A stretch of DNA of 64,000 nt from Streptomyces sp. CGMCC 4.7035 (GTDB lineage: Bacteria; Actinomycetota; Actinomycetes; Streptomycetales; Streptomycetaceae): positions 4,836,001 through 4,900,000 of the forward strand of contig NZ_CP134053.1 in the NCBI RefSeq assembly GCF_031583065.1. Reading direction: 5' to 3'. Of the stretch, positions 1 to 64,000 are shown piece by piece (the stretch's first letter is position 1; the number at the start of each line of letters is the position of its first letter). The notes below the pieces were generated by a model. The model ran no database searches. It saw only the letters and a list, made by a program, of their open reading frames with translations, and was not told the origin of the DNA. The position numbers and the translations under genes were made by a program.

Positions 1-3
1 GAA

Positions 4-39
4 AAGGCCCCCGCCTCACTCGCCGAGGACGGGGGCCTT
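4..39. terminator. Intrinsic terminator-like hairpin
   Basis: Perfect 10-bp arms (aaggcccccg / cgggggcctt) enclose a 16-nt loop at the left edge of the window. It probably ends a gene lying outside the window, or the M1 peptidase that converges on it. Confidence 0.6.
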
Positions 40-146
40 CCCCATGTACGCCTACCGCTGCTCGGGACATGCCGTCTGCCGGCCCGGCACGAGGGCGTAG
101 CGGCCCTCTCCCGCTAGGTCGACCGGCGCGAGCATGCAACACGCCG

Positions 147-1541
147 TCACCAGATGTGGCGTGCCTCCCAGAAGGGGGCGAGGTCCTTGTCCGTCATGGA
201 CTGGGCGGCCTTCTTGAAGTCAGCGGTGGTGGACACGCCGTACCAATGGTCCTTGGCGTAACGCTTGAGCAGTCGGGCCATGGTGCCGGAACCGACTGTG
301 CGTTCCAGATCGGCCAGGGCGCAGGGCCCGGCTGTGTAGATGAGGTGATATGTGCCGGGGTGTTGCGACCAGTAGGCCATGGAGCCGGTCAGCGAGATGT
401 TGTCGTCGGGCCAGTAGACGTCCGACCAGCAGTCGCGGGTGTCCCAGCCGTAGAAGCGGGCATTGGCGTACTGAGCGAAGCTTTCATCCAGCCACGGTGA
501 GGAGTACTCGTCGTTGCCGACGATGCCGTACCACCACTGGTGCGCCACCTCGTGGACGGCGGCGCCGCCTTCTTCGGTGGTGCCGAGGAGGACGAGGCCG
601 GGATACTCCATGCCACCGCCGAACTGGCTGGTCATCACGAGGTCGATCTCGTCGTACGGGTAACGGCCGAACTCCCGGCCGAACCGGTCGATCGCGGCGA
701 CAGCATCCACGCGGTTGACGTGCACGCCCGCGGCAGGGGTGTCGGGCGCCCAGTACGACTTCACGAGCACTCCCCCGGCCGTGGTATCGGTCGCCATGCG
801 AAACGGGCCCGCCGCCCAGGCGAAGTCCCGCACTCGCTCCGCGACGCTGAGCGTGACCGTACGGCCGGCGCGACCAGGGAACGTTCGGGTGTGGCCGGTC
901 GCCGGCACCTTCAGGGACGACGGGTGGTCGAGTCGGACACGGAAGTCGCTGGTCAGGGCGTAGAAGCTCTCGCCGACCGACACGTAGGGGTCGAGATGCC
1001 ACCCCTTCGTGTCATGCACGGCGAGCACCGGCAGCGCGTTGCCGAGGAAGCGGTAGGCGCCATCGTGGCCGAAGCGGGCATTACGGTCCGGCACAGTGAT
1101 CGAGACGTCGAAGGCGATGGACGTCCGCATATTGCGCGCGAGCGGCCTCGGTAGCGCTATACGCAGAGCTGTGCAGTTCACACCGAGATGGTTCGGTGTG
1201 CCACCGCGTACCCTCGTCACCGTGACGGGAGAGGGCGCAGCGGGCGTACCGCATTTGTCCTCGCCGTTGCCCCACAGACGTAGGTACACCTCGCGCAGAG
1301 GCTGATCGGACCCGTTCCGGAACGACACCCGCTGCCGTCCCGTCCAGTGGCTGCCGTCGGCGTCGGATCGCAGGACCACGTCGTAGCGAGCGCGATCGGG
1401 CGTCGCGGCGGCCGTGGATAATCCCTGTCCCGGCGCCGCGCTCGCATCACTCATACCGCCGCCCAGTGCCGTGAACAGCATGAACAACACGGTGAACAGA
1501 CGACGACCGGACCTGGGCGAACATATGGATGACGGTGACAT
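147..1541 (-). CDS. Secreted M1 family metallopeptidase
   Basis: Zinc-dependent aminopeptidase-type protein of about 465 aa, probably exported. From the ATG at 1541, the N-terminus has an Arg-rich start, a hydrophobic stretch (about residues 16-27) and an Ala-rich cleavage region (near 33-37), as in a Sec signal peptide. The zinc signature HEVAH lies at about 330-334 and the third ligand Glu (WLDES) 19 residues further on, giving HExxH-x18-E. The exopeptidase-type motif GGMEY is just upstream (about 309-313). The C-terminal HEAT-like domain of aminopeptidase N is absent, so this is the short secreted M1 type. The reading frame continues upstream to 1793, but that part is Arg-rich and unlike a protein. 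A GTG at 1559 is an alternative start; neither has a strong ribosome site. Confidence 0.9.
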   Translation of the reverse strand: MSPSSICSPRSGRRLFTVLFMLFTALGGGMSDASAAPGQGLSTAAATPDRARYDVVLRSDADGSHWTGRQRVSFRNGSDQPLREVYLRLWGNGEDKCGTPAAPSPVTVTRVRGGTPNHLGVNCTALRIALPRPLARNMRTSIAFDVSITVPDRNARFGHDGAYRFLGNALPVLAVHDTKGWHLDPYVSVGESFYALTSDFRVRLDHPSSLKVPATGHTRTFPGRAGRTVTLSVAERVRDFAWAAGPFRMATDTTAGGVLVKSYWAPDTPAAGVHVNRVDAVAAIDRFGREFGRYPYDEIDLVMTSQFGGGMEYPGLVLLGTTEEGGAAVHEVAHQWWYGIVGNDEYSSPWLDESFAQYANARFYGWDTRDCWSDVYWPDDNISLTGSMAYWSQHPGTYHLIYTAGPCALADLERTVGSGTMARLLKRYAKDHWYGVSTTADFKKAAQSMTDKDLAPFWEARHIW

Positions 1542-1684
1542 GCCAGCGGATACTGTCACATCACACCGCCAGTGGACCCCACTTGGACAGAACTGTCCGT
1601 GGAAGGAGGTGCGGTCGCGGCGAAGTGGGTTCGAGCGCTCGATTGTCCCGGCCCTGGGCCTTCCCGACAAGCAACGCTCGAGGC

Positions 1685-1903
1685 ATGTGCGGCGAACGCG
1701 GCCCTGCGCCATTCGCGTTCCGGGTGATCGCAGTCGTCGCCGAGGAGCATCCACGCTGCCCGTCCCACAACCTGATGACTGCCGCCCGGGCACGCGCCCG
1801 CGTCATCGGCTCCGGCCGCGCGCTGCGGCTGCGCGTCGAAGCAGCCTCACTGCTCGATGACCTCGGCCACAGCGTCCGCATCCGCTTCCTGGCAGCAGCG
1901 TGA
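1685..1903 (+). CDS. Possible small hypothetical ORF
   Basis: A 72-codon reading frame starting at an ATG in the 0.5-kb gap between the M1 peptidase and the next gene. Its second half has an amphipathic, Ala/Arg/Leu-rich composition that could be protein, but I recognise no family and see no good ribosome site. It may be the degenerate tail of a lost gene. The rest of 1560-2080 shows nothing further. Confidence 0.2.
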   Translation: MCGERGPAPFAFRVIAVVAEEHPRCPSHNLMTAARARARVIGSGRALRLRVEAASLLDDLGHSVRIRFLAAA

Positions 1904-2082
1904 CGGACAAACCACCGGGCCCCCGCGGGACCTGCCTTCCCGAAACCCATCCCGCCCATGCCGGCTGAGGTCTGCGCGGCCTGAAGGACGGGGCCCGCAC
2001 ACGTTCAGCCAGGGCACGTCACAACGCGGCGAAACGGTCTGACGCGGCATTAAGATCTCCGAACCGATTATGGGGGGGCAAC

Positions 2083-3036
2083 GTGGCCATCGACGTAGTC
2101 GACGCCGTCAGGCTCGTGAAGACGAACCGACAGAGGGACAAGCGTCTGCTTGAGTGCGAGGAGGAACTCGATCGGCGGGCCGCCAAGGAGAACGCTGCCC
2201 TGCAGGAGGCACGGCAGACGCTCTACGACGAAGCCCTCGTCCCCTTCCGTGACGTCTATCAGCGTCTCAAGCACGTCGAGCCGGTCGAGCCGGCCCCGAT
2301 CGAGAGGCCAACCGCCGGCGACAAGGCGGGCATCGAACCTCGGCAGCCTCGCAAAATTACCGTGCCGCCCGCCGTCCGCATCCTGGCAGGCGGCGCCCTC
2401 CTGGTAGCCGTCCCGCTCGTCGTTGGTCACACTGCCAAGGCAGGCTCCTATCGCGCGGTGCGAACCTTCGCCTCCGCCTCCACCGGCAGGCCGATCAAGA
2501 CACTGCACGGGGCGGCGGCCCGCAACGCCACAGAAGCGTGGTTCGGCCTCGGGCCCATTGGGGCGGGCGGAGGCGGGAGGGCGGCTGGGAAAAGGTTGCT
2601 GGACAAGATCGAGACGACTTCGGCCCACCTCACGCGGGAAGCCATTGCGAAGTGGCAGACCCAGGCGCTCAAAGAAAGCCAGCAGAAGAAGGCACGAGAC
2701 CTGGATCGGCGCGAGACGAAGACGACGATGAGGCAGGGCGAGGCCCCCGCGCTGCATGAGCGCAGCAAGGACATGCAGCGCGTCCTGCAGGACCTCCGGT
2801 GCGCGCTGGTGAGACGGCTCCCGTCATTCACCACACTGGTCGAAGCGTGCGACGACTTCGCCCGATACGACTCCCGTCAGCGCGCAGAGGTGGCGGCGAT
2901 AGTCGATCTCGACGGCCTCGCCGTCAGGGTCATGAATTGCCCGATCACTGATGCAGACGGACGGCTGACCGAGGAATCGGGGCAGGTCGTCGCCGACGCC
3001 GAGGCCCGACTCCGGGCGATGGAAACCGAGTCGTGA
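2083..3036 (+). CDS. Hypothetical coiled-coil protein with a glycine-rich hydrophobic centre
   Basis: 317 aa; family not recognised. It starts at a GTG preceded by a G-run (2072-2078) that can serve as ribosome site. Residues 1-65 are highly charged with heptad-like Leu/Ala spacing (coiled coil). Residues about 98-116 form a hydrophobic stretch that could be a membrane segment. A glycine-rich patch (GAGGGG, about 160-166) follows, and residues about 167-260 are again highly charged and helical. Gly-rich hydrophobic hinges between coiled coils occur in some bacterial membrane-associated proteins, but that is only an analogy. It stands alone; the downstream GNAT gene converges on it. Confidence 0.65.
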   Translation: MAIDVVDAVRLVKTNRQRDKRLLECEEELDRRAAKENAALQEARQTLYDEALVPFRDVYQRLKHVEPVEPAPIERPTAGDKAGIEPRQPRKITVPPAVRILAGGALLVAVPLVVGHTAKAGSYRAVRTFASASTGRPIKTLHGAAARNATEAWFGLGPIGAGGGGRAAGKRLLDKIETTSAHLTREAIAKWQTQALKESQQKKARDLDRRETKTTMRQGEAPALHERSKDMQRVLQDLRCALVRRLPSFTTLVEACDDFARYDSRQRAEVAAIVDLDGLAVRVMNCPITDADGRLTEESGQVVADAEARLRAMETES

Positions 3037-3090
3037 GCTCAGCTCCGGTACCTCGTCCGCTCGGGCTGCCGATTCGTAGAGCAGCTTCCG

Positions 3091-3582
3091 TCACTTCAGT
3101 TCCATGAGGATGTCAGCGCGGGCGTAATAGTCGGCCACCGGGAGACGGTTGCGGGTGATCCTGACGAACCCGGCCTCCTCGTACAGGTGGATGGCGGGAG
3201 CCAGCTTGCTGTTTGTGCCGAGGAACAGTCGGGTCGCACCACGTGCCTGGGCACGGTCGGTCGCTGCGGCTATGAGTTGGCGGCCGATGCCGCGTCCCTG
3301 CGCGGCGGGGGCCACGGCCATCTTCGCCAGCTCGAACACGGCGTCCGGATAAGCCAAAAGCGCGACGCACCCGACAACGGCGCCCCTGCCCTGCTCGCGC
3401 GCCACGAGCACATCACCGCCCGGGCCCACGATGCGGCCGAACGGATCTCCGAGAACCGCCCGGTCCTCTTCCTGAAGGGTGAACAGGCGGGAGATCCACT
3501 CCTCGTTCAACGCGCGGAACGCGTCGGCATCACTTTGCGAGGCGATCGAGGAGACCACGGCGGGAGCAGAGGTGTGCGGCAT
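3091..3582 (-). CDS. GNAT family N-acetyltransferase
   Basis: 163 aa with the typical single GNAT fold. It would transfer an acetyl group from acetyl-CoA to an unidentified amine. The acetyl-CoA pyrophosphate loop is clear as Q-G-R-G-I-G (about residues 103-108), preceded by the V-A-P strand (motif A). The C-terminal LYEEAGF followed by a basic segment is motif B. Full length. It is transcribed divergently from the LysR-type gene across 99 bp, an arrangement that commonly means the regulator controls the neighbour. Substrate cannot be deduced. Confidence 0.85.
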   Translation of the reverse strand: MPHTSAPAVVSSIASQSDADAFRALNEEWISRLFTLQEEDRAVLGDPFGRIVGPGGDVLVAREQGRGAVVGCVALLAYPDAVFELAKMAVAPAAQGRGIGRQLIAAATDRAQARGATRLFLGTNSKLAPAIHLYEEAGFVRITRNRLPVADYYARADILMELK

Positions 3583-3681
3583 GAGGCGGGTTTCCCTTCG
3601 TGTGTAGCTCCCCGCTAGCCTCCGGCCCTACTTACCCATATGTCCAATACAAGCAATAGCCCATATCAATAAGCTTGAACT
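3583..3681. promoter_or_regulatory. Divergent promoter region between GNAT and LysR genes
   Basis: This 99-bp stretch is clearly AT-richer than its surroundings (about 3630-3680) and holds two copies of CCATAT (near 3635 and 3661), compatible with a LysR-type binding region. No exact T-N11-A box is claimed. Confidence 0.4.
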
Positions 3682-4638
3682 ATGGATCAGCGAATCGAGC
3701 TCCGCCACCTGCGGTACTTTCTGGCTGTGGCCGAGGAACTCCACTTCGGCCGTGCCGCCCAGCGGCTGAACATCGCTCAGCCCGCCCTGTCCCAGCAGAT
3801 CAGGCAGCTCGAGAAGATCGTCGGTGTCGAGCTGTTCCGGCGGACCTCTCGAAGCGTCCGCCTCACAGACGCGGGAGCGACGTTCCAGCCACGGGCGAGG
3901 GACCTTCTGGGCCGTCTGGCGGCCGACGTCGACGAGGCCGGCCGTGTCGGGCGCGGCGAGGCCGGTCGCCTGGATGTCGCCTTCATCACTTCCGCCACCG
4001 CGATCGTCAGCGAACGGCTCCGTGAATTCTCCCGCTGCCGTCCAGACGTCCAGGTCAAACTGCACGACGGCTTCACCGTCGATGTCCTGGCGGCCCTGGA
4101 ACGGGGCACGGCCGACATCGGTATCGTGCGAGATGCTGAGAAGCGAGACGACATCGACCTTTCCCTGCTGACAACGGAACGGTTCGTCGCCGTCATCCCC
4201 ACAGACCACCCCGCCGCAAGGGCTGATCATGTGGCAGCAAAGGCGCTGGCCGCTGACCCGCTGATCCTGTTCCCGCGTTCAGCAGGAGCCCAGGCGTTCG
4301 ACGTGAACACACAGCCGTTGCGGGACGCCGGCATCGACGTCCAGGTCGCGCAAGAGTGCTCGAACTGGCACACCATCATCATGTTCGTCGCCGCCGGCCT
4401 TGGCGTCACCATCGCCCCATACAGCGTCACGACACTGCTCCCCGCAGGCGCCCAACGTCTTGAACTCGACGGACCTCCCACAATGAGCCGGATCTTCATG
4501 GCCACCCGCCGAGGAGACAACCGTCCCCTCGTACAAGCCTTCATCGCAGCATCCGAGTCCGTGACAGGTCGCGGCCACGACCGGACGACGAGAGCCCGGG
4601 GTGGTGCGGGCAGCCAGCCGGTCTTGCGCCGTAGATGA
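3682..4638 (+). CDS. LysR family transcriptional regulator
   Basis: 318 aa cytoplasmic regulator. The N-terminal winged helix-turn-helix is textbook: RHLRYFLAVAEE, then AQPALSQQIRQLE as recognition helix (residues about 6-65). An effector-binding domain of two periplasmic-binding-like lobes follows (about 90-300). Length is normal for the family. Start ATG is at 3682. It is divergent from the GNAT acetyltransferase, its likeliest target. The last 20 residues are Arg-rich and may be a slightly extended tail. Effector unknown. Confidence 0.93.
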   Translation: MDQRIELRHLRYFLAVAEELHFGRAAQRLNIAQPALSQQIRQLEKIVGVELFRRTSRSVRLTDAGATFQPRARDLLGRLAADVDEAGRVGRGEAGRLDVAFITSATAIVSERLREFSRCRPDVQVKLHDGFTVDVLAALERGTADIGIVRDAEKRDDIDLSLLTTERFVAVIPTDHPAARADHVAAKALAADPLILFPRSAGAQAFDVNTQPLRDAGIDVQVAQECSNWHTIIMFVAAGLGVTIAPYSVTTLLPAGAQRLELDGPPTMSRIFMATRRGDNRPLVQAFIAASESVTGRGHDRTTRARGGAGSQPVLRRR

Positions 4639-4872
4639 TCGCCACGTTCGTCCGGTACGCCGGCCGCGCGGCCGCGGTGGACCACTCCGCCGAGTACATC
4701 GCCGCCGACATGTCGTCGGTGATTCACACACGGCCGTCCTCGCCGAGGAACCCGCCAACCACGTCGGCATCCCTCCTCGAGGGCGTGTTCTTCGAACGCT
4801 GCTTGTTCCACGGTCCTGTTCGCCACCCGTGATCAGTCCGAAGGCGTGGGAGCTCTCCTGGTAGACGTCGAC

Positions 4873-4905
4873 GGAGTGGAGCCAGGATGATCCTGGCTCC
4901 ACTCC
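4873..4905. terminator. Strong terminator hairpin
   Basis: Perfect 15-bp inverted repeat (ggagtggagccagga / tcctggctccactcc) with a 3-nt loop, lying 15 bp beyond the stop of the esterase pseudogene on the minus strand. It ends the xlnA-esterase unit. The remaining 4639-4872 has no recognisable gene. Confidence 0.85.
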
Positions 4906-4919
4906 ATGATGCGGGCATG

Positions 4920-6040
4920 TCACTGGAACTGTGCGAAGAACCTCCAGATCTCTGCCTTGGTCCAGGTGGCGACGCCGCTTTCGTTGGGGGAGCCGTCGAC
5001 CGGACCGGGTATGTGGTCTCCGTCGAACGCGGCCCATTGGACCGGGTACCCGGCACGGCAGCCCGAGTAGGTGGTGGTGATGTGCGTTCGGCTGCCCGGC
5101 ACGGGCTCGCGCGGGCTCTGGGGAGTGCAGCCGTTGTTGCTGACGAATCTGTCGCGCAGGGACCGTCCTTGCGTGATGTTGAGGACGGAGTCGCTGATGC
5201 CGTGGATTCCGAAGTAGGCGATGGGCTGGGTGCCGCCGCTACACCCGCTGGTCTCGGCGCCGGACATGACCGCGACGGCCCTGAAGACGTTCGCCCGGGA
5301 GCATGCGAGTGCGTAGCTCATGCCGCCGCCCCAGCTGAATCCCGTGGCGAAGAGCTGTGCCGTGTTGACGCAGAGGCCGCCCTCGATTTGCCGGATCATG
5401 TCGTCGACGAAGGTGACGTCCTCACCGCCCGCATTGGCCCAGCCGTTGCCGAGGCCCTGGGGGGCGACGAGGATAGCGGTGTTGTTCGACTGTTCCTGTT
5501 GGCCGTAGTAGGACCAGGCGTTCCCGCTCGCTCCGCCCGAGGCGACGTCGGCGGCGGTTCCGCCCCGCCAGTGGAACGCGAAGATCAGCCGGTAGGGGTG
5601 GCTGTTGTTGTAGTTGTCGGGAACCCTGAGGATGAAGCTGCGGCTCTTACCGCTGCTCTGAATCGTGTGCGTACCGCTCGTCAGAGTCGGGGCGCTGCCG
5701 CATCCGCCGCCACCCGACGACAGCTTGATCATCTGCCATTGCTGGTTGGCGCCGCCCCAGTCGGTGTACTGCACGACGTTGCCGCCGTCGGCGGTGGAGG
5801 CGCCCTGCACCTCCACCGCCTTGCCACTGTTGCGGTTGATCAGCCGGACGTGACCCGCGTCGGAGTCGGCCAGGCGGAACTGCTGGTTGGCCCCGTTACC
5901 GTCGGCCCACTGCTGGATCGCCCGGTCATCGCCGCGACAAGCATGCCGGTCGCGAGGGCCGCTGCCACCACGGCGGTGAACCGGGACCACCAGCGATGTC
6001 TTGGTGGAGGGGCGGGGGAAGCCGCACCGTACGTCTTCAT
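4920..6040 (-). pseudogene. CE1-type feruloyl/acetylxylan esterase with CBM13 domain, frame-broken after the signal peptide
   Basis: The body (frame open from about 5990 to 4920) encodes a partial ricin-type beta-trefoil (two Q-x-W repeats, NQQF and NQQWQM) followed by a CE1/PHB-depolymerase-like esterase of about 230 aa. The nucleophile motif is G-F-S-W-G-G, and an oxyanion-type HWRGG motif and a C-terminal DGDHIPG His are present. The start is in another frame: an ATG at 6040, with a good GGAAGGAG ribosome site, begins a signal peptide (hydrophobic AVVAAALATGMLVAA) that runs out of frame near 5930. The first trefoil repeat is also missing, so an internal deletion has fused leader to body out of frame. 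It lies 31 bp downstream of xlnA on the same strand, so the intact form would have been co-expressed with the xylanase. Confidence 0.85.
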
Positions 6041-6071
6041 CGATTCACTCCTTCCTTTGTGGCAGGTCCCA

Positions 6072-7601
<1,530 letters not shown>

Positions 7602-7768
7602 TTACGGGATCACCGGACATCGCGGTCGTGCAGCCGGGACGATCTCGACCGGCGCGGACAGCACCCGGTCGGCCTCCGGGTGACGTACGGGGCATTCAGA
7701 GTGAAGGAGCCCTGGGAGCGGCAGGTCGCCGCTGGACCGTCCGACGGCCACGCCGATATCCCCGGGTT

Positions 7769-8008
7769 CTACCCCCCTTCGCAGGTCGAGCCCAGCGAAA
7801 GAGGGCCGGCAGACCCACCGAGAACTCCGGGTAGGTGAAGCTGGTCCAGCTGAGCCCGTACCCGAAGGGGAACAGCGGGGTCGGCCATGGACGTGCGGAG
7901 GGGAGCGGACTCGGCGGGGACGGCGAGCAACGCCGGCGCCAGGACGTGGAGGACGACCACGGCCGCGCGTACCGGACACGGGCGGCGGCGGTGTTTCGAC
8001 AGAGGCAT
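7769..8008 (-). pseudogene. GH3 beta-xylosidase/glucosidase remnant (leader plus C-terminal motif only)
   Basis: An ATG at 8008 opens an Arg-rich signal peptide (AAVVVLHVLAPALLAVPA) in one frame. Only about 25 codons later a neighbouring frame contains LFPFGYGLSWTSFTY (7822-7878), the signature at the end of the (alpha/beta)6 domain of GH3 enzymes. The roughly 700 residues normally between are gone. The tail after TYPEF is not recognisable, so the fibronectin-III-like end is also lost. It sits between xlnA and the GH62 gene, where a beta-xylosidase would complete xylan breakdown. Confidence 0.75.
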
Positions 8009-8267
8009 GGGGGTACTCCATCGCGGCTCAGCCGGGGGACCGCCACGCGGCGTCGCGTACCTCTCCAACTGCGCGAAGAGCCAGGATGCGCTGGCGCGAA
8101 CCTCACCGGAACGGAAACGGGGTGGCGCGGGTGCTGTGGTGCACGGATCTGTCGTGCAGCACAGATTGCCCAGGGCCAGCGTCGTTCGCTATCTCGAACT
8201 ATGACCGGCTTCCCAGACAGGGATGATTGAGGGATTGACGGTGGATCGTCAACACTCCCCGCAGAAG
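8009..8267. other. Stretch without recognisable gene
   Basis: Upstream flank of the GH3 remnant on the minus strand. I see no coding signal on either strand, only shadow frames. Confidence 0.4.
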
Positions 8268-8738
8268 AAGTTTCCGTTCCCTGCTCGAAACTTTCCGGAA
8301 TCCCGGCGAGTCGGACGGGGAACCGCCGGCCCCACAGCGCCGCCGCCGGCGGATGCCGTAGGACCGGGGCCCGGACGAGTGTGCTCATCACGAGGCGGTC
8401 GCCGCGCGCAGGGCCCGGACGAAAGGCTCGACCAGCACATCGGCGGACTCGCGCGCCCCCCCCGAGGCGACGGGGGCCACGTTCCGGCCGCCGCGCGAGG
8501 CCGAGTACCCGCCAGGGTCGGATGCTGCTTGCTCAACTCCTCTCCTCCGCGTGGGCGCCTTGGACCTGGCGAGCTGTATCGCAAACTTCCGGAGAACTTC
8601 CGGTCGAGAGGATGGCTCGGCAGACCCAAGGAGAGGCGCTGTTTATGGACAGATCGGCGACAGGACCTTGACCGGGAGGCCCCGCATTCCTAGCTTGTGG
8701 CGTCACAGAGTCCGAGAAGTTTCCGTAAGGTTTCCGAG
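8268..8738. promoter_or_regulatory. Cluster of GTTTCCG / AACTTTCCGG-type boxes upstream of GH62 and the GH3 remnant
   Basis: Repeated short boxes: AAGTTTCCGTT (8268-8278), CGAAACTTTCCGGAA (8286-8300), two AACTTCCGG units 11 bp apart (8584-8592 and 8595-8603), and AAGTTTCCG plus GGTTTCCGAG (8717-8738). They resemble the GAAA-N-TTTC-type boxes known upstream of Streptomyces xylanase genes and probably bind a xylan/xylose-responsive repressor. No other gene is seen between 8300 and 8970. Confidence 0.5.
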
Positions 8739-8973
8739 ACTGAACTGACATTTCCCGCCCCGTCACAACCGGCCGTCAGCTGGGGCGACTGAAGGCCGGA
8801 CGCCGCTCTCATCTCGGCCCACGGCGAAGTGCTCCGGCCTGAGCGCCCAGAGCACCAGCTCTTCGGCATATGCGGCCGCCTTCGCGCCTCTGCCGTCCCT
8901 GACCCCCCGGCGCGGCCGCTCCGCGGTTCATCGGAGTCACCTCACCCCCGCCCCCAGAAAAGGAGGCCCCCTG

Positions 8974-10440
8974 ATGTGGTTTCGCCGTCCGTCCCCGCTC
9001 CGTCCAAGCCGCATACTCGCCGTCCTTGCGCCCTTGCTGCTCGTGGCTACCTTCCTCGGTGCCCAGCCCGCCGACGCGGCGACCATCGACCCCAACGCCT
9101 CGTATGTGCTGGTCAACCGCAACAGCGGCAAGGCCCTGGACGTCTACAACCTGGCGACCGACGACGGCGCCCGCATCACCCAGTGGACCAGGAACGATCA
9201 GAACCAGCAGCAGTGGCAGTTCGTCGACTCCGGAGGCGGCTACTACCGCATCAGGTCCCGCCACTCCGGCAAGGTCCTGGACGTCCACAACTGGTCCACC
9301 GCGAACGGCGGCTCGATCGTCCAGTGGGCCGACTTGAATGCCACCAACCAGCAGTGGCGGCTGGCCGACAGCTCGGATGGCTACGTGAGGTTCATTTCGC
9401 GCCACAGCAACAAGGCCCTCGAAGTACAAGGTGCCTCCACCGCGGACAACGCGAACATCGTCCAGTACGACGACTGGGGCGGCGCCAACCAGCAGTGGCA
9501 GCTCGTCAAGGTCGGCGGCGGCACACCCGGCCCCTGCGATCTTCCATCGACATACCGCTGGACATCAACGGGCGCGCTGGCGCAGCCCAAGCCGGGGTGG
9601 GTCTCGCTCAAGGACTTCACCGTCGTTCCCTACAACGGCAGGCAACTCGTCTACGCGACGACGCACGACACAGGGACGAGCTGGGGTTCGATGAACTTCG
9701 GCCTGTTCACCAACTGGTCGGAGATGGCCTCGGCCGGCCAGAACACGATGTCAGCTTCCACCGTCGCGCCCACGCTCTTCTACTTCGCACCGAAGAACAT
9801 CTGGGTGCTCGCCTACCAATGGGGTGGGACCGCCTTCTCCTACCGGACGTCGAGCGACCCCACCAACCCGAATGGCTGGTCATCCCAGCAGGTGCTCTTC
9901 TCCGGAAGCATCCCCGGCTCCGGGACCGGACCCATCGACCAGACGCTCATCGCTGACGGAACGAACATGTACCTGTTCTTCGCCGGTGACAACGGCAAGA
10001 TCTACCGGGCCAGTATGCCGATCGGGAACTTCCCGGGCAGCTTCGGCACGAACTCGACAGTGATCATGAGCGATACGACGAACAACCTGTTCGAAGCCCC
10101 GCAGGTCTACAAGCTCCAGGGCCAGAACCGCTACCTCATGATCGTCGAGGCGATCGGCTCGCAGGGCCGCTACTTCCGCTCGTTCACAGCCCCCAGTCTG
10201 AACGGCTCATGGACACCTCAGGCCGCGACCGAGAGCAATCCCTTCGCCGGCAAGGCCAACAGCGGCGCCACCTGGACCAACGACATCAGCCACGGCGAAC
10301 TGATCCGCACCAGCCCCGATCAGACCATGACCGTCGATCCCTGCCATCTGCAGTTGCTCTACCAGGGACGCAGCCCCAACTCCGGCGGCGACTACGGCCT
10401 CCTCCCCTACCGTCCGGGCCTGCTGACACTGCAGCGCTGA
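8974..10440 (+). CDS. GH62 alpha-L-arabinofuranosidase with N-terminal CBM13
   Basis: Secreted 488-aa enzyme that removes arabinose side chains from arabinoxylan. A signal peptide ends at QPADAA (about residue 31). Residues about 35-180 form a ricin-type trefoil with QQQWQF, NQQWRL and NQQWQL. The GH62 five-bladed propeller follows (about 183-488), with the family start [10 protein letters not shown], the KDFTVV strand carrying the catalytic base Asp, and the LFEAPQVY strand carrying the acid Glu. The ATG has AAAAGGAGG at 8958-8966. Domain order matches the arabinofuranosidase next to xlnA in S. coelicolor/S. lividans (abfB). Intact and ended by a strong hairpin. Confidence 0.95.
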
Positions 10441-10479
10441 CGGCGTGACACGGGTCCTGCTCCGGCATGGAGCCGGCGT

Positions 10480-10508
10480 GGCGGGCTCGGCGAAAGGCCG
10501 AGCCCGCC
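10480..10508 (+). terminator. Terminator of the GH62 gene
   Basis: Perfect 12-bp arms (ggcgggctcggc / gccgagcccgcc) around a 5-nt GAAAG loop, 40 bp after the GH62 stop codon. Confidence 0.85.
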
Positions 10509-10511
10509 GGG

Positions 10512-10694
10512 TCACGCGACAACGGTGTTGACGACCTGGCCCTCCAGCGCGCGGACCACCCCACGGGCGATGCGGTGTCCCGACTCCTGCATGATGACGT
10601 CGTGGAAGGCGCGGTCGTGCTCCGCGTACCTGACGGGGTCGTCCACGAATCGGAGACCTTGGACCAGACGATGACGTCCCGCTCCACTCCACAA
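10512..10694 (-). pseudogene. GntR-type (FCD domain) regulator fragment
   Basis: About 50 codons on the minus strand read like the end of a FadR/GntR effector domain: RYAEHDRAFHDVIMQESG followed by a helix and short tail ending in a stop. The DNA-binding domain and most of the FCD domain are absent, and upstream sequence (to 10827) shows no continuation in any frame. Confidence 0.5.
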
Positions 10695-10827
10695 CTCTTT
10701 GCCTTCCGGGGCTTAGGCTTGATCGCGCTGCGGTCCGGCGACGGCCGCCCGGCCAAGCGCCCGGATCTGCTGCCGTACGAGGGACCGGCCGCCTGGGGAG
10801 TACGGAACGCTGCGGAGGGAGTCCCGC

Positions 10828-11166
10828 GTGACCACCACGGTGATCAATCTGAAGGGCCACCTTGAGGAATTCGGCCCCCGGCTGGAGCACGCCCCCAAGG
10901 ATGTCGTCTACATCGGCCGCCGCTTGACCAGGGGCGGCTGGGACCTCCCACAGCACCCCCTGTACAACCCGTTCCACATCGACACCCCAAAGAAGAAGCG
11001 CGACGGGACGCGGGCCCAGGTGATGGTCAAGTACCGGGAGTACCTCGAAGAACGCCCCGACCTGCTCGACCTGGTCCCCGGGCTCCGCGGCAAGACACTC
11101 GCCTGCTGGTGCGCGCCCGAGCTGTGCCACGGAAACATCCTGGCGGAGCTCGCGGACGGGTCATAG
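10828..11166 (+). CDS. DUF4326 domain-containing protein
   Basis: 112-aa cytoplasmic protein matching the whole DUF4326 family: YIGRR near residue 30, the G-W-D-L-P-Q-HPLYNPF segment, and the C-terminal cysteine motif CWCAPELCHGN. Clustered Cys/His suggest metal binding, but function is unknown. Start at a GTG/ATG cluster (10828), with GGAGG at 10815-10819. It stands alone next to a short tandem repeat and an integrase remnant; DUF4326 genes are common on actinobacterial phages and plasmids, which fits the mobile surroundings. Confidence 0.85.
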   Translation: MTTTVINLKGHLEEFGPRLEHAPKDVVYIGRRLTRGGWDLPQHPLYNPFHIDTPKKKRDGTRAQVMVKYREYLEERPDLLDLVPGLRGKTLACWCAPELCHGNILAELADGS

Positions 11167-11169
11167 CCC

Positions 11170-11209
11170 CCGGTCCTCCGGTCCGCCGGTTTATCGGTCT
11201 ACCGGTCGC
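11170..11209. repeat. Five degenerate 8-bp tandem repeats (CCGGTNNN)
   Basis: Units ccggtcct, ccggtccg, ccggttta, tcggtcta and ccggtcgc run head to tail directly after the DUF4326 stop codon. 11210-11392 holds no recognisable gene. Confidence 0.6.
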
Positions 11210-11392
11210 GCGGCTTCCGCCGGTGGTGGGCCCGCGGCGGTTCCCGTGACGGGGGTCTCGTAGCTTCCGCCAAACCAGGCCCTGGCGCTGGCCTGCATGA
11301 ATCGCCAGTAGAATCTGGACACCCTGTTCTACCTTCCACACCATCTTTGCAGGTCAGATGCCACGGAAGGTTAGCCAAGTGGAGATCATCTC

Positions 11393-11955
11393 TCACATTT
11401 TCTCACCGGACGCTTTTGGACCACCTCCGTGGAAGGCGTCCCATGCGGCCGCTGCGGCCCTCATATCCTCGGGTGCGACGTGGACGTACTTACGCTTCGT
11501 GAAGTTCGCGTTCGCGCGCCCCGCCCATGCAGCGAGCACGACATCGGGAACCCCGTTCACTGCGAGGTAGGTCAAGCAGGAGTGCCGGGCGTCGTACAGG
11601 CGCACCTGCCGCAGGCCGAGCCGCCGCATGAGTCTGTAGGCATGCTCCCGCAGCTGCCGTGTGTTCAGAGGGAGACCGAGCTCGTTGACGACGACGTAGC
11701 CGGTGTCCGTGTATCCCTCGCCCGCGGCGAGCTTCTCCCGGGCCTGCTGTGCCTTGAACTTCTTCAGGGCCTCCCACGGCCACTGCGGCAGCGGCAGAGC
11801 GCGTTCCCCGGCCGCGGTCTTGGCATCCTTCTCCAGCACCTTGACGTTGCCAATCATCGTCCTGGTGTTGGTCATCTCCAGGACACCGAGCTGCAGGTCG
11901 ATGTCGAGCCAGCGCTGCCCGCACACCTCGGCCGGACGCAGGCCCATCAGGCTCA
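11393..11955 (-). pseudogene. Tyrosine recombinase (integrase), C-terminal catalytic fragment
   Basis: About 187 residues of the catalytic domain of a phage/ICE-type integrase. Visible landmarks are the first catalytic Arg in GLRPAEVCG, the Y-D-A-R-H-S box (actinobacterial variant of HxxR), and the nucleophile Tyr in TKRKYVHV. The second His (usually W-A-G-H) is Arg here (WAGRA). The N-terminal core-binding half is missing because an ISAzo13-like element is inserted at 11956. The reading frame runs on into that IS, producing a chimeric 786-codon ORF. Confidence 0.85.
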
Positions 11956-13813
11956 GGGAGCTGCCGAACAATAACTCCTTGATTTTGGTGAGGATTACGG
12001 GGGTGTGAGGTTGTGCCCGGCGATCTCGGCGAGCTGTTGTGCCGTGGTCACGGTGAGGGCGCCGACCGGGACCGTGTACCCGAGCGCTACCGGCGTGACT
12101 TCCTCGTCGAGAACGGGCTCGCCTTCCCGCGCGGCATCCACTACGAGCTGTCCCATGGCCGACGCGCGCGGCCGACATGTACGGCCGGTCGTCCGCGGTG
12201 AGTACGGGTGTGGCCTCCCGGAGGGTCGCGCCGATCCGGCTCTTGGCCAGGCCGGTTGCCTCGGCGAGTGGCGTCTGTGCCATGGACCAGCGCTTCGTGA
12301 GGAGGAAGACGACAAGCTGGTCAGCGACGGAGAGTCGTCTGCTGCCGGCGCCGGGGCCGCCGTCGGGGCGTTTGCCGGGCAGGAAGATCGGCGGGTGCTC
12401 GGCACACCAGGCTTGGTAACGGGCGGCGAGATCGTCGAAGGCGGCGGGTTCGAGTCCGGTGAGGCTGGGGTGCCGCAGCCACCTGGGGAGCTTGTCGCCG
12501 GTGGGAAAGCGTCCGAACTCGACGCGGGGTGGGGCCAATTCAGGAGCGAGCGGTTCGGGGCGCAGGGTGTAGTTCCACGTGCCGTGCCACTCGTGCGGCG
12601 TCAGGGGCAGGCGTTCCATGACGGTGTCGGGGACGGTGATGCCGGTGGGGTAGGCGCCGGGGTCGAGCTCGGCGTGGACGGACAGTCCGCTGCGTGTCGT
12701 GGTCGCTCCGATGGTGCTGACGACGACTTCGTGGCTGGTCAGGAGCCTGCCACGCCAGTTGATGCTGATCTGTGAGAACAGCCGGTGCTCTATTTTGTTC
12801 CATTTCGATGTTCCCGGTGGAAAGTGACAGACAGTCACTTCGAGGCCCGTCTCGTAGGCGAAGTCCGCGAGTTCCTTCTTCCAGGCGCGCACACGGTAGC
12901 CGTTGGAGCCTCCGGCGTCGGCGGTGACCAGCAGGCGGGAAGCGTGCGGGTAACGGCGGCGCCCCTCACCGTTCCACCAGCGGCGCAAAGTGGCCACCGC
13001 GAAGGCAGAGGTGTCCCCGTCGCAGCCCACCGACACCCAGCCGGTATCCGCGCCGATGTCGTAGATCCCGTACGGCACCGCTTTCTGGGCGCCCTTCTCG
13101 GGGAAGTCGTGTGCGCGGACCTGCACCGGCTGTCCGGCGCGGTGCCACTCGCGTCCGGCGACCGCGTAGTTACCCAGCGTCTCCTTCTTCTTGGCATCCA
13201 CGCTGATGACCGGCTGCCCGTCGGCGAGGTACGCCGTGACCTGGTCGTTGATATAGCGGAACTGGGCGTCCCGGTCCGGATGCCGGGCCCCCTCGGTGGT
13301 CCTGGAGGTGCCCTGCAAAGAGAAGCCCTCCGCCTTCAACAGCGCGGCCACCGTGTCCGAACCGACCCGGTGCCCCTGACGCGTCAGCTCGGCCGCCAGA
13401 TTCCGGGTGGACTTCACCGTCCACAGCAGCGGAGATTCCGGGTCGCCGCGCTGGTCCGGCTCGACCAGAGCCAGCAACGCGGGCATCAGCCCCGGATCGG
13501 CCTCCCGCAAGGGCTTCCGACCCGCGCCCAGTGCCCGGACCCGGCCAGCGGGCTCCTCCGCGTGCTCCAGCTCCCGCTTCCCGCGCGACACCGTGGACTC
13601 CGCCACCCCGGCCGCTCCGGCCACCATGCGGATCCCGCCGTGGCCCAGAACGCGGGCCGCGGCGCCAAGCGTCAGTCGCTGCTGGCGCTCATCGAGATGC
13701 GGCAGCAACAGCCCGAACGCATCCACCAGCTCTGCCTTCGTCCCCTCCGACACCCCCGCATCCTACGACCCAACAGCCCACGAAAACCGAAGAGTTATTG
13801 TTCGGCAGCTCCC
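11956..13813. mobile_element. ISAzo13-like insertion sequence
   Basis: About 1.86 kb bounded by 22-bp perfect inverted repeats: gggagctgccgaacaataac at the left start (11956-11977) and its complement at 13792-13813. It carries one transposase gene on the minus strand. The left end splits an integrase; the right end directly abuts the ISAs1-like element, so no target duplication can be read. Confidence 0.85.
11995..13753 (-). pseudogene. ISAzo13 family transposase, frameshifted near the C-terminus
   Basis: DDE transposase of the ISAzo13 family. N-terminal helix-turn-helix (GVAESTVSRGKRELE, about 60-75), then the DDE core with SVDAKKKE (first Asp about 182), a central TADAGGSNGYR and the downstream WNKIEHRLFSQI (Glu). 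A single-base-type frameshift near 12165 moves the proper C-terminus (SAMGQLVVDAARE to the stop at 11995) into the adjacent frame. Without the shift the protein reads through the IS end into the integrase, so the annotated long ORF is a fusion artefact. Activity is doubtful. Confidence 0.8.
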
Positions 13814-15161
13814 AGGGCTTCGGCGTAGTCGCGTGACGCCCGGTTCGTGACGGTCTGTCGGTTCGGCAATGCCCCGGAACGTGACAGGCACGGCTTCCAA
13901 GATCATGGAGTTCTCTACGCCCCGTGATCCGAGTGGAAGACCGTGCCTGCCGACGCATCATTGCTGATCCCGCCTGCCCTTGACCAGCTCCGCGAGCATC
14001 CCGAGGCCGTATCCGACGAGGTCCCGCGCCTGCTGGAGCGGCTGGCCGAGGTGCCCGACCCGCGAGACCCACGCGGCGTACGGCACACTCTGGTTGCCGT
14101 ACTCGCGCTGACCGCGTGCGCGGTTCTGGCGGGGGCAACCTCTCTGCTGGCAGTCAGCGAGTGGATCGCCGACGCCCCGCCGCACATCGTGCAACGCCTC
14201 GGTATACGCCTCGACCCACTGCGCCCGAAGCGGTTCCTGCCTGCGGAAACGACAGTCCGGCGGCTGCTGGCCCGCATCGACGGCGACGCGCTGGACCGGG
14301 CGGTCGGACGCTGGCTCGCCGACCGACGCCCGAAGGCGACCGGGCTGCGCGGCCTCGCAGTGGACGGCAAAAGCCTGCGCGGCGCATCAAAAGCGAACGG
14401 CCGCAAGATCCACCTGCTCGCCGCACTGGAGCACACCACCGGCCTGGTCCTGGCCCAGCTGGACGTCGGCGAGAAGACGAACGAGATCACCTGCTTCCAG
14501 CCGCTGCTGAACACCGTCGCCGACCTGGCCGGAACCGTCGTCACCAGCGACGCGATGCACACCCAGCGCGAGCACGCCGACTACCTCCTCGGCCGGGCAG
14601 CGCACTACATCGTGATCGTCAAGGGCAACCAGAAGAAGCTGCGCCGGCAGCTCAAGTCCCTTCCCTGGAAGGACATCCCGCTTCAGGGACGCACCCGGGG
14701 CATCGGCCACGGCCGCTCGGAGATCCGCCGGATCAAGGTCGCCACCGTGAACAGCCTCCTCTTCCCCGGGGCCCGCCAGGCGGTCCAGATCAAGCGCCGG
14801 CGCACCGACCGCAAGACCGGCAAGACCACCGTCAAGACGGTCTACGCCGTCACCAGCCTGACCGCCGAGCAGGCCGCCGCGGCCCAGCTCACCGAACTCG
14901 TCCGCGACCATTGGAAGATCGAGGCCCTGCACCATGTCCGCGACACCACCTTCGCCGAGGACGCCTCCCAGCTGCGGACCGGCAACGCGCCCCGCGCAAT
15001 GGCAACCTGGCGCAACCTTGCCATCGGAGCCCTCCGCACGGCCGGAGTGAAGAACATCGCGGCCGGCCTCCGCCGCAACGCCCGCGACCCCCGCCGCCCC
15101 CTCGCACTCCTCGGCCTCGGATGATCACGAACCGGGCGTCATGCGACTACGCCGAAGCCCT
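13814..15161. mobile_element. ISAs1-like insertion sequence (copy 1)
   Basis: 1348 bp with 37-bp terminal inverted repeats differing at one position (13814-13850 and 15125-15161; end sequence agggcttcggcgtagtcgc). It contains one transposase gene. The left end abuts the ISAzo13-like element exactly; the right end truncates a SnoaL-like pseudogene. Confidence 0.85.
13943..15124 (+). CDS. ISAs1 family transposase
   Basis: 393-aa transposase that looks intact. Family features: [17 protein letters not shown] near residue 40, the AVDGKSLRG block (first Asp), the central [14 protein letters not shown], a KGNQKKL segment, and the C-terminal [19 protein letters not shown] with the last acidic residue. 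GTG start at 13943. It shares clear similarity with the second ISAs1 copy in the window, but the terminal repeats differ, so they are separate elements. Confidence 0.93.
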
Positions 15162-15627
15162 GATCAGCAGCCTCCTGAAAGGCGTAGTCCAAGTAGTGGG
15201 TGATGAGCCCGTCGTCATCGGTCCGGACGACGGAAATGCGCGTTTGCTCGTACGGCTTGCCGGTCGGGGTGCCGTGCCTGTCGACCGGAATTCGGCGATC
15301 ACGCGACTCGGATCGACCCTCTCGTGGAACACCAGGTCGACGAATTCCACGTCAAAGGTCTCGGGAAAGTTGCTCAGGCGCAAACAGCGCGTCTCGCCCT
15401 GTTACCCGACGGTGCACGCCGGCCGGTGCGAATGGGAACTCGAGCACCGCGTCCGGGGTGAACAGCGTCACGCATTCGTCGGTGCGTCCTGCGGGAATAA
15501 GGCGCAGGTGCTCGGTCACGGCGTGCATACCACGGCAGCCGCACGCCCAGCACAGGATCGACGTGGGCACCGCCGCGCAGCAGCTCACCACCTCGTTAAC
15601 CGGCCAATGACCCAACGGGCGAGGCAC
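15162..15627 (-). pseudogene. Degenerate SnoaL-like (NTF2-fold) gene, truncated by ISAs1
   Basis: Two frames on the minus strand together match the intact SnoaL-like gene at 18434: EHLRLIPAGRTDECVTLFTPDAVLEFPFAPAG in one, then NFPETFDVEFVDLVFH in another (a frameshift near 15375). Its C-terminus stops where the ISAs1 right end lies. It is immediately downstream of the intact SDR gene on the same strand, so the ancestral unit was SDR followed by SnoaL. Confidence 0.8.
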
Positions 15628-15639
15628 AGCCGCACGAAC

Positions 15640-16401
15640 CTACATGCGGGACACGGTCGACCCGCCGTCGACCGGCACCACTGCCCCGGTCACGAACCGG
15701 GCGTCGTCGCCCACCAGCATCGCGATGGCCCTCGCGACGTCATCCGCTTCGGCAAGGCGCCCGAGCGGCGCCCGGTCCGCCAGCTGCTTCTGGACCGCCT
15801 TCGGCATGTGGGCGCTGGCTTCTGTGCGTACGAAGCCCGGGGCGACCACGTTGACACGGACGCCCATGGGGCCGGCCTCGCACGCCAGGAACTGCGCGAA
15901 GGTGTTCAGGGCGGCCTTGGCTGTTCCATGGGCCGTCATCCCGGGGGCGGGCGGCCCGTCGGCCACCGTGCTGGAGACGAAGACGATGCTTCCCCGCTTC
16001 TGCTTCTCCATCAGGGCCAGCGCGCGCTGCGCCAGGACGTAGGCACTGGCCAGTTCGTCCGTCACCTTCGTACGGAAGTCGGACCAGGACAACGCGCTCA
16101 CCGGTGTGGGAGTGAAGGTGGCCGCGGCGGCGTTGCACACCAGGACATCGAGGCGGCCGTCGGGTGCCGCCTGCTCGATCATCCGGGCGGCCTGTTCTTC
16201 GTCGCGAACGTCTCCCTGGACGGCCAAGGCGCTGCCGCCGTCCGCCTTGATCCTCGCGACGACCTCGTCGGCCGCGGTTCGGTTCGAAAAGTAATTCACC
16301 GCCACGTGGAAGCCTGCGGAGGCAAGCCTCAGTGAGGTGGCGGCACCGATACCTCGGCTGCCTCCGGTGACGAGGGCTATTGGGCGATCAGGGCTTGCCA
16401 T
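15640..16401 (-). CDS. SDR family oxidoreductase with atypical active site
   Basis: 253-aa short-chain dehydrogenase. The cofactor motif TGGSRGIG is at about 12-19, the acidic pocket NNAG equivalent reads CNAAA, and the active-site Ser lies in VSSTVADG. The catalytic Y-x-x-x-K is replaced by H-G-T-A-K, so the proton-donating Tyr is His here; the decayed paralog at 23.8 kb has the same change. The PGFVRTE and GGSTVSRM ends are normal. The start at 16401 is chosen because AGGAGG lies just upstream; the frame is open further to 16449 without protein-like sequence. Confidence 0.88.
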   Translation of the reverse strand: MASPDRPIALVTGGSRGIGAATSLRLASAGFHVAVNYFSNRTAADEVVARIKADGGSALAVQGDVRDEEQAARMIEQAAPDGRLDVLVCNAAAATFTPTPVSALSWSDFRTKVTDELASAYVLAQRALALMEKQKRGSIVFVSSTVADGPPAPGMTAHGTAKAALNTFAQFLACEAGPMGVRVNVVAPGFVRTEASAHMPKAVQKQLADRAPLGRLAEADDVARAIAMLVGDDARFVTGAVVPVDGGSTVSRM

Positions 16402-16809
16402 GGTTCCTCCTGGTGGGGTGGGCTGGCTTTCGAACCTAGCCCCCCGCAAAGCAACTAATCAAAGTTGACTTTTCTCGCAAACTCGCGTCTGGCTTTGTTC
16501 ACGAGTTGCGGTTCTGGCTCGACTTCTATGGTCCGTGACCGTGGGTTTCCGGTCAAATCTGGAATATGGTTTCTTCTTGTGGTGGGATCGGAGGGTCGAG
16601 GACGTCGCGGAGGCGGGTGATGCCCTGACGCCATTTCGAACCGTCAGGAGCGTTACTCCACAGATCGGCCAGATGAGACGTCTGAGCGACGACTTGGTCC
16701 AGAGCATCGACTGCGGGCGTTCGGTGACCAGGCGAATCACCCGCAGAACCTCCCGTCGCAGCGGCCAGCCGGAGTCCCGCGAAGCGCAAAGGGACTGATC
16801 ACATGGCGG
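16402..16809. other. Region without assignable gene
   Basis: Contains the SDR promoter region (AATCAAAGTTGACTTTT, about 16458-16474), which resembles the sequence upstream of the second SDR copy (ATTCAACTTTGACTTCC, about 24430-24446). On the minus strand 16553-16789 there is a protein-like but unrecognised frame, possibly a decayed gene. Confidence 0.35.
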
Positions 16810-16941
16810 GGTGGCATCGGCATGCTGGCCGTCGCCCTCATCCCCGTCATCCTCATCGGCGTACGCAAGCGGTCGCCGAAGAGCCGTCGGGTCGCACAGA
16901 ACACCGCGCAGCAGTCCGAGCCGACTCTCGAACGCGTTTGA
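16810..16941 (+). pseudogene. C-terminal fragment of a membrane transporter
   Basis: About 43 codons reading GGIGMLAVALIPVILIGV followed by a basic, Ser-rich cytoplasmic tail and a TGA stop. One transmembrane helix plus tail is typical of the end of an MFS permease. No upstream part is present. 16942-17177 holds nothing recognisable. Confidence 0.45.
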
Positions 16942-17177
16942 ACCGGCTGAAGTGGAGGCCCAGTTGGCCGCTGCCCGCGCCCGACGGGGCATAGCCACCG
17001 CTCTATAGGCGGTGGAACCAGCTTCGTCAACCTGGCTGTGTGGGAGTCCGTCGCCCTGCGCGCCGCCATTTCCACTCCGGAGCCCGCAGCGAGGCGACCG
17101 ACTACCCACCCGAAACCACCTGCGCCCGCCGCCTCGTCAGTGAGGTGGCGGGCACAGGAGTCTGCGTGGCATGTGAC

Positions 17178-17215
17178 GTGGTGGCTGTGCGGTGCCGACA
17201 CCGCACAGCCACCAC
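17178..17215. terminator. Perfect 17-bp hairpin terminator
   Basis: Arms gtggtggctgtgcggtg / caccgcacagccaccac with a 4-nt loop, directly downstream of the quinone-oxidoreductase fragment on the minus strand. Confidence 0.85.
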
Positions 17216-17233
17216 GAGTCGAAGAGGGAGGAG

Positions 17234-17695
17234 TCAGGGTACGAGGATCAGCTTGCCCGGGACGTGTCCGTCGAGCATCGCCTGGTGCGCGGCTGCGGCT
17301 CCCACCAGGGGGAAGTCTGCCGCCAGCTGCACCGTCACCTCTCCGGCCGCGACCCGCTGCACGGTTTCCTGCAGGGCCGCGACATCCGGCTCGTCCGGCC
17401 CGGAGGAGAACTGCACGCCGTGCTGACCGAACGTCATGTCCGCGATGAGGAGAACGCGCTCGGCAGCGCACAGTGTCAGCGAGCCCTCCAGGACGCCGAC
17501 TCCCGCCGCGTCGAGTGCGGCGTCGACTCCGTCCGGGGCCAGAGCACGTACCCGGTCGGCCCAGCCGGCCCCGTACGCGACGGGCTCAGCGCGCAACTGG
17601 GCCACGTAGGAGTGGTTGCGCGGGTGTGCCGTGCCGATGACCCGTACGCCGCTCGCCGCCGCGAGCTGCGTGACCAGCGCGCCGACCGGGTCCAC
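17234..17695 (-). pseudogene. Zinc-independent alcohol dehydrogenase/quinone oxidoreductase, N-truncated
   Basis: 153 residues matching the Rossmann and C-terminal part of MDR-superfamily quinone oxidoreductases: it begins at the nucleotide-binding turn (VGALVTQLAAASGVRVIGTA) and continues through ALDAAGVG to the usual end HVPGKLILVP. The first ~150 residues (GroES-like domain) are missing and 17696-17946 does not encode them. A GTG happens to open the fragment, but the protein would lack half its fold. Confidence 0.8.
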
Positions 17696-17946
17696 TGTGC
17701 TCGATCACCTCCTCCTAGCTGCCCTGCCATGCGCCGGACGGGTGCGGTCCGCTGCCGAGGGTGGGGTGTTGTTGCTGCCGCTGAGGACTCGGCCGGCCTG
17801 ATAGTCGACGAATCGTTGGCGGTCTTGCCGTTGGCGGGGTCGTCGGCGGATCGGTCGCCCTGGCGTGCCAGGGGTCCTTCGCGACGATCGCTCCGTCCCA
17901 GGAGCACTTCCGGCCACCGGCCGCGACCACGAGGTAAAGGAGAGCC

Positions 17947-18249
17947 ATGGCTGCCACCGAGCCCAGCCTGGGCGAGCTCGAGAAGGCTGTCAGGGAGCTA
18001 CTACGGGACCCTTCCTCGATCGGCCAGGCCAGGGCGGCGGCTGCCCAGGAGTGGAAGGGGGCCTCGGAAGCTGAAAGGCGTGCTCGAGCGCAACAGTGCA
18101 CGGCCCTTCAGGCCAGCTCCGGCATCAGATTGTCTCGCGGGATCGCTCCCTCAAGTTTCTGCCGACGTCAACGGACAGCTGCCGACCCAATTTTTACGCC
18201 TGGCAAGGCGTCACGAGGAGGGGTGCGGCAACTGTGTCAGAACCGGTGA
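17947..18249 (+). CDS. Small hypothetical protein, possibly truncated
   Basis: 100 codons from an ATG with a strong AAAGGAG site (17936-17942). Residues 1-50 are charged and helical (SLGELEKAVRELL), the rest looks frame-shifted and basic, so this may be a truncated gene start. Family not recognised. Confidence 0.35.
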   Translation: MAATEPSLGELEKAVRELLRDPSSIGQARAAAAQEWKGASEAERRARAQQCTALQASSGIRLSRGIAPSSFCRRQRTAADPIFTPGKASRGGVRQLCQNR

Positions 18250-18262
18250 TCCGTGACGCTGC

Positions 18263-18300
18263 GTGACGGGCGCCGATAGCGCCGGGCCGTCGCCCGTCAC
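18263..18300. repeat. 10-bp inverted repeat next to an IS5 fragment
   Basis: gtgacgggcg (18263-18272) and cgcccgtcac (18291-18300). Position just before transposase-like sequence suggests a relic IS end or a terminator. Confidence 0.4.
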
Positions 18301-18311
18301 CGAGGGGGCGT

Positions 18312-18400
18312 TTTCTGGACGCCATCCTCTACATGAACCGGACCGGGATCTCCTGGCGTCACCTCCTGCTCGACCACCCGCAACGGCTGGCGGTGTGGTA
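18312..18400 (+). pseudogene. IS5 family transposase fragment
   Basis: About 30 codons (FLDAILYMNRTGISWRHL, then PQRLAVW) match the N-terminal DUF4096-type domain of IS5-group transposases. Start and catalytic domain are missing. Confidence 0.7.
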
Positions 18401-18433
18401 AGTTATAGGTCGATCACTAATGTAGGAGTGAAG

Positions 18434-18907
18434 ATGACAGTCAAGGAAGACGACGCCGCCCGCCGCGCCGCCGCCCAGCACACCCTGCGCGAGCACCTGC
18501 GCCTTACCGCCGCCGGACGCGTCGAGGAATGGGTGGAGCTGTTCGCCCCGGACGCGGTGCTCGAGTTCCCGTACGCGCCAGCCGGCGTGCCCCAGCGGGT
18601 AGTGGGGCGAGACGCACTGGTCGCGCACATGAGCAACTTTCCCGAGACCTTTGACGTCGAGTTCGTCGACCTGGTGTTCCATGACACGGTCGATCCGAGT
18701 CTGGTGATCGGCGAATTCCGCTCGAAGGGCACTGCGCTGCCGACCGGCAAGCCGTACGAGCAGACGTGCATCTCCGTCGTGCGCACCGATGACGACGCAC
18801 GTATCACCCATTACCTGGACTACTGGAACCCGCTGGTGGCGATCGAGGCGCTCACGCCCAACGACGTGCCGTCCGACCCTGACCTCAGCGTGACTTTTGG
18901 AAGCTGA
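18434..18907 (+). CDS. SnoaL-like nuclear transport factor 2 family protein
   Basis: 157-aa NTF2-fold protein; members act as small-molecule isomerases, cyclases or binding proteins, and the substrate here is unknown. Typical landmarks are the LFAPDAVLEFPYAP strand-turn (about 40-55), GRDALVAHMSNFP and the C-terminal R-I-T-H-Y-L-D-YWNPL. ATG at 18434 with TAGGAG upstream; an AT-rich promoter-like stretch lies at 18396-18425. It is followed 25 bp later by a TetR gene in the same direction, suggesting autoregulation. A decayed paralog sits beside the SDR gene at 15.6 kb. Confidence 0.85.
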   Translation: MTVKEDDAARRAAAQHTLREHLRLTAAGRVEEWVELFAPDAVLEFPYAPAGVPQRVVGRDALVAHMSNFPETFDVEFVDLVFHDTVDPSLVIGEFRSKGTALPTGKPYEQTCISVVRTDDDARITHYLDYWNPLVAIEALTPNDVPSDPDLSVTFGS

Positions 18908-18932
18908 GGGAAGCCGTGTTTGACTGACGCCC

Positions 18933-19481
18933 ATGCCTGCCGCCGGTACCAGCACGAAGAGCGACGAACGACGTCGGTCCATCATGGTCGCCGCGGTCGA
19001 CTGCTTCGCGCAAAAAGGTTTCTACGGTACGACGACACACGAGATCGCACAGTGGGTCGGCATCTCTCAGCCGTATCTCTACCGCCTGTACCCGAACAAG
19101 GAAGCTCTGTTCGCGGCGGCGGTCGACCACGTGTCCGTCGTCATGACCGAAACGCTGGTCGCTCACTCACCGGCCTCGGGTGGGGCCGGGCCGGGGCCCG
19201 AGGCGGCGTTGGATGCCGCGCGCGGCGCCTACGCCGCGCTCGTCGCGGACCGGAACATCCTGCGTTTCCTCATGCACGCGAACTGTGCCGCCGGCGAGCC
19301 GCTGGTGGCACAGGCCGTGCGCCGGTGCTACGCCAAGCAGGTCGACACCGTCCGGCAGCTGTTGGGCGACGACGACGCCGTGCGGCGCTGGTTCGGCGCC
19401 GGCATGCTCGACAACGTGGTCACCGTGCTGGGTCTGACCGACATCGATGAGCCGTGGGCGCACGTCCTCACCGCTCGATGA
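18933..19481 (+). CDS. TetR/AcrR family transcriptional regulator
   Basis: 182 aa. The N-terminal helix-turn-helix is canonical: RRRSIMVAAVDCFAQKGFYGTTTHEIAQ, then GISQPYLYRLYPNKEALF (residues about 13-62). The C-terminal ligand-binding helical domain is complete to about 180. Start ATG at 18933, 25 bp after the SnoaL-like gene, so the two are probably co-transcribed and the regulator likely responds to the substrate of that small enzyme. Confidence 0.9.
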   Translation: MPAAGTSTKSDERRRSIMVAAVDCFAQKGFYGTTTHEIAQWVGISQPYLYRLYPNKEALFAAAVDHVSVVMTETLVAHSPASGGAGPGPEAALDAARGAYAALVADRNILRFLMHANCAAGEPLVAQAVRRCYAKQVDTVRQLLGDDDAVRRWFGAGMLDNVVTVLGLTDIDEPWAHVLTAR

Positions 19482-19790
19482 CCCGACACCGGCAGTTCGT
19501 CGACGACGCCGAGTCTTCCTCGTAGGCCGGCTCGGCCGGTGGGACTCGGCTTCTTCACCCAGCCGCGGGCAGGCTTCTTCAAGGTCAGCCTCCTCCCCGG
19601 CGGGCGTCACCGCGACGGCCGCCGCGGCCTCCGCCGCGGCCGGGTCCTGCTCGGCCAGCCGGTTCACGACCCGCTCGGCGATCACGAGCTCCTCCCGCTC
19701 GGCCTGGACCTCCCGCAGTTGCTTGGCCAACTCCGCAGCGAGCGTGTCCAGTTCACTCCGGCGAGCCGTGATCCGCTCCAGCTCCCGCAT
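19482..19790 (-). pseudogene. Truncated coiled-coil protein of a common Streptomyces family
   Basis: ATG at 19790 (GGAGGG upstream) starts a strongly helical, charged sequence (RELERITARRSELDTLAAEL, then VVNRLAEQDP) typical of a short actinobacterial conserved protein often found next to mobile DNA. The C-terminal half runs into sequence antisense to the TetR gene and is not recognisable, so it is taken as a 5' remnant. 19791-20029 holds nothing clear. Confidence 0.5.
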
Positions 19791-20029
19791 CCCCACACCC
19801 TCCCACGCTCTCCCGGCGTACCTGCCCGGCAACGGAACGTAAGAGCGGCACAACGGTCCGCGCAGCAGAACCCGAAGACGGCCCCGAACGACAAGTCAGA
19901 CGATCTTCGCCATGGACACCGGCCGACGACCAGCGCGAGTAGCTCTCCCAACCCTCACACCAGACCCGTGACCAGCAACCTCACGATGCACACCACTCAT
20001 TGAGAACCGCTTCCGCGGCCTCAACTCGT

Positions 20030-20225
20030 GGTGCCCGGCCGGGCACCCGTGTCGATCTGGTCCTGCCGCACCCACTTGCGCAGTATCTCGGTCGTGCCGA
20101 TGCCCGGCCTTCTGGGTGACCGCTTTCATCGCGGATCACTCGGTGTCGTACTCCGGCCGCACCTCGGCGACCATCCGCACCGCGTGACGGCGCAGCTCAA
20201 ACGGGTACTGGGAGGGACGTGCCAT
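20030..20225 (-). pseudogene. IS3 family OrfA (helix-turn-helix) remnant
   Basis: ATG at 20225 opens MARPSQYPFELRRHAVRMV, the usual IS3 OrfA start. The codon expected for Trp (E-W-S-A-M) is TGA, and a further frameshift precedes GTTEILRKWVRQDQIDTG. Both changes make it inactive. OrfB is absent. Confidence 0.8.
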
Positions 20226-20312
20226 GACTCGATCCTCTCAAATGATCGAGTCCCTATCGGCGTAGAGGTGCAGTACTGCCTTTAGCAGGTCACGGCGGCC
20301 GAAGGTCTCCAG

Positions 20313-22952
20313 CTAGTCGGCCGGCCGGACCACGATTGCGTGCCTTCCGGCCTCCAGGTTGTCCAGGAGCACGTAGCCGTCGGCCAACCGGGCACCGTAG
20401 TTCCCCCGGGCCTTGTCGCGTCGCCACACGGTCCGCTTGTCGACGCGGACGGACACGGGACGGCCACCGGTGGGCACGGCGACCGTGCCTCTTGTACCCC
20501 GTGGGCCGCTCACGGTGAGTGTGAACTCGCCCGGCCCGTCGTTGCTCCAGCTTACCGCCAACGGGCCGTGTGGAGTGGGTACTTGTCCCTGGGCCCACGC
20601 CACCGAGCCCGGATGCGGGCGAACCGTCCAGGTGGCGAACCCCGGTGAGGTCGGCAGTACACCGAGCAGCTCGTTGGTGAGCGCGGGCAGTACACCGGTC
20701 GACCAGCCGTGCGCCATGCTGGTGTAGGAGTCCTCGTACGGCGTGCCGTCCGGGCCGATGCCCTCCCAGTGGGTGAGACCGGGGTCGTGCGCCTCCATCC
20801 AGCCGTAGGTCCGCTTGATCTGGTCGATCGCCGAGTCGGCACTGCCCGTCCGGAAGCGGGCGACCAGTTCAGGGTAGGAGGTGAAGGCGTAGACCCGCTG
20901 TGAGGACCCGTCGAAGAGCGTGTCGTTGTCCATGAAGGCGTTCCCGTACGGCCGCTTGGTGGTGGCCGTCAGGTGGTCCAGGGCAGCTGCCGCTCGTGCG
21001 GTGTCGGCAACGCCCGCGGTGATGGCGATGGAGTTCCCGTCCTGGCCGTGCCGTACGGGGCCCGTCGCGGAGTCGAGGTAGGCGCCGGCGTCCGCGTCCC
21101 ACAGGTGGGTGTTGACCGCTTCGGCGACCTGCTGGGCCCGTGCCCGCCAACGGGCCGCGTCATCGGGGTGCCCCAGCAGACGGGCGATCTCGGCGGCGTT
21201 GTTCAGGGCCTGGACGTAGGCGGCGTTGTAGTAGGTGATGCGGCCGGTCCGGGGAAGGAAGGCGTAGTCGCCGTAGTTGCCGGTGCCGTTGAGGCCCTTG
21301 CTCAGCAGGCCGTCCGTGTCGGTGACGCTCGGGTACCAGCTGTCGAGCACCTTGACCAGCTGCGGGTAGTACTGGGCGGCGTAGTCGCGGTCGCCGGTGT
21401 AGAGGACGTAGTCCCAGCTGCAGATGACCCACCAGAGCGGGTAGTCGAACAGGTTCAGCGCGTAGTTGGCGATCGAGGCGGGCGGGATCCAGCCGTCGGC
21501 GCGCTGGTGGTCCGCGAGGTCGGCCAGGACGTTGCGCACCGCCGCTGTAGCGTCGTCGTGCGTCAGGTAGAGCGAGGGCCCGGCCACCGCCAGGTCGCCG
21601 ACGTAGGGGTCGCGGTCGCGTTTGGCGCCGTCGTGCAGGACGAGCTTGCCGCGCAACGTGGGGGTGTCGGCATTGCGCGGGTCCACGTCGTCCGACCGGA
21701 AGGTGTCGATGCACAGGTCGTTGGTGTACGCGGCCGCGTACCAATGCCGGTTGAGAGCGTCGTCGGAGGACAGGAACCAGCCCCGGAAGGTGTCGGGGGT
21801 GCCGAGGTAGGCGGTGAAGTCCAGCGAGACGCTGTCGACGGCGACCTGGCCGTAGGGCTGCGCGGCCGGCGCGTCGGAGGCCAGCGCGTCCAGGGTGATC
21901 TGCAGGTAGCGGAAGCCATGCAGGCCGTCCGCGTACACCTTGTCCCCGGCCTGGTACCCCTTGCGGTCCGTCCAGTCGGCGCCCCCGGCCGGGACGGCGA
22001 ACTGGTCGGTCCCCTTCCCGGCGCCACCGGACTGGTCGGAGCGGGTGAAGTCGGACCGGTCGGTGAGGAACTGCAGTGTCTCGGAGAAGGCAAGCCGTAC
22101 ACCCGGGTTGCCGTCGGACGCCCAGGCGAAGCGGACGCGCGGGTACCCCACGACGACCTTGCCGAAGTCCACGACCACCCCCGGCGTGTCGGCCTGTTTC
22201 ACGACGTCCGGCCATACCTCGTTGACGCGCGTGAAGGTGCCCTTGGAACTGTCCTGGTCGGCGGTGATGGTGATCCGTACGCCGGTGGTGGTGACGGGCT
22301 GGTCGAACGGCACGGAACGCTGCACCTCACTGTTGCCGGTGACCGTCGCCGCGGTGTGCCAGACGCTGCCGTCCCAGGTCTCGACGGTGAAGTCGGCCGG
22401 CACGCCGTCGGAGTTGGACAGCAGGGTCACGCCGGGCAGCGTCACGGCGCTCGGCACGGTGATGGTGAGCGTGTCCGGGTAGGCGGCGATGGTGTCGTCG
22501 TTCCAGAAGGTGTCAGGGTTCCCGTCGATGGCGTTGGAGGCGTCGTACGTCCGTGGCGTGCCGTCGTTGCCGTTGTTGGGCGCGTGCGCCGAGGAAGCGG
22601 TCGCGGTGGTGCCGTCCGGCCATCTGGGCGCGGGCGCGGGGGCCGGGCGTCTGAGTACGGTCACCCCGCCGCTTGCGGTCAGCAGCGCCTCGGGGTCGGT
22701 CACGTCGCCGCTCCAGCGGACCACCCGGACCGGTCGGACCGTCCGGTCCGGGGGCGCCTGGACGTAGCGTTGCCACTCCGGTGCGGAACCGGCTGCGGCC
22801 GCCTGCGGTGCCTCCGCGCATGTACCGGTCGCTGCCGCCGCCCGGCTGACCGAGACGGTGGACAGGGCCGTCAGCGCGAGCATGGCGCCACCGCCTGCCT
22901 TGAGGAAGGTCCGGCGCTCCGGGTTCGCGGCTGCTTGCTCGTCCTGCGGCAT
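20313..22952 (-). CDS. GH78-like alpha-L-rhamnosidase, Tat-exported, with F5/8-type C domain
   Basis: About 879 aa from the ATG at 22952, chosen for AGGAG seven bases upstream (the frame opens at 23000). The N-terminus carries a twin-arginine signal (RRTFLK, then a hydrophobic helix), so it is exported folded. Residues about 110-250 form a discoidin-like sugar-binding domain (ASNAIDGNPDTFWND). A jelly-roll and the six-hairpin catalytic barrel follow, with the DGAKRDR...GD motif typical of rhamnosidase-like enzymes, then a C-terminal beta domain (WSNDGPGEFTL). Likely removes rhamnose or a related sugar from plant polymers. Operator-like elements lie directly upstream. The second GH78-like gene in the window has a different accessory layout. 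Confidence 0.88.
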   Translation of the reverse strand: MPQDEQAAANPERRTFLKAGGGAMLALTALSTVSVSRAAAATGTCAEAPQAAAAGSAPEWQRYVQAPPDRTVRPVRVVRWSGDVTDPEALLTASGGVTVLRRPAPAPAPRWPDGTTATASSAHAPNNGNDGTPRTYDASNAIDGNPDTFWNDDTIAAYPDTLTITVPSAVTLPGVTLLSNSDGVPADFTVETWDGSVWHTAATVTGNSEVQRSVPFDQPVTTTGVRITITADQDSSKGTFTRVNEVWPDVVKQADTPGVVVDFGKVVVGYPRVRFAWASDGNPGVRLAFSETLQFLTDRSDFTRSDQSGGAGKGTDQFAVPAGGADWTDRKGYQAGDKVYADGLHGFRYLQITLDALASDAPAAQPYGQVAVDSVSLDFTAYLGTPDTFRGWFLSSDDALNRHWYAAAYTNDLCIDTFRSDDVDPRNADTPTLRGKLVLHDGAKRDRDPYVGDLAVAGPSLYLTHDDATAAVRNVLADLADHQRADGWIPPASIANYALNLFDYPLWWVICSWDYVLYTGDRDYAAQYYPQLVKVLDSWYPSVTDTDGLLSKGLNGTGNYGDYAFLPRTGRITYYNAAYVQALNNAAEIARLLGHPDDAARWRARAQQVAEAVNTHLWDADAGAYLDSATGPVRHGQDGNSIAITAGVADTARAAAALDHLTATTKRPYGNAFMDNDTLFDGSSQRVYAFTSYPELVARFRTGSADSAIDQIKRTYGWMEAHDPGLTHWEGIGPDGTPYEDSYTSMAHGWSTGVLPALTNELLGVLPTSPGFATWTVRPHPGSVAWAQGQVPTPHGPLAVSWSNDGPGEFTLTVSGPRGTRGTVAVPTGGRPVSVRVDKRTVWRRDKARGNYGARLADGYVLLDNLEAGRHAIVVRPAD

Positions 22953-22987
22953 CTGCGCTCCTGGTGGTTGGGTTCGACGCCCGGAGG

Positions 22988-23000
22988 TGAAACGATTCAT
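22988..23000. promoter_or_regulatory. Operator-like element TGAAACGATTCAT
   Basis: Near-palindrome 36 bp upstream of the rhamnosidase start. The same core recurs at 23147-23160. Confidence 0.5.
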
Positions 23001-23146
23001 TAGGGGTCCGGTGTCGACTTGCCTGGTGGTGATTTGCTGGTGGTTGTGCCCTTGCGGTCCTGGCGCGGTCGGCGCGCGGCGCCGCCCATGGGTGGTCGGG
23101 CCCGCCCGAAGGCTCTACGGGTCGGCGTGCGGGGAGTTGCGAACGT

Positions 23147-23160
23147 GGAAACGATTCATT
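23147..23160. promoter_or_regulatory. Operator-like element GGAAACGATTCATT
   Basis: Second copy of GAAACGATTCATT, 157 bp from the first; the two are direct repeats of at least 13 bp flanking the probable rhamnosidase promoter. Confidence 0.5.
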
Positions 23161-23207
23161 GGGCTCGGGCGGAGAACGTAGCCCGGTCGCCTGTTCGGGT
23201 CAATGGC

Positions 23208-23222
23208 CTGAATCGATTTCAG
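23208..23222. promoter_or_regulatory. Operator-like palindrome CTGAATCGATTTCAG
   Basis: 15-bp imperfect palindrome of the same TGAA-CGAT-TCA type as the element before the second GH78 gene (60071-60084). LacI-family regulators commonly use such sites. Confidence 0.5.
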
Positions 23223-23231
23223 TGCCTGGTC

Positions 23232-23261
23232 TTGACAACGTTGTCCGAATCTCCCTAGCGT
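23232..23261 (+). promoter_or_regulatory. Promoter-like -35/-10 pair overlapping a perfect 12-bp palindrome
   Basis: TTGACA (23232-23237) and TAGCGT (23256-23261) are 18 bp apart. The palindrome GACAACGTTGTC (23234-23245) overlaps the -35 box, as for a LacI-type repressor site. It would fire toward the fragment at 23505. Confidence 0.5.
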
Positions 23262-23504
23262 GACCCGGCGTATCGCGCCGGCCGGGGTGTGGCACACACT
23301 CCCCCAAAGGGGACCCCCAGCGGCGTTGTCGTCGGTCGCCCCACTCTCGGCTTCGCTCGAGCGGGGGACCCCCATCGTGTCGACTTCCCACCGCCGCCTT
23401 GCAGCTGCACGCACCACACCCCGCTCACCGGCACCAACAGGGCGCCAGTGCTTTCCTGCGACTTGATCGACCGGACAGGTTCCAGTGCACAGGGAGTTGG
23501 CACC

Positions 23505-23801
23505 ATGGAATCCGCCGCACCGCCGCCCCGACCTTCGGCCATACACATCTGGCACCGCATGCAGGGGCCGCCCCTGGACGCGCGGCGCCGTGCGGACGGG
23601 ACCGACTGGGAAGCCGGAGCCACCCAGGTCTCCCTCAGGGACGACAGCCGCGGAGGGCTGGCCGTGGACCTGGTCGCCGTCGGCGTCCCTCTGTCCTGCG
23701 TCGCGCTGACCTGGCGTCATGACCTCCCGGCCGGCTTTCTGGTGCTCGGGGACGCCTTCGAGCGCTGGCCGCGGCCGTTCATACCCTTGCCCACAAGGTA
23801 G
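23505..23801 (+). pseudogene. Truncated N-terminal fragment, possibly of a carbohydrate-active enzyme
   Basis: ATG at 23505 after AGGGAG. About 90 codons form plausible protein (HIWHRMQGPPLDARR, later FLVLGDAFERW) resembling the N-terminal beta domain of some glycoside hydrolases, then break off near 23790 where SDR-like sequence on the other strand starts. Family assignment is tentative. Confidence 0.4.
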
Positions 23802-23809
23802 GCAGAGCC

Positions 23810-24371
23810 CTGGTCACCGTCCAAAGCGGGAACGCGAGGCGGACCCGCCTCGCACGCGAGGAATCGCGCGAAGGTGTTCGGGGTGGCTTTCGCCGTTCCG
23901 TGGGCCGCCATCCCGGGGGTGGGCGGGCCGTCGGTGACCGTGCTCGAGACGAAGACGATGCTCCCGCGCTGCTGCTCCGCCATCAGGGCCATGCGCGCTG
24001 CGACAGCGTGTACACGCCGGCCAGTTCGTCGGCCACCTTCGCGTGGAAGTCGGACCAGGGCAGCGAGCCGAGCGGCGTGGGCACGAACGAGCCCGCCGCC
24101 GCATTGCAGACCAAAGCGTCCAGGCGCCCGTCGGGCGCGCGTGCTCGATCAACGTGGCGGCATCGTCGGCGTCACGGACGTCTCCCCGCACCGCTATCGC
24201 GCTGCCACCGTCCGCCTCGATCTTTGCGACGACCTCGTCCGCTGCGGCACGGTTCGAGTGGTAGTTCACTGCGACCCGGAAGCCCGCCGCGGCGAGTCGC
24301 AAGGATGTGGCCGCTCCGATGCCTCGACTCCCGCCGGTCACAAGGGCGTTGAGGCGGATAGGGCTTCCCAT
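23810..24371 (-). pseudogene. Second SDR oxidoreductase copy, frameshifted and C-truncated
   Basis: ATG at 24371 opens LVTGGSRGIGAATSLRLAAA and follows the intact SDR at 15640 closely through RGDVRDADDAA, then changes frame near 24130. The next frame carries SIVFVSSTVTDG and AHGTAK (the same Tyr-to-His change), and the sequence ends after LACEAGP near 23840. It lacks the last ~70 residues. Confidence 0.88.
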
Positions 24372-24526
24372 GGGTACTCCCGCAGATGGATGAAACGTGG
24401 ACGGGGACGCTACTGAGCCCTGACCAGCTATTCAACTTTGACTTCCGGGTCGACTTCGCGTCTCTCCTGAGCACAGCGGGAGTCCCCTGGCCCAGCCGGC
24501 GAAGAAATCTCAGGCGAAGTCATCTG

Positions 24527-24809
24527 TGAGGTCGCTGGATGTCCGGTGCCACGGCCGCGGCGAGCCGGTCAGCCGGCAGGGCTGCGACCGGGTTGATCTT
24601 TCACACGCAGCGGGTCATGGCCAGGCCGAGCAGCTGCGTCGAGACGAACCCCGACCGCAGCAGCCGCTCCTCCTCCGGCAAGGATGCGGCGACGGTGGGG
24701 AGGAAGTAGTACCGGACCAGCGCCGGGTCCACCCCGCGTCGCGGGCCACCGAGCGCATCGACGTCGCGGTGAAACTGTTCTCGGCGAACGAGGTCCGTGC
24801 CACCGTCAC
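24527..24809 (-). pseudogene. TetR regulator with its middle deleted
   Basis: Minus-strand sequence reads a TetR helix-turn-helix (RTSFAENSFTATSMRSVARD, then a shifted DPALVRYYF) joined directly to a TetR C-terminus (EEERLLRSGFVSTQLLGLAMTR). The N-terminal end is missing before this point, roughly 70 residues are lost in the middle, and stop/frame changes occur. 24372-24526 contains the promoter side of the SDR copy and nothing else. Confidence 0.65.
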
Positions 24810-24821
24810 GATCCTGTGTTG

Positions 24822-24845
24822 AGCGCTGCGCGGGGGCGCAGCGCT
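24822..24845. terminator. Hairpin terminator
   Basis: agcgctgcgc / gcgcagcgct with a 4-nt G loop, between the TetR remnant and the IclR gene; it can end the minus-strand IclR transcript. Confidence 0.65.
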
Positions 24846-24942
24846 GCTGACAGGGCCGTAAGGGCGCGGTTCATGGCGGGTGGGTCCGCCGGGGCCTTCG
24901 GCGCCGCGGGCTGTGGATCGACGGATGCGTCGCCGGTGCGCG

Positions 24943-25740
24943 TCAGCCGATGTGCTCGCTCAGCTCCTTCGCGACACGCGTCACCGTCGCCGCGGTGTCC
25001 TCGGTCCACTTGGCATCCGCCCGGGAGCTGGGCGCCGTGACCGCAATGGAGGCGCGGCCGCGACCGTCGCGGCCCCTCACCACCGCTCCCACCGAGCGGA
25101 CACCGAGTTCGCTCTCACCGTCGTTGGTCGCGTAGCCGCGCTCCCGGACGGTGTCCAGCTCGGCGTGCAGGGCGTCGAGTGTGCCGATCGTGCGCGGCGT
25201 GAGTGCCCTGAGCTCGCCGCTCGGGTGGAGTGCGGCCAGGTCCGCGTCCGGCAGCTCGGCGAGGAGCGCCTTGCCGATCGCCGTCGCGTGCGCCGGCACG
25301 GTCCAGCCGACGCGGCTGCCCGCGCGTACGGCGCGGTTGCTCTCGACAACGTCCAGGTGCACGACGTCGGATCCCCGCAGGCAGGCCAGATGGGCGGTCT
25401 CTCCCGTCTCGTCCCGCAGCCGTACCAGGGCGTCTCGGGAGATGGCCCGGATGTCGATGCTCGCCACCACCGACAGGCCGATGTCGACCAGCGCGGGGCC
25501 GGGTCGGTAGGCCCGGGAGTCTTCGTCCTGTTCCACGAACTGATGGTGGCCGAGGGTCGCCAGCATGCGGTGCACCGTGGAGCGAGACAGGTTCATGTCG
25601 CGCGCCACCTGGTTGACGCGGATCGCTTCGTGATCTTCGAACATGCTCAGAAGGCGCAGCACGTTGTCGACCGCCCCGATCAGTCCCGTGGGGTGTTTCG
25701 TCCGGTTCGACCCGCTGGCGGGAGCGTCATCTTCGGTCAT
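24943..25740 (-). CDS. IclR family regulator of the gentisate operon
   Basis: 265 aa. Residues about 20-85 form the winged helix (GAVDNVLRLLSMF, VARDMNLSRSTVHRMLATL); residues about 95-260 form the GAF-like effector domain (GWTVPAHATAIGKALLAEL and the usual end). Start ATG at 25740. It is divergent from the operon at 25835 and very probably controls it, in response to an aromatic acid. A close paralog at 39203 controls the second aromatic module, and the two promoter regions share a sequence element. Confidence 0.93.
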   Translation of the reverse strand: MTEDDAPASGSNRTKHPTGLIGAVDNVLRLLSMFEDHEAIRVNQVARDMNLSRSTVHRMLATLGHHQFVEQDEDSRAYRPGPALVDIGLSVVASIDIRAISRDALVRLRDETGETAHLACLRGSDVVHLDVVESNRAVRAGSRVGWTVPAHATAIGKALLAELPDADLAALHPSGELRALTPRTIGTLDALHAELDTVRERGYATNDGESELGVRSVGAVVRGRDGRGRASIAVTAPSSRADAKWTEDTAATVTRVAKELSEHIG

Positions 25741-25807
25741 GCGGAGCACGTTATCCCAGCGTTTTCCAGCCTTGTCTCGAACATGAAAACGGGTCACACT
25801 CCAGAAC

Positions 25808-25826
25808 AGTGTTCCGCATGATGCGT
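25808..25826. promoter_or_regulatory. IclR-type operator candidate (CAGTGTTCCGCATGATGCG)
   Basis: Lies between the divergent IclR and operon starts. The core A(G/C)TGTTC(C/T)G(C/T)AT recurs at 39006-39020 (opposite strand) and 40069-40090 in the second module. Confidence 0.55.
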
Positions 25827-25834
25827 CACAGCTG

Positions 25835-26809
25835 ATGTCCTGGAGGAGCCGCCATGTTTCAGCACCCGCGCCTGCCCGTTGTACCTTCGCCGCCCCGCGC
25901 CCGCCCTTTGCGCGGGTGTCGGTCGGTCCGCCGGGCATCCTCATGACCGGCGGGTCCAGCCTGCTGGCCGACCAGGCCGACGTGCGCGCGGTCCAGGGGT
26001 CTATTGAGCAGGCCATACGCCAACTCACCCCGCGGGAAGTGCGGTTCACGTGCGCGAGCGGGCGCGGCGGTCTCGACGAGACCGCTGCCCTCTTCAACAA
26101 GAAGGCCGACATCGCGGTCGTCGCGCCGGTGGCGGCACTGCGCCTGCTGCACCAATTCGGCGATCTACAGGGGCTGTTCGCGCTGGGAGTTGTTCCGCGC
26201 CGTGGGTGTCTCGTGGCCGCGGCCGACGCGGCGCTGCCGCTCGACACCGTCGCCGACCTGGCGGACCGCGCCGATCGCATGACGATCGCGACGCCCGCGG
26301 ACGACGGGGTCAGCCTTGTCGGCTTCGCCGTGCACCGGGCGCTGCGCCTGGCCGGCCTGGGCGTCGGCGGCCTCCGCTTCGTGTATGACGCGGAGCCCGC
26401 CGACTGCCTCGGCCGGTACGCCACGGGGGAGGCCGACGTCGTGATCCACGACATGATGTCCATGCCGGAATGGGAGAGGGCCGTGGCCGCGCGGCCGGTA
26501 CGGTACCTGCGCTGGGGCGATCGGGTCCTGCACGGATTCGCTCTCCAGGGCTGGCTTCCCCGCGTGGTGCGCGCAGAGCAGATTCCGCTCCTCGGAACGG
26601 ACGTGACCGCACTGGACTGCTCCGACTTCGCGGTCCTGTGCCGGGGAGACCTGGATGACGCACTCGCCCGCCTGATCGCCGAAATTCTGATCCGAGGGCG
26701 CCGCCCCGCCGAAACCGCCGAAGTGGCCCGCACGCCGCTTCCGCTGCATCCGGCGGCCGCCCGCGCCTATGCCGAACTTGTCGCCGACGTACCTCTTGGG
26801 AGCCGATGA
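25835..26809 (+). CDS. Leaderless periplasmic-binding-fold protein (TAXI/NMT1-like), paralog 1
   Basis: About 300 residues with the two-lobe binding-protein pattern: KKADIAVVAPVAALRLL (about 90-106), a hinge, GEADVVIHDMMSMPEW, then a C-terminal helical end. It resembles the solute receptors of TAXI-TRAP systems, yet there is no signal peptide and no transporter gene, so it should be cytoplasmic. It is the first gene after the IclR regulator. Start is uncertain: the only strong ribosome site (GGAGGAG, 25842-25848) precedes an ATG at 25854 in another frame, which stops after 30 codons. Translation in frame would have to begin at 25835, 25918 (GTG) or 25943. A frameshift near 25860-25930 is therefore possible. 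Role unknown; perhaps ligand sensing or delivery. Confidence 0.65.
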   Translation: MSWRSRHVSAPAPARCTFAAPRPPFARVSVGPPGILMTGGSSLLADQADVRAVQGSIEQAIRQLTPREVRFTCASGRGGLDETAALFNKKADIAVVAPVAALRLLHQFGDLQGLFALGVVPRRGCLVAAADAALPLDTVADLADRADRMTIATPADDGVSLVGFAVHRALRLAGLGVGGLRFVYDAEPADCLGRYATGEADVVIHDMMSMPEWERAVAARPVRYLRWGDRVLHGFALQGWLPRVVRAEQIPLLGTDVTALDCSDFAVLCRGDLDDALARLIAEILIRGRRPAETAEVARTPLPLHPAAARAYAELVADVPLGSR

Positions 26810-27834
26810 TGTCCGAACCCGTCCCGCCGTCCGGGACGCCTGCCGTGCGCGAGACCGAACTACTCATCGTCGGTGCGGGTCCCGCGGGGCTCTTCGCCTG
26901 CTACTACGCGGGGATGCGCGGGCTCGACGTGACCCTCCTGGACAGCCTGCCCCACCTCGGCGGTCAGGTTGCCGCGCTCTACCCCGACAAGGAGATCTTC
27001 GACGTCGCCGGCTTCCCCGCGGTCACCGGCCGTGAGTTGGTCGAGCGGCTCACGCGGCAGGCCGAGACCGCCGCACCGACCGTCGTCCTCGGTGAGGGCG
27101 CCGTCAAACTGGGCCGGCAGGACGCGAACGCGGTCATCGTCACCACCGACACGGGACGCGTCATCCGCGCGGGCGCCGTGCTGATCACCGCGGGCATCGG
27201 GCGGTTCACCCCGCGACCGCTGCCCGCCCTGGACGGGTTCACCGGGAACGGCGTGCACCACCTGGTCTCTCCGCCCCACGAGTACGCCGAGCGCGACGTG
27301 GTGATCGTCGGTGGCGGCGACAGCGCCGTCGACTGGGCCAACGCCCTTGCCCCGCACGCCCGTCAGGTGACGCTCGTCCACCGGCGACACCGCTTTCGCG
27401 CCCACGAGCACTCGGTGGCCCGGCTCATGGACTCCTCGGTTCGGATCCTCACCAACAGCGAGATCGCCGAGGTGCACGGTGTCGACTCCCTCAAGTCCGT
27501 GACCGTACGCGACTGCGGGACCCAGGTACTGCAGACGGTCGAGACCGACGTCCTGATCCCCGCCCTGGGGCACATCGCCTCGCTGGGGCCCCTCACCACC
27601 TGGGGGCTCACGATCGACAAGCAGCAGATCCACGTGGACACCGCGATGTCCACCGGCCTCGATCGCGTCTACGCCGCCGGAGACATCACCACCTACCCAG
27701 GCAAAGTCCGGCTGATGACCGTCGGATTCGGCGAGGCCGCCACCGCCGTCAACAACATCGCCGTACGCCTGCGGCCCGACGAGGACCTCTTCCCCGGCCA
27801 CTCAAGCGAACGCCCACCGATCCCGACCCCCTGA
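26806..27834 (+). CDS. Ferredoxin--NADP(+) reductase, thioredoxin-reductase type
   Basis: 342 aa flavoprotein. FAD motif GAGPAGLFACYYAG (about 24-37), NADPH motif VGGGDSAVDWANAL (about 167-180) and C-terminal AAGDITTYPGK that closes on FAD. The C-x-x-C of true thioredoxin reductases is absent, as expected for this FNR type. The ATG overlaps the previous stop (ATGATG at 26806-26811), so translation is coupled. With the ferredoxin that follows it would pass electrons from NADPH to an oxygenase, but the monooxygenase in this operon normally takes NADH directly, so the acceptor is unknown. Confidence 0.9.
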   Translation: MMSEPVPPSGTPAVRETELLIVGAGPAGLFACYYAGMRGLDVTLLDSLPHLGGQVAALYPDKEIFDVAGFPAVTGRELVERLTRQAETAAPTVVLGEGAVKLGRQDANAVIVTTDTGRVIRAGAVLITAGIGRFTPRPLPALDGFTGNGVHHLVSPPHEYAERDVVIVGGGDSAVDWANALAPHARQVTLVHRRHRFRAHEHSVARLMDSSVRILTNSEIAEVHGVDSLKSVTVRDCGTQVLQTVETDVLIPALGHIASLGPLTTWGLTIDKQQIHVDTAMSTGLDRVYAAGDITTYPGKVRLMTVGFGEAATAVNNIAVRLRPDEDLFPGHSSERPPIPTP

Positions 27835-27847
27835 AGGAGGACGCCTC

Positions 27848-28177
27848 ATGGGTTACGTGATCAACGACAAGTGCATCAACGAACTCGACGGCTCCTGCGT
27901 CGACGTGTGCCCCGTGGACTGCATCTACGAGGGCCTCACCAAGCGCTACATCAATCCCGCCGAATGCATCGACTGCGGGGCCTGCCTGCCCGAATGCCCG
28001 GTCGATGCCATCGCCGCACCGAAGAAGGCAGACCCGGTCTGGGCGAAGGACAACGCCGAGTTCTTCTCGGCGGCCCTGCCCGGCAAGGACGACCCGCTGG
28101 AGAGCCCCGGCGGCGCCTACGGCACCGGCCCCATCGGCGTGGACACCCCCCTCGTCGCCCACTGGACCAAGGAGTAA
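27848..28177 (+). CDS. 7Fe-type ferredoxin
   Basis: 109 aa electron carrier of the FdxA type. The first cluster uses Cys9, Cys17 and Cys21 (C-x7-C-x3-C, with C25 before IYEG); the second has C40-x2-C43-x2-C46-x3-C50-P. The tail (NAEFFSALP-like, SPGGAYG) is that of actinobacterial 7Fe ferredoxins. ATG at 27848 with AAGGAGG 10 bases upstream; 13 bp after the reductase gene. Partner of that reductase. Confidence 0.93.
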   Translation: MGYVINDKCINELDGSCVDVCPVDCIYEGLTKRYINPAECIDCGACLPECPVDAIAAPKKADPVWAKDNAEFFSAALPGKDDPLESPGGAYGTGPIGVDTPLVAHWTKE

Positions 28178-28179
28178 CC

Positions 28180-29364
28180 GTGCGACACATACCGCTGCTC
28201 ACCATCGGAGGCGGCATAGGGGGCATGACGACCGCCCTCGCCCTCGCCCAGGCCGGCTTCGATGCGCATATCGTCGAACAGGCACCGGAGTTCGCCGAGA
28301 TCGGCGCCGGCATCCAGCTCGCCCCGAACGCGCTGCGCATCCTCGACTCCCTCGGCGTCCTCGACGCCGTCAACGAGGTCGCGGTCCGACCGCGCAACCT
28401 GGTGTTCCTGCACGCCGACACCGGCAAGCACCTGACGACCATCGACTTCGGCACCCCCTTTCGCGAGCGCTACGGGCAGTCGTACAGCGTGCTGCACCGC
28501 GGCGACCTGCTCGACGTCCTGCTTGCCGCCTGCCGCGAGCACCCCAAGGTCACCCTGGAGAACAACCGCCAGGTCGTCGACATCGAGGAGCACGGCACCA
28601 CAGCCGTCGTCCACTTCGCCGACGGCGAGAGCTACCGCACCGACGCCCTGATCGGCGCCGACGGCCTCAAGTCCCGCGCCCGGCAACTCCTGTCGGACGA
28701 CAAGCCCGTGACGGACGCGTACGTCGCCTACCGCGGCGCACTCCCCATGGACCAGGTCGACCTCCCCGTCGAGCAGGACGACGAGATCATCTGGGTCGGC
28801 CCCGACCGGCACCTGGTGCAGTACCCGATCCGGCGCGGCGAGCTCTACAACCAGGTCGCCGTCTTCCGAAGCCCCAGCTACAGGCCCGAGATCGAGCACA
28901 CCGACCGGTGGGGCGGGCCCGACGAGCTCACCGAGGCCTTCGCCACATCCTGCGTACAGGTCCGGGAATCCGTGAAGATGTTCAACACGTCCCGGCGCTG
29001 GCCGATGTACGACCGCGAACCCCTGGACAACTGGACCCGCGGACGCGTCACCCTGCTCGGCGACGCCGCGCACCCCATGTTCCAGTACCTGGCCCAGGGT
29101 GCCTGCCAGGCCATCGAGGACGCCGACTGCCTGGCCCGCCAACTGGTCAAGCACAGCGGCGACATCGACGAGGCCTTCGCCGCCTACCAGGCGGAACGGA
29201 TCCCCCGTACCGCCCTGGTGCAGCGCGTCGCCCGCGGCTGGGGCCAGGTCTGGCACGCCCACAACGACACCCCGCTCTCGGCCCTGCGCGACCGCGTCTT
29301 CGGACGCCGCAGCCCCGACGACTTCACCGACCTTGACTGGCTGTACCAGTCGCTTGCCGTCTGA
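28180..29364 (+). CDS. FAD-dependent monooxygenase, 3-hydroxybenzoate 6-hydroxylase type
   Basis: 394 aa class A flavin monooxygenase. GGGIGGMTTALALAQAG (FAD, about 8-24), the D-G motif IGADGLKSRAR (about 159-169) and GDAAHPMFQYLAQG (about 292-305) are all intact. Together with the gentisate ring-cleavage genes downstream it most likely converts 3-hydroxybenzoate (or salicylate) to gentisate using NAD(P)H and O2. GTG start at 28180, with AAGGAG overlapping the ferredoxin stop, so the genes are coupled. Substrate choice is inferred from context. Confidence 0.9.
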   Translation: MRHIPLLTIGGGIGGMTTALALAQAGFDAHIVEQAPEFAEIGAGIQLAPNALRILDSLGVLDAVNEVAVRPRNLVFLHADTGKHLTTIDFGTPFRERYGQSYSVLHRGDLLDVLLAACREHPKVTLENNRQVVDIEEHGTTAVVHFADGESYRTDALIGADGLKSRARQLLSDDKPVTDAYVAYRGALPMDQVDLPVEQDDEIIWVGPDRHLVQYPIRRGELYNQVAVFRSPSYRPEIEHTDRWGGPDELTEAFATSCVQVRESVKMFNTSRRWPMYDREPLDNWTRGRVTLLGDAAHPMFQYLAQGACQAIEDADCLARQLVKHSGDIDEAFAAYQAERIPRTALVQRVARGWGQVWHAHNDTPLSALRDRVFGRRSPDDFTDLDWLYQSLAV

Positions 29365-29384
29365 GTCGACCCACGAGGACCCTG

Positions 29385-30080
29385 ATGAAAAACGAGATCG
29401 ACGAGACCGTCCGCGCCAGCCGAGCCCTGGCCGCCGCCGGTCTGACCGACATGGTGTGGGGCCACGCCGCCGTCCGCGACCCCGACAGTGACGGCGTGTG
29501 GATGAAGGCCTCCGGCTGGGGCTTCGAGGAGATAGAGACCGAGCGCGTCCTCCTCGTCAGCCGCGAGGGCGAGGTCCTGCACGGCGAGGGCAAGCGACAC
29601 ATCGAGTATCCGATTCACACCGAGATCATGGCCCGGCGCCCGGACGTCGGCTGTGTCGTGCACCTGCACGCGCCCGCCCTGAGCGCCTTCGCCTCGCTCG
29701 ATGTACCGCTGCGCCCCATCTCCCACGACGGCACCGTGTTCTGCGACCCCCAGGTGCCGCGCTTCACCAGGACCGGCGCACTCATCGCCACCGCGGAACT
29801 CGGTACAGCGCTCGCCGACACGCTCGGCGACGCGCCCGCCTGCCTCATGCCGCAGCACGGCGCCGTCACGGTCGGCCCCGACGCCGGGACCGCCGTGATG
29901 TACGCCGTCCTGCTGGAACGGGCCTGCCGTACGCAGCTCATGGCCATGTCTGCCGGCGGACCGAAGGTGTGGTCCGACAGCGAGGAAGCAGCATTCAAGC
30001 GCAACCAGATCTGGAACCCCACCCAGATCGACGCCGGCTGGAACTACTGGCAACGACTGTCGGAGAGGACTGAACGATGA
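29385..30080 (+). CDS. Class II aldolase/adducin family protein
   Basis: 231 aa. Zinc-site pattern of the family: Glu near residue 73 (HIEYPIH), the H-L-H pair at about 93-95 (CVVHLHAPALS) and a third His in MPQHGAVTVG (about 157). The N-terminal GHAAVRDP and KASGWGFEE motifs are also typical. Members act as fuculose/ribulose-phosphate aldolases or decarboxylases; within a gentisate operon it might handle a side-chain or ring-derived intermediate, but the reaction is not known. Overlaps the next gene by 4 bp (ATGA). Confidence 0.88.
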   Translation: MKNEIDETVRASRALAAAGLTDMVWGHAAVRDPDSDGVWMKASGWGFEEIETERVLLVSREGEVLHGEGKRHIEYPIHTEIMARRPDVGCVVHLHAPALSAFASLDVPLRPISHDGTVFCDPQVPRFTRTGALIATAELGTALADTLGDAPACLMPQHGAVTVGPDAGTAVMYAVLLERACRTQLMAMSAGGPKVWSDSEEAAFKRNQIWNPTQIDAGWNYWQRLSERTER

Positions 30081-31165
30081 GGCAGGCGTCCCCTCAGGAT
30101 GCGGGCGGAGCCGAACTCTCCTCCGCTGAGAAAGAGTTGTACGAGGACTTCAACCGGTTCGGGCTCATTCCGCTGTGGACCGAGCGCGAAGACCTCATGC
30201 CGATGACACCTGCGCCGCAGGCCGTCCCGTACATCTGGCACTGGGACGACCTGTACCCGCTGGCCGCTCGCGCCGGGGAGCTCATCCCCGTCGGGCGCGG
30301 CGGTGAGCGGCGCGCCATCTCCGTCTCCAACCCGGGCCTGCCCGGCCTCCCGTACGCGACCCCGACGCTGTGGGCGGCCATCCAGTACCTCGGCCCGAAC
30401 GAAGTCGCCCCCGCCCACCGGCACAGCCAGAACGCCTTCCGCTTCGTCCTCGAGGGCGAAGGCGTGTGGACCGTCGTCGACGGCGACCCGGTGGCCATGC
30501 GCCGAGGCGACCTCCTGCTCACGCCGGGATGGCAGTTTCACGGACATCACAACCCACATCCGAAGCCGATGGCCTGGCTGGACGGCCTGGACATCCCGTT
30601 CGTCTCCGCCACCGACACGGGCTTCTTCGAGTTCGGTGAGGACGGGGTGAGCGACCGTTCCACCCCGGATCGCTCGCGCTCCGAACGCATCTGGGGCCAT
30701 CCGGGACTGCGCCCGCTCGCTGCCGTGGCGAAGGACACCCCCAACTCGCCCTTGGCCGCCTACCGTTGGGAACACACCGACGCGGCACTGACCGCTCAGC
30801 TCGAAGTCGCCGCCGAAGGACACCCAGGCGTCCTGACGGAACCCGGCCACGCCGCCGTGCGCTTCAGCAACCCCACCACCGGGGCCGACGCTCTCACCAC
30901 CATCCGTACCGAAATGCACCGAGTCGCCGCCGCGTACCGCACCGCGCCTGTCCGCGAGACCGGTTCCAGCGTGTGGCAGGTCTTCGACGGCACCGGTGCC
31001 ATCACCCTCGACGGCCGACGCACCGACGTCGTACGCGGCGACCTCATCGCCGTGCCCTCCTGGTGCGAGGTCTCCATCGAGGCCCGCACCGACCTGGACC
31101 TCTTCCGGTTCAGCGACGCCCCCATCTTCGAACGCCTCAACCTCGCCCGCAGGGAGCAGTCATGA
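30077..31165 (+). CDS. Gentisate 1,2-dioxygenase
   Basis: 362 aa bicupin Fe(II) enzyme that opens gentisate to maleylpyruvate. The first cupin carries the metal site: AHRHSQNAFRFVLEG (H-x-H and E-type ligand region, about 114-128) and W-Q-F-H-G-H-H (about 152-158). The second cupin (VWQVFDGTG, then VPSW) lacks the full His set, as usual for this family. N-terminal EFNR-like helix and WHWDDL are conserved. Starts inside the aldolase stop, so translation is coupled. Confidence 0.93.
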   Translation: MRQASPQDAGGAELSSAEKELYEDFNRFGLIPLWTEREDLMPMTPAPQAVPYIWHWDDLYPLAARAGELIPVGRGGERRAISVSNPGLPGLPYATPTLWAAIQYLGPNEVAPAHRHSQNAFRFVLEGEGVWTVVDGDPVAMRRGDLLLTPGWQFHGHHNPHPKPMAWLDGLDIPFVSATDTGFFEFGEDGVSDRSTPDRSRSERIWGHPGLRPLAAVAKDTPNSPLAAYRWEHTDAALTAQLEVAAEGHPGVLTEPGHAAVRFSNPTTGADALTTIRTEMHRVAAAYRTAPVRETGSSVWQVFDGTGAITLDGRRTDVVRGDLIAVPSWCEVSIEARTDLDLFRFSDAPIFERLNLARREQS

Positions 31166-31998
31166 AGCTCGCCACCATCCGCACCGGCACCGGCACCGCG
31201 GCGGTCCGCGTCGATGCGACGGAGGCGGTGGAGACCGGCCACTCGGACGTCGGCGCGCTGCTCGCCGAGGAGGGCTGGCGCGAGCTCGCCGCGAACGCCG
31301 ACGGCACCCGGCACGCCCTGGACGGACTCGACTACGCGCCCGTCGTCCCCCGTCCGCAGAAGATCTTCTGCGTGGGCCTCAACTACCGGACCCACATCCT
31401 GGAGATGGGCCGCGACCTGCCCCAGTACCCCACGGTCTTCGCCAAGTTCCCGGCCGTCCTGATCGGCGCGTACGACGACATCGTGCTGCCGGCGGCCTCC
31501 CAGGCCATCGACTGGGAAGGCGAGATGGCGGTCGTCATCGGGGGACGGGCCCGCAACGTCTCGGTGGAGGAGGCTGCCGGACTGGTCGCGGGCTACGCGG
31601 TCCTCAACGACGTCACCGCCCGCGACTGGCAGTACCGCACCAAGGAGTGGCTGCAGGGCAAGAACTTCGAAGCCACCACACCGTTCGGTCCGGTCCTGGT
31701 GACCTCGGACGAGGCGGACATCGGCTCGCGTCAGCTCACCACCGAGGTCGATGGCGTGACCAAGCAGCAGGCCGACACCGGCGACCTGGTCTTCGACGCG
31801 GCCGCCCTGGTGTCCTACCTGTCGACGATCATCACCCTGGAGCCCGGGGACGTCATCGCCACCGGTACCCCCGGTGGCGTCGGCCACGCTCGCACTCCCA
31901 AGGAGTACCTCGGTGACGGCGCCCTCCTCACCACCCGCATCGAAGGGCTCGGCGAGTGCCGCAACCGCTGCGTCCAGGAGAAGCCGCATGACGCGTGA
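31162..31998 (+). CDS. Fumarylpyruvate hydrolase (FAH family)
   Basis: 278 aa. C-terminal FAH domain: FCVGLNYRTHILEMG (about 74-88), the acidic metal site DWEGEMAVVIG (about 115-125), the NDVTARDWQ segment and TGTPGGVG at the end. It splits fumarylpyruvate to fumarate and pyruvate, the last step of the gentisate route. The ATG at 31162 overlaps the dioxygenase stop and its own 3' end overlaps the next start by 11 bp. Confidence 0.9.
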   Translation: MKLATIRTGTGTAAVRVDATEAVETGHSDVGALLAEEGWRELAANADGTRHALDGLDYAPVVPRPQKIFCVGLNYRTHILEMGRDLPQYPTVFAKFPAVLIGAYDDIVLPAASQAIDWEGEMAVVIGGRARNVSVEEAAGLVAGYAVLNDVTARDWQYRTKEWLQGKNFEATTPFGPVLVTSDEADIGSRQLTTEVDGVTKQQADTGDLVFDAAALVSYLSTIITLEPGDVIATGTPGGVGHARTPKEYLGDGALLTTRIEGLGECRNRCVQEKPHDA

Positions 31999-32725
31999 GC
32001 CCGCCCCTTTCCCGCGACTGCTCGAATGGCTCGCATCGGGTACGAGCCTGCTGCACACCCAGCTCAGCAGGGCCGACGAGGCGTGGGTGACCGGCCCGAG
32101 CACCCTGCCCGGGTGGCGGAACGCTCACTTGCTCACCCATGTCGCGCGTAACGCCGACGCCCTCACCAACCTGGTCACCTGGGCCGCCACCGGTGTCGAG
32201 ACCCCGATGTACCCACACGGCACCGAAGGGTGCCTGCGGGACATCGAGGAGGGCGCTCGACGGACGGCGCAGGTGATCCTCAAGGACGTGAAGGACAGCG
32301 CCGTCCGCCTCCAACAGGCCCTGGACGAACTGCCTGTCATCACCTTGGGGCGTACGGTGCGCACCGCTCAGGGGCGTCTCGTAGCGGCCTCGCTCATCCC
32401 TTGGCTGCGGATCCGCGAGGTGTGGATCCACCTCGTGGATCTCGGTACGGGCGTCACCTTCGAGGCCCTGCCCGAGGACCTGGCCGAGGCGCTCCTCCCC
32501 GACGTGGTCACCACCCTGGCCGGGCGCGACGGCTGCCCGGCGCTGATAGTGCCCGCCCCGGCGGGCGGGCTGCCACTGACGACCAGGCCGACCCAACCTC
32601 TTGACTCTGCGATCGAAGTGAAGGGCTCCACCGCGGAGTTGCTCGGCTGGCTCACCGGACGTACCACCGGAGACGGTCTCACCTGCTCGCCTCCGGGCCT
32701 GCCCGCGCTGCCCGCGTGGCTGTGA
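31988..32725 (+). CDS. Maleylpyruvate isomerase family, mycothiol-dependent type
   Basis: 245 aa DinB-like four-helix protein plus a C-terminal alpha/beta domain. Metal ligands fit the family: His in HLLTHVARNADAL (about 47-52) and the E-x3-H of REVWIHLVDL (about 144-148). Isomerises maleylpyruvate to fumarylpyruvate between the dioxygenase and hydrolase steps; the actinobacterial form uses mycothiol. Start ATG at 31988 lies inside the preceding gene. Confidence 0.92.
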   Translation: MTREPAPFPRLLEWLASGTSLLHTQLSRADEAWVTGPSTLPGWRNAHLLTHVARNADALTNLVTWAATGVETPMYPHGTEGCLRDIEEGARRTAQVILKDVKDSAVRLQQALDELPVITLGRTVRTAQGRLVAASLIPWLRIREVWIHLVDLGTGVTFEALPEDLAEALLPDVVTTLAGRDGCPALIVPAPAGGLPLTTRPTQPLDSAIEVKGSTAELLGWLTGRTTGDGLTCSPPGLPALPAWL

Positions 32726-32780
32726 CGCGGACAGCGAAGTCGGCCGCCCACCCATATTGATGACGCACATGGAGCACACT

Positions 32781-33431
32781 ATGAAGATCACTCACTACGG
32801 ACACGCGTGTGTCCTGGTCGAGATCGAGCGGGAGGACCGCACCGCCCGACTGCTCTTCGACCCCGGCACGTACTCGGTCGGCTTCGAGAACCTGCGCGAT
32901 GTCGACGCCGTACTCCTCACTCACGAGCACCCTGACCACGTCGACATCGAGCGCCTCGGACCGCTGCTCGAAGCGAACCCGGCAGCCCGGGTGATCGCGG
33001 ACCCGGGAAGCGGTAAGCACCTCGGAGAAGCAGGACTGCGGCACGAGACCGTCGGCAAGGGCGACAGCGTGACGATCGCCGGGGTACCGATCCAGGCGCT
33101 GGCCGGCGACCACGCGGTCATTCATCCTCAACTGCCGTGCATCCACAACAACGGCTACCTGGTCGACGAACGGCTCCTCCACCCCGGTGACGCCTTCGTC
33201 GTTCCGCAGCAGCCGGTGGATGTGCTGCTGCTGCCGACCGGAGGCCCGTGGATGAAGGCGAGCGAGGCGATCGACTATCTGCGGGCCGTGGCGCCTCGCA
33301 TTGCGCTCCCCATCCATCAGGCGGGACTTGCCACCGTCCACCAACAGCTCCACCTGCACCTGTTCCGGAATCTGGCGCCGGAGCAGAGCACCGTGCAAGT
33401 TCTGGATCACGGGACGGCGACCGCCGTCTGA
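32781..33431 (+). CDS. MBL fold metallo-hydrolase (UPF0173-like)
   Basis: 216 aa cytoplasmic hydrolase. Metal motif T-H-E-H-P-D-H-V-D (H-x-H-x-D-H) at about 44-52, with later His/Asp in GDHAVIH and HPGDAFV completing a two-metal site. Length and sequence order are those of short UPF0173-type proteins. ATG at 32781 has GGAG seven bases upstream; starts at 32769 or a TTG at 32757 are possible. It follows the gentisate genes by 55 bp and is last before a bidirectional terminator; its pathway role is unknown. Confidence 0.88.
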   Translation: MKITHYGHACVLVEIEREDRTARLLFDPGTYSVGFENLRDVDAVLLTHEHPDHVDIERLGPLLEANPAARVIADPGSGKHLGEAGLRHETVGKGDSVTIAGVPIQALAGDHAVIHPQLPCIHNNGYLVDERLLHPGDAFVVPQQPVDVLLLPTGGPWMKASEAIDYLRAVAPRIALPIHQAGLATVHQQLHLHLFRNLAPEQSTVQVLDHGTATAV

Positions 33432-33552
33432 CAGGGAGTTGCGGCTGCCGGTCAAGACTGCCACGTAGGCGCTGTCCCCGGTGCGGCGGGGCAGGGCAAG
33501 GCGGCAGGGGTGTGTGTCACTGTGCGCAGCGGCCCTGCCGTTCTGCCTGAGA

Positions 33553-33593
33553 ACGAGGTTCCGACCGACTGCGGATGTCGATCGGAACCTCGT
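33553..33593. terminator. Bidirectional terminator after the gentisate operon
   Basis: 12-bp arms acgaggttccga / tcggaacctcgt with a 17-nt spacer that also pairs partly, between the MBL gene and the convergent MFS remnant. Confidence 0.75.
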
Positions 33594-33614
33594 CGCGCTC
33601 AAGCCGCTCGTGGA

Positions 33615-33890
33615 TCAGGTGGCTTCCCGGAGCGGCTCGGGACCAGGCAGTGCGACGGGGCGCGCGGTGTCGCGGCCGCGGTTGCGAGGCAGCAGGAGCA
33701 GGTCGAGCGCGCCGAGCACGGCAGGGAGGCCGAAGGCGTAGAAGTCCGCCTTCGGGGACGTGAACAGTGCGGTGGTGGCCGACAGATACATCGGTCCGAC
33801 GATAGCTCCAACCCGGCCGAGGTGGCCCGCAGCGTCGGCGGGTAGTGCGTGGCCATGCACGCGACCACCGGGCTCTGTGTGCCCATCGAC
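33615..33890 (-). pseudogene. MFS transporter C-terminal remnant (aromatic-acid type)
   Basis: Two overlapping frames give PVVACMATHYPPTLRATSAG and then RVGAIVGPMYLSATTALF, DFYAFGLPAVLGALDLLLLP and a polar tail, that is the last three helices of an aromatic acid:H+ symporter-like MFS protein. A frameshift joins them near 33800. The first nine helices are absent. Its position beside the gentisate genes suggests it once imported the aromatic substrate. Confidence 0.65.
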
Positions 33891-34009
33891 AGTGCGGCCG
33901 CGTCCCACCGCTCCTCCGGGGGTCACCCGGTGCGTGAAAGCCTCGGTCAGGACCGCGTCCAGCGACGGCAGTGGTCCTGGAGCAGCAGCCGGTCAATTGG
34001 CCTGCCTGA

Positions 34010-34091
34010 CCTCGGTGAGCGCCTCCCGCGCGATCGTATCCAGGATCTGCTGACGCCTGGAGGATCGACGCTGCGGGGTGAGGCGAGGCAT
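34010..34091 (-). pseudogene. TetR-type regulator 5' stub
   Basis: ATG at 34091 opens MPRLTPQRRSSRRQQILDTI, the usual start of a TetR protein, and stops after 27 codons. The recognition helix and ligand domain are missing. 34092-34247 is AT-richer and holds no clear gene. Confidence 0.5.
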
Positions 34092-34247
34092 AGACACACC
34101 ATAAAGAGGATTCAGCAGTTTTCGCGATCAGCCGAACATCGACGGGCTTGACAAATAGGGGCGACTCGTGAGCACAGAGCAGACCCCTCAAGAATATTCA
34201 TAACGATTTCGCAGCACCACATCTCCGCCTGTTTTAGGGTCGAGACG

Positions 34248-34771
34248 GTGAAGAGCTTTATTGTCGTCAAGGGCGCCCGCCAGCACAACCTCCGTGACAT
34301 ATCCCCAGAGTTGCCGAGTGGTCACTAATCGTAATCGCAGGTGTTTCCGGTTCCGGGAAGTCAAGCCTGGCGTTCCACACCTTTTCCGCCGAGGGGTAGC
34401 GGCGCTATGTCGAATCAATTTCCTCGCATGCCCGGTAATTCCTGGGTGGCCTTGACAAGCCGGATGTCGACGTGATCGAAGGATTGTGTCCGGCAGTCGC
34501 GATCGACCAGAAGTCCTCGAGCCGCAATCCCCGCTCGACCGTCGGCGCTCTCACCGAGGTCCACGACTACCTGCGACTACTGGACGCCCGGGTCGGTCGT
34601 CCTGATCGAGCAATCTCGACGTCATCAAGACCGTCGACCGGCCGATCGGTATGGGTCGGAAGGCGGGCACCCCGGCGGCGCGTTGATCGCCCATGGCACG
34701 CCCGAGGACGTGGCGTCCCAACCCGACTCGTACACCGATCAGTTCCTCTGCGACATCCTGAAGGTGAAGTG
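34248..34771 (+). pseudogene. UvrA-like ABC protein reduced to its two ends
   Basis: GTG at 34248 starts VKSFIVVKGARQHNLRDIS, then after a shift VIAGVSGSGKSSLAFHTF (Walker A), a stop within [25 protein letters not shown] and [21 protein letters not shown], all of which match the first ~130 residues of UvrA-type excinuclease/self-resistance proteins. Sequence then jumps to [20 protein letters not shown] and a short tail, the extreme C-terminus. About 550 residues between are gone. It ends 2 bp before the sigma-factor start. Confidence 0.85.
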
Positions 34772-34773
34772 AC

Positions 34774-35793
34774 ATGAGCGTGGCCATCGGCGCCGAAGCG
34801 CCGACACAGTCCCAGGCGGGGTTCCTCCTCGCGGATGACGACGCGGACGCCCCTGCTCCGCGGCTCACCACGGCGGGCGCCAGCATCGACCAGGTGCACG
34901 ACTACCTGAAGCTCATCGGCCGGGTGAAGCTGCTGACCGCCGAGCAGGAGGTGGAACTCGGGAAGCGGATCGAGGCCGGTCTGTACGCCGGCCACAAACT
35001 CGACGAAGAGCCGGACCTGTCCCCGGAGTTCCGGCGGGAACTTCGGCTCCTCGTCGAGGACGGACACGGCGCGAAGGCGCACCTGGTGGAGGCGAACCTC
35101 CGCCTGGTCGTCTCCATCGTCAAGCGGTACACCGGCCGCGGACTGCTGTTCCTGGATCTGATCCAGGAGGGCAACACCGGACTGATCCGGGCCGTCGAGA
35201 AGTTCGACTACGCCAAGGGCTTCAAGTTCTCGACGTACGCCACCTGGTGGATCCGGCAGGCCGTCACCCGGGCCCTGGCCGACCAGGGCCGCACGATCCG
35301 GATCCCGGTCCACATGGTGGAGCTCATCAACCGGGTGGCGAAGGCACGGCGCGAACTGCTCCAGGAACACGGCGTCGAACCCGAGCCCGAGGTGCTGGCG
35401 GAGATCTGCGGCGTCCCGGCACAGCAGATCCCCGAGATCCAGGGATACGACAAGGAACCGATCTCCCTGCACACCGTCCTGGGCGACGACGGCAGCGCCG
35501 AGATCGGCGACCTGATCGAGGACGCGGACAGCGTCAGCCCCTGGGAGAGCGTCCTGTACTCCCAACTGCAGGACGCCTTGCGCGATACCCTCGCAGGGCT
35601 GAGCGCCCGGGAATCCGGCGTCATCATCCGCCGCTACGGCCTGGACGGCAGCCACCCGCAGACGCTGGAGGAGATCGGCCAGGTGTACGGCGTCACCCGC
35701 GAGCGCATCCGCCAGATCGCGGCCAATACGATGTCCAAGCTCCAGCATCCCTCGCGACGCAACACGTTGAGCGAGTTCCTCGACCTCACGTGA
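34774..35793 (+). CDS. RNA polymerase sigma factor, HrdB/SigA-like (group 2 type)
   Basis: 339 aa. Region 1.2 ([22 protein letters not shown], about 32-53), region 2 ([18 protein letters not shown] to [14 protein letters not shown], about 108-168), region 3 (about 180-250) and region 4 with the recognition helix-turn-helix ([20 protein letters not shown], about 300-320). The long N-terminal extension of HrdB is absent, as in HrdA/HrdC/HrdD-type factors. ATG at 34774 follows the UvrA-like remnant. Intact; promoter specificity is probably close to housekeeping. Confidence 0.95.
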
Positions 35794-35825
35794 AGCGCGC
35801 ATCCGCGAGGCTTCGGACGTCTCTG

Positions 35826-35852
35826 GGCGCTGTCCCGCAGCGGGACAGCGCC
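35826..35852 (+). terminator. Terminator of the sigma-factor gene
   Basis: 13-bp arms (ggcgctgtcccgc / gcgggacagcgcc) separated by a single base, 33 bp beyond the stop codon. Confidence 0.8.
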
Positions 35853-35876
35853 AAGGCGAGTCGGCCGCCGTACGCA

Positions 35877-36133
35877 TCAGCCCGACAGCGCCTCGTCCGG
35901 CCGCTCGATGCTGGGCAGCGCCAGGGCGAGCATCATGCCGACGCCGACGAGTGCGGCGAGGACGAAGTGCGCGTTCCGGTAGCCCTCGTCGAGACAAAAG
36001 GCAGTGCCTTGGGCAACCGTCGAGTGGCGTTCGAGGACGACAAACAGGATCTGATACGTGATCACGCCCGTCGCCTGGTAGAGCGGCACCGGCACGTCAC
36101 CGAAGGCGGCGTGGCCGATCATCGCCTGCTGGG
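35877..36133 (-). pseudogene. Downstream part of a broken gene, ending like an MFS permease
   Basis: Minus-strand frame of about 80 codons with a terminal hydrophobic helix (FVLAALVGVGMMLALALPS) and acidic tail resembling an MFS C-terminus, preceded by soluble-looking sequence (IGHAAFGDVPVPLYQATG) from another source. The ISAs1 element at 36144 interrupts it; the other flank continues at 37485. It may be a chimera of two older fragments. Confidence 0.4.
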
Positions 36134-36143
36134 GGGGCAGAGC
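36134..36143. repeat. Left 10-bp target-site duplication (ggggcagagc)
   Basis: Identical to 37475-37484 on the other side of the ISAs1 element. Confidence 0.85.
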
Positions 36144-37474
36144 CAGGGCGGTTTCAAAGTCTTGTGGATCAAGGATCCGTGCTGGTCACGGCATCATGAC
36201 GATGGGGTCGCGGGCCGCCACGCATGCAACGAAGCTCCGGTTGATGCCGGTGACCTACCAAGTCGCCTGTATCGCCCGGAGCTTCGATGTGTCGTCAGTC
36301 TGCCACCGTGTGTCTGGTCAAGTCGCCCTCGCGTCAGCACGGCGTGATCGGCGACCTGCCGTCCCGGCTGGCGACCTTGCCCGATCCCCGTGACCGGCGC
36401 GGAAGGCGTCACCCGTTCGTGAGCGTGCTGCTGACGGCCTGCTCCGCCGTCATGTGTGGGGCCCGGTCCTTCGCGGCGATCGGGCAGTGGGCGCGAAACG
36501 CTCCGCAGGACACCCTGGCCCGGCTCGGCGCCCGGACGGTGTCCGCCTTCACCGTGTGCGTCGCGCCGAGCACGGCGACGATCCGCCGGATCATCAACCG
36601 AGTCTGCCCAGGTGGCCTCGCCGACCTGCTGGGAAGCGACCCGTCCGGCGCCGACACCCTGGCCGTGGACGGCAAAAGCGCCCGTGGCTCCCGCCACGGT
36701 GACACCCCAGCCGCGCATCTGCTCGCCGCCATGACCGGTGGCGGACTGACCGTCACGCAGTTGCGAGTCCCGGACAAGACGAATGAAATCACCTGCTTCG
36801 CCAGCCTGTTGGCCCCGTTCGACCTGACCGGGGTGACCGTGACGGCCGATGCCCTGCACGCCCAGCGCGGCCACGCCCGCTTCCTCGTCGAGGAGAAGAA
36901 GGCGCACTACGCGCTGTGCGTGAAGAAGAACCAGGCCGGTCTCTACGAGCGGCTGCACATGCTGCCCTGGAAGGAGGTGACCGCGAAGTTCTACGACCGC
37001 ACCGAGGGGCACGGCCGAAAGGAGACCCGCGTGGTGCAGGTCCTGACCGTCGATGACCTCGACTTCCCGCACGCCACACAGGTCGCCCGGGTCGTACGCC
37101 ACCGCACCTGCCTGAAGACCGGCAGGCGCAGCCGCGAGACGGTTTACGTCATCACCGATCTGACCAGCCGGGAAGCCTCCCCACAGCGGCTCGCGAAGAT
37201 CATTCGTTCGCAGTGGGTGATCGAAAACCGGCTCCACTTCGTGAGGGACACTGCCTTCCGCGAGGACGCCTCCAAGGTGCACACCGAGCATGGCCCGGAG
37301 AACATGGCCACCTTGCGGAGCTACGCGATCAACTGCCTCCGTGCCGCCGGGCACCACAACATCGCCGCCGGACTCCGCGAGATGTCCTACGAGCCGTTCA
37401 CCCGTCCCCTGGCACTCCTCGGACTCCGCTGACCAGCACAGACGCGCGAACAGTCAGACTTTGAAACCACCCTG
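36144..37474. mobile_element. ISAs1-like insertion sequence (copy 2) with intact target duplication
   Basis: 1331 bp. Terminal inverted repeats read cagggcggtttcaaagtc at the left and cagggtggtttcaaagtc (complement) at the right, one mismatch. A 10-bp direct repeat flanks it, so the insertion is probably recent. Carries one intact transposase gene. Confidence 0.92.
36287..37432 (+). CDS. ISAs1 family transposase
   Basis: 381 aa, apparently intact. LATLPDPRDRRGRRHPF near residue 32, AVDGKSARGS (first Asp), DALHAQRGHARFLVEEK, KKNQAGLYERL and the C-terminal SQWVIENRLHFVRD with AFREDASKVHTEHGP. ATG at 36287 lies about 140 bp inside the left repeat. Related to but clearly different from the transposase at 13943. 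Confidence 0.94.
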   Translation: MCRQSATVCLVKSPSRQHGVIGDLPSRLATLPDPRDRRGRRHPFVSVLLTACSAVMCGARSFAAIGQWARNAPQDTLARLGARTVSAFTVCVAPSTATIRRIINRVCPGGLADLLGSDPSGADTLAVDGKSARGSRHGDTPAAHLLAAMTGGGLTVTQLRVPDKTNEITCFASLLAPFDLTGVTVTADALHAQRGHARFLVEEKKAHYALCVKKNQAGLYERLHMLPWKEVTAKFYDRTEGHGRKETRVVQVLTVDDLDFPHATQVARVVRHRTCLKTGRRSRETVYVITDLTSREASPQRLAKIIRSQWVIENRLHFVRDTAFREDASKVHTEHGPENMATLRSYAINCLRAAGHHNIAAGLREMSYEPFTRPLALLGLR

Positions 37475-37484
37475 GGGGCAGAGC
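37475..37484. repeat. Right 10-bp target-site duplication (ggggcagagc)
   Basis: Matches 36134-36143 exactly. Confidence 0.85.
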
Positions 37485-37657
37485 ATGTCCCGCTCGACGA
37501 TGCGGGACGGCTGATCGGAACCGATGACAGCAACGACTTCAGTAACGATCGCCACGGAAACTCCTTGTACCACTGGGGTGTTGGAGATCGAGAGGCGCGG
37601 CGTCGCCGTCTGCACGACGCGTGTGGACCACCGGCCCCTCGGGGTGGCGATCCGCAC
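37485..37657 (-). pseudogene. Upstream part of the gene interrupted by ISAs1
   Basis: Minus-strand frame with a protein-like stretch (VVQGVSVAIVTEVVAVIG, then PSRIVERDMLCP) that ends exactly at the target duplication. I do not recognise the family. Confidence 0.35.
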
Positions 37658-37688
37658 GCGGCGGTTCGCACTCGCCGGTGTCGGCCCC

Positions 37689-38231
37689 TCAGGCGGGCAC
37701 CGGACTCGACCAGCCGAACGCGGCGAGATCGATCTCGGGGTGCACGGTCTTGCAAGCGCCGCAGGTGCGAGCGGCCTCGTCGGCCGAGAACTTCGCGCAG
37801 GCCGCCGCGTAGAACCGGGACGGTGCTACGTCATTGTCATGCTCCCACTCAAGGCGGTGCAACTCCGTGCGGCACTCGGGGCAGTACCAGACCGCGCCCT
37901 GCCGACCGGCCTTGAGCGCCATGAATCGAATCACGGTGCCACCCTCGACCGGGACGATCTGGTGCGGCGTGCCGGCCGGGACATAGACGTGATCGCCGAT
38001 GTTCATCCGGAACCGGTTCACCGAGCTGTCGCGCAGCAGCACGTCGCTGCTGCCGGACAGCTGGCTCAGCACGGTGTCCTTCTCACAGATGAGGTGGAAC
38101 GGCTGCGGCAGCTCGTTGTGCGACAGGTACAGCTGGGGGTCCGTGTCCGTGGGGAGCACGGGCGCGTCCGCGTAGTTGCCGAGCTCGGGGGCGACCTTGA
38201 GCGCGTGGAGCATCCGTCGGCGGTTGATCAT
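37689..38231 (-). CDS. Cupin-type dioxygenase-like protein with C-terminal zinc motif
   Basis: 180 aa. Central cupin strands (NIGDHVYVPAGTPHQIVP, about 77-94) resemble 3-hydroxyanthranilate 3,4-dioxygenase, and two C-x-x-C pairs (CPEC about 119-122 and CGAC about 158-161) look like a rubredoxin-type zinc or iron site. Such enzymes split aromatic rings meta to a hydroxyl. It overlaps the upstream gene (ATGATCA), so the two products are made together and may form a complex. Placed in an aromatic module with an IclR regulator and a CoA transferase. Exact substrate unknown. Confidence 0.65.
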   Translation of the reverse strand: MINRRRMLHALKVAPELGNYADAPVLPTDTDPQLYLSHNELPQPFHLICEKDTVLSQLSGSSDVLLRDSSVNRFRMNIGDHVYVPAGTPHQIVPVEGGTVIRFMALKAGRQGAVWYCPECRTELHRLEWEHDNDVAPSRFYAAACAKFSADEAARTCGACKTVHPEIDLAAFGWSSPVPA

Positions 38232-38974
38232 CGTGCGGCCTCCTCGAGCGCGGGCTGCCCGGCTTCTCGCAGCGAGCGGTACGCGGCGTTGGCCGCGGTG
38301 GTCTGGGCGACCGTGCGGTGCCAGCCCCAAGGGGCGGGCGCGAACAGCCTGTTGACGTGTCCGCACTTCTCGCAGGTGCGCCCCGCGTCGGAGTTGCGGA
38401 TGTCCGCGAAGCGGGCCGAGCCGACCGCCGTCGGGAACTGATGGACGCGGTCGTCCGCGGCTCCGCCGTGCTGGGTCGGGTCGTAGCCGGGCAGGCCGGG
38501 CGGTGTCGCGTCGTACTCGTGGCGCACGATCTCCGCCTTGCACTCCTGGCAGCGGGCGATCATGGCCTCGGACTGGTCGCCCTCCTCCGCCTGGTGCTGG
38601 GTCACCACCATGAGGCCGTAGGCGCCCTCCTCCTTCTCGTCGCGGAGGTAGGAGTTGACGCCGTGCAGATTCTGCGTCGCCATGATCTGCCCGGTCGCCA
38701 TCACGGACTGGTGGGCGCCGTAGACGACGACGACCTCGTTGACGGTGTTCCAGTGGAAGAAGTGCCCGTAGTCGGCGTCCTGGCCACCGATGAGGACCGC
38801 GCCGCACGGCACGATCGCGCCGGCGTGGTCGTACGGGAACAGCGGCATCAGCTGACCGGCGGTCATGGCCATGTGCTCGTAAACGTTGGTCTTGAGGGGT
38901 TCGCGGTCGGGGTCGGGCGGAGAGATCTGCTGCGTCTCCTCCAGAAGGACCGCCCCGGTGGTGGGCTCGCTCAT
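38228..38974 (-). CDS. Cupin-like protein with two CxxC metal motifs, partner of the downstream cupin
   Basis: 248 aa. N-terminal half has a cupin-like strand pattern (DYGHFFHWNTVNEVVVVYGA, about 69-88). The second half has CQEC (about 142-145) and CEKC (about 200-203) that could bind one zinc. ATG at 38974. The stop overlaps the start of the 37689 gene by 4 bp. Sequence order parallels the smaller partner (cupin, then two CxxC pairs), so the pair may be alpha/beta subunits of one oxygenase. I do not recognise a characterised homologue. Confidence 0.6.
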   Translation of the reverse strand: MSEPTTGAVLLEETQQISPPDPDREPLKTNVYEHMAMTAGQLMPLFPYDHAGAIVPCGAVLIGGQDADYGHFFHWNTVNEVVVVYGAHQSVMATGQIMATQNLHGVNSYLRDEKEEGAYGLMVVTQHQAEEGDQSEAMIARCQECKAEIVRHEYDATPPGLPGYDPTQHGGAADDRVHQFPTAVGSARFADIRNSDAGRTCEKCGHVNRLFAPAPWGWHRTVAQTTAANAAYRSLREAGQPALEEAAR

Positions 38975-39005
38975 GGCTGCCCCTCTCTTCGAGAGTGTGT
39001 GTCGC

Positions 39006-39020
39006 TATGCGGAACAGTGG
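39006..39020. promoter_or_regulatory. IclR-type operator candidate upstream of the cupin pair
   Basis: ATGCGGAACAGTGG on the plus strand, that is CCACTGTTCCGCAT toward the cupin genes, 32-46 bp before their start. Same core as 25808-25826 and 40069-40090. Confidence 0.5.
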
Positions 39021-39147
39021 TCGGCATTCTGGTACCAAAATCCGGAGTGTGGCAAGCGCCCGACGAGAGGAAATGTGGCCGCCCCTACCTGCGGCGGACG
39101 TCGGTAGAGATGCTGAAAGCGCAGGTCACATCCGGTCTGCAAACGCC

Positions 39148-39181
39148 GACGGCCGCCCCGGAAAGATCCGGGGCGGCCGTC
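39148..39181. terminator. Terminator of the second IclR gene
   Basis: 15-bp perfect arms (gacggccgccccgga / tccggggcggccgtc) around a 4-nt loop, 22 bp downstream of the IclR stop. Confidence 0.85.
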
Positions 39182-39202
39182 GGGCGGGGGTGTGGAGGTG
39201 CG

Positions 39203-40003
39203 TCAGTCGATGCGCTCGCCCAGTTCGCGGGCGACGCGGACGGTAGCCGCGGCGGCGGAGGCGATCCACGTGCCGTCGACGCGGGACTGCGGGGCCGTCG
39301 TGGCTATGGCCGCACGTGCGCGGCCGCGCTTGTCGCGGACGACCGCCGCGACGGCGCTGACGTCCGCCTCGCTCTCGGCGTTATTGACCGCGTAACCGAG
39401 ACGCCGGACGTCGGTCAGCTGCTTGCGGAGTTCTTCGAGCGTCTGGGGGGCGCGGGCAGTGGGAGCCTGCAGGTTCTCCAAGGGGTAGCGGGCGGCGAGT
39501 TCGTCGTCGCCGAGCTCGGCGAGCAGTGCCTTGCCGGCCGCGGTCGCGTGGGCCGGGAGCGTCCAGCCGGTCCGGCTTCCGGTGCGGACGACCTGGTTGC
39601 TCTCAACGCTGTCGACGTACAGCACCTCCGCCCCACGCAAGGTCGCGAGGTGAACGGTTTCGTCGGTCTCGTCGCGCAGACGGGTCAGGGCGCTGTGCGC
39701 CAGTGCCCGGATATCCATGTTCGCGACGACCGACAGGCCGATGTCGACGAGCGCGGGCCCCGGCTTGTACGCGCGCGAGAAGTCGTCCTGAACCACGAAC
39801 CGGTGATGGCAGAGCGTGGCCAGCATGCGGTGGACCGTGGAACGGGACAGGCCCATGTCGCGGGCCACTTGATTGACCCGGATCATCTCGTGGGCCTCGA
39901 AAAGCCGCAGCAGTCGCAGCACGTTGTCGACGGCCCCGATCAGGCCGGCCGGGCGGCTCTCGGTGCCGGACTCGGCGCTGCTGGTCCCCGTTTTTTGCTC
40001 CAC
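39203..40003 (-). CDS. IclR family regulator of the second aromatic module
   Basis: About 266 aa. Winged helix GAVDNVLRLLRLFEAHE and GLSRSTVHRMLATL near the N-terminus, then the effector domain (GWTLPAHATAAGKALLAEL). Strong similarity over its whole length to the IclR at 24943. The start is uncertain: GTG at 40003 (VEQKTG) or 40012; neither has a good ribosome site, and the ATG at 40090 would place the operator inside the gene. Divergent from the DUF4242-like gene. Confidence 0.92.
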   Translation of the reverse strand: MEQKTGTSSAESGTESRPAGLIGAVDNVLRLLRLFEAHEMIRVNQVARDMGLSRSTVHRMLATLCHHRFVVQDDFSRAYKPGPALVDIGLSVVANMDIRALAHSALTRLRDETDETVHLATLRGAEVLYVDSVESNQVVRTGSRTGWTLPAHATAAGKALLAELGDDELAARYPLENLQAPTARAPQTLEELRKQLTDVRRLGYAVNNAESEADVSAVAAVVRDKRGRARAAIATTAPQSRVDGTWIASAAAATVRVARELGERID

Positions 40004-40068
40004 GGAGAGCACAGTAGCGCAGAGATTTCCACCCTCCACGCCCTTGCTATTAAGTTCCAGTAGACGGG

Positions 40069-40090
40069 ACAGTGTTCTGTATCGTGACAC
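40069..40090. promoter_or_regulatory. IclR-type operator candidate (ACAGTGTTCTGTATCGTGAC...)
   Basis: Lies in the divergent region between IclR 2 and the 40116 gene. Shares CAGTGTTC(C/T)G(C/T)AT with 25808-25826, including its position relative to the regulator. Confidence 0.55.
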
Positions 40091-40115
40091 GTTTCAAGGA
40101 TGAGGGAGTCTTGCC

Positions 40116-40397
40116 ATGCCTCTGTACGTGAGCCTTCACCAGGCCCCGGGCCTGTCGGTCGAGGAGATCGCGGGAAACGCGCCGGAAGTCGCCCAGCAGG
40201 TCCACGCGACCTTCCGGCAGCTGTATGTGAACACCGACTCCGGGTTCATCGTCTCGGTCTACGAGGCCGCCGGCGCCAAGGCCCTGGAGGAGGAGTTCGA
40301 GCGGATCGGCTTCCCCTTCGACTCCATCAACGAGGTCGACTTCACCCAGAACGCCGCGGAGCTGGCCGAGATGGTGGGGCAGAGCGACCATGTCTGA
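40116..40397 (+). CDS. Small DUF4242-like protein
   Basis: 93 aa ferredoxin-fold-type small protein (MPLYVSLHQAPGLSVEEI, then YVNTDSGFIVSVYEAAGAKA and an A-A-E-R-I-G-F-P helix). The beta-alpha-beta pattern resembles DUF4242, whose characterised relatives bind nickel, but the metal His residues are few here, so function is open. First gene after the divergent IclR; overlaps the next start by 8 bp, so translation is coupled to the binding-protein paralog. Confidence 0.6.
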   Translation: MPLYVSLHQAPGLSVEEIAGNAPEVAQQVHATFRQLYVNTDSGFIVSVYEAAGAKALEEEFERIGFPFDSINEVDFTQNAAELAEMVGQSDHV

Positions 40398-41244
40398 GGC
40401 ACCTGTTCTGAAGCACCCGATCACCCTCCAGTTCCGCGGTGACTGGGGCCAGGCCAACCTCCCACCGGATCTGCGGCTGGCTGGCCCAGGAGATCGGCGA
40501 CCGCGCCCCCGAGGGATCCCGCTTCGGCATCTGGAACGGCCGCGGCGGCATCGACCAGATCGAGGCGCTGCTCGCCGGTGAGGTGGACATCGCCCTCGTC
40601 ACGCCGACCGCGGCCGTGCAGATGCTGGACCGTGCGGGGAAGACGAAGGGACTGGCCTCGCTCGGCGTGGTCGGACAGCGCGACCGCCTGGTCGTCGCGG
40701 TCGACGCGGCCCTGCCGGTCAGCACGGTGGCCGACCTCGCCTCCATCACCGACCAGTTGACCGTGGCGACCTCGCAGGACGACGGCGTGAACCTCATCGG
40801 TCTCGCCGCCCACAAAGCGCTGCGCATCGCCGGAGTCGACCCCGAGAAGCTGACGTTCTTCTACGACGAGCGTCCGTTCCCGGCTCTTGACCACTTCATC
40901 GCGGGCAAGTCGAACGTCCTCATCCACGAAGCCGTCATGACGCCGCGCTGGCAGCAGCTGGACCGCGTACGCCCGGTCAAGTACCTGCCGTGGGGCGACG
41001 AGGTCCTGCAGGCCTTCGCGGCCGAGGGATGGCAGGACGCGGTGGTGGAAGCGGGCTACTTCCCCGGCCTGACCGAGGACCTGCGCACGCTCGACTTCTC
41101 CGACTTCGCGGTGCTGTGCCGACAGGACATGGACGACGACGTCGCCGCGCTCGTCACCTGGTGCATGGTGATGACCCGCCGGGCCTTGGAGGCGCAGTAC
41201 GCACACCTGCCGGCCGACCACTCGCCGGTCACCTACCCACGGCC
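40390..41244 (+). pseudogene. Leaderless periplasmic-binding-fold protein, paralog 2, frameshifted
   Basis: ATG at 40390 (MSEAPVLKHPITLQFRGDWG) leaves frame near 40463, where CTCCCACC probably had one C less; the next frame restores RICGWLAQEIGDRAPEG and continues through GEVDIALVTPTAAVQML, DDGVNLIGLAAHKAL and LDFSDFAVLCRQDMDD. It aligns with the 25835 protein over its length, including the absence of a signal peptide. After HLPADHSPVTYP it fuses to MhpA-like sequence, so the last ~20 residues are also lost. Confidence 0.8.
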
Positions 41245-41862
41245 GCCTCGCCCGCGCTCCTGGACACATACACCAGTGAGCGGCGCGAGCATGTCCAGCA
41301 CGCCATCGGCATCTCGAGGGCGCTCGGCCAGGTCATCTGCGTACCGGACGAGGCGGAGGCGACTGCGCGGGACGCTCGTATGATCGCCACCGGCGGCGAC
41401 CCGGCCCGTGTGTTGCCGCCCACTCCGCCGCCGGTCCTTGGCGACGGCGTCCTGCAACGGGCGTCGGACGGTGGCCCGCGCCCCGACGTCGGCCACATCA
41501 CCCCGCAGTACCGCATCCGCCACAACGGCGAGACCGGGCTGCTCGACGACATCACGGGTGGCGGCTTCGTCGTCCTGGCGGACGGGGACGCGGCCTTGAG
41601 CGAACTGGACTCCGCAGACCGGGAGTTCCTCATGCGCATCGGTGCAACCGTGGTTCCGCTCCACTCACCCGGCACGCCTGACGTGGCGTACCTCGACGTG
41701 GACGACGCCTACCTGCCGCACATGCGCGAGCACGCCCACGTCGCTGCCGTCATCCGCCCCGACTTATACCTCTTCGGTGCCGCGGCCACCGCGCTCGAAC
41801 TGCACCACTTGATCGGCCAGCTGAGGGAGCGGCTCCTGCTGACGCCGTCCGTCGCCACCTGA
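41245..41862 (+). pseudogene. MhpA-like FAD monooxygenase, C-terminal fragment
   Basis: About 205 codons matching the substrate-side and thioredoxin-like C-terminal part of 3-(3-hydroxyphenyl)propionate hydroxylase-type enzymes (LLDTYTSERREHVQHAIG, GRVICV-like RALGQVICVPDE, RPDLYLFGAA). The N-terminal FAD domain (~330 residues) has been removed by the deletion that fused it to the binding-protein paralog. The reading frame is open but no start or cofactor site remains. Confidence 0.85.
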
Positions 41863-41933
41863 TTGCCCGCTGCCGTATGCCCTGCCCGTCTCGCGTCGTC
41901 CTCCGACAGCTGAACCAGTCAAGAAAGCATCCC

Positions 41934-42689
41934 ATGGACAAGACAGTGGTCACTGCCGCGGAAGCTGTGGCCGACATCGCCGACCGATCCACCCTCGCTG
42001 TGGGTGGGTTCGGGCTGTGCGGCATCCCCGAGACCCTCATCCGCGCCCTGCACGCGCAGGGCGCCCGGGACCTGGAGGTCGTCTCCAACAACTGCGGCAT
42101 CGACGACCGCGGCCTGGGCATTCTGCTCGGCACCGGCCGCGTCGCACGCGTCACGGGCTCCTACGTAGGCGAGAACAAGGAGTTCGCCCGCCAGTACCTG
42201 ACCGGCGAACTCGAGGTCGAACTCACCCCGCAGGGAACGCTGGCCGAGCGCCTGCGAGCGGGCGGCGCCGGCATCCCCGCCTTCTACACCCCGGCCGGTG
42301 TCGGCACCCAGGTCGCCGAGGGAGGACTGCCTTGGCGTCACGCCGCCGACGGGTCGGTCGCGGTCGCCTCACCGGCCAAGGAAGTACGCGACTTCAACGG
42401 CGACTCGTACGTCCTGGAGCACGGCATCACCACGGACTTCGCGCTCGTCCGCGCCGCACGTGGTGACCGGCACGGCAACCTCGTCTTCCACACATCGGCA
42501 CGGAACTTCAACCCGCTCGTCGCCATGGCCGGGCGCGTCACCATCGCAGAGGTCGAGGAACTCGTCGAACCCGGGGCACTCGACCCCGACGAGATCCATC
42601 TGCCGGGCGTGTTTGTGCAGCGCGTGGTCGAACTGGACGCGGCCCAGGCGGCCGACAAGCTGATCGAGAAGAGGACGGTGCTGGCCTGA
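41934..42689 (+). CDS. 3-oxoacid/3-oxoadipate CoA-transferase subunit A
   Basis: 251 aa class I CoA-transferase alpha subunit. [13 protein letters not shown] (about 23-35), VVSNNCG (about 48-54), and the TPAGVGT and [12 protein letters not shown] blocks are typical of PcaI/ScoA proteins. It transfers CoA from succinyl-CoA to a 3-oxoacid with subunit B. ATG at 41934, 71 bp after the MhpA fragment. The next gene overlaps its stop by one base. Choice between 3-oxoadipate and acetoacetate cannot be made from sequence alone. Confidence 0.9.
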
Positions 42690-43333
42690 TGTCCTGGACC
42701 CGCGACGAGATGGCCGCGCGCGCCGCCGCCGAACTGCGCGACGGTGACTACGTCAACCTCGGTATCGGCCTGCCGACCCTCGTCCCCAATCACATTCCGC
42801 CCGGCGTGGACGTCGTACTCCAGTCGGAGAACGGCATTCTGGGCGTCGGCCCGTACCCGCAAGAGGCCGACGTCGACGCGGACTTGATCAATGCGAGCAA
42901 AGAGACGGTCACGGTCTTGCCCGGCGCGTCCTTCTTCGACTCGGCGCTCTCCTTCGGCATGATCCGGGGCGGCCACATCGACACCGCGATCCTCGGCGCC
43001 ATGCAGGTCTCGGCCCAGGGCGACCTCGCCAACTGGATGATCCCCGGCAAGATGGTCAAGGGCATGGGAGGTGCGATGGACCTCGTCCACGGCGCCCGCC
43101 GCGTCATCGTCCTCATGGACCACACCGCCAAGGACGGCACTCCGAAGATCGTTCAGAGTTGTACGCTGCCCCTGACCGGGCGCTGCTGCGTCCACCGCAT
43201 TATCACCGACCTCGCGGTCATCGACGTGACATCAGAGGGGCTGGTGCTCGTGGAGAGGGCGCCGGGGGTGGCGATCGACAAGGTGGTCGCGGCGACCGAC
43301 GCGCCATTGCGGACCAACCAACAGGTGTCTTGA
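42689..43333 (+). CDS. 3-oxoacid/3-oxoadipate CoA-transferase subunit B
   Basis: 214 aa beta subunit. [15 protein letters not shown] near residue 25 and the catalytic Glu in [11 protein letters not shown] (about 50). The end ([17 protein letters not shown]) is normal. Starts in TGATG overlapping subunit A, so the subunits are made in equal amounts. Intact; last gene of the second aromatic module. Confidence 0.92.
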
Positions 43334-43412
43334 GCGCCGTTCCGTGATGAGGGCTTCGGCGGCCCGGTGACGACGGGCCGTGCCGTGGCCTTCATGGTCT
43401 GGGTCGGGCCCG

Positions 43413-43583
43413 ACTCAAGCAGCCGGCCAGATCAACAGGCTGTCGCAGCGCCTCGGCTACATGTTGTTCGACCGAGACAGGCACCACGTACACCTGACCG
43501 CAGCCGGTGAACTCTTCGTGGTTCGTGGGCAGCGTCTGCTGGATTTCGCAGCGGCACTGGTGGCCGAGGCTTGCAGAGCACTA
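43413..43583 (+). pseudogene. LysR regulator fragment (helix-turn-helix end)
   Basis: QAAGQINRLSQRLGYMLFDR and HHVHLTAAGELF match the recognition helix and wing of a LysR protein. Start and effector domain are missing. Confidence 0.7.
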
Positions 43584-43609
43584 GCGACCTTTCAACGCAT
43601 GCTAGTGCC

Positions 43610-44450
43610 GCATCAAGCACGTTTGCCCTGTCGACGACGGCGCGTAGGCGCCGGTCGTTGGCATGGCGGTTCCGCCAGATGGTGTAGTGGTGGATCATGC
43701 TGTCCTGTTCCTTGTGGTTCGGCGTGGTCGGTGCCGTCGAGGGCGAAGTAGCGCAGGGCCGTGAACTGGGCCTCGATCCGATTCAGCCAGGAGGAGTGGT
43801 CGGCGTGCAGGCGATCTCAACGTTGTTCGCCGCCGCCCAGGTGCCGACCACTTGGCACTTCTTCGTGGTCAGGTGCGGCGAGAAGTTGTCGCAGATGATT
43901 GCGATCCGCACCGTCGGAGGGTAGCGGGTGCGCAGGTAGCGGCAGAACTCCAAGAACTGCGTGCGCCGCTTGAGCGGTTCGATGTGGCCGTAGAGCTTGT
44001 CCCGGGCCAGGTCCAGGGCGGCAAACAGGTGCAGCCCCGCCGTAGCGGTTGTAGGTCGCCCGGGCTGGCGGCGGGGCTCACGGTCGAGGTCCTTGTGCCT
44101 GCCGCCGCGCTCGGCCGACAGCCGCCCGGGGTGCGGCATCAGGTTGAGCTGCCCGAACTCGTCCATGCAGAAGACGGCTTCGGGCTCGCCATCCTCGGCT
44201 ATGACCTCACCGTCGGCGATCGCAGCGAGTCGAAGCCGTCGGCGTTGAAGTAGTGGATCACGTCGCGGACCCGGTCGTCACTGGTGAACGACACCTCGGC
44301 GATCTTCGCGACCGGCATGCCCTGAGTGAACAGCGGCACCATCTGCGCGCGCCGCCAGATCACCACAGAGCCCGTGCCTCTGCGGATGATCCGCAGTAAC
44401 CGCCGGCCCTCGTCGTCATCGGTCTCGCGAACGCGCACTCGTTCTGCCAC
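43610..44450 (-). pseudogene. IS630 family transposase with a large internal deletion
   Basis: GTG at 44450 opens RVRVRETDDDEG, GSVVIWRRAQMV and KIAEVSFTSDDRVRDVIHYF, but the sequence jumps at about 44224 from GFDSL straight to AIADGEVIAEDGEPE, removing roughly 110 residues and changing frame. The DDE part follows (VFCMDEFGQLNLMPHPG, IAIICDNFSPHLTTK); further shifts separate LNRIEAQFTALRYFALDG and MIHHYTIWRNRH. Not functional. Confidence 0.85.
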
Positions 44451-44490
44451 CCGCACAGCCTGGCAGCCCGATACCGCTGGAGCGTCAGGC

Positions 44491-44853
44491 TCAGGAGTCG
44501 TCGGAGTCGGCCGCGAGCGTCTTGCCCACGGTTCCTGACCGGGTGACGCCGTCGACTGCCACACAGATACCAAAGACGCGATCGTGGCTGGTCCAGCCGT
44601 TGACACGGCCACGGTTGTTGCTGATCTGCACCCGCTTCCTGGCGAGGTCCACGGACGACACCAAGTGCAAGTAGACGGTCCCGGCGACACGGGCGAGGAC
44701 GATGTCCCCGACCTCCAACTTCGACGGGTCGACCGGAGCAACGACCACCTGCTGCCGACTACGTATCAGCGGAACCATCGACGAGCCGCTGGGCCGGAAC
44801 GCCACGGTGACCCCACCCGCAACCCTGCCTGCCACTGCCTCCAATGCACCCAT
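44491..44853 (-). CDS. Small S24/S26 peptidase-like protein
   Basis: 120 aa. The stretch FRPSGSSMVPLIRSRQQVVV carries the Ser of the Ser/Lys dyad type (SGSSM), and GDIVLARVAG plus a later basic segment (RKRVQISNN) are as in LexA/signal-peptidase-like folds. Members of this short actinobacterial group have no transmembrane anchor; whether it is an active protease is uncertain. ATG at 44853. It lies alone between IS630 debris and an AT-richer region. Confidence 0.6.
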   Translation of the reverse strand: MGALEAVAGRVAGGVTVAFRPSGSSMVPLIRSRQQVVVAPVDPSKLEVGDIVLARVAGTVYLHLVSSVDLARKRVQISNNRGRVNGWTSHDRVFGICVAVDGVTRSGTVGKTLAADSDDS

Positions 44854-45332
44854 CCGGTGATCGTGGCAGATTCCCCCGCATCACCCCACCGATTTACTTC
44901 TCCGTGCTCCACCAACGAGGCACACATTCCTTGATGCGGCCCCTTGACATTTCCCGCTTGAATCACGCAAGGGGGAGAGAATCTTTTCGGCTAACCCAAG
45001 CCGCTTGGTTGCCCACAGTTCGATGGGAATTGCAAGTCGCCTTGAGGGCGCCTGCCGATATTGCTCGATCAGGTGCGGATAGGTCATGTCAAGCGCGAGA
45101 TGAATCACGGCAGAGCGCTTCGCGGAGTGGCCAACATCAGTGATTGTCGGGTGTTACAGTTCTATGTCGCCTCAAGGTGAGAATCCCTTGAGTGCGCGTG
45201 CCGCACTCGGGTCCAGAGATCATTGATCTCCTTATTGAATTCGTCCCGCATCGCCCATTGCGATGCCTGAGCGATTCTCTCGTTCCCGTTTCGTGCCGAA
45301 GTGTAGAACTCGGAACTCTTGGGAGCTCTTTC
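44854..45332. other. 479-bp stretch without assignable gene
   Basis: AT-richer than average. A minus-strand frame at about 44990-45108 (IHLALDMTYPHLIEQYRQ) looks protein-like but is short and unrecognised. The 3' part must contain the MFS promoter; no clear -35/-10 pair was identified. Confidence 0.3.
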
Positions 45333-46862
45333 ATGCCTGCTGACAGTTCTACTGTCACTGCCTCCGCCCGGACGGCCACCCCCGGGGCCTTGCCAGGCGG
45401 TCGGCACTTGGGTCTGGCGATGTTCGTGATCGCCGCGGCGCAGCTCATGGTCATCCTCGACGGGACGATCACGAACATCGCCCTGCCGAGCATCCAGACC
45501 GACCTCGACGTGTCCGACGCGAACCTGGCCTGGATCGTCAACTCGTACGCACTGGCCTTCGGCGGGCTGCTGCTGCTCGGCGGTCGGGCCGGAGACCTCT
45601 TCGGGCGACGACGTATGTTCCAGCTCGGTATCGCCGTGTTCACGTTGGCGTCGCTCCTCGGCGGACTCGCCGTGAACGAGGGCCTGTTGATCGGTGCCCG
45701 CATCCTGCAGGGAGTCGGCGCGGCCGTGGCCGCCCCCAGCGCCCTGTCGCTCATCGCCACGACGTTTCCTGAGGGCAAGCCGCGCAACAAGGCGATGGGC
45801 ATCTACGCCGCCATGGCGGGTATCGGTGCCACCGCTGGACTGCTGCTCGGCGGGATCCTGACCGATGTCCTGGACTGGCGGTGGGTGTTCTTCGTGAATG
45901 TCCCCATCGGCCTGGCAGTACTCGCCGGAACGAAGACCCTCGTCGAGGCCGAACGCCACCGCGGACGCCTCGACATCCCCGGCACGGTCACCGGCTCCGG
46001 CGGCCTGATCGCCCTCGTCTACGGCATCACCCGTGGCGGCGAGCACGGCTGGACCGACGGCGGCACCCTGGCGTCCTTCGCCGCCTCCGTCGTTCTGCTG
46101 GCCGTGTTCCTGTTCATCCAGGGCCGCACAGCGCACCCGATGATGCCGCTGCGCCTCTTCAGGGACCGTAACCGGTCCGGCAGTTACGCCACGATGCTGT
46201 TCATCGGCGCCGGCATGATGGCCACCTTCTACTTCCTTACCCTCTACATGCAGCTGATTCTCGGGTACAGCCCGGTGAAGACCGGCTTCGCCTATCTGCC
46301 CTTCAGTATCGGCATGGGCATTGCGGCCACGGCCAGTTCCAAGCTGCTGACCCGTCTCGCTCCGCGTCTCATCGCCGGGCCTGGGCTGCTTGTGGCCGCC
46401 GTGGGCATGTTCTGGTTCGCCACGCTCACGCCCGACTCGTCCTACACGGCGCATCTGATGCCGGCGATGTTCGTCACCGCGGTCGGTCTCGGCGCGAGCT
46501 TCGTGCCGATGACGCTGAGCGCCGTGAGTGGCGTCGAGCACCAGGACACCGGGATCGCGTCCGCGCTGCTGAACACCGCACATCAGATAGGCGGAGCCCT
46601 GGGGCTCGCCGTCCTGTCGACGGCTTCCACCTCGGCGGCCAACGACAGGCTGCCGGAGGCTGCCGCCTCCTTCTACCGAGGTCTGGCGGTCAAGGACTTC
46701 GGGCTGGTCGCGAATGCGGGCGAAGCACTCACCCACGGATACGGCGTGGCCTTTGCCACCGCGGGCGCCCTGTTCCTGTTCGGCCTGACGGTGACGGCGA
46801 TCGCCGTCACCGCTGGGAAGCAGCAGCCGTCGGAGGGGCCGGCGGTCATCCACATGGGATGA
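45333..46862 (+). CDS. MFS drug-efflux transporter (DHA2/EmrB-QacA type, 14 helices)
   Basis: 509 aa inner-membrane protein. Helix 1 motif D1 (LDGTITNIALPSIQ, about 44-57), motif A GRAGDLFGRRRMF (about 87-99), motif C-like GIGATAGLLLGG (about 161-172) and WRWVFFVNVPIG are all in place, and about 14 hydrophobic segments can be counted. Proton-driven export of drugs or metabolites. ATG at 45333 with GGGAG upstream. It is followed by an HxlR gene on the same strand, its probable regulator, beyond a hairpin. Confidence 0.92.
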   Translation: MPADSSTVTASARTATPGALPGGRHLGLAMFVIAAAQLMVILDGTITNIALPSIQTDLDVSDANLAWIVNSYALAFGGLLLLGGRAGDLFGRRRMFQLGIAVFTLASLLGGLAVNEGLLIGARILQGVGAAVAAPSALSLIATTFPEGKPRNKAMGIYAAMAGIGATAGLLLGGILTDVLDWRWVFFVNVPIGLAVLAGTKTLVEAERHRGRLDIPGTVTGSGGLIALVYGITRGGEHGWTDGGTLASFAASVVLLAVFLFIQGRTAHPMMPLRLFRDRNRSGSYATMLFIGAGMMATFYFLTLYMQLILGYSPVKTGFAYLPFSIGMGIAATASSKLLTRLAPRLIAGPGLLVAAVGMFWFATLTPDSSYTAHLMPAMFVTAVGLGASFVPMTLSAVSGVEHQDTGIASALLNTAHQIGGALGLAVLSTASTSAANDRLPEAAASFYRGLAVKDFGLVANAGEALTHGYGVAFATAGALFLFGLTVTAIAVTAGKQQPSEGPAVIHMG

Positions 46863-46902
46863 CCGACACCAGCCTCTGACCCTCGTCACTCACTGATGCG
46901 AA

Positions 46903-46947
46903 GACCGTGCCCGGGTGCCGCCGCCCCGGCCTCGCCCGGGCACGGTC
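46903..46947 (+). terminator. 13-bp inverted repeat between MFS and HxlR genes
   Basis: gaccgtgcccggg (46903-46915) and cccgggcacggtc (46935-46947). It can act as a terminator or attenuator, 40 bp before the HxlR start. Confidence 0.6.
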
Positions 46948-46986
46948 GCGCCCGACGGCATGAGCCTCGCATCGCTGGAGAACGCC

Positions 46987-47325
46987 ATGACTGACTCGCA
47001 GGAACCCGAAGTCCCGCCCTTGATAGGGGCGTTGATCCGTGCCTTCGCCTTGCTCGGCAAGCGCTGGAGCGGACTGGTGCTGACCGCTCTCGCCAAAGGC
47101 CCCACAGAATTCGCTGAAGTGCGCAAGCAGGTCCCGGGCATCAGCGACAGAATGCTCACGGAGCGACTTCGCGAACTTGCAGACGCCGGACTCGTCGTGC
47201 GGACCGTGCACCACGGCTCGCCGACGCGCTCGCAGTACGCCCTCACCGACCACGGCAACGCATTCCTCTTTCCGCTTGCCTCATTGGGGGTGTGGGCTGA
47301 GGAGCACCTGCCGCCGATGACATGA
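46987..47325 (+). CDS. HxlR family transcriptional regulator
   Basis: 112 aa single-domain winged-helix protein: ALLGKRWSGLVLTALAKGP (about 22-40), PGISDRMLTERLRELADAGLV (recognition helix, about 49-69), then the wing and YALTDHG. Length is normal. ATG at 46987, GGAG 8 bases upstream. Likely controls the MFS gene before it. No conserved Cys as in HypR/YodB redox sensors is visible. Confidence 0.9.
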   Translation: MTDSQEPEVPPLIGALIRAFALLGKRWSGLVLTALAKGPTEFAEVRKQVPGISDRMLTERLRELADAGLVVRTVHHGSPTRSQYALTDHGNAFLFPLASLGVWAEEHLPPMT

Positions 47326-47332
47326 GGCGCTG

Positions 47333-47500
47333 CGCGGCGTCCGTCTGGTCCTGGTGGCGGAGAACGATCGCCAGCTCCCGTGCTGCGGCCGCCGCTACGA
47401 GCGGCGAGCCGGAAATCTCGGCCCAGGTGCGCTCGGCGGTGAGCCGGGCACGGTCGTACGAGCCGAGCTTGATGAGGACAGCGGAAGTGAGGTCGTCGCC
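47333..47500 (-). pseudogene. TPR-type regulator fragment (tentative)
   Basis: Minus-strand frame reading SAVLIKLGSYDRARLTAERT and SPLVAAAARELAIVLRHQDQ is typical of the TPR-like helices that follow an XRE domain in Streptomyces regulators. Both ends are missing. The rest of 47501-47649 shows nothing. Confidence 0.35.
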
Positions 47501-47649
47501 CTGCTCAATCTCCTACAAGCGTACTCAGAGGACCTTGCGCACCAGATCGATCACCGGCTTTTGACCTATTGAGCTGTGCGTCGCGGCCGTCGTCCCGGCG
47601 CGGGGGCGACGGCCGCGACGCAGAGTGGGTTCACACCCGGGGCCGGTGC

Positions 47650-48786
47650 TCAGTCCGTGTCGAGCTGGCCGGGGTCAAAGGTTTCGTCGTCCAGCAGGCC
47701 GGTGGCGCCGCCGTCGAGGTGGGTCTGCATCTTGTGGGAGCGGGGCAGCATGGTCTTCTCGTAGGCGCGGATGGCGTCGGCGATCGTCTTGTGGCCTGCG
47801 ATGGCGAGGGCGAGCTCGCTGGCATCCAGCATCGCGAGGTTGACGCCGACGCCGAGCGGGGGCATGAGGTGGGCGGCGTCGCCGAGCAGGGTGACGGTGG
47901 GGTTGGATTCCCAGGTGTGCGGGACGGGCAGGGCGTAAATGGGGCGGTCGATGTAGGGGCCGTCGTTGTCAATGATCAGTTGGCGCAGGCTGGGTGCCCA
48001 GTCGCGGTAGCGGTCCAGGAGCAGGGTGCGGATCTGGTCGGTGTCCTGGCTGGTGAGTCCGGCTTGGGCCAGCCAGTCGGCGGTGTCGGCCTGGATGATG
48101 TAGACGCGGATGTGGCCGCCGCTGTTGCGCTGGGCGTACAGGCAGCGCTCGCCGTCGGCCGCCATGGCGCTGCCCTGTCCGACGAAGTCGGCGATGCCGT
48201 GGTGCTGGGTTTCGACGTCGTGGAACCAGGCTTCGAGGAAGTTGATGCCGGTGTGCTGGGGAGTGGCGGAGGACAGGACGCGCCGGACCTTGGACCAGGC
48301 GCCGTCCGCGCCGATGACGAGATCGGTTCCGATGACCGTGCCGTCGGCGAAGTGCAGTTGGCGGGGACCGTCAGCCGGGCCTTCGACGCTCTGCAGGGCA
48401 TGGCCCCAGCGGACGGTTCCGGGCTCCAGCGAGTTCAGGAGGAGGTCGCGCAGCTGACCGCGGTCGATCTCGGGGGCGGAGAGCTGTCCCTCGGCGGGAC
48501 GGTGGTGGAAGCGGAGCGTCCCGTCGACCGCGTCGAACTGCCGCATCTCCTGGCCCTCGGGGCGGGCGAGGCGAAGGAACTCCTCCAGCAGTCCGGCCTC
48601 CTTCAGGGCGACCTGGCCGTCGTCCGGGTGCAGGTCCAGGGTGCCGCCCTGGTTGCGGTCGTCGGGGCCGGAGGCAAGGTCGTAGACGGTCACGGCGATT
48701 CCGTTCAGCTGGAGGGTACGCGCGCAGGTCAGGCCGCCGGGGCCGGCGCCGATGATGGCGATGCGGGGCGTGGGTGTGGTGGTCAT
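47650..48786 (-). CDS. FAD-dependent monooxygenase, TetX-like
   Basis: 378 aa class A flavoprotein. GAGPGGLTCARTLQLNG (about 12-28), the TetX-type GGTLDLHPDDGQ (about 47-58), GADGAWSKVR (about 156-165) and GDAAHLMPPLGVGVN (about 298-312) are all intact. Members hydroxylate drugs such as tetracyclines or phenolic metabolites with NADPH and O2. ATG at 48786 with GGAG eight bases upstream, 62 bp after the broken MFS gene, so it probably shares its promoter and the TetR control. Confidence 0.9.
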   Translation of the reverse strand: MTTTPTPRIAIIGAGPGGLTCARTLQLNGIAVTVYDLASGPDDRNQGGTLDLHPDDGQVALKEAGLLEEFLRLARPEGQEMRQFDAVDGTLRFHHRPAEGQLSAPEIDRGQLRDLLLNSLEPGTVRWGHALQSVEGPADGPRQLHFADGTVIGTDLVIGADGAWSKVRRVLSSATPQHTGINFLEAWFHDVETQHHGIADFVGQGSAMAADGERCLYAQRNSGGHIRVYIIQADTADWLAQAGLTSQDTDQIRTLLLDRYRDWAPSLRQLIIDNDGPYIDRPIYALPVPHTWESNPTVTLLGDAAHLMPPLGVGVNLAMLDASELALAIAGHKTIADAIRAYEKTMLPRSHKMQTHLDGGATGLLDDETFDPGQLDTD

Positions 48787-48848
48787 GGTGGTGCTCCGTT
48801 CCTGTCGTCCGGCATGGGGCCGGGCACTTGCTTGGAGGGGGGTGGTCG

Positions 48849-50170
48849 TCACGCGCTGGTGGCGGGGGCGGTGGCCTCGTCGGGGGTGGCGGCGGGTGAG
48901 GGCCCGGCCGCCTTCAGCGGCACTTCGAGCACGAACAGTGCGGCGACCACGGCGAGGGCGCACAGGATGGCGGCGGTGAGGAAGATGTGGCTGGTGCCGC
49001 TGGCCACCGCCTGCAGGTAGGCGTCTTTGACTCCGGCCGACAGCTGCTGAAGGGCCGTGGCGTCGACCTCGGTGCCGCCGGTGCCGGACAGGTGTCCTTG
49101 GAGGGCTCGGGTGAACATCGAGCCGAAGACGGCGACGCCGAGGGAGCCGCCCAGGGTGCGGAAGAGGTTGATGGAGCTGCCGACGCCACCCATGTCGCGC
49201 AACGGGACGCTGTTCTGTGCGATGGCTTCGCCATCTGCATGGCGAAGCCCAGACCTATGCCGACGAGCACCATGTAGAGGCCGGCGAGCAGGCGTGAGGT
49301 GTCGGGGTCCATGGTCGCCAGCAGGCACAGGCCGACGGCGAGGAAGAGCGTGCCGAGCACGGGGAAGATCTTGTACCGGCCCGTGGCGGACATGATCTTG
49401 CCCGCGATGGTCGAGACGATCAGGACCGGGACCATCATGGGCAGCATCAGCAGGCAGGAGTTGGTCGCGGAGGCGCCCTGCACGGTCTGCTGGAACAGCG
49501 GCAGGTACAGGCCCGCGCCGAAGGTGACCGCGCCGACCGCAAGGAGGATGGCCATCGAGAGCGGGAAGTTGCGGTGGCCGGTGAACACCGAAAGGGGCAC
49601 CAGCGGCTCGTCGGCCCGCTTCTCCACGATCACGAACAGCACCAGGCCGACGACGGTCACGGCGCCGAGGCCGAGGATCTGCCAAGAGGTCCAGGCGTAG
49701 GTGGTGCCCGCCCAGCTCGCGCCCAGCACCAGCGCGCTGATGGAGGCGGTGAGCAGGGCGATGCCGGGCCAGTCGAAGGTCACTTTGTGGCGCTGGGCGG
49801 GCACCTGCAGCTTCCACCCGAGCCATGCCAGGGCGACCAGGCCGATCGGCAGGTTGACGTAGAAGGCCCAGCGCCAGTCGAAGTGGCCGGTGACGAACCG
49901 GCCGAACAGCGGGCCGCCGACGGTGCCGATGGCCATGACGGCGGCGGTCATGCATGTGGTGACGGCGGTGACCAGGGTGTAGGCGGTGACGACCCAGGAG
50001 ATGCGCTCCAGGCCGCCCAGCTCGCCCACGACCGTCGGCATGGCGGTGCTGACCACCATGTTGTCGAGCATGGACAGCAGCATCGCGAGCATGCCGCCGA
50101 GCATCACCCAGCGCACATTCTTCGGCGGCGCCGCGGGCGCGGCAGCAGGCGCTGGGGCGGTTGCGGACAT
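48849..50170 (-). pseudogene. MFS efflux transporter (EmrB type) with internal deletion and frameshift
   Basis: ATG at 50170. Helix 1 with LSMLDNMVVSTAMPTVVGEL is normal, but after TAYTLVTAVTT the sequence jumps to CMTAAVMAIGTVGGPLFG, so about 60 residues covering helices 3-5 and motif A are missing in frame (junction near 49960). A one-base-type frameshift near 49230 then separates GIGLGFAMQMA from AIAQNSVPLRDMG; the last 130 residues lie in the second frame. Divergent from a TetR gene and followed by the TetX-like gene. Confidence 0.85.
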
Positions 50171-50263
50171 GACTGATCACTTCTTCCGGAGGACAAGGGG
50201 GTGACGGATGAAGGCGGACAGCTCCAGGGGCCGCCACACCAAAAAAGCACACCGGAGCCATAA

Positions 50264-50300
50264 GTGCAACGAGTTAACTTTTTAATCCGTGCCACCTATG
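50264..50300. promoter_or_regulatory. AT-rich operator/promoter region between MFS and TetR genes
   Basis: Contains the palindrome AGTTAACT (about 50273-50280) in an AT-rich context between the divergent starts, a plausible TetR-type operator. Confidence 0.4.
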
Positions 50301-50315
50301 GTGTAGATTCCTGGT

Positions 50316-50918
50316 ATGCCTGATGACACAGCCTCCGCACCGCTGGGGCGCCGCGAGCGCAAGAAGGCCGCCACCCGCGAGGCCATCGCCGACGCAGCCC
50401 TGCACCTCTTCCTGGAGCGCGGCTACGACAATGTCGGCATCCGCGAGATCGCGGACGCCGCCGACGTGTCCACCACCACGCTGTTCAAGCACTTCTCCGG
50501 CAAGGAAGCCCTCGTCTTCGACCGGCAGGACGAGATGAAGGCCCTCCAGCTCATCTCGGTGCGCGAACGCCCCCAGGGCCAGTCCGTCCCGGCCGCCCTG
50601 CGCGAGCACGCCCTGCGCTACCGGCAGCTCCGCCCTGGCGACGAACCAGGCGTCGCCGCCTTTCTCGAACTGGTCAACAGCACCCCGGCCCTGCTCGACT
50701 ACCAGCACGCCACATGGCTGGAGAACACAGCCGCTCTGGCCCAGGTCATCGCCGAGGAAAGCGGCCTTTCCGCAGACGACCCGGCCTGCACCGCTCTGGC
50801 CCACTTCGCCCTCGAAGCACCCCGCGCCGCCCGCCGACACCACGACAGCACCGAAGCCCTCAACCGCGCCTTCGACCTGCTCGAAAAGGGCTGGGAGAGC
50901 ATTACCTCACAGGCGTAA
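50316..50918 (+). CDS. TetR/AcrR family regulator
   Basis: 200 aa. Helix-turn-helix in residues about 12-60: REAIADAALHLFLERGYDNVG, then DVSTTTLFKHFSGKEAL. Complete helical ligand domain follows. Divergent from the MFS/TetX-like unit, so it is probably its repressor. ATG at 50316. Intact although its transporter target is broken. Confidence 0.92.
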   Translation: MPDDTASAPLGRRERKKAATREAIADAALHLFLERGYDNVGIREIADAADVSTTTLFKHFSGKEALVFDRQDEMKALQLISVRERPQGQSVPAALREHALRYRQLRPGDEPGVAAFLELVNSTPALLDYQHATWLENTAALAQVIAEESGLSADDPACTALAHFALEAPRAARRHHDSTEALNRAFDLLEKGWESITSQA

Positions 50919-51091
50919 CCGACCGCTTCCAGAGGCCGAAGTCGCGGAGCCCCGCGTTGCGAACTCATGGTGAAACGATCAGTTGGTGACTGATGCCACG
51001 CCCAGGTGACAACTGTCTCGCCCAGTCACAACTTGCCCAGGGCCGCCTGGGCAAGCCCTCGTTGTCGGTGGCGGCTGCGAGGCTGGAGGAC

Positions 51092-51675
51092 ATGGGCAGC
51101 GACGATGAGCAGCTGCTGCGCGGCCGACCATACGGCTACGGCCCCAAGGGCGCTGTCAAGCCGCGATGCTGGTCAGCTCTGGCTGCGCTTAATCCCTTGT
51201 GGCTGGTGAAGCGCCCTTCCACCATTGCCCCTTCGTCTCTCTCCACTCCGCCTTCGAGAGCTCCTTCTACGGGCTCTACTTCGCAGCCTCCCGCCTTGAC
51301 CGGCAGCGCTTCGCCCTCGCAGACGACCCGGAGAAGTACCGCGACGTCACGGAAGCTCGACGGCCAGGGCATTTCAGGCAGCATGGCCCAACGACGCGCT
51401 CACGAAGGCGATGTCGGACCTGAGGTCCGACCCCTTCTACGACCGACTGGCCAAGATCCGAAACCTCCTGGCGCACCGGATCGCGCCAGGGTTCGAGCAC
51501 CGGCTCACCCTGCAAGCCCACGTGGGGGGGAGTGGGCGGCGAGCAGGAGGAGTACGAACTTGCGTGGCAGGGGGAGCCACTCGCCACGATGATCCCCTCG
51601 ACCCTGACGCAGGCGGAGGAGAAGCTCGGCGTTCTGTGGGACGCGGCAGGAGCCTTCTGCGCTTCACGACAGTGA
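51092..51675 (+). pseudogene. HEPN-like protein gene with several frameshifts
   Basis: The protein must be read across three frames: MGSDDEQLLRGRPYGYGPKG, then SLHSAFESSFYGLYFAASRL, then DPFYDRLAKIRNLLAHRIAP, then GEQEEYELAWQGEPLATMIP to a stop near 51675. The RNLLAHR box after a long helix is the R-x(4-6)-H motif of HEPN domains, which are often RNases in toxin or defence systems. At least three frame changes make it inactive. 50919-51091 has nothing recognisable. Confidence 0.5.
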
Positions 51676-51823
51676 GCCCGGTCCTGGGCGACAACAGCCC
51701 AGGGCACTACCCGCCGCGGGCGTCCCGGGCTTCCTGCCGGCGAGGTCGACCGCTACCTCGCGCCCGGTCTGCAGCTGTCGGCCGTCTCCCCCGCCCCGTA
51801 CCAGGCGGTCTCCGTCGAGCAGG

Positions 51824-52408
51824 TTGCCCTCGGGCAGCGACTTCACGAGCGGCCAGGAGAGCGTCGACGGCGTGCTGAAACAGCAGGGCGACCCGCACGA
51901 CGACGGCCACGGCCGCCCGTTCACCACCCAGCAGCCCAACACCCACGCCGCGTGGGCCGAGGGCTACCTCTCCAAGGAACGCGACCAGTACGCGAACGGC
52001 GACGGTATCGTCTACTACCCCGGGTCCACCGCCGAGGTCCCGGACGGCTCCAACGACCGTGACGTGCAGTACACACTGACCGACATCTTCGCCTCGAACA
52101 GCGTGTGGGAGAACCGCAACCTGACCACGCTGTTCGCGACGCCGAACGACTTCGCAGGCGACGACAGCTCCAACCCGTACGGCGCCGAGTGCGGCGAGGG
52201 CGGAGTCCTCGGCCCCGCCAACGGCTCGTGCGACACCGACGCGGCCAACCCGCCCTGGGCCTGGGACGACGCCGACGACCTGCCCGGCCGGGGCTACCTT
52301 GCCACCAACCCCGCCGAACTCGTCTGGGACTACTTCGACTGGACCGGCAACCCCTCCTCGCCCGACCTCGCCTACACCTGGGACCAGTACAGCGACATCA
52401 CCTCGTGA
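51824..52408 (+). CDS. Hypothetical protein, probably N-truncated
   Basis: 194 codons of acidic, Asp/Gly/Asn/Tyr-rich sequence (GIVYYPGSTAEVPDGSNDR, later WDDADDLPGRGYLATNP, ending WDQYSDITS). Composition is that of a secreted or surface protein, but no signal peptide exists and upstream sequence appears to continue in another frame (about 51720-51820), so this may be the tail of a larger broken gene. I do not recognise the family. Confidence 0.45.
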   Translation: MPSGSDFTSGQESVDGVLKQQGDPHDDGHGRPFTTQQPNTHAAWAEGYLSKERDQYANGDGIVYYPGSTAEVPDGSNDRDVQYTLTDIFASNSVWENRNLTTLFATPNDFAGDDSSNPYGAECGEGGVLGPANGSCDTDAANPPWAWDDADDLPGRGYLATNPAELVWDYFDWTGNPSSPDLAYTWDQYSDITS

Positions 52409-52507
52409 CGCCCTGCCCTGCGGGGGGGGTGCCCTATGTGTTTGGTCAAGGTCGGAGACCAGTAGGTTCGTGTGGTTGAGGGTGGAGGCCAGGCCGTAGG
52501 GGTGTGC

Positions 52508-52741
52508 ATGAGCGATAGCCAGGTGACGATCAAGCTCACGAGTGACGAGGCACTGGTGCTGTCGCACTGGCTGGAGAAGCTGCAGATGACGGACCTCCGT
52601 CGCGTTGTCGACGATCCGGCGGTCTGGGCCCCGATCCACCGAATCGCCGGAACGCTGGACAAAGCGCTTCCTGAGCTGTTCGCGCCTGACTTCGACCAGC
52701 GGCTTGAGGCCGCTCGTCAGCGGCTTCGGCCGGAGGACTGA
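52508..52741 (+). CDS. Small conserved Streptomyces protein
   Basis: 77 aa, MSDSQVTIKLTSDEALVLSH start, amphipathic helices (LEKLQMTDLRRVVDD, RLEAARQRLRPED). Balanced composition and clear ATG at 52508 suggest a real gene. Similar short proteins are widespread in Streptomyces; function unknown. Confidence 0.65.
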   Translation: MSDSQVTIKLTSDEALVLSHWLEKLQMTDLRRVVDDPAVWAPIHRIAGTLDKALPELFAPDFDQRLEAARQRLRPED

Positions 52742-52758
52742 CTGATCGGCCTGAACCC

Positions 52759-53155
52759 TCACCTGGCCGCCGCGGGTTGGGGCTCGTAGAAGGTTCCGTC
52801 GCGGAGCATCGCGAAGAGGACGTCAGCCCGGCGTCTGGCGAGGCAGAGCAGGGCCTGGGTGTGGTGCTTTCCCTGGGCGATCTTCTTGTCGTAGTAGGCC
52901 CGGGATGCTGGGTCGCCCAGGGCAGCGAATGCGGAGAGGAAGAAGGCCCGTTTGAGCTGCTTGTTTCCTCTCCTGGAGGGCTGTTCGCCGCGGATCGAGG
53001 AGCCCGAACTCCGGGTCGCGGGGGCGAGACCCGCATAGGCGGCAAGGTGGCCGGCGGTCGGGAAGGTGCTGCCGTCGCCGACCTCGATGAGGATGCGGGC
53101 TCCGGTCCTGACGCCAACTCCCGGCATGGACGTCAGGACTTTGGAAAGAGACATC
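52759..53155 (-). pseudogene. IS110 transposase A, C-terminal part (split by IS110 B)
   Basis: Carries the complete transposase-20 domain: SMPGVGVRTGARILIEVG, FPTAGHLAAYAGLAP, RGNKQLKRAFF and the usual tail. It begins abruptly at LSKVLTS, exactly where the fragment at 54845-55669 (ending LEAHP) leaves off, so both are halves of one gene. Confidence 0.9.
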
Positions 53156-53171
53156 CGATGCGGTTGATCTG

Positions 53172-54413
53172 TCAAGCGGCAACGGAGAGTTGAGGAGCTT
53201 GGGGAACGGGGAATGCGGTGGCTTCGTCGTAGCGGGTTCGTTTGGTGAGGCAGTGGTGGAGGCAGCCGAGCATGCGGTTGAAGAGGTTGCGCTGGGCGGC
53301 GGTGTGGCGGTCGCCGTCGGCCCGTCGGCGGTCGTAGTGGGCGCGGGCGCCCGGTGAGGCGGTCAGTGCGGCGAAGGCCCAGACGTAGCCGACCGAGGCC
53401 AGGCGCTGGTTCTTGACCCGGCGGGCCATGACCGCGAGGCTTCTGCCGGACGCCCGGGTGACCGGCGCGGCCCCGGCGAAGGCTTTGAGTCCCTTCGCGT
53501 CGGAGAAGCGGGATCGGTCGTCGCCGATCTCGGCGAGCACCCGGGCGCCGGTGAGAGACCCGAGCCCTGGAAAGCTGGTGATGATCTCGGCGTCCGGGTG
53601 TGCTTCAAAAGACTCCACCGCGGCAGCCGTCAGATCGTCTGCGCTGGTGCAGGCGGCGTCGAGCTGTCTCAGCAAAGCGATCGCCTGGCGGCCCATGGCC
53701 TGTTCGACTTGCGGAAGCTGCCGCATCTGCGGGACCCGCAGGGCCTGGCGGAGCCGTTCGGCTTCCGCCTCGATGCCGCGCTGGCGGCCGGCCTTCTTCA
53801 GGAGCGAGCACAGCTGGGTGCGGGTGAGCTTGGCGGCCTGTTCCGGGGTGGGGGCGGCGGCCAGTACGACGCGGGCTGCCTTCGTGCACAGTCCTTCGCG
53901 TCTGGGCTGGAAAGCCGCGAGGAAGCCTGGGAAGTATTCGCGCAGGTGGGAGCGGAGTTTGTTGCCAGCCTGAGTGCGGTCCCAGACGGCGTCCTGCTGG
54001 GCGCGGGCCAGGACGGCGATGGCCTGGGCGAGTTCACTGTCGTCGGGCAGCGGTCGGTGGGCGGCCCTGTCGGTGCGCAGGATGTTCGCCAGCACCATAG
54101 CGTCGAGGTGGTCGGACTTCTTGCGGGCGACCGCGTGCCGGTCGCGATAGCGAGCAGCTGCCATCGGGTTGATCGCGTAGATGGGACGCTTGGTGGCTCG
54201 AAGGCAGGCCACGAGCAGGCCGCGGGAGGTTTCGATCGCCACCGGGATCGGGGCGTCCTCGCTGTCGCCGTGCGTGGTGAGAAGGCCCAGGAGTTGTTGC
54301 AGGCCCGCGGCGTCGTCGGTGATCCGGGCCCGGGCTAACAGGGTTCCCTCGTGGTCGACCAGGGCGACGTCGTGATGGTCGTTGGCCCAGTCGATCCCGC
54401 AGGTGACGGTCAT
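53172..54413 (-). CDS. IS110 family transposase B
   Basis: 413 aa. N-terminal DEDD domain: GIDWANDHHDVALVDHEG (first Asp about 7), VAIETSRGLL, RKKSDHLDAMVLANIL. C-terminal transposase-20 domain: ITSFPGLGSLTGARVLAEIG, AFAGAAPVTRASG with the Ser region. ATG at 54413. Full length and apparently functional. Confidence 0.93.
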   Translation of the reverse strand: MTVTCGIDWANDHHDVALVDHEGTLLARARITDDAAGLQQLLGLLTTHGDSEDAPIPVAIETSRGLLVACLRATKRPIYAINPMAAARYRDRHAVARKKSDHLDAMVLANILRTDRAAHRPLPDDSELAQAIAVLARAQQDAVWDRTQAGNKLRSHLREYFPGFLAAFQPRREGLCTKAARVVLAAAPTPEQAAKLTRTQLCSLLKKAGRQRGIEAEAERLRQALRVPQMRQLPQVEQAMGRQAIALLRQLDAACTSADDLTAAAVESFEAHPDAEIITSFPGLGSLTGARVLAEIGDDRSRFSDAKGLKAFAGAAPVTRASGRSLAVMARRVKNQRLASVGYVWAFAALTASPGARAHYDRRRADGDRHTAAQRNLFNRMLGCLHHCLTKRTRYDEATAFPVPQAPQLSVAA

Positions 54414-54844
54414 CGTGTCGTTTTCGTCCTCTCGGTCAGGGGCGTGTTGCTGCTGGTCGCAGCCGTGCGGGGGCACGCGTCTCCCTAATGGAAGGGCTCG
54501 ATGGCCCAGCATCCGATTAGCCGTTCGTGACCCCAGCGACCCGCGGGGTCCTCGGTCTGCTCAGGAGCTCGGCGGCTCCAGGCTTTGTAAGAGGTGATCC
54601 CCGCGGGTGGCTCGGACCACGGACTTCAACGATCCGATCGTCGTGCTGGATGCGGTAGTTGCGTCCGGTCTCGTGGTACTGAACGGTGCCGAGGCCGGCG
54701 CTTGTCCAACGGCTCGAGGGCCCAGGCGTACTCTGCGGCTTCCCGGCACCGATCACCACCACGATGTATCGCGCTTGCTGAAGCGGGGCCCGCAGTCTCT
54801 TTCAGGGCCTCGACGGGCCGGGGTGGGCCTGGCGGTGCCCCGCT
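54414..54844. ncRNA. Non-coding region of IS110 B, possible bridge-RNA segment
   Basis: 431 bp upstream of transposase B with no credible ORF. By analogy with characterised IS110 elements (IS621), the region between the left end and the transposase gene encodes a bridge RNA. I did not derive a fold; this is inference from family knowledge. Confidence 0.3.
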
Positions 54845-55669
54845 TCACTGCCCATTAGGGTGGGCCTCCAGCAGTTCCTCGATCCGCCCGGCCAACAGCT
54901 TGCGCTGATCAAGGACAGCGGTGAGCGAGCTGGCCAGGCTCGGAACGATCAGCGCGGCCGCCTCGGTGCCCGGGACCGTGACGGTCTGCTCGTCCAGGGC
55001 AGTGAAGATCTCGTTGACCAGCCGCTCGGCCATCCGCGGTGCCTTCGGCCGTAACAGGGTGACCAGCCGGCGTCGGCCGGCCTTGCGGATCTGGGCCGGT
55101 GACCCGAACCGCTCCAGCAGCGTGAGGACGGCCGGGTGCTGCAACCGCGGCCCCAGCACTCGCTCCAGCGAGGGATGGATCTGGGTCAGCAGGCCGTGCA
55201 GCCGGTTGGCGACCCGGGTGGCCTCGCCGGCCAGGTCGTCGTCGAAGCCCACGATCATCTCCAGCTCGGCGATCGTCTCGTCCTCGCCGTCGATCGCCCG
55301 CAGCGTGTGGGGCATCGCGCGGGCGGCGTCGGCGATGATGAACGCGTCCTTCGCGTCCGTCTTGGCCTCGCCGGGGTAGAGGTCAGCGATCCGCCGCATC
55401 GTCAGCCCAGGCAGATAGGTGACCGGGCAGCTTATGTCCCGCGCGACCGCCAGCGGCAGAGCCCCGATCGAGGCCGGCTGGTCCACCACGGCCAGCACGG
55501 TTCCGTGCTTGGCCTGCAGCTTGGCGAACAGCTCGCGGAGCTTGGGCTCGGTGTTGGGCAGTCGCTTGTCGAACGCCTTCTTCCCGGCCGGGGTGACGGC
55601 GGTGGCGTGGTGTTCGCCCTTGCCGACGTCCAGGCCGAGGAAGACGTCGATGTCGCCGGTGTCGATCAC
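54845..55669 (-). pseudogene. IS110 transposase A, N-terminal part
   Basis: GTG at 55669 opens FLGLDVGKGEHHATAVTP; AVVDQPASIG, AKTDAKDAFIIADAARAMP and the long linker follow. The gene stops at LEAHP plus three codons from the inserted DNA. The missing C-terminal domain is at 52759-53155. Confidence 0.92.
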
Positions 55670-56177
55670 GTGCAGGCCCTTCCGCTCACGCTTTCATCCG
55701 GCCTGCCACGACACCGAGCTGCCACATCCACGTTACGGAGAGCTCTTCCGGCCCGGGTGAAGCCGGTGCTCAAGCCCCTCATCAGCAGTCCGTCGATGCC
55801 TCCGGGCCCGGTGACACCACCCCCCCGGACCATCAACAACAAGGGGGGGGGAAGTCATGCCGGACCCGAAGGCCGGAGGCCCCATTGCGGGGCCACGAAA
55901 AAGGTAACTGTGATAGTTGAGCTGCGGCCCGGGTTGGGCTGCTGCCAGGCTCGGCGCCGACGTTCCGGCATGACCCACAAGGTAATTGGCGGCTCGTTGC
56001 AGCCTGCCGTGCCCCCGAGATGTCTGCCGGACGTCGGCGTCGGCCTGGCCCACCCCGTTGGCTTGATCAGCAGCTTGTCCGCCATCTCGACGTGACTCAT
56101 CACAGTTCTGCCACGCGGTGACTCCACCCAGGCCAACGCCGACCACGGCCGTCCAGAGCCCGAAGGAGAACAACCGC
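55670..56177. other. Non-coding stretch between IS110 A and IS110 C
   Basis: 508 bp with no gene. It presumably holds the outer, upstream non-coding region of IS110 A and that of IS110 C. Two G-runs near 55842-55852 and a GGCCGGAGGCC-type hairpin near 55869 are visible. Confidence 0.35.
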
Positions 56178-57260
56178 GTGACCATGCTCGCAGAACAAGT
56201 CGACGGCGTCATCGGCGTCGACACCCACCGCGACACCCTCGCTGCCGCCGCCGTCATCCCCATCGGTGCGGTCCTGGCCAGCACCGATGCCCCGGCCAGC
56301 GCCCGCGGCTATCGCCGCCTGCTCGACTTCGCGCGCAAGCACATCCCCGGCCGCCGCTGCTGGGCCCTGGAAGGCATCGGCAGTTACGGGGCCGGCCTCG
56401 CTACCTTCCTCGACCAGGCCGGCGAGCGTGTCGTGGAGGTCTGCCGGCCCAAGCGGCCCGCTGTCCGCGGCGGCCGTAAGACCGACATGATCGACGCGGT
56501 CCGAGCAGCCAAGGAAGCACTTTCCACCGAGCACCTGATCCAGCCCCGGCTCCGCGGCGAACGCGAGGCCCTCCGCGTCCTGCTCGCCACCCGCCACGGC
56601 GCCGTCCTGGCTTCCACCGCCGCGATCAACCAGCTCAAGGCGCTGATCGTGTCAGCGCCTGACGACCTTCGCGCCGAGCTGCGGAAACTCAAGCGCCCGG
56701 CCCAGGTCACGCGTTGCGCCCAACTGCGCGACCGCACGGCCCACGACATCGAACACCGCATGACCGCACGAGCGCTGCGGTGCACCGCCCAGCGCATCCA
56801 GGCCCTGCAGGCCGAGGCCAAGGCACTGGAGAACGAGATCCTGGGCCTTGTACGGCAGTTGGCGCCCGAACTCCTCGACCTGCTCGGTGTCGGTCCCATC
56901 ACCGCGGCTCAGGTCCTGGTCAGCTGGTCCCACCCGGGCCGGTTCCGATCCGAAGCGGCCTTCGCCTCCTTCGCCGGCGTCTCACCGATCCCAGCCTCAT
57001 CCGGCCTGACCAACCGGCACCGGATCAACCGCAGCGGCGACCGCCAGCTCAACCGGGCCCTGCACACCATCACGCTGATCCGGATGCGCCTGGACCCCGC
57101 CACGAAGACCTACGTCGCCCGTCGAGTGGCCGAAGGCAAGACCTCTCGCGACGCACAACGCTGTCTCAAACGCGCTATCTGTCGACAGCTCTTCAAGATC
57201 CTTGAACGCTCCGACCGGAACGACAAGAGCACCCTTGAAGATCTCCTCCAAGTAGCTTGA
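56178..57260 (+). CDS. IS110 family transposase C
   Basis: 360 aa. DEDD domain (GVIGVDTHRDTLAAAAV, WALEGIGSYG, GRKTDMIDAVRAAKEAL) and C-terminal domain (LLGVGPITAAQVLVSW, FASFAGVSPIPASSG). GTG at 56178 is chosen because AAGGAG (56163-56168) is nine bases away; ATG at 56184 is the alternative. Intact. A different subgroup from A and B. Confidence 0.93.
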   Translation: MTMLAEQVDGVIGVDTHRDTLAAAAVIPIGAVLASTDAPASARGYRRLLDFARKHIPGRRCWALEGIGSYGAGLATFLDQAGERVVEVCRPKRPAVRGGRKTDMIDAVRAAKEALSTEHLIQPRLRGEREALRVLLATRHGAVLASTAAINQLKALIVSAPDDLRAELRKLKRPAQVTRCAQLRDRTAHDIEHRMTARALRCTAQRIQALQAEAKALENEILGLVRQLAPELLDLLGVGPITAAQVLVSWSHPGRFRSEAAFASFAGVSPIPASSGLTNRHRINRSGDRQLNRALHTITLIRMRLDPATKTYVARRVAEGKTSRDAQRCLKRAICRQLFKILERSDRNDKSTLEDLLQVA

Positions 57261-57314
57261 CGCGATATAGCAGCCTCGGGGGGGCGGACGGAGCCCCTGG
57301 AGGAGGAGCGGCCA

Positions 57315-57560
57315 GTGGCGGTGAGGAGCGGCACGCGGCCGGGGTACTCGCTGGTGGCCGACGCGATCGACCTCCTGCTCGACGTCAATCGCGCGGCCGG
57401 GACCATCCGTCCCGGCGTGACCTCCGACGACTTCGTCCTCGCCGGTAGCTGGCAGACCGACCCCGGCGGGCACTGGGAGCCCGCGCCACCCGTCTGCTGG
57501 ACGTGGTCATGGACGGCCTGCGCGCCGGGGCGCCCGGGAGGCGAGCCCTCAGCACTACTA
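57315..57560 (+). pseudogene. TetR regulator C-terminal remnant
   Basis: YSLVADAIDLLLDVNRAAG, IRPGVTSDDFVLAGSWQTDP and, one frame over, TRLLDVVMDGLRAGAPGR are the last helices of a TetR ligand-binding domain. A frameshift near 57485 and the missing N-terminal half make it a relic. Confidence 0.6.
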
Positions 57561-57574
57561 ATCGGACAGTTGTC

Positions 57575-57784
57575 CGCCCCAACCGGCCGCCATCTCGGCG
57601 ACGACTACCCTGGCCCGTGGCGATGTGGTGGCCTGCGAGGAAGGCGTCGTCCAGGGCTTCGTGGCTGATCGGCTTCCCCGTGGCCGTGAGGTCGATGAAG
57701 AGTTTCCGCACGTTGGATTGGCGCAGCCACTGCCGCTGCCCGAAGGACGCGTCCGGCGCCCCGGTGGCGGTCGGATGCGGGCCT
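57575..57784 (-). other. Unrecognised protein-like fragment
   Basis: Minus-strand frame with QRQWLRQSNVRKLFIDLTAT and KPISHEALDDAF is protein-like but has no start, no stop in a sensible place and no family I can name. Confidence 0.3.
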
Positions 57785-57927
57785 CCTGAACCCGGCCGAG
57801 GGCAACGACGCCAAGCTCGCCCAGTGGATCACGGCAGTCCGCGCTGCCCCACCTGCACTCCTTCGTGAACGGCTTCGAACTCGACCGCGCCGCCGTCGAC
57901 GCCGGACTCAGCCTGCGGCGGCAGTGA
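57785..57927 (+). pseudogene. ISL3 family transposase fragment
   Basis: LNPAEGNDAKLAQWITAVRA followed, after a one-base shift, by LPHLHSFVNGFELDRAAVDA and a stop resembles the C-terminal DDE region of ISL3 transposases. Its end overlaps the GH76 stop by about 20 bp. Confidence 0.5.
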
Positions 57928-59776
57928 GCGCTCCGAGGGCGCTGGCCTGGGTACGCCAGTCAGTCTGGTTGGGGCCGGTGCCGGCCCAGCGTTCGCCGAG
58001 GGCGTTGAGGGAGCTGCGGTCCTGCGCCCACAGTGTGTCCGCCTGCTTCTGGACGTAGCCCTGGTAGGTGCTGGAGCCGGTGGCCTTCGCGAGGTCGGCG
58101 AAATTCCGCATGAAGATGCCCTTGAACTGCTTCTGGTTGTCGTCGCAGGACGCCGAGCCGACGTCGCATGACTCGGTGAGCACTCCGCCGCTGGTCAGCG
58201 CCGGGCTGCTGATCGCGGCGTCGGCCAGGGTTCGCGCGGTGGCCAGCAGCGAACTGTCCCCGGTCGCCTTCCACAGTTCGGTGAAGCCGCCGATGGCCAA
58301 TCCCTGGTTGTAACTCCACACGGTGCTGCCGTTGTTGGCGCAGGCCGAGGTCAGCCCGTCGTTCACCAGCCCCGAGGAGTTGATCATCCCGCTGGACCTG
58401 TACCAGGCCGCGGCCCTCTTCGCCCGCTGGAGCCATAGGGTGTCGCCCGGGATGCGCTGATGCAGTGCCGTGGTCAGCCAGAGGTACTGCCCGTTCGTCA
58501 CGGCGTTCTTGTAGGTGCGCTCGCGGTCCCACCACACGCCGCCGCCGCAGGTGCCGGTGTCCCAGTACTGCTGGACGTACTTGGCGGTGGTGACGGCCTC
58601 GTTGAGGTAGCGGGAGTCGCCGGTGTAGTCGTACGCGTCGATCCAGGCGATGGCCCACCAGCCCGAGTCGTCGATGGAACGGCTGATGAAGTCGCCCTCG
58701 ATCGCGTCCGAGCTCCGCACCCCGGCGGCGAAGGCGCCCTTGTTCTGGTCGAAGGTGCGCGCGATGACCCAGTCGTAGTCGTGCCTGCCGGTGGTCCTGG
58801 AGAAGTCGACGAGGGAGGTGAGGGTGGCGGCGGAGTTCCACCAACTGCTCGGCCACCAGCCGTTGTAGGGGTCGTACGACGCCATCAGCGCGTCCGCTGC
58901 GGCGCGCGCCCTGGTCGGTGCGGGCCTGACCCAAGCGGTGCAGCTGCCCTCCTGGTGGCCGGCCTCCCGGCCGCAGGCGCGGACCACACCGCCGTAGAGG
59001 AGACCACGCGGGTCGCGGGTGGCGTACATCGCGGTACGGGTGGTGGTGGCCCCGGGCGGGGTGCTGGTACGGCCGAGCGAGGAGCCGTCCGGCCAGGTCG
59101 CGCCACCGTCCCAGGAGCGGTCGAGCCAGATCTCGTCGCCGCCGCCACCGGTGTCGATGCTGGCCCAGGCCATGGAATTCTTCTGGTCGACGTGCAGCCG
59201 GATCGTGCGGCCGTAGAGGGTGGTCGACGGCACCGGCTGGTCGTCACCAGCCGCCCGGCCGGCGTCGGCGCCGTCGCAGAGCGTGTCGCAGACGGTGGGA
59301 TAGACCCAGTTCGTGCAGCCGACGCCTGCGGCGTCGCCGCAGGCCCGCACCAGCCCGCGTCTGTGGTTGCGGGGGTCGGTGATGTTGTACATCAGCGTCC
59401 TGGTGCCGGTCCAGGTGCTCGGGATGCTCGCCTTGCCCAGCAGTCCTTCCCAGGAGCGGCCGCCGTCCCAGGAGCGGTCCAGCCACACCGAGTCGCCGGT
59501 CACGCCGTCGTCGATGCTGGCCCAGGCCATGTCGTCCGTGTCGGACACGTGCAGTTCGAGGCGACGGCCGTTGAGGTTCTGGTTGGGCACCGGGAAGCTC
59601 TCCTGCCGGGCCTGTGAGGGATCCAGGGTGTCACAGGCCAGCACGCACACCGGAGTGGCGGCGGCGGCGGGCGTTGCGGCCGGGACCAGTGAGATGGCCG
59701 CCATGGCGACCGTCAGAAGGAATGTGAGCAGCCGAGCAGGTGGCCTGACAACGGTGTCGGCAGCGCGTAAGGACAT
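57908..59776 (-). CDS. Secreted GH76 family glycoside hydrolase with two N-terminal repeat modules
   Basis: 622 aa, probably an alpha-1,6-mannanase-type enzyme. ATG at 59776 (GAGG upstream) precedes a signal peptide ending at TPAAAA. Two related modules of about 100 residues follow, each with L-H-V-x(3)-M-A-W-A-S-I-D and W-L-D-R-S-W-D-G-G and a closing CTxWV, probably carbohydrate binding. The GH76 (alpha/alpha)6 barrel starts near 290; the catalytic Asp pair is in RSIDDSGWWAIAW. Complete to the stop at 57908. Divergent from the second GH78-like gene, sharing its control region. Confidence 0.9.
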   Translation of the reverse strand: MSLRAADTVVRPPARLLTFLLTVAMAAISLVPAATPAAAATPVCVLACDTLDPSQARQESFPVPNQNLNGRRLELHVSDTDDMAWASIDDGVTGDSVWLDRSWDGGRSWEGLLGKASIPSTWTGTRTLMYNITDPRNHRRGLVRACGDAAGVGCTNWVYPTVCDTLCDGADAGRAAGDDQPVPSTTLYGRTIRLHVDQKNSMAWASIDTGGGGDEIWLDRSWDGGATWPDGSSLGRTSTPPGATTTRTAMYATRDPRGLLYGGVVRACGREAGHQEGSCTAWVRPAPTRARAAADALMASYDPYNGWWPSSWWNSAATLTSLVDFSRTTGRHDYDWVIARTFDQNKGAFAAGVRSSDAIEGDFISRSIDDSGWWAIAWIDAYDYTGDSRYLNEAVTTAKYVQQYWDTGTCGGGVWWDRERTYKNAVTNGQYLWLTTALHQRIPGDTLWLQRAKRAAAWYRSSGMINSSGLVNDGLTSACANNGSTVWSYNQGLAIGGFTELWKATGDSSLLATARTLADAAISSPALTSGGVLTESCDVGSASCDDNQKQFKGIFMRNFADLAKATGSSTYQGYVQKQADTLWAQDRSSLNALGERWAGTGPNQTDWRTQASALGALTAAAG

Positions 59777-59892
59777 CCAACTCGCCTCGATTTCGCGTTG
59801 GGGACGCTGGTCGGCGGGCGCGTCGGTCAACCGACAGTCCTGCGGGGTCGGTCAGGGACCGAGCACTGGTCCATACCTGTCTCCCCGGGGCA

Positions 59893-59906
59893 GTGAATCG
59901 TTTTGG
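59893..59906. promoter_or_regulatory. Operator-like element GTGAATCGTTTTGG
   Basis: Near-match (10/12) to the complement of TGAAACGATTCA seen before the first GH78 gene, located 117-130 bp upstream of the GH76 start. Confidence 0.4.
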
Positions 59907-59969
59907 TGAGGCCCTGTCAATGCCTCAAGCTCTGGCAATTTCAGTGGAGTTCGTGACGGAGGTGACGGG

Positions 59970-59998
59970 TTGACACTCCGTTTTCGGGCGCCCATCAT
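59970..59998 (+). promoter_or_regulatory. Promoter-like TTGACA...CATCAT
   Basis: TTGACA (59970-59975) and CATCAT (59993-59998) with a 17-bp spacer, pointing toward the GH78-like gene at 60122. Confidence 0.4.
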
Positions 59999-60070
59999 CG
60001 GTGCAACTCCGGCGAGGCGCCCCGCACACCCGCGATCCGATCAGCCCGTGCCTTCACAGGCGCGATCATT

Positions 60071-60084
60071 TTGAATCGATTCAA
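60071..60084. promoter_or_regulatory. Perfect palindromic operator TTGAATCGATTCAA
   Basis: 14-bp perfect palindrome 38 bp upstream of the GH78-like start. Same type as 23208-23222, 22988-23000 and 23147-23160; LacI-like in form. Confidence 0.6.
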
Positions 60085-60121
60085 GCAGTCTATTCCGCAC
60101 CCGATCCGGGAGGTCCCCCCC

Positions 60122-63028
60122 ATGTGCCGCCGCCGTCCCCCGCTGAACCGACCGCCCTGTTCACGGGGCCTGCTTGGCCTCGCCATGGCTGTGGCCGCTG
60201 TGCTGGCCGCGGCTTCCGTGCCATCCGCCGGCGCTTCGCCTGCCACATCCGCGGCGACGTCGGTAACCGCAACGGCCGGACTCCGGGCGGCGCTTGACGC
60301 CCTGAACTACTCGCCGACCTCACGCACCCTCAAGCCGACCACCGTATACGCCACTTTCGGCAGTGTCGCGAACCCGCAGAACGTGCTGAGCGGGCAGCCG
60401 ACGCGGATCTCCGGCTCGCAGTCGGCGATCACCCTCGACTTCGGCAAGGAGGTCGGCGGCCTGGCAACGTTGTCTTTCGGTAGTACCAGCAGCGACGGTC
60501 AGCGGATCGGCCTGGCCTTCAGCGAGTCGTCCCTGTACGTGGGAAACAACAGCGACCGCAGCAGCGGCCGCGACGGCGAGGACGGTGCCCTCTACGCCAC
60601 GGCCTCCGCCAACGGCACCTACACGATGCCCACGGCGAGACTGCGTGGCGGCTTCCGCTACCTCACCGTCTTCCTGGACACCTCGGGCTGGGTGGACCTC
60701 AAGGGCGTCAGCCTCAACTTCACCGCGGCTCCGGGGAAAGCCAACCCGGCCGACTACGCCAACTACTTCTCCTCCAGCGACGACCTGCTCAACCGCATCT
60801 GGTACGCCGGGGCATACACGGTGCAGCTCAACACGATCGCCTCCGACCAGGGCCGCGCCTGGCCCCCGCCGGCCTCGGAGTGGGACAACAGCGCCACCGT
60901 CGGTGTGGGTGACTCCGTCCTGGTCGACGGGGCCAAGCGAGACCGTACGGTGTGGCCCGGCGACATGGGCATCGCCGTACCCACGCAGTACGCGTACTCC
61001 AACGACCTCACCTCGACCCGCAACGCGCTGACCACGATGTACAACGCGCAGTCGGCGGAGGGCGAGATCCCCTGGTCGGGCCCGCCGTTCAACCTCACCG
61101 GCTCGGACACCTACCACACCTGGACGCTGCTGGGCACGGCCACGTACTACGCCTACTCGGCCGACCGGGCGTGGCTGGACTCCAAATGGGCCAACTACAA
61201 GCGCGGGATGGCCTTCATCACCAACAAGATCGACGGCAACAACCTCCTCAATGTGACCCGCACCCAGGACTGGGCCCGAGTCGGCCAGGGCGGAGAGAAC
61301 ATCTCCGCCAACGCGCTGCTGTACGCCGCGCTCAAGGGCGGCGCCACCCTGGCCACGGCCGAGGGCGACAGCGCGCTCGCCGCGAGCTGGACCGGCAAGG
61401 CGGACGCGATCAAGACCGCGGCCAACTCGCGGCTGTGGGACGCCTCGAAGGGCATGTACAAGGACAACCCCACCAGCGGCCTGTACCCGCAGGACGGCAA
61501 CTCCCTTGCGGTCTGGTACGGGTTGACCGATTCCGCGGCCAAGGCGAAGAGCGTCATCGCGGGCCTCGGGAAGAACTGGGGCGCGTACGGCCCCACCACC
61601 CCCGAATGGGGCGGCAACGTGTCGCCCTTCGCCGGCGGGATGGAGTTGAACGCCCGCTTCACCGCCAACGACGACTACGGCGCCCTGGCGCAGATCCGCC
61701 GTACCTGGGGCCACATGCTGAACAGCGACATCGGCACCAAGAGCACCTTCTGGGAAGGCATCAAGGTCGACGGCGGCCTCGCCTACGGCGGTTCGTTCAT
61801 GAGCCTGGCCCACGGCTGGTCCTCCGCGCCCACCTCCACGCTCACCTTCGACGTGCTGGGCACCGCACCGGAGTCGGCGACCGGCGCGTACCGCTTCGTC
61901 CCGCACCCAGGCGACCTGACCAGCGCAGAAGGCCGCATCACCATGCCCCAGGGCGCCGTCAACGCCTCCTGGTCCCGCGACCCCGCCGCCGGCACCTACT
62001 CGGCGCACCTAGCCAGCCCGTCCGGTACCACCGGCCGTATCGGCGTCCCGAAGTTCGGCGGCGGCAACGTCTCGGTGTCCGTGAACGGCACCGTCGTCTG
62101 GAACAACGGATCCTTCACCCCCACCCCCGGCATCACCGGTGCGAGCCAGGACGACACCTACGTCTACCTCACCGGCGTCGCCCCGGGCAGCTACACCGTG
62201 ACCGCCACCGGGCTGGGCAACCCGCCCGCACCTGCCGAACCCGGTACCGCTGCCCTGCGCGCGGGCTTCACCCGGTGCGCGGGCGAGGGCGGCACCTGCT
62301 CCTTCAGCGGCACCCGCTCAGTGGCCTACGGGGCCGGGACGTACAGGTACAAAACAGTGACCGGCAGCACTGCCTGCACCAACGCCTCCTTCGGCGGCGA
62401 CCCGGCGTCGAACCTCGTCAAGTCCTGCTACGTCGCCGACGTGGGCGGTCCGCCCGGATACACCGTCTGCGCGGCCGAGGGCGGCACCTGCTCCGTTCCC
62501 GGCTACAACCGTGACGTGGTGTACGGCGCCAACGGCAACTTCGCCCACCAGGTCACCAACGGTTCCGTCGCCTGCACCAACGCCCACTTCGGCGATCCCA
62601 TCGACGGTGTCGCCAAGTCCTGCTACCTGCCGCCTGACGGCGCCCCGCCCGGCGGCTGGACCAAGTGCGCCTCCCAGAACGGCACCTGCCCGGCCGCCGC
62701 GGGACAGCCGGTGATGTACGGCGCCTTCGGCGCCTTCACCACCATCACGGCCACCGGCGACACCCCGTGCACCGACGCCACATTCGGCGACCCGATCTTC
62801 GGTGAGTCGAAGGCCTGCTACACCGCCACCGCCGGCCCGCCCGGCTACGCCACCGCCTGCTCCGACGAAGACGGTACGTGCGCCTTCAGCGGACAGCAGA
62901 CCGTCGCCTACGGCGCACGGGGCAGTTTCGCCTACAGGTCGTTCACCGGCGGCACGGTCTGCACCACGGCGGCATTCGGCACTGATCCGCTGCCCGGCGT
63001 GCGCAAGACCTGCTACCTCACGCCCTGA
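60122..63028 (+). CDS. Secreted GH78-like alpha-L-rhamnosidase-type enzyme with four Cys-rich C-terminal repeats
   Basis: 968 aa. ATG at 60122 with GGAGGT upstream (60109-60114); the frame extends to 60071 but that part overlaps the operator. A signal peptide ends near AGASPA. A jelly-roll and the six-hairpin barrel follow, with DGAKRDR and WPGD (about 275-288) as in rhamnosidase-like enzymes and PHPGDLTSAEGR in the C-terminal beta domain. Residues about 735-968 are four tandem modules of about 58 residues, each with C-x-(E/N)-G-T-C, Y-G-A and C-T-N/D...F-G-D-P...C-Y. They are probably carbohydrate-binding. The first GH78 enzyme instead has a discoidin domain. Confidence 0.88.
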   Translation: MCRRRPPLNRPPCSRGLLGLAMAVAAVLAAASVPSAGASPATSAATSVTATAGLRAALDALNYSPTSRTLKPTTVYATFGSVANPQNVLSGQPTRISGSQSAITLDFGKEVGGLATLSFGSTSSDGQRIGLAFSESSLYVGNNSDRSSGRDGEDGALYATASANGTYTMPTARLRGGFRYLTVFLDTSGWVDLKGVSLNFTAAPGKANPADYANYFSSSDDLLNRIWYAGAYTVQLNTIASDQGRAWPPPASEWDNSATVGVGDSVLVDGAKRDRTVWPGDMGIAVPTQYAYSNDLTSTRNALTTMYNAQSAEGEIPWSGPPFNLTGSDTYHTWTLLGTATYYAYSADRAWLDSKWANYKRGMAFITNKIDGNNLLNVTRTQDWARVGQGGENISANALLYAALKGGATLATAEGDSALAASWTGKADAIKTAANSRLWDASKGMYKDNPTSGLYPQDGNSLAVWYGLTDSAAKAKSVIAGLGKNWGAYGPTTPEWGGNVSPFAGGMELNARFTANDDYGALAQIRRTWGHMLNSDIGTKSTFWEGIKVDGGLAYGGSFMSLAHGWSSAPTSTLTFDVLGTAPESATGAYRFVPHPGDLTSAEGRITMPQGAVNASWSRDPAAGTYSAHLASPSGTTGRIGVPKFGGGNVSVSVNGTVVWNNGSFTPTPGITGASQDDTYVYLTGVAPGSYTVTATGLGNPPAPAEPGTAALRAGFTRCAGEGGTCSFSGTRSVAYGAGTYRYKTVTGSTACTNASFGGDPASNLVKSCYVADVGGPPGYTVCAAEGGTCSVPGYNRDVVYGANGNFAHQVTNGSVACTNAHFGDPIDGVAKSCYLPPDGAPPGGWTKCASQNGTCPAAAGQPVMYGAFGAFTTITATGDTPCTDATFGDPIFGESKACYTATAGPPGYATACSDEDGTCAFSGQQTVAYGARGSFAYRSFTGGTVCTTAAFGTDPLPGVRKTCYLTP

Positions 63029-63044
63029 GGGGAATGCGAGGGCG

Positions 63045-63160
63045 ATTTCGGCCGGTCAGCGATACCGCGAGCGGGATGTCCTGGCCGTCGGCGAGGACGT
63101 GGTCCTTGCTGCCCGGCCGTGCACGGTCGACCGGGCGGGGGCGCTTGGCTGCCGGGGGCG
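63045..63160 (-). pseudogene. IS5 family transposase fragment
   Basis: Minus-strand RPRPVDRARPGSKDHVLADG and IPLAVSLTGRNR match the DDE core of IS5-type transposases (GSKxHL-DxxG-PLAV). Both ends are missing. Confidence 0.6.
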
Positions 63161-63200
63161 CGATCAGTTGTTGCCCGGACGGAGCGGAAGGCACAGGGGT

Positions 63201-63500
63201 ATGGGCATCGCACTGTTCACGCTCGGCGGCACGATATCGATGGCAGGCCACACCCAGGGCATCGGAGGCGTCATCCGGTTGAACGGAGCCGACCTTGCCG
63301 CGGCCGTGCCCGGGCTCACCCAACTCGGAATGCCCCTGGACATCCACGACATGGATGCCGTCCCCAGTGCGAATCTGACCTTCGCGCATGTCCTGGCCCT
63401 GGCGGATTCTGCGTCATAGGCGGTGCAGGCCGGGGCCTGCGGGGTGGTGGTCCCCCAGGGGACCGACACCCTGGAAGAGACTGCCTTCCTGACGCCACCG
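63201..63500 (+). pseudogene. L-asparaginase (type I) N-terminal remnant
   Basis: ATG at 63201 opens ALFTLGGTISMAG (first catalytic Thr in G-G-T-I) and VPSANLTFAHVLALADSAS, then an in-frame TAG (63417-63419), then VVVPQGTDTLEETAFL (the second T-D-T motif) before the sequence leaves the family near 63491. Premature stop and loss of the C-terminal two thirds. Confidence 0.85.
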
Positions 63501-63539
63501 CGTCCCGTACCCGCGGCAGGGCCTCCTGGCTCTCGGTTT

Positions 63540-63960
63540 GGTTCGCACCCCCGAACTACCAAGAGGTCCTGCTGTCATGCGCCGGCCCTCGCGCGATCAC
63601 CCGATCAGGAACCCTGTTCGACCAGTCCGCCCCCGTGATGGGTTTTGAGCAGTTGGTGGGCGCCGTCGAGGAGGTGAATGGAGTCACTCTCGCCGAGCGA
63701 GCGGCGCTCGCCTTTGCGGCCGGACACCTTGACCCTCGGGGTGATGCCACGCCGGCCCCAGGCGCGGCCCTTGGGCGGACGGCCGGTCACGCCCGCTTCA
63801 TCTTCGAAGAAGATCCACGCCCCGGCCGCCGCCCGAAGGGTTTTAGCTCCTGCCAGGTCACCTCCCGCCACGTGGCGACGGCTTCCTCGTCACGCTCGGC
63901 GGCGGGTCTGTCCGGCATGTTTGGGCTCTCGCGACGCTCCTGAGACAGGGAGCACACCGG
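63540..63960 (-). pseudogene. IS630 family transposase fragment
   Basis: Minus-strand WIFFEDEAGVTGRPPKGRAW and GRRGITPRVKVSGRKGER are the DDE core of an IS630 transposase; a frameshift near 63840 separates the preceding AVATWREVTWQELK. It differs from the IS630 remnant at 43.6 kb. The last 40 bp show nothing further. Confidence 0.65.
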
Positions 63961-64000
63961 CAACCGACCTGGGGTAGTGATGGCCTTGCGGCGTATTGCG

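Follow-up and report, generated by a model that had tools for sequence, protein, structure and literature searches.

The window, that is, the whole 64,000-nucleotide stretch of Streptomyces DNA that was analysed, carries two genes for proteins with a predicted solute-receptor fold, each lying near an IclR-family regulator gene and among genes of aromatic catabolism. The relevant features are given below, with bit scores set against the family cut-offs.

24943..25749, minus strand: IclR-family regulator, divergent from the B-type gene
25943..26809, plus strand: B-type leaderless TAXI/NMT1-like binding-protein-fold protein, 288 aa
26806..27834, plus strand: thioredoxin-reductase-like FAD oxidoreductase c10, a putative ferredoxin reductase
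27848..28177, plus strand: ferredoxin c7, judged to be of the 7Fe type from its cysteine motifs
28180..29364, plus strand: 3-hydroxybenzoate 6-hydroxylase-like FAD monooxygenase c8 (346.8 bits, cut-off 459; 28282-29364 searched)
29385..30080, plus strand: class II aldolase-family protein c4 (best family 118 bits, cut-off 255)
30077..31165, plus strand: gentisate 1,2-dioxygenase-like cupin c9 (262 bits, cut-off 442.1)
31162..31998, plus strand: fumarylacetoacetate hydrolase-family protein c0 (under every cut-off shown)
31988..32725, plus strand: maleylpyruvate isomerase-family mycothiol-dependent enzyme c18 (88.6 bits, cut-off 50)
37689..38231, minus strand: c5, cupin resembling 3-hydroxyanthranilate dioxygenase, with its Cys4 site kept but no conserved first metal motif
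38228..38974, minus strand: c3, predicted cupin fold with a Cys4 site; H-x-N-x3-E is invariant and is followed by a further H
39203..40012, minus strand: second IclR-family regulator
40116..40397, plus strand: SCO4226-like small protein c6, 93 residues, directly upstream of the A-type gene (PF14026, 34 bits, cut-off 28.5)
40390..41242, plus strand: A-type binding-protein-fold gene, broken, with a frame break near its start and its 3' end missing
41245..41862, plus strand: what is left of an MhpA-like FAD monooxygenase (its C-terminal part, encoded by 41245-41847), joined to the broken A-type gene

The c4 protein is also weakly like the 3,4-dihydroxyphthalate decarboxylase PhtC (86.9 bits, cut-off 200). 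Groups named by BLAST group or by eye, instead of by family search, are the P450-like c19, the zinc dehydrogenase outside L024, the transposase-like genes, and GntR outside L014.

The sequence-only reading that led to this work held the two binding-protein-fold proteins to be paralogs, and they are, with 45% identity across 252 residues. Its gene boundaries required revision. The first protein, thought to start at 25835, instead starts at about 25943: the database gives a 288-residue protein for this genome, and relatives begin at or near that point. The second, read as an open frame from 40390 to 41244, contains two internal stops; the reading frame changes somewhere from about 40440 to 40470, the C-terminus is short by about 37 residues, and the monooxygenase remnant that follows from 41245 is 70% identical to residues 331-535 of the 555-residue L014 protein. 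The A-type homologues P0002 and P0006 (320 aa) are uninterrupted reading frames, and P0006 is the intact A-type copy of the window's own genome, 320 residues long and 65 kb from the broken one. The binding-protein genes had been placed at or near the head of their units; for the second unit only the weaker wording stands, its head being the 93-residue SCO4226-like gene and not the binding-protein gene. A-type members carry the motif GDWGxANxHR near the N-terminus. B-type proteins are without it, and judging from their sequences the B type is probably a diverged, non-catalytic partner.

The two-lobe receptor fold had been read from the window proteins themselves. For the second this is borne out by the NMT1_3 model (30.6 bits, cut-off 27), but the first falls under the cut-off (10.7 bits), and neither matched TIGR02122 at E 0.1. 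A profile of the family aligned with the greater part of each solved TAXI protein matched, the best being 4ddd (E 5.2e-11). Members from Phaeobacter (64.4 bits) and L107 (34 bits) missed the TIGR02122 cut-off of 84.35 bits. The absence of a signal peptide was upheld across the family: a hydropathy scan found a leader-like N-terminus in none of 58 members, whose maximum was 1.31 versus 2.32 for a TAXI receptor adjoining a TRAP permease. The absence of an accompanying permease likewise held for the TRAP type among the loci searched, where no TRAP permease homologue was found beyond the query, a Phaeobacter permease with its own leader-bearing receptor. Other permease types were screened by membrane-segment counts alone, and genes with at least five membrane segments lay within 5 kb of 11 of 38 family genes. 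The Phaeobacter plasmid pGal_C110 carries two family members and both of the cupin modules described below and, separately, the leader-bearing TAXI receptor with its permease. Because leader and TRAP permease are missing and the operons are catabolic, the proposal of a cytosolic, non-transport role linked to aromatic catabolism gains support, and a transport role was rejected on the first two grounds. That these are ordinary solute-binding proteins in decaying clusters, their leaders lost or mis-called, might be suspected from the broken second copy in the window and from the name 'TAXI family TRAP transporter solute-binding subunit' that several sources give to relatives. We consider this very improbable, given the leaderless N-termini, the recurrence of operons with cupin genes in which a TRAP permease homologue is absent, and dN/dS values between the two copies in the window's genome, which are 0.39 (B type) and 0.23 (in-frame part of the A type).

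The two IclR regulators of the window are indeed closely related (66% identity). An IclR gene had been taken to define the layout; this did not hold, since 22 of the 38 family genes have one within 5 kb and 24 have one within 10 kb. IclR is common near family genes but not constant, and the 5-kb count ruled it out as a constant partner. With MarR included, a regulator of either kind lies within 5 kb of 26 of the 38. A family member acting as a cytosolic ligand sensor with IclR, or sequestering inducer, would suit the frequency of IclR genes and their presence near both window members. It would also suit a comparison of the two cluster copies in the window's genome, in which the B-type protein (67% identity) and its IclR (68%) have diverged beyond six neighbouring enzymes (89-92%). 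Uneven gene conversion can also explain that pattern, because the last two operon genes are likewise diverged (isomerase 76%, MBL 81%) and synonymous divergence is uneven too. Further, the family is kept with a MarR-group gene and no IclR within 10 kb in L026, L028 and L030, and IclR proteins possess a ligand-binding domain of their own, PF01614, which was matched in the window regulators. A sensor or sequestration role thus seems improbable to us.

The most regular and most specific partner of the family, overlooked in the sequence-only reading, is a cupin: c3 with c5, or c20. Of the 38 family genes, 30 have c3 or c20 within 5 kb, a count that is raised by pooling unrelated cupins (hhalign detected no kinship between c3 and c20, 2.7%); c3 alone accounts for 21 and c20 alone for nine. 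Hydrolase genes lie within 5 kb of 19, aldolase genes of 18, and 3-hydroxybenzoate hydroxylase genes of nine. If the family member delivers ligand to an oxygenase, as the sequence-only reading allowed, the candidate would be the cupin (30/38) rather than the 3-hydroxybenzoate hydroxylase (9/38). The case for a specific partnership is built on the rarity of c3. A search of 394 genomes in the class turned up the family in four and c3 in two, both of which carry the family, one being the window's own genome. In the order to which G482 belongs (249 genomes), c3 is confined to G482, the centre of that set. In 22 genomes selected for carriage of the family, c3 was found in 19, c20 in nine, and at least one of them in all 22. 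Eight family genes have neither c3 nor c20 within 5 kb: those of L013, L020 and L109, two of the B type, and the remote members L113-L115. The L013 gene is at a contig end, and c3 is on another contig; the two contigs have 1,598 identical bases in common, a stretch with transposase-like genes, so that linkage of the L013 gene and c3 is likely.

c3 matched no family in Pfam or NCBIfam; it had no solved relatives at E 1 by sequence, and its profile rows were at chance level (best E 0.069). Its motif, read from alignments, resembles 2-His-1-Glu. c5 matched solved 3-hydroxyanthranilate 3,4-dioxygenase chains by profile but scored 40.0 bits against that enzyme's model, not reaching the curated cut-off of 220. 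In an alignment of 14 sequences its first metal motif, at what we take to be the positions of the cupin metal ligands, is without the conserved H or E, while a later H is nearly invariant. c20 is a 330-residue bicupin, with no solved relatives found, that bears the name homogentisate 1,2-dioxygenase in Phaeobacter; its module includes a zinc alcohol dehydrogenase-like gene, and it is also present without the family nearby (L110, L111, L118). In L108, from the Rhizobiales, c5 and c3 form a single 451-residue protein, followed by a Rieske gene that overlaps the family gene by 4 bases. A need for the Cys4 site in the c5 half is disfavoured, because this fusion has lost most of those cysteines.

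The electron carriers near c3/c5 vary by lineage. Actinobacteria have a ferredoxin with a reductase; L028, L109 and Phaeobacter have a flavodoxin with a reductase, L030 has a flavodoxin, and L108 has a Rieske protein. Carriers were re-sought with tblastn, given that the gene caller overlooks some short genes. A carrier or reductase lies within 10 kb of 18 of 26 c3 genes, versus three of 12 c20 genes; no scored carrier was found within 10 kb of the other eight c3 genes (L015, L026, L027, L112, L122 and three in the window's own genome). A multicomponent oxygenase of a new kind can be imagined from these parts, in which a two-subunit cupin (catalytic c3, degenerate c5) would be fed electrons by interchangeable ferredoxin, flavodoxin or Rieske carriers, perhaps via rubredoxin-like Cys4 sites, and a cytosolic binding-protein-fold component would bind or convert the substrate. 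We regard this design as possible but doubtful.

What the family member itself does was considered in light of its gene neighbours. In Sphingobium AntQ-1, reached via c3, the family gene's place is taken by a protein that shares 80% identity with an annotated 4,5-dihydroxyphthalate decarboxylase; it matched the solved chain of that enzyme (E 6.5e-87), and its Pfam matches are to the broad binding-protein class. Records with c3 in the plasmid collection were of two kinds: those of Phaeobacter, which also have the family, and AntQ-1, on whose plasmid no family gene was found. No profile similarity between the family and 4,5-dihydroxyphthalate decarboxylase was detected (hhalign probability 1.4%), which ruled out membership in that enzyme family. 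The AntQ-1 decarboxylase and reductase may, by analogy, serve phthalate, because decarboxylase clusters of Polaromonas and Salipiger also contain a PDR/VanB reductase.

Tight gene packing could be taken to mean that the family member serves the cupin oxygenase as a non-catalytic subunit, an effector or a presenter of cytosolic substrate to c3/c5 or c20. Its gene lies close to a cupin or carrier gene in L026 (16 bases), L027 (11) and L107 (2) and overlaps the Rieske gene in L108; the family is linked to two distinct cupin types, and the A-type motif is polar and family-specific. Equally tight packing is seen elsewhere with catabolic genes, namely those for a hydrolase (L030, L041, L043, L044), a monooxygenase (L106) and an aldolase (L105). 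No family-cupin fusion was found in the loci called, L020 and L109 have neither c3 nor c20 within 5 kb, and we know of no oxygenase with a binding-protein-fold subunit. A subunit role is, in our view, unlikely. Because of the packing with catabolic genes, and of the decarboxylase homologue in the family gene's place in AntQ-1, an enzyme role is proposed, and it is the most likely of the roles for this protein, ahead of a substrate-presenting subunit or an IclR sensor.

Our preferred reading, put forward tentatively and at slightly less than even confidence, is a catabolic module whose cytosolic member of TAXI-type binding-protein fold would most likely be a cofactor-free enzyme working beside a cupin instead of in uptake. 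The layout had been thought to match no described system, and it still appears undescribed. The module would consist of a family member and a cupin, either the c3/c5 pair or c20 with the zinc alcohol dehydrogenase-like gene, and the c3/c5 form probably draws electrons from NAD(P)H via the reductase and a swappable one-electron carrier. The family member would be a lyase or decarboxylase for a ring-derived carboxylate, acting immediately ahead of the cupin or immediately behind it, in line with what other cytosolic proteins of the fold do. Kinship of the sequences, absence of a leader, gene linkage, the c5-c3 fusion and the exchange of carriers are observations, from which a single functional module, the use of electrons, an enzyme role and a cytosolic location are inferred. 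MqnA, MqnD and Thi5 are cytosolic enzymes with a binding-protein fold. If this reading is correct, many proteins called 'TRAP transporter solute-binding subunit' would in fact work in catabolism within the cytosol, and their transport annotations would be wrong. A cupin enzyme needing an electron-transfer chain and a binding-protein-fold partner, if it exists, would be a new oxygenase design. The gene set supplies a parts list for actinobacteria and alphaproteobacteria.

The family is akin in sequence to the TAXI-family TRAP receptors (TIGR02122; PF16868 NMT1_3) along most of the length, with the same predicted two-lobe fold and a similar PLHPxA stretch at the C-terminus, but it differs in lacking a leader and a TRAP permease partner, in scoring below the curated TAXI model, and in having the A-type motif and linkage to cupin genes. 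4,5-Dihydroxyphthalate decarboxylase (chain 9jp7) resembles the family in being leaderless by eye, of the same broad fold class by Pfam and part of a catabolic gene set, and its homologue adjoins c3/c5 in AntQ-1; given the lack of detectable profile similarity, the family is a candidate enzyme by analogy, and a reaction is known for the decarboxylase alone. Bacterial 3-hydroxyanthranilate 3,4-dioxygenase is matched by the c5 profile, and c3 and c5 have a common C-terminal Cys4 region; here, however, there are two distinct proteins, of which c5 is without the first metal motif, and the pair is often near a reductase and an electron carrier. Finally, the isoflavone (ifc) and naringenin (fde) A-ring clusters, whose genes break down flavonoids, recall many family loci, near which an MhpA/FdeE-like monooxygenase, a glyoxalase-type dioxygenase and cupins are found; the available portions of their descriptions name no binding-protein-fold component (PMC11069340; PMC8552027). 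By analogy with the ifc and fde genes, as far as those portions describe them, the family clusters may also break down flavonoids, and some link with anthraquinone is conceivable (PMC9836352).

The family to which both window proteins belong is TAXI/NMT1-like by sequence, with scores under the curated TAXI cut-off. A search with the second protein gave 475 relatives (best 120 listed), and at least 84 relatives of the first were found among 8000 scored candidates. A-type members are mostly 314–340 aa long and carry the motif GDWGxANxHR; B-type members, of about 286–303 aa, lack it. The sequence-only reading had proposed that the two window proteins are paralogs without signal peptides, and both proposals held: the proteins are 45% identical, and a hydropathy scan found a leader-like N-terminus in 0 of 58 aligned members. 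The same scan did find one in a Phaeobacter TAXI receptor that adjoins a permease. Remote relatives in loci L107 and L115 and in Aminobacter were leaderless by eye. About 2 to 5 kb from the L107 relative lie four neighbouring genes resembling an ABC transporter (L107:3257-6669), two with six hydrophobic segments.

The first (B-type) protein is present as described, except that its earlier start is replaced by a best start at 25943, giving 288 aa. The second (A-type) gene does begin at 40390 but is not intact, having a frame change within its first ~25 codons. It is also short of ~37 C-terminal residues relative to 320-aa homologues, and 41245–41847 encodes a C-terminal stretch of an MhpA-like monooxygenase, which shares 70% identity with the L014 protein of Streptomyces xylophagus. 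The 3' loss is independent of the frame change, which may be a sequencing error or real. The same 8.09-Mb genome, a Streptomyces judging by its closest named relatives, in which the window spans contig positions 4836001–4900000, has an intact A-type relative, P0006, at 4941444–4942400.

Loci were sampled as twenty named loci, then further ones from whole genomes and plasmid records; genes were called with a codon-usage script and grouped by BLAST. The full layout is seen in L014: cupin-like c5 and c3, IclR, then SCO4226-like c6, the A-type gene, reductase c10, ferredoxin c7, hydroxylase c8, aldolase c4, gentisate dioxygenase c9, hydrolase c0, isomerase c18 and MBL protein c12. In the window this gene set is divided between two places. 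Both have an IclR gene and a family member of their own, as the sequence-only reading had noted. Between the two family loci lies a transposase-like gene (36308–37432; by eye), 45% identical to another of the same transposase-like family at 13961–15124.

A second genomic copy of each place lies 60 and 65 kb distant. Amino-acid identity between copies is 89–92% for six products (c10, c7, c8, c4, c9 and c0), 89% for c5, 86% for c6, 85% for the A-type-associated IclR, 82% for the in-frame A-type part, 81% for MBL, 78% for c3 and 76% for the isomerase, and is lowest (67–68%) for the B-type protein and its IclR. For the two family members dN/dS is 0.39 (B type) and 0.23 (A-type part); for c3 and c5 it is 0.43 and 0.10. 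Synonymous divergence varies from 0.19 to 0.72, so gene conversion between the copies is likely. The genome has two more c3 copies (G000:C1:4912112-4912753 and 4932054-4932725), each with its closest family gene ~9 kb away.

Partners were counted as profile matches within 5 kb of 38 family genes.

Family genes (of 38) with each partner within 5 kb
IclR regulator: 22
c3, unnamed protein (38228–38974 in the window): 21
c5, cupin (37689–38231 in the window): 20
hydrolase: 19
aldolase: 18
SCO4226-like protein: 14
ferredoxin: 13
MhpA-like monooxygenase: 13
zinc dehydrogenase: 12
reductase c10: 11
c20, unrelated bicupin: 9
gentisate dioxygenase: 9
hydroxylase c8: 9
MarR regulator: 5

No count reaches 38, so no single gene is constant. 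The idea of IclR as a fixed partner failed, only 22 of 38 genes having one; IclR or MarR, counted from the same rows, accompanies 26 of 38. That the family member acts as the sensor for IclR is our third choice and improbable. Either c3 or c20 is near 30 of 38. What distinguishes c3 is rarity, not count. Among 22 genomes selected because they carry the family (L022 not among them), 19 have c3 and nine c20, and the three without c3 all have c20. Among 394 genomes of the class, with few candidates scored per genome, at least four carry the family, at least two c3 and at least five c20 (one partial). Both c3 genomes, the window's own and Pseudofrankia G397, carry the family, on a contig separate from c3 in G397, as do two of the five c20 genomes. 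Among 249 genomes of its order, only G482 has c3.

Window c3 had no match in Pfam or NCBIfam. It has at least 134 relatives among 8000 scored candidates; in the best 120, every source name shown was hypothetical or uncharacterized protein, and one carries an unrelated Pfam domain. Invariant in 15 sequences are H74, N76, E80, H104 and four cysteines. Four cysteines of c5 are likewise invariant in 14 sequences, and a c3–c5 profile match (97.7%) spans the cysteine region. A natural c5–c3 fusion, a single protein, occurs in L108 (6664–8019); its c5 half lacks most of these cysteines and its c3 half retains its own.

Of 26 c3 genes, 18 have an electron-transfer gene (ferredoxin, flavodoxin, Rieske or reductase) within 10 kb; of 12 c20 genes, 3 do. 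These three are in L024, where a c3 module is present as well, and in L041 and L118, whose reductase adjoins a P450-like gene. Pfam confirmed the L030 flavodoxin and the L108 Rieske protein, and flavodoxin genes of L028, L109 and Phaeobacter (in two pieces) are 47–58% identical to that of L030. The Phaeobacter gene, annotated as two pieces, is on Phaeobacter gallaeciensis plasmid pGal_C110 (NC_023139.1 48000–80000). This plasmid also has both kinds of cupin module, two family members that lack a leader, a branch of gentisate type and, apart, a TRAP transporter with its own receptor.

Sphingobium AntQ-1, found via c3, has a PDR/VanB reductase 4 bases after c5; the gene upstream is a 4,5-dihydroxyphthalate decarboxylase homologue, outside the family, so that the two flank c3 and c5 on the plasmid (L122:13779-17218). 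By record positions this locus is outside the degradation region drawn at 68,745–106,725 in PMC9836352. The annotation of two related sphingomonad clusters contained neither c3 nor c5. In Polaromonas and Salipiger clusters the decarboxylase is accompanied by a PDR/VanB reductase, and the AntQ-1 reductase may therefore belong to phthalate dioxygenase.

We tentatively prefer, at somewhat less than even confidence, the reading that the family member is an enzyme beside the cupin. A substrate-presenting subunit, our second choice, is rather unlikely; gene linkage is unable to separate it from the enzyme reading. The B type has lost GDWGxANxHR with some constraint retained, and c5 has lost its metal motif with cysteines kept at most loci. 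Both losses could be explained if the B type and c5 were the degenerate members of active/degenerate paralog pairs.

Profile matches link c5 to 3-hydroxyanthranilate dioxygenases (best E 5.4e-9), from which it differs in lacking the first metal motif and in scoring far under the curated cut-off. The view that such a module is undescribed agrees with our searches of open-licence literature, whose listings contained no paper describing one; its parts are of known kinds, and their combination appears new.
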